From: Neckera pumila
Lineage: Eukaryota; Streptophyta; Bryopsida; Hypnales; Neckeraceae
Assembly (NCBI GenBank): GCA_963969595.1
Contig: OZ018410.1
Location: forward strand, 32,430,913 to 32,494,912
Direction: 5' to 3'
Length of the DNA: 64,000 bases
In this document: piece by piece, positions 1-64,000 of the stretch
Position numbering within the stretch: the stretch's first letter is position 1
How the letters are laid out: every line of letters begins with the position of its first letter
Notes under the pieces: model-generated
The model's input: the letters and a program-made list of their open reading frames with translations, nothing else
Told to the model about the DNA's origin: nothing
The model's database searches: none
Program-made: the position numbers and the translations under genes

Positions 1-1182
1 ATAAGTTTTAAGCGCACGCTAAAATTCTTTGCACATGGAATCTAAATTAATCTGTCTTAGTTTTGAAGGTGTTTGACATCTCAGCATCATATATAATTAA
101 CGTTATGACAACTCAACTCCAAAGTGACACGATTCCTTCATAAGCTCCTTAGTTTACCGTTTTGTAAAAGATTGAAGTCTTAGATACAGCGTCAATTTCA
201 TCCAGAGAGGTTAACATATCTTTAAGGTAACAGATGAAAGCACTACTCAAGAAGACCGGCCTGACTGCACCAGTTTGAACTCGCCAAGAAGGCAAAAATT
301 CAAATGAACCTTCACTTCATCTTGTACAAGAGTTGCAAACTTATTCTAACTAAGGCTTCAGACTTGTACTTTCAGCGAGACTGCACCCTCGATCGCCACA
401 CTCGAAGCCACACGAACGGCAACAACATTATGACAGCTACAATTCTCACAAGACTCTCCTACAGGTACCAATCACCAGAAACCGGTACAGACTGCAGTCA
501 TATTCGTTAAAATTGCGTGTTACAGAAAGCCAAAATTTCGCCATTTTAGTAATGAGCACAGAGCTCTAAAATCTAAGACAGACTCTACGTACTCAGAAAG
601 TGACAATTTCTTAAAAAAATCGCCGTTGTAAGTAACAAATACCATATACGCCCGCTTAGAAAACAGGAGGAACGGAGGTCATTATTCAAACATATCCCGT
701 AGTCATCCTTGGCTGAAAGACTACAACTACCAACGCAAACAATTACCACTCCGTCGACAAGGAACTAATTAACCAAAAGCTCCATCGATCAGTCGACGCT
801 CATATCATCAATTTCTCCTCACAAACTAAGAAAGAACAGGAAGAAACTCCAAACTGACCTTCAGAATTCACTATCAAACCTACAACAAAATCAAGAAAAT
901 CGAAACTCCATCTTCCCGACTAATCCTACCGACAGTCTCCCGCACTTAATTCATGGACGCGAAGCTCAAACCAAAAGGAAATTCAAATTTAAATTAGGCC
1001 GGCACGACCTCTCCAAACAGCAACTCGAAACCTCTACGATATTGCCTCTGACTCAACGGACACGAAGATCAAACCAGAAAACGAACTCAATTTCTCCACG
1101 AAATTTCCAAACAAGAACTTACAGATCGAAGGAAGCCATAATTTCAATCAACTGCACAGAAACAGAGTAAGTAAAGACTTAC
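1..1182 (-). other. Metallothionein first intron (partial), no exon recognised
   Basis: This stretch lies downstream of the metallothionein first exon on the minus strand. A consensus splice donor (GTAAGT) opens at 1182-1177, so at least the start is intron. I searched the minus strand to the window edge for the Cys-x-Cys-rich second exon that the family requires and found none. The rest of the gene is therefore probably beyond position 1. The short plus-strand open frame at 304-510 has no recognisable domain and is not called. Confidence 0.5.
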
Positions 1183-1247
1183 GTGCAGCCGGAGCCGCAC
1201 GAGCAGTCGGCCCCGCAGGTGCAGTTGGGGTTGCCGCAGCCAGACAT
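1183..1247 (-). CDS. Metallothionein, first exon only (gene runs off the left edge)
   Basis: Plant metallothioneins are small cytosolic cysteine-rich proteins that bind Cu, Zn and Cd through thiolate clusters. From the ATG at 1247-1245 the exon encodes 21 codons plus two bases, beginning MSGCGNPNCTCGADCSCGSG. Cysteines fall at residues 4, 9, 11, 15, 17 and 21, giving the C-x-C pairs of an N-terminal metallothionein domain. The reading frame ends exactly at a consensus splice donor (AC then GTAAGT on the minus strand). A short Cys-rich first exon is usual for the family. The domain type is clear, but the subclass cannot be assigned without the C-terminal half. A longer open frame on the same strand in another phase (1148-1330) is a shadow. 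Confidence 0.78.
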
Positions 1248-1357
1248 GGTGACGATCGGCGACTAGCAGGAAATCGAAATTTGCAAAGAGAGAGACGATG
1301 GAAGTAATTCGCAATGACAACTAATCGCAATTAGACCTTCGATGTGGGTCTATTGCC

Positions 1358-1365
1358 TTCTTATA
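1358..1365 (-). promoter_or_regulatory. Probable TATA box of the metallothionein gene
   Basis: The minus strand reads TATAAGAA here, about 110 bases upstream of the metallothionein ATG. This leaves room for a leader of about 80-90 bases. Position and sequence fit a plant core promoter. No metal-response element could be named with confidence in the flank up to about 1,620. Confidence 0.45.
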
Positions 1366-1779
1366 CTGTCCAAGCCTTTCACGTCTTCCACACGAGCAGG
1401 TGGCAGATCTTAGCCGCAGATCGTATCTCTGATCCGACGTCTCAGGTTCGTGGCGGACACGACGTCACGGTCGTTCGGTGAGTGTCTCACTGGAGCTTTG
1501 TTTGGCACTTTCCTTGTCTGAAGGGGTTTGGGAGAAGATATTTCCAAGTTTGTTTGTTGGTTCTGTCCAAAGGACAGAGACTGTGGCAACGATGATGGTT
1601 TTGTGAGAATCTGAGCTTCCAAATCCTATCTACAACTGCATTCACACTATACAGTGGGGTCCAATAAGTTTACAAACTACCTATTATGTCATTGAAAGAA
1701 TTTTATATAATATAGAATAGAATTGACATTTTTTGTCTTGCATACTTAACCCATAAACACCGCAGCAGACATTTGGCGT

Positions 1780-2215
1780 CTAGTGGATGATAAGGAATCC
1801 TTTTGTGTAAGACAAAAGTGCAACCGTATTCATCTTTGAAATTTTAAGTGAAAAGGGGAGGTCTTCTACATAGTTTGGCTTCCAATGAGTACTTTTAAGT
1901 AGATGATTCACATTGTAGCAAAAGGGATGATTTCCATGGTTACCTAGTCTATCCTTTAACCTTGTAAGGGAGGGCTGATCTCCGCGGAAATCATCTTTTT
2001 TGATACAATGTGTATCATCTACTTTAAGAAAATCAAAAGTACTCATTGGAAGCCAAACTACTGTAGAAGACCTCCCCTTTTCACTCAAAATTTCGAGGTC
2101 AAACTACTGTGCAAGGCTTTCTTTTTTTGCACAAAATTCCAAAGATGAATAATTGCGCTTCTATCGTACATGCAAAGATTCTTTGTCATTCATTGGACAC
2201 TTAGTGTCCACGGCA
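1780..2215. mobile_element. Long-inverted-repeat (MULE-like foldback) element
   Basis: The left arm (about 1785-1920) reappears inverted on the right. Both arms contain a block that reads GTACTCATTGGAAGCCAAAC in one arm and its complement in the other, followed by the AAGACCTCCCCTTTT motif. The outer ends also pair: a left segment with TTCATCTTTGAAATTTT matches a right segment with AAAATTCCAAAGATGAA. A further single arm of the same family lies at about 11,722-11,850. Long, imperfect arms without a coding core fit a non-autonomous Mutator-like or foldback element. I could not settle the target duplication, so the superfamily is inferred. Confidence 0.55.
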
Positions 2216-2364
2216 ACGTTACAGGATTGGAAGGACGTTGTTCCCTATGACCAAGGTAGTCACCAATATTCTCTGATTTTTGAACCAATAGATGCATTAT
2301 CTTTTTCTACAATTATCACCCATCATCCACCGGACCACCCTAATCTATGGCGGCCTTATAGACT

Positions 2365-3781
2365 TTACATTCAATTCTTACTTGACCCCAATCAAGCATA
2401 TCAAATTCAATTTTGAAAAAGCAAAACCCCAAGTTTGGTGAATTGTTTCATTTAATATTCATAGTTCTACATGATAATTGATTGAAGAACATTGGTGATG
2501 AATTTTTAGAATTTGATTGCATAGATATGTAGGAAACATCCACACACACATCTTTACTTCAACAAGCATCTCCAAATAAGTTTCAAAATTCTTTCTATAG
2601 GGGTTTCGATGTCGGGGGAATAATGCCCAAATTTTGTAATAGATATCTCTATATTTGAAGGCAAAGTAATTGTAACCATCATGCTCAAATGTACAAAATA
2701 AATTTGTGACGATCAAATAAAAAAATCTAATTACAAAAAAGAGATATTAGTTTTACAAAATTTGGGCATTGTCACCTCAAAATTCAAATATTTGTAGAGG
2801 GAACTTGAAACTTTTTCAAGATACTTGTTGTAGGAAAGATATTTGCATGGATGTTTCCTACATATCTATGCAACTGAATTTTAAAAAATTTATCACCAAT
2901 GCTTTTCAATCAATTATCATATAATCTATATATAATAGGGTAGTTGGAAGAAATACTAAACAATTTTGGCTCAGAACAGCCTTAGTACTGGAGTACTATG
3001 ACATCTGGGAAAAAAAACTAAAAAATTAAAAAAAAATATGGATAATTCGTAAACACTCAAAAAAGTATGTATGTGAAAATTTCAGACTCAGAAAAATTTA
3101 TCTCTAAAAGTAATGTACGGTTAAAGAGTGTTGAAAAAGGCAAGAAAATAGACCCTTTGGGATTTTGTTTTTAGAAAATAGTAAAAAAATTCAAAAAAAT
3201 CTCAAAACAAAATCTGTTTTTTTTTATTTGAAGATGCTTCTTCTCAACTATTTTCATCTTTAGGAGAAAAAAATTGTATACTCTACACATGCGCAAAGCT
3301 AGTGCACTTTAAGCACATGTGGAAGGTGGACATTTTACTATTTTTAGAAAATCTCTTTGAAATCGTGTGTAACTTTAGTAGAACTCCTTGTCTCCCAATT
3401 TTCACCTCAAATTTGCATTTTTGGGTCGGAAATAGTACTAATCCCCCCAAAATGGCCAAGGTAGACACTCAGGCAGACATCCAATTGGGGGAAATTTTAA
3501 AATAGTAAATTAATTTAGAACAATTCGAAAAAATTATGGAATGTTTGAAACTTTTATATGTACCTCCAGTTCAAATTTTATAGAATATAGGCATAAGACG
3601 CAAAAGTTATGAGCAAAAAACTACCTGCCTAAAGACCGGGGACAAAAAAAATGGACAAGTGTTTCTTGCAACGACCCAATAATGTATAATAAATGAAAGA
3701 ATTTGCTGTAAATGGAATTTTTCTATTTTGAAACTAAAATTTGGTATACTTGATTGGAATTGCATAAGAATTGAACATTAA
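2365..3781. mobile_element. Foldback element FB, copy 1, with an internal insertion
   Basis: The ends are inverted: TTACATTCAATTCTTA on the left and TAAGAATTGAACATTAA on the right. Inner arms of about 190 bases (2459-2650 and 2760-2935) also pair, including a block reading CATAGATATGTAGGAAACAT and its complement. A second copy is at 18,232-18,892, where the two halves are adjacent. In this copy about 0.77 kb (roughly 2936-3700) separates the right end from the inner arms. No protein-coding segment is recognisable. Confidence 0.55.
2936..3700. other. Unclassified sequence inserted in foldback copy 1
   Basis: This segment is present between the inner arm and the right end of foldback copy 1 but is absent from copy 2 at 18.2-18.9 kb. 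It therefore looks like a later insertion. It is A/T-rich with several poly-A and poly-T runs. Small overlapping open frames on both strands at about 3283-3505 have no recognisable domain. The exact borders and any target duplication could not be fixed by eye. Confidence 0.3.
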
Positions 3782-5309
3782 TTATGCAACACAAAAACAT
3801 GTCAATTGCATTTTGTATTATACCAAAAAAAATGGAATGAAATAATAAGCAGTTTGTAAGAATGTACAACACGATTATACACCATGGTTAGGGATTGGTT
3901 GGAGTGGAGATGGAGTCCGATTGGTTAATAAATTAATCTACAATAGAGCCTCACAATTATACTGTTTTTGTTTTTTGTTTTTTGTTTTGACATAGAAATA
4001 AAACATATTTTTTCAAAACGGGAAAAAAAGCACAATAACACTTTGTGAGCTCCCAATTCGTCACTTGGGACTCATAATTTTCTTTTTTTTCTTTATTGAG
4101 TAATTTAAGTCATAAAAAGATATAAAAAGACCAAAAAAGAGTGAAAGACCATACTAGAGTTGTTACATATCCATGTAGCATTTGGTCAATAATAGGGTTT
4201 TTTCCCTAATAGATCTCTAAATCCCGCTTGTAAATAGATTAGAAACCAAGAAGTAGCGGAAATACAAAGATTTGAGGGTTCTTACCCGAAATAGCCTAAA
4301 ATGCTGTGCATGTGACTCTATCTGGCTAAAAGTGGTCGAGGGAAGTTTAGATGAGTCTTAGGATAGATTCCCCCGGAGAGGTTTCAGTTTCTCCATTCCA
4401 CTGTCGAAATAGTAGAAATCCCAAATGTTAGCATGTAGGAGTTACTTTCTCAAGATGGGCCAGCGGAGGAATCTGTAGCTGCCGGATTGTGCTCTGGGTT
4501 CGGAAGCATGCCAAGAGGTCAAAAGCGAGATCCATCCGCCAAGATTCCCTCGCATGTGAAAGATTCCTTGACTGCCGGTTACTTTAAAAGAAATGGAATT
4601 TCCATCCAGACCAGCATGTGCGGGATGAAGAATTATGAACTTGCACATCTCTTGGGAAACTCCATAAGAGGTTTCCCGAGAAGTTTCAAAATTTTCTGAC
4701 TTAGAGAAATACCCCTTTCGGACGGTCAACCGCTTAAACTAATAACGGAAAATTCATGGAAATTCCTTAGATTGTGGTAAAATCTCACAAAAAATTAGAA
4801 TAGTCTCTTTTATGTTAATAATGCACTCCAACAAGTTTCATGGCGTTCCGATAGCGGGAGGTGGCCCAATCAGCAACATCCCTCCAAATTAATCACGTGG
4901 CGGGATTTGCTTGAAGTTGACCAGAGTCCCAGGAGCATACAAAGTCAAAATCAGTCAACAAGGGGTCTTTTCTTACTTCCTCAGACATTCCTAACAACCT
5001 TAACTAGTTACTTTAGTCAGAAAAGGCCAACTCCAAAATCTAGATTTTTACCCTTTTATTGGCCTCAATTAGCGCTAACCTAGGGGAGGTTTTAAATGTC
5101 AGAATAAGGGATCAAGGGATTCTTGGACTAAAAATGGCCTTCTGAAGCCATTGGCGTAATCCGTTTGAAGTTCCAAGGTAAACTCCAAAAGATACAACGT
5201 TGAACCAACGTAAAACCCAAGTGCCGTGAAAATCTTAGAGATAAGGATGAAAACCTAAGTTGATAAAGTTACCAAGGTAACTTGAGGGAGGTGAGCTCCT
5301 TGGAAAACC

Positions 5310-5317
5310 TATAAAAA
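5310..5317 (+). promoter_or_regulatory. LTR promoter TATA box (copy 1)
   Basis: TATAAAAA lies in a segment conserved with the second LTR, where TATAAAAG is at 30,618-30,625. In both, a GC-richer block containing GGGTCCGTGGGT or its close variant follows 40-60 bases later. This is the expected arrangement for the U3/R boundary of an LTR. Activity is inferred only. Confidence 0.45.
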
Positions 5318-5941
5318 GGGGCCCATTTCCCTCTCAAACCACCCCCACTCTTGTTTTGGGTCCGTGGGTCCAACCTATGTTGGATTTTTTGGCATTTGGC
5401 CAAAGTGAACTTCCACGGTGTTTTTGAGCACTTTGTGCTCCGTTGTTGCTTTATTTTCAACTTTTGAAGGTCTTGGGGGTCCTTCTTTCTTTGTGTTTAC
5501 AAGCTCTTGTGGTATTTTGAGTGTCATTTGGCTTTATTTTGAGTTGTTTTAGTCACTAACTTGAGAAGTGGAGTGGTTTGGTTGAGGTACTAACCTTGGC
5601 TTGGAAGTTTGTGAGTTTGTACTAATCCTAAAGCTACCCCCCTCAGTGCATTAGCTTTGCCGCCTTGGGGGGCCTTTAGTACTTTCATTTGTTTATTTGC
5701 TAACTCATGTGTCCCGTACTAACCTTTGAGTCTTGTTCCCCCTAAGTCAGGGACTTTTTGAGCTTTCTTTGAGAGTCCTTTTGGTGCGTGTCTTCTCCCC
5801 CAGGACGGCAGAGTTTTTTTGTTTTTTTTATAACAAATGGAAACCATTGTATTGGAAGAACCAAAGTAACCGCCAAGCCAAAGGCTGGACAAATGAAGAG
5901 AAGATGAGCAACAAAACAAAGAAAACAAAGATTCAAATAAA

Positions 5942-7877
5942 GGAGCAAAGAGGAGGGCCCTCTTCACTCCAACTAACTGAGTAGCCAACCCTAGTCGCTA
6001 AAACTAGAGTTTGGAGCCAAATATTAGTGAACCTAGACCAAGTTCTATCTGAATGTTGAAATCGACAACAAACGATGAGCTCAGTGTTGAGTAAGGCTAC
6101 TTGGCCTAAATCAAGGAGAGCATTCCAGAGTGATTTTTGAAGGAGAATAGTGGGCCAACAATCTTGCGCAAAAACCATGTGGTTGCACGAGATCCAACAA
6201 AGCCAAAGGGCAGCCCCACGAATGAGAGACCATAATGTGCTGAATCTATGAAACATTCAGGGAATAGGGGTACCAAATATACATTGGGTTGCATCAAGTC
6301 TACTATGGGGCCTAAGACTGGAGATGCACAACAAAAGTGGTGCATAACCAACGGTGCATAATCCCAGATTTCTTGGGCCTGTGAACACTCAAAAAATCTA
6401 TGGATAGGGATTTCTATGGCTCCAGAACTACAGCATTCACAAGATTGGTCAATACTAGGAGCAATTTGTGCCCGCTAGGAGTTGACTGCTACGGCATTGT
6501 GCCATATAGACCATATGAATGCTAGATCCTTCTGGGGGCGGGCTTTCATCCAGACATCTTTCCATGATGGGGTGTAAGAATCTGTAAGTAGATTAGGCCA
6601 CTTAGATGGTATAAAAAGCTTCAGCTGAGTTGAATTGGTAAGGAATTTTCTACGAGTGGCTGCTGTATATTCCATGAGCAGTTTGCCATTAGTCCATTTC
6701 CATCTCCCTGGGTCATATTAGATGGAATGGATAGCCCCTGCAAACAGAATGTTGGGTGAGTGCCTCTGCCCTTTCTTGATTTGGACAACTCGAATTCAAC
6801 GGATAGTTCCCCTGTGTGTTGAATCAACTACTAAGACTAGAATTATAGATAGTTGTCTTGAGCGTATGCCTACCGTGGCACGTATAGAACCACGCGGAAG
6901 GGAGATAGTCTGTGCTTCTGGGCAGAATAAAGCTGAGTCAGGTTCACAAACTTGCTAAGTGATCTCCGGTAACAAGTCAATGGACAATGTATAGATGCTA
7001 GCCCAGTCCCCTATGAATGCCCGGTTTGGCTGCTCGGTGAGGAGTTGAAGTCAGCTATTTGGGAATTGGGATATAAGGGAAAACCAATGGTGACGCTCCA
7101 AAGGGGTGAAAGAAAATTCATCTAAGATGACCTCCCACAATTTGAACTCATTGTTATCTGTGTCCCATAGATCTCCGATAGTACGAAGTCACACCCTTGC
7201 TAAATCTCTAGCTTGGTTGACTGAAAAGTTGAAATTTGAACCAATGAAACTAGTAGACCACCAAATACTAGTTAAAAGAACCTCAGTTGCGTTGATAGGT
7301 GGAACTAATTCAATGTGTTTGACTAATTTCTTCCACGCAGATGTGATTCGGTTCCATACTATTGACCCTTGAGATACAGAGGGTCGTTGCACCATAAGCC
7401 ATGCTAAGGAGGGAAACCAAAAATCCACCTAAGGGTGAGATTTCATACAATGAATTCGGTATCTTATAAGGATTTTAAGTCCAAAAATGCCCGGTTCGAT
7501 AGCATATAGAACCCACTTGGCTAATAGGGCATGTAGAGATACCTCTAGGTCAAGTAGTTGGAGGCCCCCGACTATCTTAGGTAAGCAACAATCTTCCCAG
7601 TTGACCCTAGTACGAGACAAGTGCTCTGGTCCACTCCATAAATAATTACGCATGCTACCACGAACTGAGCAAATGGCATGTATTGTTCCACACCATATTG
7701 CCAGAAAGTAGTAGATAGATAAGAGAAGAATTGTGTTAACCACAATGGCTCGTCCTGCTAAAGAGAACCACTGAGTAGACCAATAATTCATCTTTTTAGT
7801 AATCTTCTGCTTGAGAAATGCATCTACATCTATAGTTTTGAGAGAAACACCAAATGGAGCGCCTAATAGTTTCTATA
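5942..7877 (-). pseudogene. LINE copy 1, C-terminal ORF2 region (thumb to zf-RVT), broken
   Basis: Read on the minus strand, this encodes the part of a non-LTR ORF2 protein that follows the reverse-transcriptase palm. It begins with KLLGAPFGVSLKTIDV, then a WSLAGRAIVVN-type block (about 7690-7791) and WWSTSFIGSNFNF (about 7225). A zf-RVT-like segment follows, with SWKDVW, FIWSIWHNAVAV and a Cys-rich C-x2-C...H-RFF-C pattern (about 6380-6600). In-frame stops interrupt it many times, for example at 7429-7431 and 7189-7191, so it is non-functional. The same protein is preserved in LINE copy 2 at 59.9-62.3 kb. Confidence 0.8.
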
Positions 7878-7883
7878 ATGAAT

Positions 7884-7946
7884 GGGGGGGGGTTTATAGG
7901 ATTTAGGATTTAGGATTTGGATAGACTTTAGGGTTTAGGGTTTGGT
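7884..7946 (+). repeat. Plant telomere-like heptamers at the LINE inversion junction
   Basis: A run of nine G is followed by degenerate and then exact TTTAGGG-type units: TTTATAGGA, TTTAGGA, TTTAGGA, TTTGGATAGAC, TTTAGGG, TTTAGGG, TTTGGTG. The tract sits exactly between the two oppositely oriented LINE halves and has no counterpart in LINE coding sequence. TTTAGGG is the common plant telomere unit. Whether this is telomerase-added filler or a chance simple repeat cannot be told from sequence alone. Confidence 0.6.
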
Positions 7947-9133
7947 GATCGTCTAACGGCTTACTTCTTCCAAGCTGTATAGGAGGTTCCCAATTCCTCA
8001 TCTATCACCAAACTCATTGACGAGCATGGTATAGCAAGACAAGGAATTGATGACCTAGATCGTATATGCTCTAACTTTTATTCCAAACTGTACTCGCAAG
8101 ATCCAATTACTCCTCAGATTGAAGATGACCAAGCATCCATTCTCTCATGTGTCACTAGTAGATTTAGCCCGGAGATGGCTAGACAATTGGATTTACCCCT
8201 AACGAAGGACGAGTTGCATGCAGCAATGAAGCAGATGGCCAAAGGCCGCAGCCCTGGCCTAGACGGGGTCACCTTTGACTTCTTCTTCAAATTTTGGGAT
8301 TTAATAGGGGATGAGTACACAAACATGATCCAGGTATCCATCTCTCAAGGTCAATTGTCCACAGGGATGACATCCGGAGTTATTACACTACTCTTCAAAG
8401 ATGGTGATCGAGCCAACTTATCCAATTGGCGACCAATTACCTTGCTTAATGTCTCTTGTAAGATATTAGCAAAAACACTACAGCTTAGACTCCAAAGCTT
8501 AGTCCAAGAAGTTATCAATCTGGATCAGTCTGCTTTCTTGCCTTTTAGATACATACTAGACAATGTTTTATTACAATATGAGACGGTCCAATGGGCCCAT
8601 GACTCTCAACAGGACCTCATATTCCTTAAGCTTGATTTTTCTAGGGCTTATGACACTGTCTCATGGGACTTCTTGTTTAGCGTCATGAGAAAGCTAGGCA
8701 TCTCGGAAACCTTCTCACACATTGTCCAAGTGTTGCTCCATGATGCCTCAACATCTTTTCTTATCAATGGCAAAATCTCTTCTTTATTTGACATTCAACG
8801 TGGAATGCGACAAGGTTGCCCTTTAGTCCATATCTATTTTTATTGGTTGGGGAGGCCTTTAATATGGTCGCTAAGGAAGACCAACGTCTAGGCAAAATTC
8901 AAGGTATACAATTACCGAAGACTAAGGGTCGTCAGCTTCTTTCCCAGTATATAGATGACAATGGAGTCTCTATCTTAGGCCAAGAAATCTTTTTGAAGAA
9001 TACAATGGATCTCATCCATTGTTTTGGCTCTGCATCAGGATTGATAATAAACTAGACAAAGAGTATAGGATTTTGGTTCTTTAGTATCCCTCCACCTGAT
9101 TGGCTCAATAACTTTAGTATCACTTGGGCGACA
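7947..9133 (+). pseudogene. LINE copy 1, reverse-transcriptase region (inverted segment), broken
   Basis: The plus-strand frame encodes the region between endonuclease and reverse transcriptase (NSSSITKLIDEHG near 7990). The RVT_1 domain of a plant LINE follows: NWRPITLLNVSCKILAKTL, DQSAFL, then motif A FLKLDFSRAYDTVSW (about 8623), GMRQGCPL (about 8802), and the catalytic YIDD box at 8948-8959. The main open frame is 8175-8891. A single-base frameshift just after GMRQGCPL moves the rest, including YIDD, to another frame (8816-9055). A TAG upstream (about 7980) and the loss of the endonuclease show it is dead. Confidence 0.85.
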
Positions 9134-9560
9134 GCAGAGCTTTGAACACCCCCACCCACCCCCCCTCGAAGTGGTTATTTCTTAAAGTTCTAACTTCCCT
9201 CTTGTAACTTGCCTCTTGGTGTGTGGTCCTCCCCTTGATACGGCGGAGCTTTGGATCCCTCAGGATTGTCATGTGGTAACGGTTAAAGTTCCCCCTTTGA
9301 AGTTGCCCCTAGGTGTGTGGTCCTCCCCCCGATACAGCAGAGCTTTGGACCCCCAGGGTTGTTATGTTTTAAGGGTCAAAGTCCTTCTTTGAAGTTGTTT
9401 GTAGACATGTGACCCTTCTCCTTAGACGACGGAGCTTTGATTTTTAGTTCTTTTTTAGTCCTAGAGTGTGTTAAAAACTCGCCATACGGTGAAGCTTTGG
9501 ACCTACGGGTAAGGAAAATCCTAGAGTTGGTGTTAAATCCAACTCAATGGCGAAGCCTAG
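9134..9560 (+). repeat. Degenerate tandem array of about 95-bp units within the LTR
   Basis: Units share a block resembling GGTGTGTGGTCCTCCCC followed by GATACGGCGGAGCTTTGGA and a CCC(A/T)(C/G)AGG tail. They recur at about 9215, 9310, 9400, 9480 and 9545 with growing divergence. The left flank of the LINE (about 5785-5813) belongs to the same array. The second LTR has matching units at about 31,070-31,330. Confidence 0.6.
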
Positions 9561-11721
9561 ACCCCCCCGGTTAACTCTTTCCAAAGTTTAGTTTCCAAGA
9601 TATCCTTGGAAACCTTCAAAGTTTAGCATCCAAGAACTTAGGGGTCATGGTAGACAAAAACTCGTATAGAATTAGGATTAGTTGGACCGTTGGCTCCCCC
9701 TTGTCAAAGTGCCCCCTCGGCCATTTTCTTTGGCACTCACCAAAAATTGCAAAAAAACTCACACAATCACTCCACGCACAACTCACCCAAGCTCTCCACT
9801 TACTACAAACTAGAAACTTGAGTATTGCAACCAAAGAGGAAGATGAAATAAGAGAGACAATCCATAGTAGTGATTAGGGAAAATCTCAACTAACAATTTG
9901 GGCCATTGAGAGAGTAAGTGTAAGAGTAAAAAAGCACGTGCCCTTGAGGTGTAAGAACAAAGTCAAGGTGTAAGAAAAAACAAGAGCAAAGTCAAGGTGT
10001 AAGAAAGATAAGAGGCCTTGGTGTAAGAGGAGTAAGAACAAAGTCAACGCGTAAGAGATTTGTTAGGCAAAGTCGTTTGGTGTAAGGAATAGTGTGGAAA
10101 GAAGGAGAAGGAGGAAGGGAAAGAAGAAAGAAATTCCGCTACATCTACCAATCCTTTCTAAAATCTTCCCCGACTTAAGAATCACTCAAGGAGCCGAAAA
10201 TTCAAGAGGAAGGGACAAGGCCGAGGAGGGGAATCTCGGCCACCTAATCCAGGATCTCGAATACAAGGTGGGCTACTAAAAATCCCACTCTTCCTTGCTA
10301 AACCTTGTCCTAATTAGCGTAATTAGAAGGGGGCCGAGAGCTAGAGTAGCATAGAAAACAAGTCAGGTTAGATTTAGGTTAAGAAGCAGAAACTAGAGGT
10401 CTAGGGATTTCCAGAAAGATAAAGTACGTCCAATTCCGAGCTAAAACGAGAAAGTTACCTGCGGATGAAGTTTTGTCCACGAACCGGCTAAAATCCACCC
10501 AAAAATCATCCAAAGAATTGAAAACTCACATCCAAGAGGAGAATTTACTCTAGAAGGAAAAAAGTAAAAATAGAAATTAATTTAGAAAATTAGATTAACA
10601 GTAAATAGTGGATGAAGTTCCAAATCCAAATTACCAACCAACTTTTATCCATCAGTAAATTAGGTCAGTCAAAGTTAATTCTAAAGAAAAATAATAAATT
10701 AGGAAGGATAAAAGTAACTTGTAAAAGTAAAAGAATAAAAAAAAATTAAAAAAAAAAAAAAAAATCCAACAAACATTTATTGATGGGATAAATTAGATTT
10801 AACTAGGTAAATTAGGTAAACTTTTTTCGGTCAAACCTTAGAGTCACACTTAGTTAGGGTAACTCAAATCAGACCAATGGGTAAAAATATCAAGTGAAAT
10901 TAAAAATGGAAACCCCTAAGAAATCATGGATGAAGTTTGATGAACCGAGTAGCAGTCAAACTTCATCCACGCACAACGTTTGCTAGGAACATCTGATTCG
11001 AGTGAACTTTAGGTTCCTAGAAATGGCGTGAAATCTCCTATCACCTAAAAATACTAAAGTCAGACTATAGATTAGGAAACCCAGGACCTTGCGGCTCAAC
11101 TAGCAAGAACACCTTAGTTGTAGGCAGTCATAGGCTAGAATGTTTGAGGCCTTTTTGCAAGGGGATTAGATGTTTAGCGGTTAGAAAAGTTCCATTGCTT
11201 GGAAGGCACAAATGACCGACGCTTAGACACTCACCTAGGATAGAATTTCGTGAGTAGAATTAGAACCTGATTGTATACAATTATTTATTAAGGGTGGATA
11301 AATAAGCGCCCACATACTCCCAGATATATTTCCAAATTTCCAAGCAGAAAGGGTCAAAGAGGATGTTCTGTTGTGGTTTTCCATGTGGAATTGATGTGGG
11401 GTTTGAATGCTCCACTAATTCTATTATGGGCACTTGTGCTCAAGTGAGGTACAATAGATTCTATGGAAAATTAAAATGAAAGGGCTTTAAATTGGAAAGA
11501 AAATTGTCGTAATCAATTTGCATGCTTGAGATACAGTACATGAGGCAACTAGATTAATTCTTGGATCCTTTGGTATTTTGGTATGATCTTTTGATAATAC
11601 AAGAAGTCATGAGGGAATGAAGTAAGTTTGAAATTAGATATTCCAACCTCTAAATGGTCTATTTGTGATTGATGAATGTTTCAAAAGGTCACTTAATCCT
11701 CAAAAGATGTTGTGGCCGTTT

Positions 11722-11850
11722 CTTGGACGATGAATGACAAAGAATCTTTCTATGTAAACTAGAAGTGCATCTATTCATCCTTAAAATTTTGTGAGAAAAG
11801 GAAAGGTCTTGTAAAGTAGTTTGACTTCCAATGAGTACTTTATGGATTCA
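11722..11850 (+). repeat. Single arm of the long-inverted-repeat family
   Basis: This segment repeats the arm of the element at 1780-2215. The order of blocks is GATGAATGACAAAGAATCTT, TATTCATCCTTAAAATTTTG, GAAAGGTCTTGTAAAGTAG and TTTGACTTCCAATGAGTACT. No matching inverted arm was found next to it, so it is a fragment. Confidence 0.55.
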
Positions 11851-12250
11851 TTTGTTTTCTTGATGAAGATACGGAAAGAGAAAAATTATTCCCTATAATA
11901 ACAATCCAGGGAAAATAAATGTAGATTTTAAATGGTTTTAGCAAAATAATAATGATATGAATAGAATCTAGACACCAAATCTTCATTTTTGCAAGTTTTC
12001 ATTTTCTTCCCTTCCCTATATGAATTCATTCTAAACCTTGCACAATAATGCAACAACATCAAATAGATTTCATTGTCGTTTCATTTTAAAGATGTTTGGA
12101 TGTCATTAGGATTTAACAAGAATAAATGAAGGAAAAATTGTGTGAATGAGATTATGACAAATGAAATTGTGACACATTTTGCATTTTGTTTTTAAATGGC
12201 AATTGAGATCACTACAACTATTGGATTGCTTGAAGCAAGTGCCATTGTGA

Positions 12251-12294
<44 letters not shown>

Positions 12295-12295
12295 A
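12251..12295 (+). repeat. Compound (TC)n(AC)n microsatellite
   Basis: Ten TC repeats are followed directly by about twelve AC repeats. The open frame reading MCVCVCVC on the other strand is an artefact of this repeat. Confidence 0.95.
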
Positions 12296-13989
12296 AGTAA
12301 TTTTGTTGTGGCATTTTGAATGCCACAATTGTGATATGAATGTTTCCAACATTTTTTTTTTTAATGTTTCCAACTTACCTAAACTTTTGAGTAAAACAAT
12401 AAGTAAATTTTTTTTCAATCAAATACTATATTAAATGATGAAAATTAAATGAATAATTCACCAAAAAAATTGAATTTTGGTTTGTTGAAATTGAAAGTCA
12501 ATTTTGATAGTTAATTTTGTAGAACAACCAATCTTGTAGAAAAATACAAAACAAAAATCAGAATACAAAACCTACTTGTACCTATAAGAAAAGCTAATAA
12601 TGAGCAAATGTTTAGATTTGGGGGAAAAGAAAGGACTTGCTAGACTGAAATACTAAAAGTTAATTGGAATTCTATTTTGAAAATAGTTCTTAATTTAACT
12701 GCTAAAGGATCGAGGTGTTTTTCAAGAGAAATTGTCAAAAATTGTCATTATTTGATACATTGTCCAAAATTGAAAATAAAAACATTTTTTTGAACTTCAA
12801 ATATACAATAGTATAATAAACTATTATGACAAATTATTGTGTTGAAAATTTTTCATTCCATTTCACTATATGAATTGAAAGATTACAACATTTGAAGCAA
12901 AAAAAAAAACTTTTTTTCATTCTTGCAAAATGCATTCAACAAACTTTGGGCCCTTTTGGAGTAAAATTTTTGCTCTTGATGAAGTTGAGTCTCTCTACTA
13001 TTGACTTCTAAGTCTTCTTAGGTGCACTCATGCAAATATCAAAAGCAAATAGAGAGTCTAGCTTACTCTAAATCACCTTGCAATGCAAGGAGCTTTTGTG
13101 CATTAGCAATAGACTTGTCCCATTCTGATGATTTTTTGTGCAATGAGAAAAATTTTGTATTTGAAATTCAAATGATGAAAAGTTAGAGGTAAACATTTTG
13201 AATATGTGGGAAAGACTTCAAGAACTTTGACTTCACAAATTGCAAGATAATAAGGCTTGAAGATCAAAGAAAATGTTTTTTCTCTCACACACACGCAGTA
13301 TGGCTAATAAAGTTGGACTCCTCTTAAAAATTAAAGTGATTTCAAGAACTAAAATTTTCTTTTTTGGAAAATTTTATGCCATATTTGATTTAATTACATA
13401 TTTGCCAAATTTCAAAAGTTGATGAAGCTTTTAGCAAAAGATGTCCAAATTACTCGAACTACATAAAAATTTTCAAGTAGCATAGCTTTTGATCTAGGCA
13501 TCCAATTGGACAAAAAAAATATTGTATTCCTACTAAGGAGATACATGTTCACATCTTGTCTCAAACATCCAACCAAAATTAACTTCACATGACCCTATCC
13601 AAGTTTTCAAGTGTCTGTTGAAGAGACTCTTGGTCCTTTAGAGATTAAAATATACGGAGTATAATTTATGAAAATTTGTATTATGTATCCTATGCTTTAT
13701 TTTGGATACCAATAGTTAAAATAAAAGTATAATTTGGTAAGCTTAAACTTCTTGTAGGAACCTAATGAAAAAAATCATTTTATAGACTTGACTTTGGATT
13801 CATCTAGGAAATTGACAATGTTTTTAATCAACCATGAAATGTTGTCTTTAATTTTCTTACCCCTCTTTGAATTTATTTTACTTTGTTTTTTGTGAATTTT
13901 GAGAATGTTTGAACCTTTTGAATCCCCTTCAATAGAAAATATGGCTTGCCATATTTAGGTTGCATAAACAAAACATTATTCACTATTTT

Positions 13990-14610
13990 TTCTTGTGGGC
14001 AATTGTTTAATTTGCGTTTTGAATTTGTTCCCTGTGTAACTTTGCAAGGATGGAATTGGATATTTTGGTGGGGGTGGATTTGGATGGTTTGGTGGTGAAA
14101 AGTTTGCTCACCCCCAACATCCTTGTTTGGCTAGACATAAATTGAATGCACTTGAAGTCTTTTTGTGTGTGTGTATGTGTCTTGAGGCAAGTGGGTGTTT
14201 AAATTGGTGTCTTTTCTAGTAGAAAACATGTTTTTGAGTGAAGTAGTTAGAATTGTTTAATTTGTGTTTGAATTAGTTTTGTGTGAAAACTTTGCGTGGA
14301 TGGGGGCGCAAATCAAACAATTCTAATTACTTCATTCAAAAACATGTTTTCTACTAGAAAAGGCTCTAGTTTAACTCTTTTGTAGAGCCACTTGCCGCAA
14401 AACACATACACACAAAAATGCTTCAAGTGCATTCATTTTATGTCTAATTAGACAAGGATGATGGGGGCAAGCAACTTGTCACCGCAAAACCATCAATTCA
14501 TCCCACAAAAAAACCCAATTCCATCCATGCAAAATTTTCACACAAAACAAATTCTAAATGAAAATTAAACAATTCTAACTACTTCACTCAAAAGTATGTT
14601 TTCTATTAGA
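13990..14610. mobile_element. Large foldback element (arms about 280 bp)
   Basis: Left-arm blocks such as TTTTCTAGTAGAAAACATGT and TTGAGTGAAGTAGTTAGAAT recur as complements on the right. The outer blocks, with GGATGGAATTGG and its complement CCAATTCCATCC, also pair. The arms enclose a very short centre near 14,300. A third, direct fragment of the arm end is at about 14,570-14,620. No protein is encoded. Confidence 0.6.
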
Positions 14611-15383
14611 AAAAGCAAATGGCAATAGTTACAACAATAAGCTAGCTTGTCAACTCAAGCATCTACAGCAATAATCATTATAGTAACCATTACTTATGGA
14701 CATGGCAATTGCGGGGGCAATTGTCAGTGCATTAAGCTAGCTTCTAGACAATCACAACAGTAGTCAACTACAAAGAACAACTGGTTTTTAAGTTGCATAA
14801 GACATTTGCAACTGGCAATAATTTCAAGACTCGTAATCGTTGTGGGCAAGTCGCATGTGGAATTGTAGTTGCAAAAGACAGAGAGGTTGTTTCTCATCCA
14901 ACAGCCTACTAATAAGTTCGTCGATGAACTCTTTTGATGTACTAGCTTAAGCGGTATCTACTTATGTACGACTTGTTGTCAACTTGTTTGCGACTAATGT
15001 GTATGATTTGTTACTTTGCAAGTCATATGTGACTTCTTTGCAACAAATATGTAATCTCATTGCATTTCGTTTTTAACTTCATTATGACTTGTCTATAACT
15101 CATTTGCAACTTGTCTATGACTTCATTGCAATTTTTTTGTGATTTATAGAATTTGTAGATTTCAAAATTCTATTTACAATGATTTTTAGGTTTTAGAATT
15201 TCAGATCTAGCTTCTTTTTTAGATTTCAAAAATTTGAATATTGATATTTAATAGATTTCACCGGTTTAGGAAACTTTACAATTCCATAGGTTTTAGGGTT
15301 TTTTGGATTTAAAATATTTTAGATTTCTATAGATAGTAGAAATCTATAAATTGTGGAAATCTTAGAATTCTATTAACAAAATT
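14611..15383. other. AT-rich non-coding DNA
   Basis: Several imperfect repeats of TTTGCAACT-like and TTTAGATTTC-like words occur, but no gene or complete element was recognised. Confidence 0.4.
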
Positions 15384-15479
15384 CACTACATAAGAGTAAA
15401 ACAACTTGTATGTCCAACCTAATGGCACTCTTGACGACTAAAATGGGACTATTGATACAAGACCATGGGGAAATGATTT

Positions 15480-15577
15480 TGGAAATGACTACCAAACATC
15501 TACCAAACAATTACAAAACAACTACGAAACAACTACAAAACAACTCCAAAACAACTCCAAAACAACTACATAACAAT
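15480..15577 (+). repeat. 11-bp minisatellite (CAAAACAACTA)n
   Basis: About eight imperfect units of ACAACTACAAA run in tandem here, with CTC variants in the middle. They lie just inside the left end of the presumed CACTA element and could be its subterminal repeat array. Confidence 0.7.
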
Positions 15578-15861
15578 TAGGAAATGACTACTCTTATTTT
15601 ATAATTGCACTCGTTTTCTGGTTGTTTTTTAGTCATTTTTGGTGACTGCTACTTGACACGGCAGATATCATAGAGTGCATATTTGTCCACATCGACAATT
15701 GTGATGAATATTGGAATGATGGAGAATAGCTCACATTCATTCTAAATTTGAACTCTTGTACAATTCTTGTAATCCTACACTTCATTCTGTAACTACTTTG
15801 CGACTAAAATAATGTATACAGTTTATTCTACAATTGCTTTGCAGCTAAAACAATGTATTAA

Positions 15862-16697
15862 CCTCTAAAAGTCCAAGTCATTTTCTAGGTCCAAAACCAA
15901 TGAAAACTGCCATTTTTGCTGTGATAACTCAAGAAACTCCAAACAAGATTTTTATTAGAATCTAACCATAAGATCTTGTACTTCACTTGTTTCAAATCAT
16001 GTAGTAAAAATTTCATGAAGTTTAACTGTACGGATTGGAAGATATTAGTATTTGAAGTTGGAAAAGCAAGTTTTTTTGAATGTTGGTCTACAATTTTAGA
16101 TGACTTTGACTGCCGTTTGTAGAAATTCTTTGTACTATAGACCATAGGATTCAAATTTGTTTGTTGAACATTTAATTTGAGAGTTAAAGAATAAAAATTT
16201 AGAATGTCAAAACTTGATTTTCACATATAAAAAAAAATTGTTAAGTAGAATTAGGTCCAAGATTGAACAAAATACTAAATTATTAATAACTCTAATATGG
16301 AATTGAAACATTATAATTGAAATGGTGAGATTGTTCATGCAAACAAGATTCACCCTATCAAAAAAAATTGATAAAATTTGAAAATTGCATTTAAAAATGA
16401 ATTCTATAAGTTGTTTTTTGACAAAGATGAATAGACTGCCAAAAATACATAAATTTAAAAAAAAATTAAAAATTAAAAATATTCATTTTTTTTGTTTTTT
16501 TTGTTATACCTGGCAAATTGCTTTTGGGACTTCAGATGGAATAACTTTTGCTCCCAGACGTAGATTGAAAAAAATTATACTTTTAGAAAGATAATGTAAT
16601 TTTCTATCTTCAAAAAGAGATTAAAAAAAATCAAGTCAAACTTTGAGGTCATATAAGCCTGCCCAAAATTTCAAGTGGGGCCTTGGGCCTTTAGGGG
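15862..16697 (-). mobile_element. TTAA-family element A (836 bp)
   Basis: The termini are CCTCTAAAAGTCC on the left and GGGCCTTTAGGGG on the right, each flanked by TTAA (15,858-15,861 and 16,698-16,701). The left carries the family's R-end signature AAAACTGCCATTT. The right carries the L-end signature TTTTGGGCA (read inverted), so the copy is reversed. It is the closest relative of element E; both share ACTCAAGAAACT and GATCTTRTACTTCACTTG blocks. There is no open frame of note. It is a non-autonomous DNA element by structure. Confidence 0.8.
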
Positions 16698-16839
16698 TTA
16701 ATGATGCAAAATAATGATGCAAAATAATGAAGTATGATGTGGTGCAAACAGAGAGGGCTACAATTGTAAGACAGTTGTATAGGACACTTAACTGCATTTT
16801 AGCCGGTTGTGGCAGACACTTTTTTCTTGTAGTGATTAA

Positions 16840-18231
16840 CCCCTAAAGGGCCATTGTCCCTTTGGGGACAAATGGGAATTTTGGGCAAGTACCTACAAGC
16901 TAAAGTTTTGTCCAGCTTTTTGGAAACTTTTTTTGAAGATAGATTAGCTTCAAGGAAATATAATTTTTTTTTCAATTGGTGCCCGAAAACAAAAGTTATG
17001 CCCTTAACAACTTGGAACTTGAAAAGGGGGAGGGGAGAAGAAGGAGCAGCAAAAAAATTTCAAAACTTTTAATTTTTTTCTTTAATTAAATTTTTTTTTT
17101 CTTGTAGATTGTATTTTGAAAACTTTGAATCATTCCATTTGGATTTGTTATGAGAAAGTTATGGAAAAGTTTGTTTTTCAGGCAATTAGAACATCTTCTT
17201 GAAAAAATAACTTGTAGGATTCATTGTTAAATGCAATTTTTACAATTTTTGAAAAATCAAATTCCACTTGGTTTAATTTGCTTTCTAGAACAATCTAACC
17301 ATTGGGATGAATGCATTCATAATTTTATTTTAGAGATATTAATAATTTAGATTTTCCTTCTATCTTGTATCTACTCTACTTAATAATTTTTTGAAGTATG
17401 AAAATTAAACTTTTTAAAATCTTTTTTTTTTTCAAAATAAAGATTTAAAGCTCAAAACTTTTAGTGAAAAAAATTAAAGTTAAGAAGGTTCAAAGTAAAA
17501 TAATGTAGTCCCGCAATGTGCTAAAAAAATGGATTTTTTTACTTTAAATATAGATATCTTGCAATTTGTGCATTTGAAAGTTTGAAATTTTTTCCACACA
17601 TTCTCATACTTGTTAAGTGTAAGATCCTACGGTTAGATGTGCCAAAAAGATTTCAATTTTCTTACTCTTTGCTATAAAAATGACAGCTTTGAGTCTCAAT
17701 TAGGAAAAAAATGAACCCTGGAAGGGGCTGCTTCGTAGTGTAAGCTTCCCCTCCAAGGAACTCCAGGAAACTCAACAGTGATTTACAATTAAAAAATATT
17801 TAAAAAATATTTAAAAAATATTTAAAAAATAAAAAATATTAAAATATTAATAATATAATAATAATAAATAAAAATAATAATAATAAATAACAAAAATAAT
17901 AAAATAATAAAAGTTGTAATGATTGCAGTCTGACATGGCATGTGTAGTGCCATGTCAAATCTGAAAATTTTGTAATTTTGAATTTGTTTTAATAAAAAAA
18001 GAATTTAATGTTTTTTAAGCAGTTCAGCAGCTGCACTGTTCCCTGCTGTTCTGCGCTGTTCCGCGCCTGCAATTCACTGTCGCAAAAAATAAAAAAATAA
18101 AAATAATTTTTTTTTTTTTTTTTTTTTTTTTTTTCGGCTTGCGTTCCCTGCGTTCTCAAGTCTCACGGCCTCTTCCAGGGTTCAACTTTTTCCTAATGTT
18201 TGGCAGAAAAAAAGCCATGATCCTTTAGGGG
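16840..18231 (+). mobile_element. TTAA-family element B (1392 bp, including a nested MITE)
   Basis: The left terminus is CCCCTAAAGGGCC and the right is ATCCTTTAGGGG, flanked by TTAA at 16,836-16,839 and 18,232-18,235. The L end contains the small palindrome TGTCCCTTTGGGGACA and then TTTTGGGCA. The internal block CAATTGGTGCCCGAAAACAA is shared with A, E, G and H. It is longer than its relatives only because of an insertion at 17,699-18,197; without this it is about 0.89 kb. A long poly-T and AATATTT-rich tract lies in the nested part. Confidence 0.8.
17699..18197. mobile_element. CATTAG-type MITE nested in element B
   Basis: The ends are inverted: ATTAGGAAAAAAATGAACCC on the left, complement of CATTAGGAAAAAGTTGAACC on the right. 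Inside are CCTGGAAG/CTTCCAGG, an AT-rich array (17,790-17,930), the block TGACATGGCA, and a GC-rich segment with GCGTTCCC. The same features appear in the MITEs nested in D (42,371-42,688) and G (60,172-60,402). B and G carry it at the same point near the R end. Confidence 0.6.
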
Positions 18232-18892
18232 TTAACATTCAGTTCTTAGGCAAATTCAATCAAGCATACCAAATTTCAATTTTCAAAAGAGTAAATTTCC
18301 ATTTATAGTGAATTCACTCATTTGTTATACATGGTTTTATATGATAATTGATTGAAAAACATTCGTGATGAATTCTTTAAAATTCAATTGCATAGATATG
18401 TAGGAAACATCCATGCCCACATCTTTTGTACAACAAGAGTCTCCAAAAAAGTTTCAAAATTCCATCTATAGAGAATTCAATATTGGGATAACAACGCCCA
18501 AATTTTTTAAATAAATATCTTTTCAATGTAATTAGATTTTGCTATTTGGCCCTCACAGTGTAACTAATTTTGTACCTTGAGTATGATGGTACAATCAATT
18601 TGTCAAAATCTAGTTAAAATATAGAAAAATCTATTTTATAAAAATTAAGACATTGTCACCCCAACATTGAATCTATATAAAAGGAAATTTGAGACTTGTT
18701 TGGAAAATGCTTATTGAAGGAAAGATTTTTATATGGATGTTTTCTACATACTTATGGAATCAAATTTGAAAATTCATCACCAATGTTTTTCAATTAGTTA
18801 ACATGTAAAATTTTGAATATTAAATGAAACAATTCATCCAAAATGGGGGTTTGTTTTCTGAAATTAAAATTTGCACAAGAATAGAATGTTAA
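18232..18892. mobile_element. Foldback element FB, copy 2
   Basis: The left end TTAACATTCAGTTCTTA pairs with the right end ATAGAATGTTAA, and the inner arms share CATAGATATGTAGGAAACAT. It corresponds to 2365-3781 without that copy's insertion. TTAA element B abuts its left end, the TTAA being shared by both. Confidence 0.55.
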
Positions 18893-19867
18893 TTATGGAA
18901 GATAAAAATGTCAAAATGTATTCAATATTATGCAAAATTCTTTGAATGATACAGTAGGTAGTGTGTAACGGATGATGAGACACCATTGTGTTGAATAATA
19001 GATGTGTATAGAAGACATGCGTAGATGGCCTAGAATGATCAGTACGGACTCATTTTAGAACCTTGTTAAGGTAATGCTATCAACCATCCAATTCCAACAT
19101 CTACTACAACCTCCCATTTGCGTCCATTACCCACCCATTACCTCAATCTTTAGCAACCCTATAGCATCATGACAACATGCACTTGGGGAGGGGACACGTC
19201 AACGTGTAGTTTAGTTTGGGTCTACTCACGTTGTATCAATTTTGTCCCAACAAACTTTGAAAAATCACAGAAAATTCATTTCTTGTTGAAATGTCTTCAT
19301 TGTATTTGCAAATGATTTCTTTCAAACTTCTCAATATTTGAAAAATACATGAGCAGACAAATAGCTTCTCCAAGGTATCTAGATAGCAAATCTACTTGGT
19401 AATAGGCATGTTACCAACATCTTAGTTTTATAACCCCCTTTACTTCAATCAGGCTCCTCCCATCATCTTAGTTTGTATATCCACCTTTGGATCAACCTTC
19501 CAGGTATCAATCTTCTCACTAGTAATGTTCTATCATACATAACATTCAATAGTCTTACTAACTATTGCCTCCTCTCTGATACAATGATGTGGAATATATT
19601 TGTAGAATATATCATTTCATTCGGAGGATGAAATGGTGTAGTATACTCCACATTTTATTAGTAACTACAAGGCCAGGTGGCAAGACTTGTCAGTAGTGTA
19701 TTGAGTTAGCAAGTTCAATGCTGCAACACTTCCAATTTCATCAGAATATAAAACTGAGCTTTAAAGTACAATACAACTATGAAATGTTGAGCAAAATATC
19801 CATTGCCAAGAGTGAATTAGCTACTAATTTAGCAAGCTTCAAAAGTCATTTAAAAAAAATTGGAATA
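18893..19867. other. Non-coding DNA without recognised features
   Basis: No coding region or repeat was recognised by eye. The composition is mixed, with an internal inverted block around ATATATTTGTAGAATATAT (about 19,590-19,615). Confidence 0.4.
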
Positions 19868-20470
19868 GAGGAGACAAGCTCTTTATATACACATGAGGTG
19901 GTAGGAGGTAGAATAACTCGTATGGGATAAGTAAATTAGAATTTGTAGTTTCTCAACTACTCATAATGAAGTCAAAAGTAGGAATTGTGTTTGAAGTAGA
20001 ACTTTAGACCTCATTTAGGCATAGTAGAATAGGTTTTTTCAAAAATCTTTGAACTAAAACAAGTTGGAAAATCAAGTTAAGTTTCATTTCCAAAAATGCA
20101 TTTGAGATTTAGATCTTCTACTCAAAAGTTATGGACAAATTTCATAGAGGGGTTGGAAAAGATTTCTTTTTTACATTTTTAAACGTCCTTTTTGAAATTT
20201 GTCCATAACTTTTGAGTGGAAAATTTAAATCTCAAATGGATTTTTGGAAATCAAACTTAACTTGATTTCCCAACTTTTTTAGTTCAAAGTTTCTTACAAA
20301 ATGTCATTCTATTATTCCTAAATGAGGTCTGAAGTTTTAGTTTTAACACAATTCTTACTTTAATCTTAACTATGAGCGGTTGAGAAACTACAAATCCTAA
20401 GTTAAATATCCCACATGGGTTGCTCTACCTCCTACCACCCCATGTATACATAAGGAGCTTCTCTTCTTTG
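19868..20470. mobile_element. Foldback element with about 290-bp arms
   Basis: The left arm (19,868-20,150) and right arm (20,190-20,470) are complementary over nearly their whole length. Paired blocks include GGTGGTAGGAGGTAGA, TTGTAGTTTCTCAACT, GACCTCATTTAGG and AACTTTTGAGT. The loop is about 40 bases. A small open frame ending in the left arm (19,718-19,930) is not a gene. Confidence 0.65.
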
Positions 20471-21091
20471 TACAAAACTCAAAATAAGTTATTGATGGCA
20501 AATGGTTAGATTACATTGGTATAATACTCAATGGATTCTTTGGGTTTTGGCAAACCATCTATCTTTATAGTTATTTATTGTTTGTATGTTTTGTCGTAGA
20601 ATAAGCCCAAAAAATGGAGAGCACCATAAATGCATTGCCATTGTCTTGGTCTTGAAGCTTACATTAATACTATGTGGATGAAATTTGTGGATGAGAACTC
20701 CAGAGACTAAAAGGCAGTCTCACTGAATGCTATTGAATGTTATGTGCCATACAATTTCAGAAGTAAAAATATGCCTGGTGCAATGAAATGACATCCTCCA
20801 TCTGGGTGGTTATGTACAGTAAGGATAAATTTGTTACAACATCAATATACAGTCATTTCCTCAATGGGCTATTGTCAATTTTTATTTTTTTCTTCAAAGA
20901 ACGGTGACCATTGCATTAAAAAACACAGAAAAAAGAAACAAACAAACCAGATCAATCCGGTTCAAGAGGCCACATTAGCCTAGGTGGACGACTGAGAGAA
21001 AGATGCCACTGGGGCTTGTGAAAACTACCAGTGCAAAAAAGCTATGGCCAGTGTTGATAGAGGGAAAATGCAAAATGGTGGATGAGGAAGC
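20471..21091. other. Non-coding DNA, nothing recognised
   Basis: No open frame or repeat could be supported in this stretch. Confidence 0.4.
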
Positions 21092-21094
21092 TTA

Positions 21095-21233
21095 GGGCCT
21101 CTTCACACTATGGCCGTCCAAGTCGAGAGGCCGTGGGACTCTGCAATATGATTGGTGGAATCGATGGACCCTGCAATATGATTGGTGGAAACGACGGACT
21201 CTTGACTTGGACAGCCATAGTGTGAAGAGGCCC
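21095..21233. mobile_element. Tourist/PIF-Harbinger MITE (139 bp)
   Basis: The termini GGGCCTCTTCACACTATGGC and its near-perfect complement (last bases GAAGAGGCCC) are flanked by TTA on both sides (21,092-21,094 and 21,234-21,236). TTA duplication and a GGGCC start are typical of PIF/Harbinger MITEs. Internally, CTGCAATATGATTGGTGGAA is present twice in tandem. Confidence 0.85.
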
Positions 21234-21236
21234 TTA

Positions 21237-22199
21237 TTAACTTTGCTTTGCTGCTGGTTATGTAGTACTGCTACAGGGCTACAGGCACCCTCTGCTGTTG
21301 TACTACCACAATCTTATGCAGTACAGTACAGTTGTACTACACACGGATATTCAAAAAGACCCACTTGTAATGCAGCTGATTCAATGGCCACCCTCTAAAC
21401 ACGCACCATTTTAGCAGTTACCCAGGTTGCAAATTGGTTTCAACCAATCCAATGACATTCACAATCTTTGTCCATTACCAGTAACTTGCTCCACTTGACG
21501 TACCAGTGTCCCATGGGCATCAAATCAACTAACTGATTGCAGCTTGAAAATTTAACAATGGCTTCATGGTGAAATTGAAAACTCCAATGCAAATTGCATA
21601 TGAAGCAGGTCACGTACTAGCTTCTGTTTGAGCAGCTTCAACTTATGATTTCACATGGGAAGAATGACTACTGGTAACCTGAACCAACAGAAGTTCTGCA
21701 AATCTCTGAGGTAACATTTCAACACTTTTGTAATTTGCTTCAAGAAGTGTCAGATTCATAACTTAGAGGTGACTCCAAGTCCTGAAATTTAATGCTAGCT
21801 ACATGCTTATAACTTAAAGCTTGGTAGGAAAGCTTAAGTCTGTGACAGATATGGAGATGGCCAGCTTCAAAGATTTGACACACAGCAATGATCATTATTG
21901 ATTTGCAGTCTATTCAATTGTACTTTTCTTTGGATGGTTGAGCCCTTGCCCACCCTTTGCAAATGTTACAAATGCATCCGATGTACTACAGTAGTATGAC
22001 AGTACATGAGTAGCTAGAAAGTCAAGCTAGGTGGTGGATTAATTTTCAAAGACTTTTGCAACAATTTATCTGATGCTGAGGAGATTCTGTGAAGGAAAAC
22101 TGGAGAGATGAGATGAGAAGAGAAGAGAAGTGAGGCCATGCGTGGATCAGCAGAAACAGTGAGCATCTCTTTCTGGATAAGGTAGAAGCACCAGTTGTT
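21237..22199. other. Non-coding DNA, nothing recognised
   Basis: A short frame at 21,207-21,398 overlaps the MITE and is not a gene. Several GTACAGTACAG-like words occur (about 21,320 and 22,655). No other structure is supported. Confidence 0.4.
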
Positions 22200-22680
22200 G
22201 ACCACGTCCAGTACCCAACTTGTAGGGTGCGCTATTTCCAACGTTAGGTTGGAAGTCAGGTTTGATTGTTGTTTTTATGACCTTTTCAAGGTTGGGACTA
22301 ATATGGTTATGACACATGTCCTAAAGTAGTGAGCATCCTTGACGATCGGAATTGGAAGACTCTAGACTTCGTCTACTAGTGAAATGCACTTTTTGGCTCC
22401 CAAAATTCACTGTAATTTCAATTTTGGGAATTCAATTCTGAAAATTTTACAATCTCCATATTTCCTATCTTCCTACAAGGAAAAAATTTCCACCATCTCA
22501 TACTGTGCACAATCTCTCCAAAACTCCTTAAATGATCGACTACTGGTGCTTCTACCTTACCTGCACAGACTCGGGAAGTTCTTGTGTGCAAGAAAGGAAT
22601 CTAACTTAGATACTGCCCATTCGTGTCGCATCCAACAGATGGAACTGCTTGTAAGCTGTACAGTACAGTAAGTTAGCACA
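22200..22680 (+). repeat. Dispersed repeat, copy 1 (partner at 35.2 kb)
   Basis: It aligns collinearly with 35,190-35,660. Common blocks are a GGGTGC(G/A)CTATTTCCAAC start, CCTTTTCAAG, GGGACTAATA, ATGACACATG and CTCCCAAAATT. A weak open frame at 22,384-22,671 has stops in the partner copy. The family is not identified. Confidence 0.5.
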
Positions 22681-23889
22681 GCAGCATGAGTCATTCTCTG
22701 GTCCCTTTGATTCTGTAGAATTTTGGGGAGTCTAGATTCATGGGTGGAGTGTCAGGTGTCACAAGTGCGAAGGGCAAAGAAGAAAGACATTGGGAACAAC
22801 ATCCAGTTGGAAATTTTGGTAACAACCTGTATAACCATACTCCGCAATGGTTTGCATTTGTTGAAACCGACGCCAGTGTGCTTCAAAGTTCCAAATTTGG
22901 GACATTCAAGTGCACAGAGCTCCAGAACTTGAATGGGAATTCAGATCTAAGCGACTCATTTCAGGTTTCATATGGCGTTTGAAAAAGTGGCAATGTCTTT
23001 GACATTTTGTCATGCTAATAAATTAAACATGACTATCTGTCCATTGAACCAAATGATCACATACGTTGAAAATACATTCAATATATAACAATGAGGCTAT
23101 TTAATAGTGTGAGGTTCTTTGTTGTCAGCACCTCCTACTTGTGGTGTGGTTCTTTGTGAGGAAGAAGACAAACCAAGTCAATTGCAAGAGGAAGAAACTA
23201 AGTGCAAAATTAATCTCTGTTGAAACAACATTGTGTGTAGGAGGATGTTGTTTCAACTTTCAACCTGAAATTTTTGTCAACATTTTTAACATGACAGGGT
23301 TTGTTTGCACTGGCGAGCCATTAGTCTACCAGCATAATGAGTGCCAGTTAGCATCTACAACACTCAGTTAAATTCATTCCTTTGGTAATAATCCATCCCT
23401 CTGCTCTAATTGACTTTCTTATTGTGCATACGTTCTTTCTTGAGAATATGAGTTTGTAGCAATGGTCTCCATAACCAGTTTATTGTAGCTTTGTTACACC
23501 CATATGCTTCATCCTTATCTCATCTCAGATAGGGATGATGTATAAATTGAAGTAGAATCTCAGTCATGACATGTACAATATTGGGCACTGGGTATGTTAT
23601 GGGTACCCAACAAGAGTCTGTTTCAACAATGAAGCAGTGAGTGACTACACTAAATAACATCTCAAATTAGCTGCCTCATTGTTTTGACATTGTTTCAATG
23701 TTAAGAAAGTTGCCGAATTGAAGTAGTGTTGTTCTAATGTTGTTTTGTTACTCTATAAACATCGTTTCAATATGGTATTTGCAACAACAAATACTTTGGT
23801 GATTTTGAACTAACGAATTGTTTCAAATTAGATTAAAATGGCATTACAAAAATATTGAAAAAGTGATTGCTATCAATGAATATTAAGGT
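22681..23889. other. Non-coding DNA, nothing recognised
   Basis: Small overlapping frames at 22,723-22,982 and 23,141-23,371 show no domain and no splice context, and are not called. Confidence 0.35.
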
Positions 23890-24060
23890 AATGTTGATAC
23901 ATTATTTTTGCAATGTGCATTGTGTCAACAATACTTCAACTTCTCTTTTCATCAACATTGATTCAATATCTAGATAGAAAATGATCATTGTTGCAATGCA
24001 TATTGTGTCAACTTAACTTCAATTTCTACTTCTATCAACATTGATTCAACAAAAATTTCC
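23890..24060 (+). repeat. Tandem duplication (two units of about 105 bp)
   Basis: The order TTGCAATG(T/C)(G/A)CATTGTGTCAAC, then CTTCAA(C/T)TTCT, then TCAACATTGATTCAA occurs twice in succession. Related words recur around 35,800-35,920 and 36,940, flanking TTAA element C. This suggests a dispersed repeat family. Confidence 0.5.
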
Positions 24061-26015
24061 ACTTGTTTACAAAAAAGCGTCCACTCTATCCAAAATGTGG
24101 CGCAACATGCACTACACCCAATATTTTTGATGCTTCTCTTTTGATGTACGAATATGTACTCAAGTTGTTTTGCTTGAATTGAAAAACATTTGGTTCTTCA
24201 TTTAGTTCCAATCTCCAAATGAAAATACAACAAACATACAAAAGCAAATCACTTACATCTTCTTTAGAGTAGAGTTGTTCTTTATATTGTTTGATGTCTG
24301 AAGATGTACAAATGGTTAATTTACTTGCATCAAATTCTTGGTGCCATAAGATACTTAGTAAGCAATCTATGTCTTTGTTTGAAAGCCCTTCATTATTGTT
24401 ACATGAACAAAGAAATTGAATGATTTCAAATGTGGCACATACTGAAGGGCCTCAGGTGTTTCTTTTATCATTTCAAGTGGATACAACATTCCAAGTGAAT
24501 CCATGTTTGCACCTTATTTATCTAGGATAGTATGAGAGGTGGCTAAGGGTGATAATGAATGAGAGCTAGTTAGGGGTGACAATGGTAACCTAATAGGGGC
24601 ACTAGTGATAAAGGAACAAATGCCATTTTGCCCTAGTATGCGGGAAATGCTATTCTTCATGTGGCCCATTAAACCTGCTATGTTAGTGAAATTTGTTGCT
24701 TTACACTGGAAGCAACACAAAGTTGTCCTCTCCATCACCTCAGAACTCTTGATTGCTATTGCCCAATTGTCAAAATCATGGCATCCTCATAAAATTTGTA
24801 GAAAATTGGCACCAATTGGTCCCATTTGATTGTACCACAAGACTACAAGAGTTACAAGCCATAGGCAATTCAAAATGTAGCGACAAACACTGATTACAGG
24901 ATTAATTCTTACTCAGCAGCATACTTGCACTTGCACTCAATTCTGCACCTGCACTCAATCAATTGTGAAGTTGGTGCTGCACCAGCATTCCTAAAATACA
25001 TTTATAATAATTTGCAGGTTTGCTAGAACCGTGTCTGACATGGGGCTATTTCCGCGAATTACAATTTGTTACCATAAAAAGTGCCTGATAAATTCTCGAA
25101 AAAAAGGTAGAATTATTCATAAAAAAAGATTTGTTTGGTAGAGCGCAAATTGCGACAAGTGTGCTAATGAAGTGTTAATGGTAGGCTAATTTCCAACACT
25201 CTTATTGGCTGAAATTGCGAACTGCTTTGAGAGTTTGTGAAAAAATGGCAAATTTTTGGTGTGTTGTTTGTCTTCGTTGGTCATGCCAATTCCTAAATCA
25301 TGCAACCCAATGCTCAGACATGCCACAAACGAGGAACCAATTGAAAGAAATAACATGTAAATGATCAAACAAGGAACCAATACAATCAAGTTTTCAATTC
25401 AAGCAATCTCTCTATGGAACCAAACAATGAAAAAGAAGTTCAAAAATCTCACAGCATTGCCAATCATCACTAATAATGAAAGAAATTGCCCAAGCATCCA
25501 CAAAACTTAAAAAGCACAAGTGATACAAGCTAGAAACAAGCCAAATCTGCACACGCAAAAAACCTTGACATTTCAAAGTTAAACTGAAAACATTGACAAG
25601 GGATTTGAACCATCCTTGTTCCAAGAACAAGTTTGCCCTACTGCAGTGTCAATGATCTGCACACACTACAAAACAACAAACAACATTAGATGCAAGAGTT
25701 AGAGTGAATAAGGTCGATATTAAGCATCCTCCTCAAAGCTGAAGCTCCCGCACTCCTCCTAGTCCAGCGGTCCTCTCTTGCTTAAGTGTGTCGATCCAGC
25801 AACGTCCAAGTACTGTAGCTTCAGTGTCAAGGTAACACCAAATGATTCAGACCAACAAAATCATTGCAACATAGAAATGACTTGAACTTCAATGTCAAGG
25901 TTTAGAAAAACAATAAGGAGGATACTCATAAAGCAACAGAAGATCACACAACCCCATGCCGCTCGTGTTTCACTGCATTTTTCCAAGACTCAATGGCCTC
26001 TTTATATGGAAAATT
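24061..26015. other. Non-coding flank, partly 3' flank of the hAT element
   Basis: No gene is supported. The 3' end of the hAT transposase lies at the right edge of this stretch. I looked for hAT terminal inverted repeats between 24.9 kb and 26.0 kb and in 33.5-34.2 kb, without a convincing pair. Confidence 0.35.
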
Positions 26016-29000
26016 CTACAAGATGTAATACTTCTGTCCAAACATCCACACCACCAATGGCAAGTGCTTGCCTAGTTGGTTCCTCTGGCAGGACTTTAAG
26101 AATTTGAGTGTGGAAAAACAATGCTCATCCTCTACCGAACCTAGCACAAGACAACAGCCAATCTCTGCAAGTTTGAAGTACTCAAAAATGAACTTGATTA
26201 AGTGCCGTGATTGTGATAGACCCCGCCAGAGCAAGATCACTGGATTCACTTTGGAAGATGAGGCACATACTGCATCAGAGTTAGCTCTCATAGTCATCTT
26301 GAACAACCCTTGTTGATTGTCAAGTTTAGAAGCAGACAGCATTTCAGGCGCTATGAAATTGGTTCCTCTTTCTTGCATTGCGGTCCCTGCATGCAACACT
26401 TTAGGGTGAGAGTAAAACTTTTTGAGAATTGCTAAGTGGTGATTGAAGCTCTCTTCCGCACCCGCTTGCTTCCAGTTCTGCGGATAATTGATCCCAAACG
26501 CATCTAGCAACTCCTGCTGAGGGAATTGCCTACCGAGCTCATCCAAAAGGGATTTTGCCACAGCAGAACACATCAATTAGTGTACATGGCATACCTTACT
26601 TAAACCCGCACTCACCTTCACCAAAGAAGCACCAGAATCACCTTACCTTCTTTCTAAGAACCAGAATCACCTTACCTTCTCCCTAAGCACCTTACATTCA
26701 CCAAATCAGCACTGTACCTCCACAAAATTGGCACCCAAAACAACTTACCATCACCAAATCGACACTTAACAATAAGCAATCTACCTTCAGCAAATGGGGA
26801 CCTAAACCTTCAAGCAATAACAAAACTTCACTTACCTTGAATCAAACATCATTTGAACTTCAATCAAATAGCAGCTCAACTTCAAGAAAACAACACCTTA
26901 CCTTATAAAATACCAGGTTACCTTCACAAAGTAGCCACCTTACCTTCATAAAACAGCAGGTTACCTTCACAGAAGACCACCTTACCTTCATAGAAGACCA
27001 CCTTACCTTTCTAAAACCTGTAATCGGCAACTTACCTTCAAGAAATTGGAAATTTGACACCTTAAGAAAAGAAGCCACCTCAAGGACATCAGCCAAGCTA
27101 AGTAGCCTAATCTAATCAGCCACCTTAATAAACTCAAAAAAGTTTACAATAGAAAACAAACAGAAAGATGGAACCACAAAAATGGCAAGCAATGTCTACA
27201 GCTGCCCAGTCCCACATTGAAACAACCAAAAAAATGTAACAATGATGAAAGAATGGAAGATGACCAAACAAAAGGCAAAGAAAGAAAAGGTTGGACTGAA
27301 GGGACATACCCGCAGACTGCCACTGGATGTTCGACTGGGTGCCCAAGAAGTCCTCTCCGTCACAAATTTCTGATTTCCCGTTTGCTTGCAATGGCAGTGG
27401 AGAAATACGGTTGAAAATTCCAAAGTTAAAGAACAAGTACAAAATGCCAGGCTCCTTAGGCATCTCCCTCCATTCTAAAGGCAGGTCGGAGCAAGACAGG
27501 GAAATCAGCTCCTGATATCGGCTGAACTCTAGCGTTGTGAATGTTATAGCTTCATCAACAAACATCTTCGCCAAGTTTGCCTGGCAGACCTTCATAGACT
27601 AGAGGAAGTCGCAGATGAATACATCACGAGACTGAGAGAGTTTAATGAGGTAGTGCACGGCATTCAGCAAGGGGATAAAACACAAAAGAGATAGCAAAAC
27701 CTCAACATCGGCCAGGTAACCAAAGTTTGTGGCCGCTAAAGCATTGGCTTTGGCCTCCATGTCAATGCCCATCTTCACTAGTAGAGTCTTGTACTCTGCC
27801 ATAATCCGTTGCGCCAGGCTACGCATCAAGATCCACCTAGTCTTGATGTTCCGGACCATCTTGTTTTCCTTTGTCTCAAGAAGATCTGCCAACTTTTGTA
27901 ACTCCGTGTGGCGTTTGTAGCTGTAACAAAAGTAGGAGTATAGAGACTGGCACAAGGCCTCCAACCTAGAGACCAGCGGGCAGTTAGACAGAGTTTCAAC
28001 AACCAAATTGATGAGGTGACTTCTACAGCTAGCTCCTAAGCAAAATGGCGCCCATTTCTCACGAATCTGGGTGGATACCCCAGTTTCCGGTCCTTGAAAG
28101 GTGCTTACACCATCTGCTCCAAAAGACACAAGTTTGCTAGCGGGTTTGTCACGAGTAAGTCCTCCTTTGCCAAGTAACGCTTGCATTATCACATCTGTGA
28201 GGTGATTTGCAATCCCACAGTCAGAAACGCAAGACAAATGAAGCAGGTGAGGACTCTTTCCCAAGAATCTACAGCGTATACATGAATACCAACCCATGAT
28301 GTGTTATCAATTGTTGTTACCTCATCAACACAGATTGACACAAACCTGACAAATTGCACAACAACCTTCAAGGCAGACAGGACACTGGCGTGAAGGTGCT
28401 CACTCATTTTCCACCCTGCTATTTTGGACCAATGCTTTTTAGGAACTCTCTTAACCTTTAAGTGCCGCAGTAAGTACTATTCCCGTTCGTAGTCGCACAT
28501 GGGCCAACCCGACTATAGAACTTGAAACAAAGTTGAGAATTGTACCGCCTTTCTACTCGCTTTACCTTCCAAGCCTACAATGATTTGGTCCGCAACAGTG
28601 TCGGACACATAACGCGCCGCCCACACCTTCGTGAATTGAATGTGTTTGCAGTTGCACTTCAGGTAAGTGTCCCCTTTCTTCAAATCCGTGGAAGGCTCAC
28701 CATCGTGCTTCCCGTCATGCTTGCAAGAGCGCTTCCCCTTGTGCTTCTCGAGGTTGCCGCCTTTGGGCACCGAAATTTTCTTCCGGCCACTCACACTGCT
28801 GCACGTCTTGCAAACGACCCCAGTTAGATTTTCAGAAGCATAGAACTCCGCTTCTGCCCACGTGAACCTACACACTCACACTTCTTGCCATCTCCTTATC
28901 ACAATGGTGGGCGCAAATTTTCTATGTTTGTGCGGCTTCGGAACAAGGCTGTGCTTGTCGTTGTTGACCTCAGGCGCGGAATCAGGCACCTCCGCTGACA

Positions 29001-29202
29001 GCGCTGAGCCCATTGTTGCCTCCAAAAGTGAAGGAAAGCAAGGTGGCGCTCTAGGCAAAGAATTGGACAATCGCGTCTCTGAAATGTGAGTGACCTCCGT
29101 CGAAGCAAGCGCCGGGAGGTACTTCCCTAAGCCATTTGTGTTCCGCGAAGAACCAAAAGCCCGGATGCAGAAGTTCTCCGGCAATTTCAACTTGGGCGCC
29201 AT
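26016..29202 (-). pseudogene. hAT-superfamily transposase gene (ZNF862-like), broken
   Basis: Read on the minus strand from an ATG at 29,202. The N-terminus has a divergent zinc finger (CKTC...NLEKHKGKRSC, about 28,720-28,815). A conserved GWPMCDYE...VPKKHWSKIAGW block follows, then the catalytic-core region SICVDEVTTIDNTSW (about 28,320) and SFGADGVSTFQGP (about 28,090). The C-terminus has the hAT dimerisation motif SVEDEHCFSTLKFLKSCQRN (about 26,080-26,140). In-frame stops (28,876-28,878; 28,513-28,515; 27,599-27,601) and a frameshift near 28,250 disable it. A probable intron runs from a GTATGT donor at 27,309 to near 26,580. A solo LTR sits just upstream of its start. Confidence 0.8.
26590..27060 (-). 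repeat. Tandem minisatellite of splice-donor-like units in the hAT intron
   Basis: On the minus strand, about twelve imperfect units of roughly 21-30 bases each contain GAAGGTAAG or a close variant, for example near 26,655, 26,690, 26,940, 26,990 and 27,005. AAG|GTAAG is the plant 5' splice-site consensus. The array lies inside the presumed intron. The open frame here repeating KVRWSS is produced by the array. Confidence 0.65.
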
Positions 29203-30617
29203 GAGATTGTTGCCCTACACCCAGTCCTCCACAAGGCAAAACTCCAAGAGCAAAATCCAAATGCACAAGTGCAACAAAGCAGAAAAACAGAGGACCAGCA
29301 GAACCTGAACGCACAAGTGCAATAAAGTGTGGGCTCACAAATTGTCACTTGGGACTCTGGATTTCTTTTTTTGAAAATTTGCAATTTAGAATAAGTAAAA
29401 TTATACAAAAAGTCATTAAAAGAGTGTAGAACCGAAATAGGGTTGTACCATACCCATTATAGTATTTGGTCTAGTTTTGATTTTATACCTAAAACATCCC
29501 TAAACCTCGCCGAGAATAGAATCTAAACCACAAGAGAGCGGATTTTAGAGGATTTTAGTCACATAGCCCCAACAGGACTAAATCCCACTAGAAGGTAGTG
29601 ATGCATGTCTAGATTGGTCCTAGGAAGTCACAGTGAGCCATAGGTCCAGTCCTAAGTTAGGTTTCGAATTCCCCATTAGATCGACGAATTCCCGGAAACC
29701 CCAGTTGTTAGCATGCATAAGCCACTAAACTCAAGATGGGGCTGTGGAGGAATCTGCAGCCCAAGGATGGTGTTCTAGGGTGAATCCTATGCCAAGAGTC
29801 TAAAGGCAAAATCGATTTGCCAAGATTCTCTCATTTGCAAAAGATTCCCATGCCATGTCACCATCGACAATTCGAGGAGACAGCCAATTTAGGTCTCTAC
29901 TGACCAATTGTGCCAGATACAGAGACGCGCCTCCACATCTTTTGCGAGGCTCCCTAAGAGGTCCCACAAGAATTCCCGGCATCTTCCGACTTGCAGAAGA
30001 ACCTCTTCTAGGTGGTCAACCGATCTAACCTCCAACGGGAATTTCTTATAAATTATCCAAATTGCGGTAAAATCTCGCTACAAATTAGGATAGCTTGTTT
30101 TATGCTAGTAATGCATTCCAGTAAGTTTCGCGGCATTCCAATAGCAGCAGATACCCAAACCGACAAAATTCCTCTGGAATTAATCACGCCGCGACATCCC
30201 CGCAACGTTGACCAGCATTCCAGGGGCACATGACGACAAAACAGCATCAACAAGGAGTCTTTTCCTACTCCCTTTGACCTTCCAAAGACCCCAGGCTAGT
30301 TACTTTTCTCAAAATAGGAAATCCCCAAGAGTTGGAAATTTATCGCGATTGGGTTTTTAAACTAGACTAGCCTACATTGGGTTTTTGATCCCAGTATGGG
30401 GTAGAGGGGTTTAGGACTAAAAATGGCATTCTGGATCCAATGGCGCAGTCCGTTTGACATTTGGAGTTAATCTCCAAAAGTTAGGATGTTGGTCTAGCAT
30501 AGATGGTAGAAAGTGAAATTTTAGGATTAGGATGAAAATCTTTGAGGATGAGGATGAAAATCCAAGTTGATAAGGTTACTAGTAGGAATTTAGGAGGGGA
30601 GTGAGCCCTTGGAAACC

Positions 30618-30625
30618 TATAAAAG
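30618..30625 (+). promoter_or_regulatory. LTR promoter TATA box (copy 2)
   Basis: TATAAAAG lies at the position equivalent to the TATA box of copy 1, followed by the same GGATCCGTGGGTT-like block. Conservation between two old copies supports function in the parent element. Confidence 0.45.
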
Positions 30626-31584
30626 GGCTCCAATTCCCTCTCTAAAATCACCTCTATACTTGTTTTTGGATCCGTGGGTTCAAGTCATTTTGGATATTAT
30701 GGTGTTTGAAGCCAAAAACCTCTACGGTGTTTTTGGAGCACTTTTGGCTCCTTTTGTTGTTATTTTTCAAGCTTTGAAGGTCCTTGGGGGTCCTTCTTTC
30801 TTGTCTTGTATACGTTGGTGTGTGTTGGTGTGTACTTTTGTTGTTATTTGAGGGTCTTCCTACCTTTGGTGGGTCCTTGTGAACTAACCGTGCGTTTTAA
30901 GAGTTTTGGAGTCTTGTACTAACTTTTGAGCACCCCCCCTCCGTACATTGGCATATGCCGCTTTGGGGGGCCTCTAGTGTGTGAAGTTGTGGGTCATTTC
31001 CGTATCCTAACGTGTCTTTTTTCCTTACTTACATGTTCTCACCTTCTTCTAACATCCTTCTCGTTGTGTGGATCACCCCTCGTGATGGCAAAGCTTTGGC
31101 TTTGCCACGTGTGTTCTCTAAGTGTATCTTTCTACCTTCTTCTAAAGTCTCTTTTTTTGTGTGGACTCCCCTTTGAGACGGCAAAGCTTTGAATCCTATA
31201 ACTGAGTCAAGTCCTACAGTGTGTGTTAAATCAGTCCCAAATGGTGTAGCTTTGAACCCCTAGAGTGTCGCAAGTCCTAAAGTTGGTGTTAAATCCAATT
31301 TTATGGCGGAGCTTTGAACCTCTATAACTCTTAGTCCCAAAATCTAGTTTCCAAGATCTTCTTGGAAAAGTCCAAAGTTTAGCTTCCAAGACAATTAGTG
31401 TTAGCAAGCCCGTTTTACCCAAGTTGCGTGCGTCCATTTCCTTAGTGTTGTCCCTTAAGATTTTGGCCACCTAACCCTACCGATGTCTATATGTCTATTT
31501 TGTAGGTCATGAGAGAAAAAACTGCCTAGTCCAGCCCAAAGCTTAGAAAAAAGGATCCCCGAAAGGAAAATACAAAAAAAGCCC

Positions 31585-31801
31585 ACTAGACACCCCCCCT
31601 TCCAACCAGTCTGTGGCCAGAGGAGGGCCAGCAGTCCAGAGTCGGGCTCAAGTCCACAGTCAGCTCAATCCAGGGTTGGGCTTAGTGGGGAGTTGGGGTT
31701 GCAAGGGCAACGTCGCACTTTAGCAGTCTAACAGTTTGGAGGTCCAGCAGTCCAGCAAGTCTGGAGGTCCAGCAGTCCAGGGAGTTGGAAGGGGTGTCTA
31801 G
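31585..31801. mobile_element. Small foldback/MITE inside solo LTR copy 2
   Basis: The ends are CTAGACACCCCCCCTTCCAA and the complement of TTGGAAGGGGTGTCTAG. The inside contains repeated GGTCCAGCAGTCCAG words. LTR copy 1 has no equivalent, so it was inserted after the LTR. The target duplication is ambiguous. Confidence 0.55.
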
Positions 31802-32559
31802 CTAGTTGGCTCTTCTGGGGTTTTTTGGTCTTTTGGTTCGGTTTCCCAAACCTCAAAACTAGGGGATTAAGTCTTTTTAGGAAAGAAAGGCACAACCACC
31901 AAAAAAACCAAGGGGAGGACAAGGGAAGGGGAAGAATAGAAGCCGCGCTCTAAAAAGCATTAAAACCTGCGCACAAAACTTTCAGACCACCTCTCTCTCT
32001 ACACCAAAACGAAACCAACAGGAATGGAGGGAGATTAGAGAAAGAGAAGATAAAATAGGAGGATAAGGAGAGAGACAATAAATAGTGGGCTAGTTAGAAA
32101 AGCTAGGAGGAATAGGAAAAAATCTAAAAAGAAGCCTTGGTAGCCTTTAAAGGAAGATGGGGGGTATGACGACGTAAGAACTTTGTAAGAGGCAAGTTGG
32201 CTTATTTATGCCTATTAGTTGGCAAAGTTGGTAGTGTAAGGCCTCCATCAAAACATTTGGTAGAACAGTTCCAAGGTAGAAGAAAGGAAGGAAAAGAAAA
32301 GGAGACTAAAGGTGGAAAGAAGAAAATTAGATTAAAATCAATTGTAAGTCTCCGACCTTTAAGCTGTGGGCATTATTAAAACAAAAATATAGAATTACGA
32401 TGGAAAACGAGGATGCGTACGTGGACGTGGACGAGGTCATCTGAACACTAGCAATGATGAGGTAAGCCATTCAAACTAATCCTTGTTACCCTTTCCTAAT
32501 TCCCTCTTGATTTTCTTGATTTATCTTTAAATCCCGGTTAACAAGTAGAAATTAGTGAC

Positions 32560-33080
32560 AATTAGCAGTTTAGATTCAAAAGAAGAGATTAGGAGAAAAG
32601 CAAGAGGCAAAGAGTCCAATTAGGGTTTATTTCAAGAAATTAGTTTAAGAATTAAAATTTAGAATTAGAATTAGAGGGTTAATTCGGAAGTTTAATCTTG
32701 AGGTGGGAACTAAGCATGAATTAGGAAGTAGGCGTTTAGTTTGGAGGTTAAAATCTAGAATTAGATTTAAAAAGCACAAATCTAGAATTAAATTAGAGGT
32801 TAAAAAAAATATGAGAGTAATACTTAGAAGATAAAATTTTGGAGTTAAAAAATTAGAAGTAATTTAGAAGTCAAAAATTTAGAAGTAGTTTTAGAAGTTA
32901 AAACATAGAGATAAATTAAAAGTAAAAAATTTAGAATAATAACTAGGGGTCAAAAAATTAGAGGGTAGAAATTTAGAGTAATATTTTGAAGGTAGAAAGT
33001 AGAGTAAAGATTCAGAAGTAAATTTTTGAAGTTAAAAGTCAAAACCTAGAGAAAAAAGTTAAAGAGAAGTTAAAAAGCAT
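32560..33080 (+). repeat. Purine-rich low-complexity tract in LTR
   Basis: Degenerate units of TTAGAA(T/G)TTAGA and AAGTTAAAA continue for about 500 bases. The matching part of LTR copy 1 (about 10,540-10,790) is shorter. The tract has therefore expanded or contracted since the two copies diverged. Confidence 0.55.
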
Positions 33081-33441
33081 AGGAGCTCATGTAAAAGGAT
33101 AAAAGTCTCAACCTAACCGAGACAATCAAGGAGTGGGAAATAAGCAGGGAACAATATGGAAGGGACGTGGAATAGGTAAAGCATCCAGAAAAGTTGTCTT
33201 GTTTTCTTTGCTTTCCCAGGTTAGCCTTTTGGGCTAGCCACCGATTAGTAAAACTTGCACACAGATCTTAGCTACCCCTACTGCCATCCACGAAACTAGG
33301 AAACATTAGCAAGTTCCATTGCTTGGAAGGCATAGTGGACCGTGCGTACAACACCCTCTTAAATCAAAAGTGGATAAAAGCTGAGAACCGGGTCGTATTT
33401 GCTCTATTACCAAGGGTGGGTAATCTAGTGCCCACACAAAG

Positions 33442-35189
33442 CGGAAAAACAGAACAGTAGAGGAATAACAGAACTCGAATGCACAACAAAGCACCAAAAC
33501 ACAATTGGATTTTGCCACACAACAGCGAGAGAGTCGAAACGAGTACTTCCTCAAAGGTAGTCAGAAGGCGCACAATACATTTGCCAAGGTCGCTTAAAAT
33601 TGCAATGCCGCCCGTTTAAAATTGCAATGCTGCCCAAGCGCCCAGCCCCACACAGCACCACACATTGCAGCAATTTTCCAACGGACAACCCCAATGCCGC
33701 CCAAATTTCAAACTAGAATTGAAGCCAGCCAATGAGCCAGAGTGCTAGACAATCTCTATTTCCCAATTGAGTGAATGCGCAGGAGACAAGTGACAAATGA
33801 CGAACGTCTCTCAAATTTTCAATCAAAAAAGAATTGGCGGATTTAGAAATTTGGCATTGCTGCCGAAGTGAAAAATGGTGTCGCTCATTGAAAGCCCAAG
33901 AAGTAAAAGCATCAGAATCTGATTCAAAAGTAAATGCAAGAAGAAATTGAACCTGCTAAACTCTTGCAACGTAGGGAAGAAGTTGGTGAAACCTACAGCA
34001 ATTCCTTGAAACACTAATGCTAAAACCCTAACTGCAAGTGGATCTCATAGAGATGATGATGGCTGCGACATCGACAACCGTGATAGAGCCCGCCCAGCTC
34101 CAATCCGACGGTGCGGGTAAAAAGTTTGCTAAACCCAATTTCTGAAGTTCCCGGATGAATGCTAATTAAGCCGTGGATGAGTAAAAGTTTTTGCATCCAA
34201 CTGCTCAAGATGCTAGTAGATTAGCTCAAATCCATAATTTTTTTGGAAATTCTACAATGTAGGTTTAGCACCCAAAAAACTTGATAGAAACGAAGCAAAA
34301 TTTCACCAGTTTAGGGAACACTGTGCTGCACTTCTGCTCTTGTGGTGCACTTGCTCCTCTCATAGTCCCTAAATCAGATCACCAAAGTCTATGTACTTAC
34401 CAGATCCGGATATTTGTCTTTAGACAAGCACATGCACCATGGCACCAATCCATTGGGATTGAACTTTGAGTGACATTTACATTGTAGTGAGTAGTGAGAG
34501 CTTAATGAGCAGTTCAAGTTTCATCTCTAGAGATAATAAGTCTGGTATTCTATATATATATATTACATATTTGTTGTTTGTGCAAAGTTCAATGTGCAAA
34601 AATGCTGAAATTGGGACTTTCAAGTGCTTGGACTTTCAAGAACTCTAAACTCCAAAGCCTGAAGTAGATCTCAAATTTCAAATGTTTGAGGTTTGAGATC
34701 ATTGTGTCTCAAATTGCTCCACTTCCAAACCTTTTGAACCTTTCTGGCTCTGACTCTAATTCCTACTTGACAGTCCTTTTCCACATAACTTACATCAAGT
34801 TATTGAGTCACTTCAATGTAAAGAATATGACATGTATCAAGTTATGAATATGACTCATTGATTATTGTTTTAGAGTTTTGCATTGAAACTATGACAAAAG
34901 AGTACTCAATAGATTACTAGGCTAGGTCTAGAGCTCCAAAATGCAACATGACTAACTTACTCAAACTGTGTATGTATTTTGCAGATCAAAATGGCTCCTA
35001 GACTAAGTCATGCAACTCCATCTAGAGCAAAGTAAGCTTGAATGTGTAAACCTCATTCAAAATGATGATTTTGACAACTTAGACCATATTTCTAACACAC
35101 CCGACATTCACAGAGAGAACTCACATTGAACTAATGAGCTAGCATTTTTGTTTTGAGCTGCTAAACTATAGTAGGCATAAATAAGATAG
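33442..35189. other. Upstream flank of the hAT gene and anonymous DNA
   Basis: The first 100 bases continue the repeat interrupted by the LTR. Inside, AATTGCAATGC(C/T)GCCC is repeated at about 33,598-33,635. No gene was recognised in the remainder. The small frames are unsupported. Confidence 0.35.
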
Positions 35190-35660
35190 ATGCTTCAATA
35201 ACCAACCATGCCCAGTACTCAATCTGTAGGGTGCACTATTTCCAACCATTGCTGGAACTCAAGCTTGGAATGTTTTTTTTTGTCCTTTTCAAGATAGGGA
35301 CTAATAAGGTCATGACACATGCCCCCAAAGTAGTGAGCAAGAAAGTAGTTTAGCTATGATTGGAATTGAAAGACTTTAGACATTGGCTATTGCTGAAAAA
35401 TACTTTTTGACTCCCAAAATTTACAATAATTTCAAATTTGGGAATAAAATTTTGAAAATCTTGGAATCTCTATATTTTGTATCTTCATATATGGTATTAA
35501 TTTCCACCACCTCATACTACGTATAATTGATAAAATTGCTTAAATGTTTGGTTACTAGTGCATCTACTTTAACGAAGATTTAGAAACATTTGCAATTCAA
35601 GTAAAAAATTTAATAAATTTGAACATTCTAAAAATTAGAAAATGTTGAGCTTTCTAAAAC
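35190..35660 (+). repeat. Dispersed repeat, copy 2 (partner at 22.2 kb)
   Basis: It is collinear with 22,200-22,680 at perhaps three quarters identity by eye. It lacks any conserved reading frame. Confidence 0.5.
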
Positions 35661-35928
35661 CACACTATATTTAATAAGCAATTGGGCACTGGGAGGTAGC
35701 ATAAGCAATTTTAGGTTGCAAGCCCAGCCGGGGTGGAAACCGTGCCCATTCTAGATGCATGCATTGCACTCACTTTCAGATTTTGAATTTTTTTTTTAAT
35801 GTACACATTGTATCAACATTGAAGTAGAATTGAACCAATGTACATTGAATCAATTTGAGAGTTTTGCATGATGTTGTTGTCTCAATGTTGAAGTTGTATT
35901 GAACAAATGCTGCTTGAAACAACATTAA

Positions 35929-36845
35929 CCCCTAAAGGACCAAACACCATTTTTTGGCAACATAGCAAATTTGGGCATCTCACTACATATGGAAATTTTA
36001 GTTATTTTCTTTGAAATTTTCATACAAGATGTGCCCAAGGAGCAGCTTCAAGGCCCAACAATTTTTATAACTTTTGATTTTATAGGTAAAAAGTTATTGC
36101 ATGATATGTGATTTTCCGCGTTTGGCGAGCAATCCGTACAGCTCAAAAAAATTATTTAAAAAACACTTTTTTGAAAAATTTGAAATTGGTTTAATAGATT
36201 TATCTATACTTAGAAAGCTTGATACATTAACAAGTCAAAAGTTATGAGGAGTTTTAGTTTGAGGTTAGTTATAAAATCTCTACTCTAAAATAAACTTTGA
36301 AGTCCTTTATCTAACTCAATTTTCAATATTTTTGAATAAAACAAAAACCTCTGGGTGTATATTGTTTACTACATCATTACAACTATTGGGATTGGCATTT
36401 TTCAATTCCACAATTAAATTCTTGACAATTTAGTATTTTGAGTCATTATCTACCTCTTCCTGCTTACTATTTTTTTCCTATATGTTGTACAATTCCAAAT
36501 GATCTGAAAATTTTCAAGCATGTAGCCAAATTGCCTTGAAGAATGAATCCAAAGAGTAACTGCCATTTTGGACATTTTTTCATACAAATGTGACCTTGTG
36601 AAGGGCTGCTGCCCAGATTTTTGCAGTGATTAAAAAGGATTTTTGTCAATTCAAACGCTATTATCTTGCAATCGACAAGGTGGAAAATTCTGAAATTTTT
36701 CCCACATCTTCTTAAACTAGTGTACTACAAGATCCTATGGTTACATGTGTTCAAATATGGTTTTTTTTTTAAAGTTTGGTACTTGTATTAGAAGTGGCAA
36801 TTTTGGAGCGGTTTTGGTGAAAACATAGTCAAAAACCTTTAGGGA
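35929..36845 (+). mobile_element. TTAA-family element C (917 bp)
   Basis: The termini are CCCCTAAAGGACC and ACCTTTAGGGA, with TTAA at 35,925-35,928 and 36,846-36,849. The L end has TTTGGGCA. The R end, read inverted, has AAATTGCCACTTCT. It is closest to D; both contain GATGTGCCCAAGGA, AAGGCCCAACAATTTT and AGTTATTGC(A/G)TGATATGTG. Its target is a repeat rich in AACATTGA words, which continues on both sides. Confidence 0.8.
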
Positions 36846-36849
36846 TTAA

Positions 36850-39846
36850 AGTAATACTAATAAATTATTCATTGAATCAATATATGAATGATACTTTGAC
36901 AAGTTCCCTTGTTCCTTTATTGAATCAATGTCATGCCAATATTGATCAAAACTTATCATTAAAACAACAATTTTTCAACCTTGCAATAATAATGAATACT
37001 ATGAATGCAACCAATCACTTATTTCAACACCCAAATATCATCAATTCAAGGTCCTTTGTTAACTGAAATGAAGTTCCAGAATTTATGCATTTCTGCAATG
37101 GTAGAATTGGATGATTAAAGCACTGGTCACTCCATCTGAAAATCAATGCCCTTTGACATCAAGTTGGATTTGAATTGCTTTGTGGAATTCCAAACTCAGT
37201 TGAACCAAAGTTCAAGCCTCAGGAGTAGTACCCAGAAGATGCAATCAGTGCATCTTCTGGATATTCATTAATTCATAATTAACTAGAGAAGGGTGTTCAT
37301 TCCACTTACAGGCTCAACTTAATTTCATATCAGCGTATGGGGCATACCCTCAATGCCTTGGTTGGATTTTTTTCAAATGTGCACAAGATGAAATGGTTTT
37401 TGAGGCTAAAAATTATACACCAAACCATGATTCTCTAATGAATGATGCACTTTTCATTTATATTTTGAGAATTTGTCATGTAATGCACAAAAGTTAATTA
37501 ATATTTGACAATTTCCACATGACTGTCAAGTTAACATCCCAGTTATTCCCTGAATGCAATGCCAGTCATTAGAAAGGCTTGAGTACTTGAGCATACTCAT
37601 GTGAAGGAGATCGACAACATTGCACTTGTTTGAACTGTTCATTGAAAACAAGAGCTTTTCATGATCAATTTATCAAATTAATGACCTCTTCTTCAATTAG
37701 GAGTCAAAGCTTGAGCATGCTCCAAGTTTGTCTCTGCAACTGTTCAAATTAAAATTGCCGTATGCTGGCAAATCTTAGGGCTATCATATAAGCACTTGAA
37801 TGTAACTTATCAGTAGTTTCAAGCTGAAAAACTAATACGTTCAAGTGCCTCTACACAAAATACTGAAATTAGGTTGCCTTGTCAATTAGGTTGCCTTACC
37901 TGAGATAAATTACCTCATGGATCAATGCTTGTTCTACATGCAGGCGCATGCCACACTTTGAATCAAGCTTTGAATTGGTGCACAAATCTATGCATATACA
38001 TGGCTCTAAATTGAATGCATCATTATACAAAAGCAATGAATATTTCTATAGTGTGGACTGTCAAGAAATTAGTGTAGGGCAACCTAATTTCACTATTTTG
38101 TATAGCTGTAACCTTTGAAGGATACTGAGGCTGAAAGTGGTTGATGAATGACTTCATTGTTCACTATAGAAACAAGAATGCACCTTTTGGTCCAATAATT
38201 GTAGCAATTTTAGTGATTACCTTAGTTATGAGGACTGCATCCTTCTAAAGGCTAAATAGAGATGAGGACCAAAAAGTCCAATCCTCACTTGGACCTTTTC
38301 AAAGGACTCAGTTCTCCATCAAAGCTAAGGACATGAAAATAAATATATTAAAATTTGAAGTGAATAATTGCCCTACCATCCTTTAATATTTGCCAAAGAC
38401 CAAGCCAAAGACAATTTTGCTCTTATCATGTATAAGGAATTTGCCATGTTCATTGACATCAACAACATTGTTTTGCCTCTAAGTTGCTCTTTAGTATTTG
38501 AAAGTGCTTCAAATCAAGCAAGTGCCTTGTAGATTGATAATGGATTGATTTTAAATTGGTGGAACATTGGTGGTGGATTTATAACAATTTTTAAAGACTT
38601 TTAACTGTAATTTTCATTTATTATTTCTAAATTCTTTTACTATTACTTCTCTCTATTTGATATGCCTCAAAATTTAATACCTTTTGTCTCTCTTTCTTAG
38701 CTTTTAGAATGTATAGTTAGTTGTAGAATTTGGTGAAGTATTGACTATGTGAAGAAGTGTCTCAATGAGGAATGAATCTTTTTGTCCCCGACTCTACAAG
38801 GACTTTCAAATGCTTAGATGGGTTTTGAGACAACAAATTTGAAAACTAAATTGAACTTTGAGCTTTAAAATATCATAAAAATTATAAATATGAGGTTCAC
38901 TTGGACTTAAGTTCTCTAGATGGGCATCTCAAAATTGTCCCATTCCTCAAAACCCAATAATTACTACGCCTTTCAAAATTTAATAAATTTTAATATTATT
39001 AGAAATATAGATTATAACATGAAAAAGATGATCAGTCATGAAATCCAAGGTATAATGCTACAATTAGAAACGTGGTCCATACTCCATATAGACTAAGTTT
39101 GAACCCTTAAAGTTCAACAAAGACCAATTTAGGTTGCAATAAGGTATTTTTGTATATTTGAAATACAAGGTGCATGAATTGAAGTATACAACAATTACTA
39201 AAGTTTGTATTAATGTTGAGCCAGATCCAATGACACATTCCACTTACAATTGTAAATCATTATTGCACCTCCTACATGTCTAAGAAATTGCAAATGGCTA
39301 CATATTCTAAATGTGCAATTTTATATTTGAACAAGATATGGTGAAATTATTAAAATGACCTCCTAATGAAAGATGTTAGTTGTTGAATTTTCAATCCAAC
39401 AGTGTATGTCTTGCCATATATTAGTACATATAAAGCACAAAACCATTTACATAATTCCCACAAAGTCTTTAAAGGTTAAGATATTTAAGACCCATACGTA
39501 GTCTACATTGTCATTTTATGACAAATTAGACCAAGTGTGGGTCTTTACCCCTCAAAGACTAAAAAGACACGATGTGTCTAAATTTTCAATGCAAAATCCT
39601 TGGTAGGGTGAACAAATCTCAATAATTTATAAACTAGGGACTTGTAGAGTAATAAATTGACAAACCTTTAGCACTTTCCTATTTTCAAATTTCAATTGAG
39701 AAGTATTTAAAAAATTACTTAGGAAATGTAGTCTAAGTGGATCCATGTACTAATTATCTACGATTTGGACAAGATATGTATAACAAAAATACTTTTAGGA
39801 AATTCATAAATCCTAACGGCCCCTACTTCTTTAAGTGTATAGCATG
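36850..39846. other. AT-rich intergenic DNA
   Basis: No coding region is supported. A short inverted pair, AATACTGAAATTAGGTTGCC (about 37,860) and GGCAACCTAATTTCACTATT (about 38,072), suggests a weak foldback. Otherwise it is anonymous. Confidence 0.4.
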
Positions 39847-39995
39847 CACTACAAGGACACCGGGTTTTTTTTAAAAGCCTTTTTATGGACATTCTCTTAT
39901 TTTTGTATAAACGATAACATCAAAAATAATATAAAAAATAAGTGAATGTCCATAAAAATGCATTAAAAAAAACCCGTAATCAGTCTCTTGTAGTA
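39847..39995. mobile_element. CACTA-type MITE (149 bp)
   Basis: The left end is CACTACAAGGACACCGGG. The right end, inverted, is TACTACAAGAGACTGATTAC (final G changed to A). The arms share GGGTTTTTTTTAA and TTTTTATGGACATTC. The flanking trinucleotides ATG and ATT agree at two of three positions. Confidence 0.65.
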
Positions 39996-40292
39996 ATTGT
40001 TCATTGATTCTCTACAAGGCTTGCATCATTGAGGTAAAATTATTGATAATTGCCTTTTCACTGATGACTTGCCTTACAACAATATTTTGAACAATTTGTA
40101 TTCTGCAGTTCACCCTCTTATTTGTACTATGTTCTCAAAAGTGAAGTGCAAAGCTAGAAAATTGCCATTGGGGAGCAAATGATGATTAAATTTCTTAAAG
40201 GATTCATGATTTTGAGCCTCGCAGTTCCTTAGTACTATAAGCAAAATAACGAAACTAATTTGATTTGTTGCTACCTAAGTTTTGCATTGAAT

Positions 40293-40476
40293 AAATATTA
40301 TTAGAAAATTCATTTTTTCTACTGATTTGGTCGTGTTGATTTTGGTTCACTTTTCTATTCAATTCTGTCCAAATCAACAAATTACTGTTCAAATTAACAG
40401 AAAGTGAACCAAATCAACAAAAAGCGAACCAAATCATCGCAACCATGTCAATAGAAATTGAATTTTCTAGTAGTAA
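40293..40476. mobile_element. Unclassified MITE with internal tandem words
   Basis: TTAGAAAATTCATTTTTTCT at the left pairs with the complement of CTAGAAAATTCAATTTCTAT at the right. Between them AAATCAACAAAAAGCGAACC-like words repeat in both orientations. No clear target duplication was seen. Confidence 0.45.
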
Positions 40477-41629
40477 AATAGTGTATTGAGCTTACTTTGA
40501 AATCTCAGAAGAGATTTGGGATTCCATACATTCTAGGGGAATTACTTCTCTTAGAAAATATCTTCTTAAAGTAGGACATTTAGCATATCGACTGCCAATC
40601 GATACGCAATTTTTCAATTTTTACTATACATCTTTTGTAATTAGCAACTACTCTTAGATTTTGAGTCTTCAATTATTGGATGATTGTATTTATTTGAGGT
40701 CTATAGTTTTAGTAAAGTAAGTATTCATGATTCACTTGAATGTCTATTTCAATGATGTCTATTTTGGTCTTTTATTGAAATGCACTTCTTAATGTACATT
40801 TCTAGTCTTTACAATGCATTTGCATCTTTCATTCGGTGTCTTTTACATCTTTCATTGCATGACAGGTTGTTGTGTTATTAATTTTACCTTTCCTTTAGTT
40901 ATTGGCCACCAAATGATACAACCATGTAATATTTATGTTATAGCCCAATATCACTGCTCATCTACTTCACTGTTGGACATCGGCCAATATCTTTGTATTT
41001 CATTGATTTTAGTCCTTCCTTTCCTTTATCTTTTATGAACTTATGATTCATAATTTGTTATTTATCTAGATTTGCAATGTATTTTGTTCAAGAATCCACT
41101 AGCATTCAAGTTCATTCCGTCAAAAAATGTGTGGATTTGTATTACTGGATTGCATTGTTATGTCGACCCACATGTTTGTAATAATTATTGAAATCCCCAT
41201 TAAAACATTGTAATGCATCGATGGCTTTAAAAATTGTTTACAATGTTGTTTCACCAATTCTATAGAGGTATGTGGTCAAAGATGCCCATGCAAGAATTGA
41301 AACCTATACTCTTGCACTTGCTCTCAAAGAATTTTATATACAAATTGTCATTTATTTATGGCTAAGAATATTGTGTCAATAAGGAAAAATTCCATTAGTG
41401 CTACAAATTTTTTGCTACTCTTTTTTTCAAACAATAGTCCAAAGAAATTTGTAAAGGGAACCAAGTCTTTATGGTCGTTGTTTGCCCTATTTCACTTTGA
41501 AAGACCTCATATCCCACTTGCTTCATTTGTTCTTATCATAGGATTCTCATATCTAAATACAGTTGTGTCATTCGATTCCAAATGTTTCTATCAGTATTAT
41601 TTTTTTCATTTCTCCTTTATATAAGTTAG
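40477..41629. other. AT-rich DNA, nothing recognised
   Basis: Small plus-strand frames at 40,814-41,038 and 41,358-41,624 are hydrophobic because the DNA is T-rich. Nothing in them identifies a gene. Confidence 0.35.
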
Positions 41630-42010
41630 AATCTATTTCAGATTATTTGAAGTCCTTTTAGAAGTTTATCCAATTTCATTTTGAGGTAGTGCAATCCATT
41701 AAATACAAAAACCTAATTGGGATAGAATTTTTCTAGTGACTACTTCTTTGAAAATGTACCAACTTCCACTCAATATGCTTTTAGTAGCTTTTAGTAGTTA
41801 TGTAGACTATCATATCTAATTTGTCTCATATTATTTGAAGGCCTCTCAGAGGCCTAGCTAGATACATTACAAGGTGGCGCAATCCATTGAATATGGACAA
41901 TTTGATAGGGATGGATCGATTTCTTTTGGTGATTATTTCGTAGGAAATGTATTAGCTCTTAGCCAATACGTTGGCTATAGTTTCATATTTCCTTGCTATT
42001 CTTCAGCTTT
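41630..42010 (+). repeat. Diverged tandem duplication (unit about 190 bp)
   Basis: Unit 1 contains ATTATTTGAAGTCCT, then GGTAGTGCAATCCATTAAAT and TAGTGACTACTTC. Unit 2 contains ATTATTTGAAGGCCT, then GGTGGCGCAATCCATTGAAT and TGGTGATTATTTC in the same order. The open frame 41,874-42,149 begins in unit 2 and has no counterpart in unit 1. Confidence 0.5.
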
Positions 42011-42248
42011 GAAATTCAATTATATATTGGCCTTGTCTTTAATGAAAAACACTGGATTACTAGTTTTCTACAATGTATTTGTCTTTCTCATCCATAAATG
42101 TTTGTTGATTGATTTTGGTAAAATGTTTTATCAATTGCCGACCATTTAAATCATGAAATACGGGTTTATTCATAATTAACTAAATATCAATTACATCTAG
42201 GGCGGAATAAAAAAAAATTCTCAGCTCCTGTAGACATAACATTGTTAA

Positions 42249-43521
42249 CCCCTAAAGGACAAAACATCCTATTTTGACAACATAGTAATTTTGGGCAGCT
42301 CACTATGAACGAAGTTTTTCTTTTCTTTTCTTTGTATTTTTCAGAAAGATGTGCCCAAGGACTCAAGGAGCATTAGAAGAGATTTGAAGCCTCCAAGAGC
42401 CCGCAGGTTATCCTGCATTCCCACAGCGTTCCCACGTTGTGGAATGCAAGAAAGCTGCTAGACTCATGTGGTCGAGAGAGTGCCATGTCATTTTCAGAAA
42501 TAAAAAAATAAAAAAAAATAAAAAAAAAATCGGCCTGAAATGGTATTTGGGAGAGAATTTATTTATTTTTTTTTTAAAATTTTTATAAAAAAAAATTTCT
42601 GACAGCCCGTACCGACTGTTCACAGTTCTGGATAGATTAGGGAACGAGCCTGAAACGGCCCTCCAATGCCCTCAAATCTCTTTTGATGTAGCTTTAAGGC
42701 CCAACAATTTTCATAACTTTTGACTACATGGTTAAAAAGTTATTGCGTGATATGTGATTTTCATTGGTCGGTGGGCAACGTGGGCAGCTCAAAAACTTCT
42801 TTAAATATCACATTTAAAAAAAGTAAAAATTTGAAAATGATTCTTTAGATTTATATACACGCGGGAAGCTTTGAATCATTCCGTTTTGATTAATGGGAAG
42901 AAAGTTATGAGGATTCTTAGTTCGAGGATAGTTACAGAATCTCTACTCTAAAATAAACTTTGAAGTCCTTTATTTAGCTCAATTTTTTATATTTGGAAAT
43001 AAAATAAAAAAAACTAGTTGTAGATTGTTTATTACAACATTACAACCATTGGGATTGACATTTTTCAATTTCATAATTAAATTCTTAACAATTTTAGTAC
43101 TTTGAATAATTATCTATTTCTTTCTATTTAATATTTTTTTCCTATACGTTGCATGATTCCAAATGATCTGAAATTTTCAAGCATGTAGCCAACTTGACGT
43201 GAAGAATAAATCCAAAGAGTAATCACCATTTCTAATACAAGTACCATTAACATTTTTTGATACAAATGTGACCTTGTGAAGTGCAGCTGCCCGGATTTTC
43301 GCAAAGACAAAAAATGGATTTTTGTGAAGTCAAACGCTATCATCTTGCAATCTACATGGTGGAAATTTTTGAATTTTTTTCTAGAACTTCTTAAACTAGT
43401 GCACTACAAGATCCTATGGTTATATTTATTCAAATTTTTTTTTTCTAAAATTTGGTACTTGTACTAGAAATAACTATTTTGGAGCGATTTTGGTGAAAAT
43501 ATAGTCTCTGACCTTTAGAAG
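42249..43521 (+). mobile_element. TTAA-family element D (1273 bp, including a nested MITE)
   Basis: It starts CCCCTAAAGGACA and ends ACCTTTAGAAG, with TTAA on both sides (42,245-42,248 and 43,522-43,525). The L signature TTTTGGGCA is present. Compared with C, it carries an extra 318 bases at 42,371-42,688; without these it is about 0.96 kb. Only 37 bases separate it from element E, which lies in the opposite orientation. Confidence 0.8.
42371..42688. mobile_element. CATTAG-type MITE nested in element D
   Basis: The ends are CATTAGAAGAGATTTGAAGC and the complement of CATCAAAAGAGATTTGAGGG. Element C has GTGCCCAAGGAGCAGCTTC uninterrupted at the same place, so C shows the site without the insertion. 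The interior shares GTGCCATGTCATTTT and GACAGCCCGTAC with the MITE in element G. Confidence 0.65.
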
Positions 43522-43566
43522 TTAACTAGCCTAAACAATTCCCCCTTGAAGATAGGGACAGTCTAA

Positions 43567-44399
43567 CCCTAAAGGCCTAAGGCCATTTTTTGGGTTTGAA
43601 ACCACTGAAAACTGCCATTTCTGCTGCGATCACTCAAGAAACTAAGATTTTTTTTTTAGAATCTAACACTAGGATCTTATACTTCACTTGACTTAGATCA
43701 TGCTATAAAAACTTCATGAAGTTTGACTGTACGGATTGGAAGATATTAGCATTTGAAGTTGGAAAAAGACCTTTTTTTGAATTGTGGCCTACAATTTCAG
43801 ATGACTTTGACGGCCATTTGTAGATTTGTTTTGCACTACACTCCATTGGGTTAAATTTTTTTATGTTGAACATTTGAGTTGAGAATCAGAATTTTTTTTT
43901 CAGAATGTCAAAACTTGATTTTTCACATATAAAATAGTTGTTAAGTAGAAGTAGGTCCAAAATTGAATGAAACACTAAATTGTCAATAGCTCTTAGGTGG
44001 AATTAAAACACCATAATTTCAATGGTGGGATTGTTCTTATAAACAAATTAAACCTTTTTCAAAAAAAAAATTGGATCTTTTTGAAAATTGCATTCAAAAA
44101 TGAATTCTATAAGTTTTTTTTTTGAAGAAGATGCTTAGATTGCCCGAAAAATAAGATTGTCCATAACTTTCTCATTCTAAGTCTAATAGAATGAATCTGC
44201 CAAGGGAGTTGCTTTTTTGACTTTGGGTGGCATAACTTTTGCTCCTGGGCACCGATTGAAAAATAAATATATTTTTAGGAAAGTTAATGTGATTTCCTAT
44301 CTTCAAAAAAAGTTTCAAAAAATCAGGCCAAAATTTCAGGTCACATGATCCTGCCCAAAATCCCAAGTGTCCCCCGAGGGGACTTTGGGCCTTTAGGGG
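43567..44399 (-). mobile_element. TTAA-family element E (833 bp), target CTAA
   Basis: It starts CCCTAAAGGCC and ends GGGCCTTTAGGGG. It is flanked by CTAA on both sides (43,563-43,566 and 44,400-44,403) instead of TTAA. The L end (on the right) contains GTCCCCCGAGGGGAC and, further in, TGCCCAAAA. The R end (on the left) contains AAAACTGCCATTTCTGCTGC. It resembles A throughout. Confidence 0.8.
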
Positions 44400-44403
44400 C
44401 TAA

Positions 44404-46755
44404 ACTTGGATCCTTGGGAGTAAATTTAGTTTAATTTGGAGAGAGTCATTAGTTGACTGTGAAGAGTTGTAATGCTAATGTCATTGGCTAACTAGAAAGT
44501 TACAAAGAGTCATTGGTTGGTTGGAAAGTTGCAATGCTTGGTGCTGGGAGCAAAAGGAACTCTAACATTGGTTAGTAATGTTATGCCGAAGGCTTAAAAA
44601 GGTATGTTTGCGTTTGGTGTTAAAGAATGTTGTTATTGAGGGTCTTAGGAACAAATATAGACCTAATTCTGGACAAGTAGAACTACGGTAGAATCCCAAT
44701 TCCCACACAAACGAGGCCAGAAGTGATTCGTAAAATTCAAAAGATTCTCAAGACCCAGTCCGCGGCTGCTCTATTCATGGCGCTCTGACATCACACAAGT
44801 TCCTGTATTGTACTGTGCTGCACCTCCATGCACCAAGCACGACACAGCCACACACAGTCTGCAGTCTGCAGTTTGCACGCTTGAGCTTGCTATGTTTACC
44901 ACTTCATGCTGCAGTAATTTTATAATTTGTAGCGACAAACTGCTCACGCTGTACTATACATTCAACCTTAAGTTATTATTAACGTACCCTGTAGCGGAAA
45001 GAGGCAAGCTTGTCGACACGTTTTATAGACTTGCTTCCCCTCTAAGTTAAGTTAACTTAACTGCGTTTTGCATCCACTCCTTTTCCCTCGTCATCCCAGC
45101 AAATCACTCCTCCCTTTCCATCCAAGTCCCCAAACACCAAGGCATTCCACATTTCCAACTCTGCACTTGATCACGGAATTCAATTCCAGGAAAAATCCAG
45201 AAACTGGCAGACTAATTGCCGGATTACTTGACATAACATCTGGGGATAATAAGACGTACCTGCTGAGCTGGGCGGGCGGGCGGGCGGGGACCCCGGAGCT
45301 GACTCCGGAAGCGCTGCATTCAAGGCTTCAAGCGTTTTGTTGCCAAACAAGAAAAGGACCACCAGTCTTGCAATGAAATTCCGTTTCATTTGTTTCAAAA
45401 AAAAGGAAAAAGAAAAGGACCACCAGGGCCTCCCGAATTGATGACTGACCTCTCACTATCTCTTGTGTAGACAGGTCAGGCTGATTTCACTGTACTGGTC
45501 AAAATGGTGTGCTCCATCAGAGCGCCAAATACTTTTGTCATTCAGGCTTCAGAAACTAGGAGCCTTTCTAGATCTTGTGTTCCAGTGGTCCACTGACAGC
45601 GTACAAAGTTCACTGGAAAAGTGGAAATCCGCCTTTTCAACGAATGATGCGCTTTGTGCGCGCAGCCCGGCCCGCGCGTCGACAACGAGGATGGGCCGAT
45701 CAGCCGATGGCGTGTCAGTTTGTTATTGCAACGGGACGTAGTACCAGCGACTGACTTTGCCCATTCGTCGAAGTTAACTTAGATTCTACCTAGCTTTCGT
45801 TTTGTTGCTGCTGGGAGGTACAAGACGCGAAGGAAGCCCAAGTATTGGTGCCATGAAAGGAAGTCTGGTCTGTGGCTATTGGTTGCTGTCGGAGCTTCAG
45901 ATTCAACGGCTAACTTGTCGAAAGTGCGGGTGCCACAGAAGCGGCGAAAGCTGAGATTTTGCGGCTGAGATTGAACTTCAAGTGGTTTAGTAGTGTGTAA
46001 CGACTGGATGAGGCGAATCTTGTGAATGTTTTACTGAGCAAAGTACGTTGTTCTACATTCTCCATGAACCTTTCAGTTTTGGTTGGCGGTACAAGTAATC
46101 CGGTCTAGCAGGGGATTTCGAAAGCGTGGCTAGGTTAGTACTTGGCATTGGAAATCGAGCTGCTTTCAGTTACCCTCATTAGACCTCCTTGAGTTCCTCA
46201 CTAGGTGGCAATGGCCCCGTAGAATGTCATTCAAAACGTGACTCCGAATCTGGGCTTTGAAATGAGTCGGCGGCTTTGGTGATGGGTCGTGTCGGAGTAC
46301 CAGTGAGCCGGGCAATATGAAGTCCTAGTTGAGAATGAGTGGGCTCAGTCACAGCGGATTTGAACACAGGGCTTGTCATTCGTGGCTTCCGGGATCACCT
46401 AGTGCAAGATCGTTTCAAAATTTGTTCTAGTTTTGCACGCATTACCCTGAAATTCACAAGTGCGAAGCAGGTATTGAGAACGACAAGATTTCTTGCGACA
46501 TTACCATTGAAAGCGCATCAGAACGTTACAGGCGACATTTTTGAGCTCCAAGCTGGTTGCAGATGTATCCCCTAGCTAGTTCGTTTTCGCCAGGATTCGC
46601 AAGGAGGTGCTCACCAGTGATCCAAGGAATGGTAGAAGAATGGGCACCATTTGCACCAAATTCGCACTAGCGAATATTTGAGAAATCTATACTACATGAA
46701 TCCTGCAGACGTTGAAAACCTGTGATCGTGAGAGGGGGAGTTCGTGACGGTCACT
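44404..46755 (+). promoter_or_regulatory. Upstream region and probable leader of the AUX1/LAX gene
   Basis: Composition changes from AT-rich to GC-richer at about 44.7 kb, after the last transposon. Pyrimidine-rich leader-like sequence (45,070-45,140), a GC-rich block (45,260-45,310; 45,655-45,690) and many short frames follow. Two TGTCGG words, the high-affinity auxin-response core, lie at 45,887-45,892 and 46,290-46,295. An 18-base perfect palindrome AGTTAAGTTAACTTAACT is at about 45,045. I cannot place the transcription start or exclude a leader intron. None of the short frames is called as a gene. Confidence 0.35.
45270..45289 (+). promoter_or_regulatory. Candidate G-quadruplex upstream of AUX1/LAX
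   Basis: GGGCGGGCGGGCGGGCGGGG gives five G-runs with single-base loops, an excellent parallel quadruplex pattern on the plus strand. It lies about 1.5 kb before the start codon. It may be a promoter or leader feature. Function is inference. Confidence 0.5.
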
Positions 46756-49700
46756 ATGGCCAGTGAGGAGAGGCTGTCGGGGAGCTATGGCGAGATGGAG
46801 GAGCAGAACGAGAGGATCGAGTCTGCGACGTACAACATTCCCGACCCCTCCGTGAAAGGACGCGTCAACATGTTGCTGTTCCAGGGCCGCTCGGTCTACG
46901 ACGCCTGGTTCAGCGCGGCTTCCAATCAGGTAGCCATTGCAACTCACTCAACCACAAAATTAGGTCACAATAGGGGAGCATCACGAGAAAAGCTCAAAAT
47001 CGTTAAACATGGCGAAATTTCTAGCGCCCGTCCGGAAACTCAGGTCTGTACCGATCCTAGCGTCAAAAGTAATCTCGAGGTGTGGAGCTTTAGAGATATT
47101 GTAATAATGGTTAAGATTACGTACTGAGCTAATGCTAGAGTAAAGAGATTGGAAAAAAAACTGATGCTAGTTTTTGAGCTCTAAGCACTTGAATTTCGCA
47201 ATTGTGGCACCTCAAACACTCAATCAACCATGAGTGGGGAGAATTTAGAATGAAAATTGGAACGACATTGAGATGTTGTAAGGTTGTAACATTTGCGTTG
47301 CGATGGCATTAGTAATGTCACTGTAATGCGTTAGAGTGGCATTAGTCTATTGTTTAGAGGCGTTTTACAGTACTGTTGTAAGAAGTAGGCACATGCTTCC
47401 CACTTGAATTTTGTAGAGATTGAGAATGCCGTGGTTGTGAATGCAGATAGCGCAAGTGCTGTTGACGTTGCCAACGTCGTTTGCACAGCTGGGGTACGCG
47501 TCCGGAGTGGCACTCCAAGTGGTCTATGGCATTATGGGCTGTTGGGCGTGTTACATGATCACGTGGCTGTACATGGAATACCGGACGCGAATGGAGCGAG
47601 AGGGCCATACTTTTAAAACTCATGTCATTCAGGTAAGGAAAATCTCTAGACTAAGATAGATCCATGTAGAATGACGTCATGTTTTGATGTGAATTTTGTT
47701 GCAAAGGATTCACTTCTTTGCTGATGGCAGTGGTTTGAAGTGCTGGACGGATTGCTCGGGCGGAAATGGAAGTACGTGGGACTGGCATTCAATTGTGTGT
47801 ATCTCCTCTTCGCGGCCATCACGCAACTTATCGCTTGTGGAAGGTGATGCCCTAATTTTGCCCTAATTTTGAATCCCAGCTCTCTTTTCATTCTTTTGCC
47901 CTAATTCCACTACCGACATTGGAGAATTGGAATTGGACTAGAGAATTTGTGGAGTACAGGATGAAACTTGAAATTGACGTGTGGGTTACATGGATTCCGT
48001 GTGTGCAGCAATATATTTTTGCTGAACAGTGACCTGGATAAGCGAGAATGGACATATGTTTTCGGTGCTTGTTGTTTGGTGACAATCTTCATTCCCTCGT
48101 TCCGAAACTACCGTCTGTATTCGTTCTTCGGCGTTGTGGCGATCACGTATACGTCGTGGTATATGACAGTCGCTGCGCTTGTTTATGGTCAGGTAATCAA
48201 GCCTCTTCATTTCCTTGGTCCATGGCTGACCTCAGTAAGTATCTTGCGCTGTTTTGATCATTCTCTTTACTCTTCAAGAATGTAAGTTTGTTTCTCTAGG
48301 TCATGAAGTAATTATCCTGAAGCCAGTTATATTGGTTCTGTTTGGCCAGGGTATGATTTGTGGTACTCACTCAATGGGATGTCGGTGATACTGTATTTTC
48401 GAGTGTAGGCGCCCGGAGCAACCCACCATGGCCCCAAGTCTTTGGTTCTCTACTTTACCGGCGCCACCAATATCCTTTACACCTTCGGCAGCCAGGCTGT
48501 CACCGTGTAAGTAACACCCGCCCTACAGTGAAGTCCTTGCATTTGTAAATTCCTAATTAGGATTCAACAACAACACTGTGTCCGAGTGGTTCTACTAGCA
48601 AGTTTAAAGCAAAAAACCCTGGGAGGAATTCTAGAAGAGTTAACCTTGTTAAACTGTGCTAATTGGAATGCCATGTAAGGTAGTTTCTACTGTAAACCCC
48701 TCCCAATTATTATGCAACTATGTTTTCTATAGCGCAATGGATGGATTTTCTATTAGTTAGTTGACATGCTAATCGTAATGTCTACTAAGATAGTTTCTAA
48801 TGTAAATCTTGCCAATTGAAATGCAAGGAGTTTTTTCCCATAGTTCCTCTATTGCTGTTTCTTTCAAAGTAGTTTGCTCATGTGCCAATTGTAATGCCTT
48901 TTGAGGTAATCTCTAATCTCTAAATCCTTCCAATTGTAACCTGGGATTGTAAGCAAAGCAACTATTTTTTTCTAGTATATCTCTAATGGATGGGTTTTCT
49001 CCTAGTTTGTGGGCATGCCAATGGTATTGCCTTTTGAAGTGGTTTCTGATGAAAATTCTGCAACTTGTAAAGCAACTCGTTCTTTTAGACTATCTTTGTG
49101 GGGTGGGTTTTCTGATATTTTCTGATAGAAACTGGACTGATCCAGAACATTTTGTATTATTTTGTTGCAGGGAGATTATGCATGCGATGTACAGACCCGT
49201 GAAGTTCAAATATGTCTACTTGTTTGCCACGCTCTACATCTTCACGTTAACCATCCCGTCGTCCATGGCCATCTACTGGGCCTTCGGAGACTCCTTGTTG
49301 GACAACGCCAATGCATTGCAGTTGCTGCCCAAGTCGCCTGCTCGGGATGTGGCCGTCCTCCTCATGCTCATCCATCAGGTGCCCCATCTATCATACCATA
49401 GTTTCAATAGGTTTGGTTCGCGTTTTACATTTGTTCAGAGATTTCTATGAGAAAGAGTGCACCTAGGCAAAGTTCATGGCTAGTTCGACCAAGGAGGATC
49501 TGGAGGAGGAAACTCGGGATACTATAGGGCGTGTTAATGGCGACGCTGTCCTGTTCTGTTCTGTCGGCTTAGTTTGGGTTTTGAAATAAGATAGTCACCC
49601 TAGCTCTTCGTACACGGACACAAAGGGGGGAAATCTTAACCTGAACAATGACAATATAAACTATTAAGATCAAGAGTTTTAATAAATCCTGCTACATCCC

Positions 49701-52457
49701 TTCCACTCTAATCTTCCATCATAGTGGGGGTGATTTCAAAGATTTTGATGGTAATTCCCAAGCTCCAACATCTAAGTATTTTGAAGATTAGAATCCCATG
49801 GGTGCAGATTATAACCTTCAAGAGCTTAAGATATTACCGACCTAGCATGTTATGTGCCCCATTGGATTAGAGTGAAAATTTGACCCCTTGGTGCAAACAC
49901 TTTAGTTGAGTTTGAAAATCTTAGCTTCTTGAGTTTTATATTTCCTCCATTCATATATTTTTTCTCCTCTGTTTGTATTATTGTGCCCCTCTTGAAGCAT
50001 GCGAGTGTGAATAGTGTTGCATCAGGCAGAAGATTTGAAAGAAAGTGACTTATACTAAATAGCCTTAAAAGTGTAGTTTCTACTGTAGACTACTTGGAGA
50101 AACCCTATACCCTAGAGAACATGTTTCTGCATGCCCAATGCGTAGAAGCCCCTTGGCATATGAAGTCCTTATCCAACTTTAGGGTGCTCTGCAAAGACTC
50201 GTTATTCACGAATTCTCTGGAGCAGATTTAGGGTGCTCTGCAAAGACTCTCGTTATCCACGAGTTCTCTGGAGTAGATTTAGGGTGCTCTGCAAAGGCTC
50301 TCGTTCTTCACGAATTCTCTGGGGCAGATTTAGGGTGCTCTGCAAAGACTCTTTATTCACGAATTCTCTGGAGCAGATTTAGGGAGACTCTCGTTATTCA
50401 CGAATTCTCTGGAGCAGATCAAGTGGGATTTCTGACAAGGCTGTGACAGCTTTTCAGGCTGTCCTGCTCAGGGATTCCTTACGATTTGCACAATGGGTCT
50501 TCTGTACTACACATCTTCACCTTGATCTGTCTAATGTGGCTACCTGGGGTCGAAAAGATTATGACATAGGGTGAATGTGTGACAAGTGTGCTAAGGTAAT
50601 TGCACCTAAAATTGTCCAAATAAGCATTTGAGTTTGGTTCCCATTATTAAACTGTCTAAACTTTTGTTGGATCTTGTTGGGAGTCAAAAGGGGATTTGAG
50701 ATTCTCTTTGCGTCTGTTTTTTGGACAACATATGGATAAACTACGAATTTTAAATTCCAGAGTGTTCATAACATTATTAACCAGACCTGGGGGGTCCCTT
50801 TTGCTTCCGCAGAAAGGGGAGCCCCCCAGCGCTGCAACCTGAGCCTTTACTGGAGTTATCCTCAACGTGGCCAATCTGGAGTTGTCATGCTCTGACAAAT
50901 TTTGTATCAGCCACTAATCACAGAGAAAAGATCATCTGGCTAGCCAATGATTTTGCTTGTATTATAACGAAACTGCTAGCCAGGGATCCCGGAGGGAATT
51001 ATCCCTCCCCTGTCAGGGAAGGCCAGAGCCCAGTTAACAATGTTATGTTGTTTTCCAGGTATGCCTATTGCGGAGGCCTGAGTGAACTGTCCCCATTTAA
51101 TTTGTGTTCCTGTGGGTGTGTCTCCCTGCAGTTCGTAACGGTAGGGTTTGCAGTGACGCCGCTGTACTTCGTGTGGGAGAAGCTGCTGGGCGTGCACCAG
51201 GCCCAGTACATGCTGCTGCGCGCTTCCTGCCGAGTGCCCATCCTGCTGCCCATTTGGTTCTTCGCAGTCGCTTTCCCTTTCTTCGGCTCCATCAACTCCA
51301 TGGTGGGCTGCTTGCTCGTCACCTTCACGGTGTACATCATCCCCTGCCTGGCTCACATGGTCTACTTCTGCAAAGCCTCTCTCCGTGCGGTAGGCTACTT
51401 CACTCCCCTGAGCAATCAAACCAGCAATGCCTACGGCACCCCCTTTTGATGTTGCAACACGATCGTCGTTTTTACAGCCTTCGTTTCTCCCTTCTCAGAT
51501 TCATGGAAGGGATTCGATTGCCCGGCCGATTGAATCTCTCACATCGCTTTGACATCGTTGGCTTTGAAGGACTCTCATTTGCTCCATGTTTTTGTGGGGA
51601 ACCCAATTCCAGTGCTGTATGCTGACCCCTTATTCGCGCTTATACCAGTGTTTTACTAGTCAGATGATGTTCATGATATTCATGACAGAGCTGTGGTGGA
51701 AGTCTTGGTAGATCTCTATTATATAAAGTGCACAATGTCAGGACTCGCTGTCACATTCTCATCAAGACGGACGTTTTCATTCAAATTTTGGGAGTACTGC
51801 TGGGTTTAAAATGGAGTATTTAGCAAACTTAAGAAAATACTCAGTTCTTTTATGCAACGGTGTTGTTGTTGCAAATGTTGCAATGGTTGTTCTACTAGTA
51901 CATCTGTATTAGCAAATTATATCTTGAATACAGTGTATAGCAGTGGTATTGGGTTCCCACCTTAGTTAACTTTGTTGCAAAAGGGTATGTAGGATGCTAG
52001 TCTTGTGAACTCAATGTTTTCAGTGGGGTTGTTATAGAATGTTATGTGTAAGGTAAGAAACTAGGGCAAGGTGCTTCATGGGAATAAGCACCTGCGACTA
52101 GGATGGTGGGTGATTGTGTTCTAGTTACTTATCCTAGTTACTTCTCCTGCATGAAGAACTTTGAGGAATTCTTAGAAAGAAATTTGACATGGAGCGTGAT
52201 TCGGGAAATTTGTGGCAGTTCTTTGTGAAGAATTCTGAAATGTTGGGTGTTATTGTGTGCAGCCCTCAGTGGAGAAGCCGCCGTTCTTCTTACCCTCTTG
52301 GACGGCCGTGTATGTGGTGAACGTCATCGTGATTGCGTGGACGCTGGCGGTGGGGATTGGCTTCGGTGGCTGGGCAAGTATTTCCACCTTTATCAAACAG
52401 ATTCGCACCTTTGGTGTGTTTACAGCATGCTATCAATGTCCAAAGTCCAGTAGATAG
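46756..52457 (+). CDS. Auxin influx carrier, AUX1/LAX family (8 exons, 471 aa, complete)
   Basis: AUX1/LAX proteins are plasma-membrane proton symporters of the amino acid/auxin permease family that import indole-3-acetic acid. Exons: 46756-46929, 47447-47632, 47731-47843, 48009-48192, 48409-48506, 49171-49378, 51132-51389, 52263-52457. All introns are GT-AG with matching phases, giving 471 codons; the family is usually 470-490. Family blocks include VYDAWFSAASNQ (exon 1), QVLLTLPTSFAQLGYASG (exon 2), WFEVLDGLLG (exon 3), FGACC...IPSFRNYRLYSF (exon 4), LYFTGATNILYTFG (exon 5), EIMHAMYRPVKFKYVYL (exon 6), TPLYFVWEKLLGVH (exon 7) and EKPPFFLPSW plus CYQC (exon 8). About eleven membrane helices are expected. 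The start is the first ATG in frame; an in-frame GTG lies 12 bases upstream. The N-terminal tail is acidic and unlike that of flowering-plant AUX1. No break is seen. Confidence 0.95.
50178..50420 (+). repeat. About 51-bp tandem repeat, five units, in AUX1/LAX intron 6
   Basis: Units start TTTAGGGTGCTCTGCAAAGA and end CACGAATTCTCTGGAGCAGA. Four are full length (49-51 bases; starts 50,178, 50,227, 50,278, 50,329). The fifth at 50,378 lacks an internal piece. High similarity between units points to recent expansion. Confidence 0.9.
50789..50827 (+). other. Strong GC hairpin in AUX1/LAX intron 6
   Basis: GGGGGGTCCCTTT is followed after 11 bases by AAAGGGGAGCCCCCC, forming a stem of about 13 pairs with one bulge. 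It is surrounded by lower-GC intron sequence and could be the centre of a small MITE. No role is known. Confidence 0.45.
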
Positions 52458-53742
52458 CACATCTTGAAGTAGAACCACAATTATGTAGAATTGTACACTA
52501 GCCTTGGAAGCTTGGGCGGTCACAAGTTCCGTGAACGCTTGGCTGCCTGAGAAATTCAATCACGTAGTCCATCTCGTAGTCACTGCAGTGCCATAGTCAT
52601 CACCATTTTTTGCAAGATCTATGTGCTCTGTAATTTCTAGCCTCTTGTCCAGTGCGGCACAGCGATGTTGGAGTTAGAGCAAAAGGATCAGAAGCTCTGC
52701 ATTAGTCATTCTTTAAGAGCATTTCATAGCTTGTTTCTCGATAACTGAAGGATATGAGAATACTTTTTAAAGAGAGGGTGTACCTCCCCCAAAACATTAT
52801 GTTTTTCTCTTAATTGCCGGAAGATAAGACATAACTGGCTATTTTCTTCCCAGGCCTGTTTGTCAGTTTCCCATGCCTGTTTGTAAGAGGCCGGATGTGG
52901 TGAAGGGAATATTACTGAGCAGTAGATCACCTGACGTCACAGATCGTCACATTTATAGAAACAGGCAATCAATCAATTGACAACCCCTTGTGCAACTCTA
53001 ACTTCGAATTTCAGTAATCAACAATCCACTCCTTGCTACTACGATAATATCAGCAACAGTAACAAAAAGATCTGAATAAACTAGTTCCATATATAGCTCT
53101 CCCAGGCAGCACCTCCTCCCATCATATTTTCCCTTCTGAAGCTTGAAATTTTCCAGAAACTGTTACTTTTGGGGGACCCGAGGTGGGGCGAAATGTGCGC
53201 AACGAAGATAAAACTTGAAGAACACTTAATTGCCACGAGGCAAGGGTCGCACAAGAAGAGCTGCCCGAAGTTGGAGCTACTTTCCTACATGCACATTTTT
53301 ACTTACTTAACACTACTGTGTGAAAACTAAGTTTAATGATTTCCCGTTAGTTCTTTTTATCCATACAAGATTTGCATCCGTCTGAACAGGTACTAGTATT
53401 TTGCAATTTTGAGATGCTATCCCCTCTTTGGAGAGAGTGCATGGTACTCCGTAAAATGAAGGAAAGAGGCATCAAATGATAAAATGCATATCCACAACAT
53501 TCACAACCACCACAACACCATCCGTCACCCCACCCCAAATGATCATCAAATCAAAAGGCTGCACGAAAAATACCTTCCGCAGTTCAAGATGTAACGGGGA
53601 AAATAATGGTCCCTTCTATACAAGTCATTCAAGAATGTACATGCTTTCTTTGAAGGATGTCAGCACCCTGCATTTGGAAAGAAAAAGGGGAATGTATGTA
53701 CTGTACAGTACAGAAAACTAAGCTAGCTGAAACAGAAAACGA
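52458..53742. other. AUX1/LAX 3' region and convergent intergenic space
   Basis: The first few hundred bases should hold the carrier's 3' untranslated region. No clear AATAAA was fixed. No other gene is supported up to 53,742. Confidence 0.4.
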
Positions 53743-54622
53743 TCACAACTTGATGGAGGGCTTCAGCTTGCGGCTCGAAACCAAGCGAACTTGATGTTTC
53801 CTTGAAGTCGACTCGATTGGGGTGTTAGCTGCAGCTGTTACAAAGGCGATGGAGGCAAACAGCCCCCCAACAAAGGCAACGAACCCCATGGCTGCCGCCA
53901 GGGAGCACCCAGCTGCCACCACGTCCAAACTCAACTGGAAAACCTCCCGCAACATAGTAAACCCTGCCACACACACACACAATTACGACAAAAAGATCGC
54001 AAAACCTTAATACCTTCAACACAAACTTAGGTTGCACACAAAACTCCTGCTGCACAAGCCTGTTCAAAAGCATGTGGCAGCAATGATCCGGACCACACGA
54101 TTACAGCTACGAACCATGTCCTACAAAATCTCAAAAATGCATCATTCAGTAGATCCACACAGAACTCACAGCATCCGAAACAAAATTCTCCTATGGTCTT
54201 AATCTTTAAGAGGAACTCTTGCTACCAGAAACAGAGACACTAGAGAGTGCTCAAAATTCTGTAAACTAGGTACTTGCCAAGTGCTTTGATAGGTTTTGAG
54301 GTTGCGAACTGAAACCTTGAGCACGACAATGTCGTTCGAAGGTTTAGTACGGTTCTTGCTTTCAGAGGGGCAAAACCCAAAAGAGCTCCAGTTTGCAACC
54401 CAAAGCAGCTCCAGCTCTTAAAACTCAGCTCTGGCTATGCTTGCCCATCTCGTGAAACTTGGCCATCACCGCCCAAGTCGTATTCAAAAACTCAAACAGC
54501 ACATCAATAGTAAGTCGAATTGTGTTGGCAAAGAAAATATGTGCTCCTACTATAAAAACTTTGTAATAAGAAGATCGCAAATGAGTTATTACGGTTCTAG
54601 CTAGAGCTTCGTCGCCATCCAC
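53743..54622 (-). CDS. Possible two-exon small membrane-protein gene, function unknown
   Basis: The downstream exon (53,963-53,743) follows a GT-rich tract ending in GGCAG, a good acceptor. It encodes FTMLREVFQLSLDVVAAGCS, then a small-residue hydrophobic helix with AAAMGFVAFVGGLFASIAFV and a basic tail ending LKPSIKL. The upstream exon (about 54,622-54,438) encodes RTVITHLRSSYYKVFIVGAH and FANTIRLTIDVLFEFLNTTW, ending HEM plus one base. The phase fits the acceptor if a GC-AG intron (donor GCAAGC at about 54,437) is used. No in-frame ATG start was found upstream, so the 5' end is missing or in another exon. I do not recognise the family. Coding status is uncertain. Confidence 0.35.
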
Positions 54623-54624
54623 AA

Positions 54625-57600
54625 GACAGTATCCGTCACCCGGATCTCGTTAACCCTGTACTCGATCGATCGCAAAACAAGTTCAACAAATTCATTTAGT
54701 TTTAATTACCGGTACACAAATTCATTGGTTTCCGAAATTCGTTTCGTTGTCAGTGCCTCGTGTGTACTGTACAGTATGCGGGCTCGATCGTTTGAGTTTG
54801 GTGGTCCTTCCATTCCCTGCAACCGGGTGATGCATGCAGACGGATGGCCCTCCACGTTTGGGGGGGCTAAACGGCGGAGATCACAAGGCGGCGCCCTTCC
54901 TTTCCGTTAGTTCATGCCTTCTGGCTGTTTCTGAAAATTCTCACAGTTCTGTAGTTTTTCGAATTCTGTGCCATAGATTCTGCGGTACATTCTTGGGCTG
55001 TGCGGAGGAGGTGCATTTGAGCGTGTGCTTTAATTTTATTGTTATTGTTTTGGGGAGAGGAACCGAAAATTAAGGGATTGTAAACTTATTTTGGCGTAGC
55101 TTGCACGGAAGAATTTAGTTTGGCTTTGATGGAAGAATCTTGGGTGATGCTTGGGTGAGACGTGGATGGTAAGGTAACCAGACCCATTCCTGATTGACTT
55201 CTGTTATCAAGACTCATACTCCGTAATTGATTAATTTGTGTTGATCTGGTGTTTTTTTAAGAAAAACTAAGTAGAAAACAAATTATCTTTAAATATCTAT
55301 AGAAAATTCAAAAAAAAGGTAGTCTGCACCAGCAATTCCTAAATTGGCTAAAATTAGCTAAGTTTCTATCCAAAAAATCTTGTGCTATTATAAAAAAGGG
55401 CCTTTAATGGAGACATTTTAGCCAAAACTGCAACAACCAATAGAATTTGATAGCCAATTTGCAACTTCTTCCACATTGGAATTAGCATCTATTTAGTCAA
55501 TTTTTGTTTTATTACTCTAATAATCCTTCACAACTTGCAAAATCCTTTTTTTTCTATTTTTTTTTATACTACTCACTCTCAAGGTAGCCAAAGTTGACGC
55601 ATGTTTGTCTTGAAGGTAGCATATTGTACTAAATTCCATAAATTAGTTTTGGGATCACTATTCGGCACCTATTAGACTTATCCCAAATTTATTCTTCAAA
55701 ACATAGGAATCCAAAGGTTGAAAGTTCATCATTATTTCAAAAGTTCACTTTAATTAGATTATGAATAGGTTGGGAATGGGTCTAAAAGTAGGGCGCGAAT
55801 GGGTCTTGGTTCCTTTATATAAAAGATGCTTGGGTGATATTTGGATGGTGTTTGGTGATCACCGAAAGATCCTTAGTAGTGATCCCTGCATTGGATGATA
55901 CTTAGATGATGCTTACATTGATTGAAAGACATTCATTGGTGATAAAGTCAATATTGGCTATAAGACAGATGTACCATCTAATTCCATCTTCATGTCCCAA
56001 TGAAGTGCATTAAAAAAAATGTATAATACTAGTATGTGAGGGAAGAATTCTGAAAGGATCATAAATGGGTTTGTCTACTTTAGATTGTAATGTTGTGAAA
56101 CAAATTTGGCAATCATTTTTTGATGAATTTTGAGGTAATTTGAAACAATTTGTTCTTCATGTAACTACCTTGCTAACCTAACTACACTTTGAAAACAATG
56201 GAATATATTTGTTTAACCCTTAGAGGACTAAATCCATTGCTATGTGGTTGAGCCTCAATTTTGAGCTCAATCATTTAGCCTTATAAATAATATTTGAATA
56301 TCAATCTAATATTTATAATATGTGTAAATATGTGTTATCTATCAATGAAAAAAAATCTCTATCAACTTTGTAATAAAATATAACTATTGAATATTTTATA
56401 TCAAAAAGTAAAAATAAATTGGTAAATATACCAAAAAAATCCAATTACAAGAGGTTCTAGAGGCCATGAGGAATGGTGAAAAATAATTCTCAAGTATTTT
56501 TAACACCCTAAACATCCTCATTAGTGTCCACCTAAATGCTGTCAAGTAAAATTTAGCCTTTGTATAATAGATTGAAATAATTTTGAAAATTTTAATTTGT
56601 ATAAAGACAATTTCATACAAATTTTGATTTTTTCAAATATTTTTGGTGAAACAGTGAAATTTTTGTGATTTCTTTTAAATTATTAAAGCACAAAATAAAA
56701 TTATATCAAGAAAGACACACGTAAGAAAAATTTGGAATTTTGAACAAAAATTAGGATTTAAATGTGAAACAATCAATATTTTGTGAGTTAAATTTCAAAA
56801 ATATTTTTAAGAAGAAAATATGGATGAAATGCGCTCAATATTGTGTAATTTGGATTTTTATACATGGAAATTATAATATAGTAACTAATTTTGAAATAAA
56901 TAGGAAAAAAACAATTAGTCTTCATTTTTTTTGTAGAAATTAGAAACCTAAATGGATATTGCAAAAATTAAAAGCAAATTTGACCAAGTCGCATCTATTT
57001 TTTGGATGTAAAGACTTTTCGAAGTTAAAGCTCACTCTACACAAAATCATATATGACTTGAAACCAGTTTATTTAAATCTAAAATTTATATTTTTGGCAC
57101 TTATAGCCAATTATAATAACTTTCAAAAATATATACTTAAAGATGTTTAGGGAAAATTTCTTCATTTTCTACATTCTTTGAAATCTCCTAAATAATTTGT
57201 TTTGATGCTAATACATGTGGAAGAAATCATTTAGGTCTGCTGAAGTGAACTGCGTATCTAAAGGTCAATAAGGGGCAAATCATAGTTTTAAGAAAATCCA
57301 TAAGAAAACAATATGGAAAGTTCCTAAAGAATGACTTGCGTTACTTTTTGAAAACTATAGGACTATTTTGAAACCACGGAAAAAACATTTGAAACCATGG
57401 GAAAACCATGTTGAAACCATAAAAATATATTTTTTAAAAATTTGATCCTGAAAAAAGAAATTGAAATTATTAAGTTGACCTCCTATTCCAATTTTAAACA
57501 CATAATATTCCTAAAATTGAATATTTTATAGCGTTTTGAATTTTGGGTGTATAAATCCATTTTTCAAATTGCATAAAAAAAACTCAAAGAAAAAACAAAA

Positions 57601-58694
57601 TAAACTCTCCAACCCTACTTACAATTTGTTTTAGTAATGCCACCATTCATAAATTATACTCAACAAAAATATCCCCTTGAATTTAAATGTTGTATAGATG
57701 GATTGTTCATTCTTCCAAACAAAAAACACTTGGATCTAGAAACGAAATTGCTAAAACAACTACATGTGGCATCTATAATCCAACAAGTAAAATAAAGCTA
57801 TCATTCAGACTTTTAAATTTACAAAATATTCAAGAGCTGAGTTGACTACAATACATATTTTTTTATAAGTGCTACAAAGTGAACGCTTAATTGAATCAAC
57901 CTACATATTTATAGATAGTTTAAATTCTATCATATCTCATTTTTAACCAAATCAAACACCTCATTATTCTAAATAATCACCTAAATAAAATTATATTAAA
58001 AATATTGTTGCCATGCTATGCACCTACACATCTAACTTTTTAATTTGAAAGGTTAAAGCCCATGAAAATATAAAAGGGAAAAAATTGGCATACACCCTTG
58101 AAGTACTAACAAAGAACATCGACTATTAGATCAAGACAACAAAAATGCACAATCTACCCTTTTTCCTCCATCAAGAAACTTAGCCATCACAAGAAAAAAT
58201 CCCATACACAAGCTCCATTAGATTTCTTCAATCTTGTCTTAAAAAGAATAAACTCAAAGACAACATCATGCTAACACAAACATTCCCATCCATAAATACA
58301 TGGACCAATAATTTGTAAATAGATAACAAATTATCAAACAAATTTCACAGCTACTTAAGTTTAGATATGGGCAATTCATAAGATAAGCTCACAAACACAT
58401 ATTAACATATATTTTACCCAAATATCACATGCCCACTATAAAATTTAGCCAAATAAATACATGAATACATATTTTATTATGGTGTATAAACTTTTACATT
58501 AAAATGTTATGAATAAAAAAGTTTTAATAAGGCCATATATGAATTACAAAATTGCTATTATCCCACTCTTCTAGATACAAAGATTGCTATATACAAGTCT
58601 AGAAGCGTGAGCTTATAAGTGCATAAAACTATACATTTGTGTTATAGATGTTTATATTGTAAAAAACCTTCCATGATTATAGTATAATTATGTT
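54625..58694. other. AT-rich intergenic DNA, no gene recognised
   Basis: The first 450 bases are GC-richer and could be a promoter for the minus-strand candidate gene. The rest is strongly AT-rich with scattered poly-A and poly-T. At 56,213-56,229 TTAA is followed by CCCTTAGAGGACT, like one end of the TTAA family. The opposite end was not found. Confidence 0.4.
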
Positions 58695-58697
58695 ATA

Positions 58698-58901
58698 CAC
58701 TACAAGAGAAAGGGATATTTTAAGTATAGTCCTAGTAGTATAGTCCTATAAGTAATGACCTTTCAACAAGATTTTTAGTAAAATTTTAATGAAAATAGAT
58801 GTATTTCTAGTAAAAGTTTACGAAAAATCTCCCAAAAAGGTCATTACTTATAGGACTGTACTACTAGGACTATACTTAAAACACACCTTACTCTTGTAGT
58901 G
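58698..58901. mobile_element. CACTA-type MITE with near-perfect arms (204 bp)
   Basis: It begins CACTACAAGAGAAAGG and ends CTCTTGTAGTG, flanked by ATA on both sides (58,695-58,697; 58,902-58,904). The arms pair over about 65 bases, with only a few mismatches, including TAAGTATAGTCCTAGTAGTA and GGTCATTACTTATAGGACT. The three-base duplication and terminal CACTACAAG are diagnostic of CACTA derivatives. Good preservation suggests recent activity. Confidence 0.85.
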
Positions 58902-59730
58902 ATAGTTACCTATATTATATGTTTTTGTATACTTCTTCAATGGTTGTAAGAGAAAGGGATGTTTTAAATATACTACTTACACATATGCTCAAGGCTCACA
59001 TGCTCGCATTTTCATGCTCACATACTAGCATCATTGCTCTAAATGCTTTACAATTATAAATGTAAAAATATTTGAAGAAAAACATTTGACTAACCAACTA
59101 CATTGCATTTATATGGCTACTTTGATGTCTTTGCCCAAATTCAAATGAATGTCAATACAACGCCTAACTTATTATGTAGACAAAGTAAGTTGGATCTACA
59201 CCAACCTCTTCCTCCTCCTTCAAAGCAATATAAAATAAGATGTATAGAGTTCACATTTTGTAATGATAGATTCTTATCCAAATTAGTGGAAGTAAAAATA
59301 TAATAAATATATCCCTTTATTTATAGAATAAATAAAAATATCGGCTGACTGAAATCCCTTGTAGCCTTCTATCACAACTCGTGCAAGAGAAATAATACAT
59401 GTCAAATTGTCTTAGATATCCCACGAAAATTTTAAAATTCTATAATTAACTATTAATACAACCCTTAATAACGTAAATGATATCGCAATCAAATACTCAG
59501 TTTATATACTACTTCACATTCAAGCGAGAGCACTTGTAAACAACCAAACATAATCTATTTTTATAGATGCATCATAAATATTATAAAATACAATAGAACT
59601 TTTCTAAAGTGAACTTCTCTAAGCCAATGACCTCTTTAAAGTGATGGAGTATTGGCCCAATCCTCGACATACACATCAAAGAATTTCTTTGAAATTGGAG
59701 AGTTAATTTGGAGACTTGAGGGGGCTATTA

Positions 59731-59860
59731 GAACAGCCCCACTACAACACGAGGAAGCAACACTTTAAATGTTTTGCACCATTGATTTTCTAAGATCCTC
59801 TAAGATCAATAGTGCAGAATATTTAAAATGTTGCTTTTTTGTGTTGTAGTGGGACTGCTC
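59731..59860. mobile_element. Tourist/PIF-Harbinger MITE (130 bp)
   Basis: GAACAGCCCCACTACAACAC on the left pairs with the complement of GAGCAGTCCCACTACAACAC on the right, continuing through AAGCAACA and TTTAAAT. TTA flanks both ends (59,728-59,730; 59,861-59,863). It lies immediately before the recognisable start of LINE copy 2. Confidence 0.8.
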
Positions 59861-60125
59861 TTACTTTACAAAAGTTATAATCTACTCATAAACAATATTA
59901 TTTGCTATTGCATCCATAGGATGAAACTACATCCTAGTATCCTTCTCAAGCATGGCTCATGGTACATAGACCATCAATCTCAAGAGGCTCAAGGGTGTAG
60001 AACCACATTACCTCCGCTTGGCGATGCCTAGTGAAGAAGATTGAGCTCATACCACCCTCCACCTCTGATAAGGTTCTTACAACTAGCTTGTGGTGGTCCA
60101 TAAGCTTCATTGGAGCTAAATTTAA

Positions 60126-61239
60126 ACCCTTAAGGTCCAAGGCCTTTTTTCTACCAAAAAGCACCCAAAACCATTAGGAGAGATTTGAGGGCATTGGAAG
60201 GCCATTTCAAGCCCGTTCCCAAATATGGCCGATTTCTGTGAACAGCCAGTACGGGCTGTCAAAATTTTTTTTTCAATTATTTTTTTCCAAAAATGACATG
60301 GCACCATTTCAACCACATGAACCAGCAGTTATCTTGCGTTCCCGCAATTTGAGAACGCAGGGTAACTCGCAATCTTCCAAAGGTCTCAAATATCATATAA
60401 TGTATCATTTTTATACCAAGATTAAAAAATATTTAAAAATGATTTTTTAACACATCAAATTGTAGGTTCTCACACTTAACTAGCATGAGAATGTATAGAA
60501 AAAATTTCAAATTTTTTCAATTGCACAGATTGCAAGATATCTACATTCAAAGTAATAAAACAAGTTTTTCAACACATTGAGGGACTAGATTTTATGACTT
60601 TGAACATTTTCATTTAAATCTTTTGCACCATAGAGTTTTAAGCTTTAAATCTTTATAGTGGAGAATTGATTTGAGAGTCTAAGAAAAAAAAATCCAAAAT
60701 AACTTAGTTTTCATTATTAAAAAATTATTGAGTAGAAGTAGGTACGAGATAGAAGGAAAATCTAAAATATTAATATCTTTTATATAGAATTAAAAAGCAC
60801 AAGTCCATTGTTCTAGCCAAAAAACTAAACTTTGTGGAACTTTTTTTTTTTGAAAAATTGTAAAAATTGCATTCAGAAATGAATCCTACAAATATTTTTT
60901 TCAAGAAGATGCTCTAAGTGCCTGAAAAAAAAGATTGTCCATAACTTTCTCATAAAAAATCCAAATGAAACAAAGAAAAGCTTTCCAAATAGAAAAAATA
61001 TATAATCTATAAAAAAAAACTAAAAAAAAAATTAAACGAATTTTTTTTTGCTGCCCCCCAAATGTTGTTTTGAGCTTATTTGGGCATAATTTTTTTTCTA
61101 GGGCACCAATTGAAAAAAGATTATATTCCCACAAAGCTTAGTATTTTTTCTATTGTCAAAAAAAGTTTCAAAAAAGCACAACAAAAATTCAGCCCGTAGG
61201 TCCCATTTGTCTCCCAAAGGGACAATGGGCTTTTAGGGG
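60126..61239 (-). mobile_element. TTAA-family element G (1114 bp), inserted in LINE copy 2
   Basis: The left end is ACCCTTAAGGTCC (first C changed to A) and the right end GGGCTTTTAGGGG, with TTAA at 60,122-60,125 and 61,240-61,243. Read inverted, the right carries the L end with ATTGTCCCTTTGGGAGACA. It also has the shared block CATAATTTTTTTTCTAGGGC. A nested MITE occupies 60,172-60,402; without it the element is about 0.88 kb. The LINE coding sequence on both sides rejoins through a single TTAA. Confidence 0.85.
60172..60402. mobile_element. CATTAG-type MITE nested in element G
   Basis: It starts CATTAGGAGAGATTTGAGGG and ends with the complement of CATTATATGATATTTGAGAC. The interior has GGCATTGGAAGGCC, GCCAGTACGGGCTGTC, TGACATGGCA and GCGTTCCCGC, which match the MITE in D. 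It is in the same place relative to the R end as the MITE in B. Confidence 0.6.
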
Positions 61240-62649
61240 TTAACTTCTCTACTACTAAGGCAAGGGAACTTGCCCATCAAGGGCTAAGGACCATAGTTGA
61301 CTTATGGGACTCTAACTTACACGACTATAGATCATGGGAAGACCTATCATCTACATTTTCATTTACTAATCTTGAACGCCATCATTAGTTTTATTTACGA
61401 TCGAGAATCCCTCAATGGATTCTACTCCTCACCTCCTTTTCTGATTGGGCCCAAGAAGGAGAATGGATAGGGATGTTTTCTAAACTTGACGATCCAATCC
61501 CAATTATGACTTGGTAGATTAGTGGTCTGAACTTCAATCTCCATCCCTTTGAAGTCCATACATTCTCTCTATCTCAAGGAACCAAAAAAGCAACCGTGAA
61601 TCGCAATTCTAGGATACTTTCATGTGCCTCGCCTAACAATGATGAAGATGAATATTGTGGATATACACAAAAAATTAGGGTGGTGCAGATCCACAAGAGT
61701 CATAACCAAGCTATTTTGTATTTCATGGCATCACACAAGGACTAGTCTTCAACCCGGGGCATTGACAATGGAGCAATGGTCTATCACTAATGGAATACTC
61801 AATGCCTGTAGGTTGCGCTCTTATCACCTAGAATGCCCAATTAAAGACCACCATTATGTCAAAGTGGGCTGGACATCTTCCACCTACCTTCACTCCCAAC
61901 TGAAAAGATGTGTGGCATAAGGCTTGATCTCTTAAAAATGCAACTTTCATGTGGTCTATTTGGCACATAGCCATCGCCATTTACTCGTGGAGAGCCCGTA
62001 TTGCCCCTGACATCGACACCAATTGCAACTGTTGCACACTAGGTCTAGAGGAAACACCTACGCACCGGTTTTTCATTTGTCTGCAAGCCCAAGAGGTATG
62101 GAACTATGCTCAGCCGATTCTCCATCGCATATCAGGATCTAAACCTACCTTGGGGCCTCACATCAGGTTCGATGCCATTCAATGTATCTTTAGTTCTACT
62201 ATTCCACGCCAATTCACTAGCTTCCGTACCATTTGGTCTTTACTCAGAGGCTCCTCCTTGTGGCTCATCTAAATCGCTTATAACAACACCGTTTTCTCAA
62301 GGAGCACCTGGCCCCCAACTCTCTACAAGATAACTTATGGAATGACCTTTTGGACTCAGGCAAGGCAGTACAACTTAAGGCCGAGATTAATTTCTCGTCA
62401 ACATCCCCAATAATACAATATCATTTGGTCCAAGTTTGATAGTATAATTGGCTCCAATCTCTTGTGTTAGCTTTTTGGAGTGCATCGTCCATCATTTGGA
62501 GTAGAAAGGGCCCTACCATTTGTTCTTTCACTTAGTTCTTTTGGTTCTTGTTCCTCTTTTATTTTATTTTTTTTCCTCTTTTTTCTGTTTTGCTCTTAGA
62601 CTATCTCTTCATTTGCCACCCTGGTTGTTGTTCTCTGGTTTCTTCTTAA

Positions 62650-63574
62650 CCCCTAAAGGACCGGTTGTCCCCTCGGGGGACAAATTGGGTCCGGGCAGGT
62701 TCCTACGATCTCAATTTTTAGTAATATTTTTCGGGATTTTTTGAGGTTGTGTATTTCTGCGAGATCTTTGTGAATATATAATTTTTATTTTAATTGGTGC
62801 CCGGGAGCAAAAGTTATGGCACAATAAGTAAAATTGGAATTTTGCGGGCAGCACAAAAAAAATCACAAAAAGTCAAAATAATTTTTTTTCAAATTTTTTC
62901 CTTAAAGATTATATTTTTGTCTACATGTGAAGCTTTGTTTCATTCAATTTGGACTAATAATGAGAAAGTTATGGACAATCTTAGTTTTTCGGGCAATCTA
63001 AGCATCTTCTTGAAAAAATAAGTTGTAGAATCCATTTTTGAATGCAATTTTGAGAATTTTTCAAAAAAAATTGTTGGAAAGGGTTAGATTTTCTTGCTAG
63101 AACAATCTCACCGTTGGGATTATTGTGATTCAATTCCATCTAAAAGCTATTAACAATTTAGCTTTTTCTTCAATCTTAAACCCACCTCTACTTAACAATT
63201 TTTTAATGAGTGAAAATTAAGTGCTTTTTTTCCTAAATTTTTTTGGTAGATTCTCAACTCAACTACTTAACATAAATAAGTAGAAAATCGAAATCAGTAG
63301 TGCAAAAAATTTGAACTAAAAAGATTCAAAGCCAAAAAATCTGGTCAAGCAAGTTGGAAAAAAACTTGTTTTCTTCACTTTAAATGCATATATCTTGCAA
63401 TCTACGTGGTCAAAGTTTCTGAAATTTCTTCCACATATTCATATACTAGTCAAGTATAAGATCTTATGGTTGGATATGCAAAAAAAAACAATTTTTTAAA
63501 CTCTTTTCTCTTTGCAATAGAAATGACAGTTTTGAATGGTTTTTGGTCGGAAAATCACCTCGGTCCTTCAGGGG
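62650..63574 (+). mobile_element. TTAA-family element H (925 bp), inserted in the LINE copy 2 tail
   Basis: It begins CCCCTAAAGGACC and ends GGTCCTTCAGGGG, with TTAA at 62,646-62,649 and 63,575-63,578. The L end holds the clearest palindrome, TGTCCCCTCGGGGGACA, at 62,666-62,682. The interior includes AATTGGTGCCCGGGAGCAAA, as in B and E. LINE copy 1 shows the same 3' region uninterrupted. Confidence 0.87.
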
Positions 63575-63622
63575 TTAATGCAATGATATTTTCCATTTGT
63601 TCAAAAAAAATAAAAAAATAAA

Positions 63623-64000
63623 CAACATTATTGTACTTCATACTAAGTTTGGGTAGCTTTCAAAATCATTAGGCAGGATAGATACTACCTTCTAAGAGAG
63701 GCTGGTATGTAGCCTAGTGTCACTTGCTAACTTAAGCCCTACAAGGGACTTTCCGTGGAGACCAAGGTGAACAGACTCTCAATATACGCCAATTTCAAAA
63801 GGAGACTCGGGAGTTCCAAGCGGCTCCAAATAGAAACCCTAGGCCCCACCTGACAGCTTCCACGACACACGCCTTCCTTTCGTTTTGGCCCCATTCCCGA
63901 TCCCCGTCTCGCACGCCGTCAACTTTCACTTTGCAGCTCGTCAATCGCTCCCTCTGGCATATGCAAAACTGGCGGAATTGATCCGTGAGTGGTGACGCTG
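63623..64000. other. GC-richer unique sequence at the right edge
   Basis: From about 63,750 the sequence becomes GC- and CT-rich, for example CCCCATTCCCGATCCCCG near 63,890. That fits a promoter or leader of a gene beyond the window. No open frame supports a coding call. Confidence 0.3.

Follow-up and report, generated by a model that had tools for sequence, protein, structure and literature searches.

The window, the whole stretch of DNA analysed here, comprises 64,000 nucleotides of Neckera pumila (assembly GCA_963969595.1, contig OZ018410.1, positions 32,430,913 to 32,494,912). As a sequence-only reading had proposed, seven elements in it (A, B, C, D, E, G and H) are homologous to one another, carry inverted CCCCTAAAGG termini and together make up about 7.3 kb; all seven were confirmed at their positions. 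The reading had put the family at seven copies; an eighth lies at 12699-13644(-). The copies and two examples of their termini are as follows.

12699..13644, minus strand: eighth copy, 946 bp with a rearranged interior; flanked by TTAA
15862..16697, minus strand: element A, 836 bp; TTAA at 15858-15861 and 16698-16701
16836..16852, plus strand: terminus at the 5' end of B, TTAA + CCCCTAAAGGGCC
16840..18231, plus strand: element B, carrying a nested insert at ~17709-18187; flanked by TTAA
35929..36845, plus strand: element C, 917 bp; flanked by TTAA
42249..43521, plus strand: element D, carrying a nested insert at ~42362-42689; flanked by TTAA
43567..44399, minus strand: element E, 833 bp; CTAA as a direct repeat at 43563-43566 and 44400-44403
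60126..61239, minus strand: element G, carrying a nested insert at ~60165-60445; TTAA at 60122-60125 and 61240-61243
62650..63574, plus strand: element H, 925 bp; flanked by TTAA
63562..63578, minus strand: opposite terminus, at the 3' end of H, TTAA + CCCCTGAAGGACC in the minus-strand reading

The inverted ends of the window copies are about 10-13 bp long, and the first ten alignment columns are common to at least seven of the eight copies. Without the inserts nested in B, D and G, the cores measure 832-945 bp (the cuts for A and G each fell one base short), which bears out the uniform core length noted earlier. Six of the seven elements are flanked by TTAA/TTAA and E by CTAA/CTAA, again as first described; because E has CTAA as a direct repeat on both sides, the flanks represent a target duplication and not a palindromic end of the inverted repeat. 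CTAACCCCTAAAGG, counted for element E, occurs 312 times genome-wide. The copies had also been said to encode no transposase, and a tblastn search with the protein of L031, a coding element described below, detected no piggyBac transposase in the window.

Three side observations concern other features. When the unknown transposase relic of the window served as a protein query, 38 proteins were returned, none of them informatively named; the viral-contig scan gave three candidate loci; and Rfam gave nothing at the gathering threshold.

Statistical support and age

In leave-one-out profile searches each of the seven elements was recovered by a model of the other six, with 345-538 bits for the main piece (A 406 bits, H 538 bits). 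For the eighth copy, the model built on the other seven gave three separate matches (54, 40 and 38 bits); since these overlap in model positions, the copy is internally rearranged. Pairs of TTAA+CCCCTAAAGG ends spaced 600-1600 bp apart were also counted in the window and in 100 dinucleotide-preserving shuffles of it. With up to two mismatches per end, the window holds seven pairs (the eighth copy included, E not) and every shuffle none; with up to three, the window holds eight and the shuffles a mean of 0.18 and a maximum of 3.

Pairwise identity among the seven, taken from one global alignment, ranges from 50% (between subgroups) to 81% (C and D), so the family is old; local BLAST between copies gives mostly 68-84%. 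The copies in the window are thus old piggyBac elements of the non-autonomous kind.

Target sites and abundance in the genome

The genome searched amounts to 339.5 Mb and contains 22,415 exact CCCCTAAAGG termini, 18,843 (84%) of them directly preceded by TTAA and about 16% lacking it; the reversed pattern used as a control occurs 294 times. The TTAA target first noticed in the window thus extends to copies throughout the genome. For an estimate of coverage, 19 ten-kb stretches were taken at round-number places, a 20th place being absent from a contig that was too short. Matches to the seven-copy model occupy 9.0% of these stretches (bootstrap 95%: 5-13%), which extrapolates to 30 Mb (18-43) of dependent elements in the genome.

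Within the 19 stretches, TTAA precedes all eight exact termini and 25 of the 33 termini with at most one mismatch, and is absent before the remaining 8/33; the reversed pattern matches seven times, TTAA being absent from the words printed for six. All eight full-length copies in the stretches lie between TTAA and TTAA, a count that leaves out L004-L011, which were chosen by their exact termini, the overlapping L007-L011 having been de-duplicated by flank. Across all the genome sequence retrieved for this comparison, 30 5' ends and 29 3' ends were recognised, and TTAA stood at 27 and 25 of them, respectively. Two of 16 full-length copies lack it on one or both sides, namely E (CTAA) and another with TCAA on one side. 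The family therefore duplicates TTAA on insertion, as the piggyBac superfamily does.

Relatives spanning the site without the insertion were found for nine of the 24 insertions tested and for none of the other 15. The nine carry exactly one TTAA in four cases and a one- or two-base variant in three, and are ambiguous in two; for A, C, D, G, L013, L018 and L021 the profile boundary lies a few bases off and the joins are inexact. The relative of B, at 3796-3682(-), has a single TTAA, that of H, at 5948-5814(-), has C-AA in its place, and a possible relative of G, at 7405-7223(-), extends just 6 bp beyond the junction.

Such flanks could also have been left by a Tc1/mariner-type (Stowaway-like) element that duplicates TA and prefers T-TA-A, in which case TTAA merely looks duplicated. 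TTAA/TTAA by itself fits the TA and TTAA readings alike, and the insertion-free relatives would not tell them apart. The CTAA direct repeat at E, a single case, argues against TA duplication, which would need two separate changes agreeing there by coincidence; moreover, the long elements that share these outer ends carry a PF13843 transposase (see below). We consider a Tc1/mariner origin very improbable.

Transposase-coding relatives

Profile searches with PF13843 (DDE_Tnp_1_7), the domain carried by named piggyBac proteins, gave 116 scored matches among 872 candidates, all above the cut-off and the best with E 4.6e-80; counted from the table, 35 of the 116 are free of stops within the matched stretch. 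Seven of the 116 loci were fetched, from the higher-scoring part of the list and not as a random draw. Three (L031-L033) have both ends in common with the family, three (L035, L037 and L038) the 3' end only, and L034 has other ends. The sequence-only reading had held that an autonomous relative must exist, or have existed, elsewhere in this genome, and L031-L033 answer to that description: they lie at three different sites, measure 5622-5626 bp, are 98.8-99.2% identical, encode a transposase and have inverted ends that match 14/14 (CCCCTAAAG) with TTAA on both sides. Their 99% identity suggests that the 5.6-kb elements moved recently.

The piggyBac transposase of this genome is 638 aa long. 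The L031 protein matches PF13843 at 4.9e-81 and the piggyBac protein of PDB 6x67 at 3.2e-35 (phmmer). Aspartates 268, 346 and 447, with 450 (T. ni numbering), are presumably the catalytic residues of piggyBac; equivalents of all four are present in the seven genome copies read (7/7), and among the 18 nearest relatives D268, D346, D447 and D450 are kept in 18, 16, 14 and 14, the remainder being gaps. L031-L033, L037 and L038 also have a Cys/His-rich C-terminus. In a tree, the transposases and 18 unnamed proteins form one clade apart from the animal-named relatives, and their identity to named animal piggyBac is at most 31%.

Ends shared by short copies and coding elements

On L031-L033 the window-family model matches at positions 1-213 (76-77 bits) and 624-920 (158-163 bits); elsewhere on these elements it gives just three matches of about -1 bit, and on the reversed elements none. 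About 510 bp at the two ends of the short copies (213 + ~300 bp) therefore correspond to coding relatives. By BLAST, the 3' end of L031 matches all seven window elements at 68-71% and its 5' end four of the seven (B, E, G and H) at 67-85%. The middle of the short copies (model positions ~214-623, 410 bp) has no match in the three 5.6-kb elements, so the short copies are not simple internal deletions of them.

Sola3 is a further superfamily that inserts into TTAA. Kolobok likewise makes TTAA duplications, with termini 5'-RR and YY-3' (PMC9587614), so that TTAA alone does not single out piggyBac. The initial reading took TTAA plus a CCC start as the textbook signature; its assignment to piggyBac is supported, with the nuance that the ends here begin with CCCC where the textbook motif is CC[C/T]T. 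That 5'-CCCC start does not agree with the 5'-RR of Kolobok, and the PF13843 encoded by long elements with the same outer ends speaks against both superfamilies, either of which we regard as a scarcely credible source of the movement.

We are therefore close to certain that the window copies are ~0.9-kb non-autonomous DNA transposons of the piggyBac superfamily, with ends common to the coding 5.6-kb elements. Most likely, a piggyBac transposase bound the CCCCTAAAG inverted ends together with the sub-terminal sequence next to them, cut the short elements out and inserted them at TTAA, which was thereby duplicated. Judged from the sequences, the enzyme was probably that of the L031 type or of a relative with GG-type ends.

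A refinement compatible with this explanation is that another piggyBac lineage, for example the group of L035, L037 and L038 with its GG-type ends, moved the short family and that the L031 type is a cousin; we lean slightly towards it. The end sequence is CCCCTAAAGTCCCA in the L031 type versus CCCCTAAAGGRCC in the window type, the window ends having GG and not GT, and the 3' end of L035, which is of the GG type, has 81% identity to E and 77% to A, where that of L031 has 69% and 71%. On the other side, no complete GG-type autonomous element was delimited: a matching 5' end was not found for L035 and L038, nor were the ends of the long repeat around L035, L037 and L038, a repeat of more than 12 kb that carries the GG-type end. 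In these three the DNA beyond the TTAA of the 3' end is alike (TTAATTCC, which in L038 opens a 349-bp tandem unit). The 3' end there therefore lies inside a longer repeat and does not reveal an insertion boundary.

Taken more broadly, we think it fairly probable that a separate plant piggyBac lineage is a leading DNA transposon group here, with about 9% of the sequence its non-autonomous progeny and its 5.6-kb members with unbroken transposase recently mobile.

Comparison with known systems

The piggyBac superfamily is regarded as belonging mostly to animals and is used as a tool for transgenesis. The family described here is a new member of it, surprising in its host and abundance. The earlier statement that piggyBac is known from animals and not standard in plants holds as to the surprising host, but in the parts of two sources consulted land plants already appear among the hosts of piggyBac (survey, PMC4438587) and angiosperms among those of piggyBac-type MITEs (review, PMC10004981). 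In those parts superfamily and kind of host are the same as here, and the entries are listings without a described element, whereas the present genome offers coding elements, ends and copy number. A further paper, PMC10619864, was rejected as a source on moss piggyBac, the word there being 'piggybacking'. The many coding copies, the unbroken transposase frames and the extrapolated 30 Mb of dependent elements make this a testable native system. The finding has a bearing on how piggyBac came to be in plants; it also suggests that annotating plant repeats without regard to TTAA elements would give wrong names to a large share of a genome like this one.

The family and its coding relatives share with T. 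ni piggyBac (PDB 6x67) and its superfamily the TTAA duplication, short inverted ends starting with C, DDE_Tnp_1_7, the four aspartates and the Cys/His-rich C-terminus. They differ from T. ni piggyBac in their plant host, their CCCC ends, the very large non-autonomous family alongside, a protein match of no more than 3e-35 (phmmer) and the size of the coding elements, ~5.6 kb as against 2472 bp (PMC10140906). Inverted ends of piggyBac are given as 12-19 bp with a CC[C/T]T start (PMC2872659), from which the CCCCT of the window copies departs at the fourth base; the motif is not strict, because many bee piggyBac begin with CAC (PMC10140906). The coral CMITEs (PMC2872659) are likewise non-autonomous TTAA elements, and one CMITE family has the terminal sequence of a piggyBac from the same genome. 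Their inverted ends are described as less conserved than the interior, whereas the window family has conserved ends, with the ~510 bp that match its coding relatives.

Window copies and their termini

All seven window elements (A, B, C, D, E, G and H; non-coding, about 0.9 kb each) claimed by the sequence-only reading were recovered by pattern search, BLAST and a profile. Their termini read CCCCTAAAGGRCC with few changes, and the flanks are TTAA/TTAA in six of the seven and a CTAA/CTAA direct repeat at E. TTAA is palindromic, so its presence at both ends could in principle belong to the inverted repeat; the direct repeat of CTAA at E argues against this. End pairs with at most 2 mismatches per end numbered 7 in the window versus 0 in 100 dinucleotide shuffles; with at most 3 mismatches per end there were 8, versus a shuffle mean of 0.18 (maximum 3; 100 dinucleotide shuffles). 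The seven copies thus claimed stand, but seven as a total does not, an eighth copy having been overlooked at 12699-13644 (reverse strand). This copy was recovered by a model built without it in three pieces, which overlap in model positions and so show it to be rearranged. The core length, earlier described as uniform, is 832-945 bp for the seven cores as cut for alignment (A and G one base short). Nested MITE-like inserts lie within three elements, those of D and G resembling each other by eye:

17709-18187, insert in B
42362-42689, insert in D
60165-60445, insert in G

Coding elements in the genome

An autonomous relative, present or past, had been predicted elsewhere in the genome, with a search for the DDE_Tnp_1_7 domain (PF13843, piggyBac transposase) proposed as a check. 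PF13843 gave 872 first-look candidates, of which 116 were scored, all above the curated cut-off (best E 4.6e-80), and matches are present on every one of the large contigs C1-C11. None of 14 control genomes matched, a result of little weight as their identities were not given. Counted from the table, 35 of the 116 matches have no stop within the matched stretch. Seven of the 116 loci, picked among those with higher scores, were fetched. Three contained complete elements, and a fourth (L034) represents a third piggyBac type.

Complete piggyBac elements and the third type (locus:positions)
L031:585-6210, complete piggyBac element
L032:728-6350, complete piggyBac element
L033:783-6404, complete piggyBac element
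L034:594-5956, third piggyBac type; TTAA; inverted ends CCCCTTGGGGACTA / CCCCTTGAGGACTG, 12/14

The three complete elements (5622-5626 bp) are 98.8-99.2% identical to each other, with inverted ends identical at 14/14 positions, TTAA on both sides and differing flanks. The coding elements are there, and that three 5.6-kb copies at separate sites are almost identical suggests recent spread. A 638-aa frame from the first ATG is kept in L031 and L032, and L033 carries a frame shift upstream of the transposase domain. The L031 protein matches PF13843 at 4.9e-81. In a search of all PDB chains its hits at E <=0.001 were limited to T. ni piggyBac (3.2e-35) and piggyBat (1.7e-23). The four piggyBac aspartates are kept in all seven genome copies read.

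The long elements share their outer ends with the window family, as had been proposed for checking. The profile built from the seven window copies matched all three at their extreme ends, in order, by model positions 1-213 and 624-920; its other hits there were three of about -1 bit, and reversed elements gave none. By BLAST, the L031 3' end is 68-71% identical to all seven window elements, whereas its 5' end matches B, E, G and H only, at 67-85%; when the whole L031 element served as query, the 5' end match was with E, G and H. None of the three long elements has a counterpart to the short family's middle part. By its ends, target and coding relatives, the window family belongs to the piggyBac superfamily; which transposase mobilised the window copies we can only infer.

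Other piggyBac types

In a second group (L035, L037 and L038) the 3' end reads GG, like the window copies, and is 74-81% identical to A and E. The DNA beyond the TTAA of this end is alike in all three loci and opens a 349-bp tandem array in L038. Termini were not found for a repeat of >12 kb, common to C5 and C2, that holds L038 and L035; given this and the shared DNA past the TTAA, the loci do not demonstrate a complete GG-type coding element. Over most of the repeat (L039+L038+L040 / L036+L035), the C5 and C2 versions are 97-98% identical; it contains short copies nested within it, a frame for piggyBac and the 349-bp array, and may be a giant composite element or a duplication. The L034 element has no ends in common with the short family; it sits in the TTAA that adjoins one terminus of a short copy.

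Relatives without insertion

The flanks of 24 insertions were joined and relatives without the insertion were sought, in the window first and then in other genome DNA fetched. A spanning relative was found for nine: four carry TTAA just once (those for B, L008 and the two 5.6-kb elements in L031 and L032), three a near variant of it (H and both insertions of L019), and in two the alignment at the junction is ambiguous (L005, L021). The stretch 6106-8891 contains LINE-type reverse-transcriptase fragments, with RVT_1 passing its cut-off at 7983-8891 and zf-RVT falling short of its own at 6106-6474; the DNA around G and H (59500-62640) resembles this stretch and reveals H, and very nearly G, as inserted.

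Genome-wide abundance

The genome comprises 339.5 Mb in 18 contigs, with C1-C11 at 12-53 Mb each; this size and the 11 large contigs would be in keeping with a moss. Exact TTAACCCCTAAAGG occurs 18,843 times (9337 + 9506; reversed control 2), exact CCCCTAAAGG 22,415 times (11,167 + 11,248; reversed control 294), and CTAA replaces TTAA before the exact terminus 312 times. TTAA thus precedes 84% of exact termini, sixty-fold more often than CTAA, which bears out the TTAA target on genome-wide copies. Across 19 stretches of ten kb each, set at round-number positions before the sequence was seen, the seven-copy model covered 9.0% (17,018 of 190,000 bases; 5.4-12.8% when the stretches were bootstrapped), with no match in four stretches and none in the reversed sample. 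This extrapolates to about 30 Mb of the genome (18-43 Mb). Further TTAA-flanked ends, CCCCTAAATG, occur at L018:1556, L023:716 and L026:749 and 8252, and are perhaps another subfamily.

Protein relatives and published elements

The L031 protein is matched by 67 proteins, the top 18 at 42-66% identity (sources jgi, lgn, ena) and the remainder at <=34%, their organism-bearing names being animals and one oomycete; none of the 67 is a named plant protein. Our guess is that the 18 are from plants. In a quick maximum-likelihood tree of 80 proteins, a branch with SH-aLRT 98 (without bootstrap) sets these 18 and all three types from this genome apart from the rest, and L034 is the first to branch on their side.

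In published work, PiggyBac is among the superfamilies in all groups surveyed, including land plants (PMC4438587), is in a review's list of angiosperm MITE superfamilies (PMC10004981), and labels 1230 pieces (122,417 bases) in a table for Ceratopteris (PMC6890710). Searches of open-licence PMC papers turned up no plant piggyBac element described with transposase, ends and copy number; Repbase or Dfam may hold an entry. The novelty is the host setting and the scale, the kind of system being already known.

Other features in the window

26016-28875, reverse strand: broken frames without a Pfam match
46732-52400, forward strand: exons of an AUX1/LAX-type auxin transporter gene

One of the broken frames has 38 homologues, none informatively named; the frames look transposase-like in our own reading of the letters. 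The auxin transporter gene supports a plant host.
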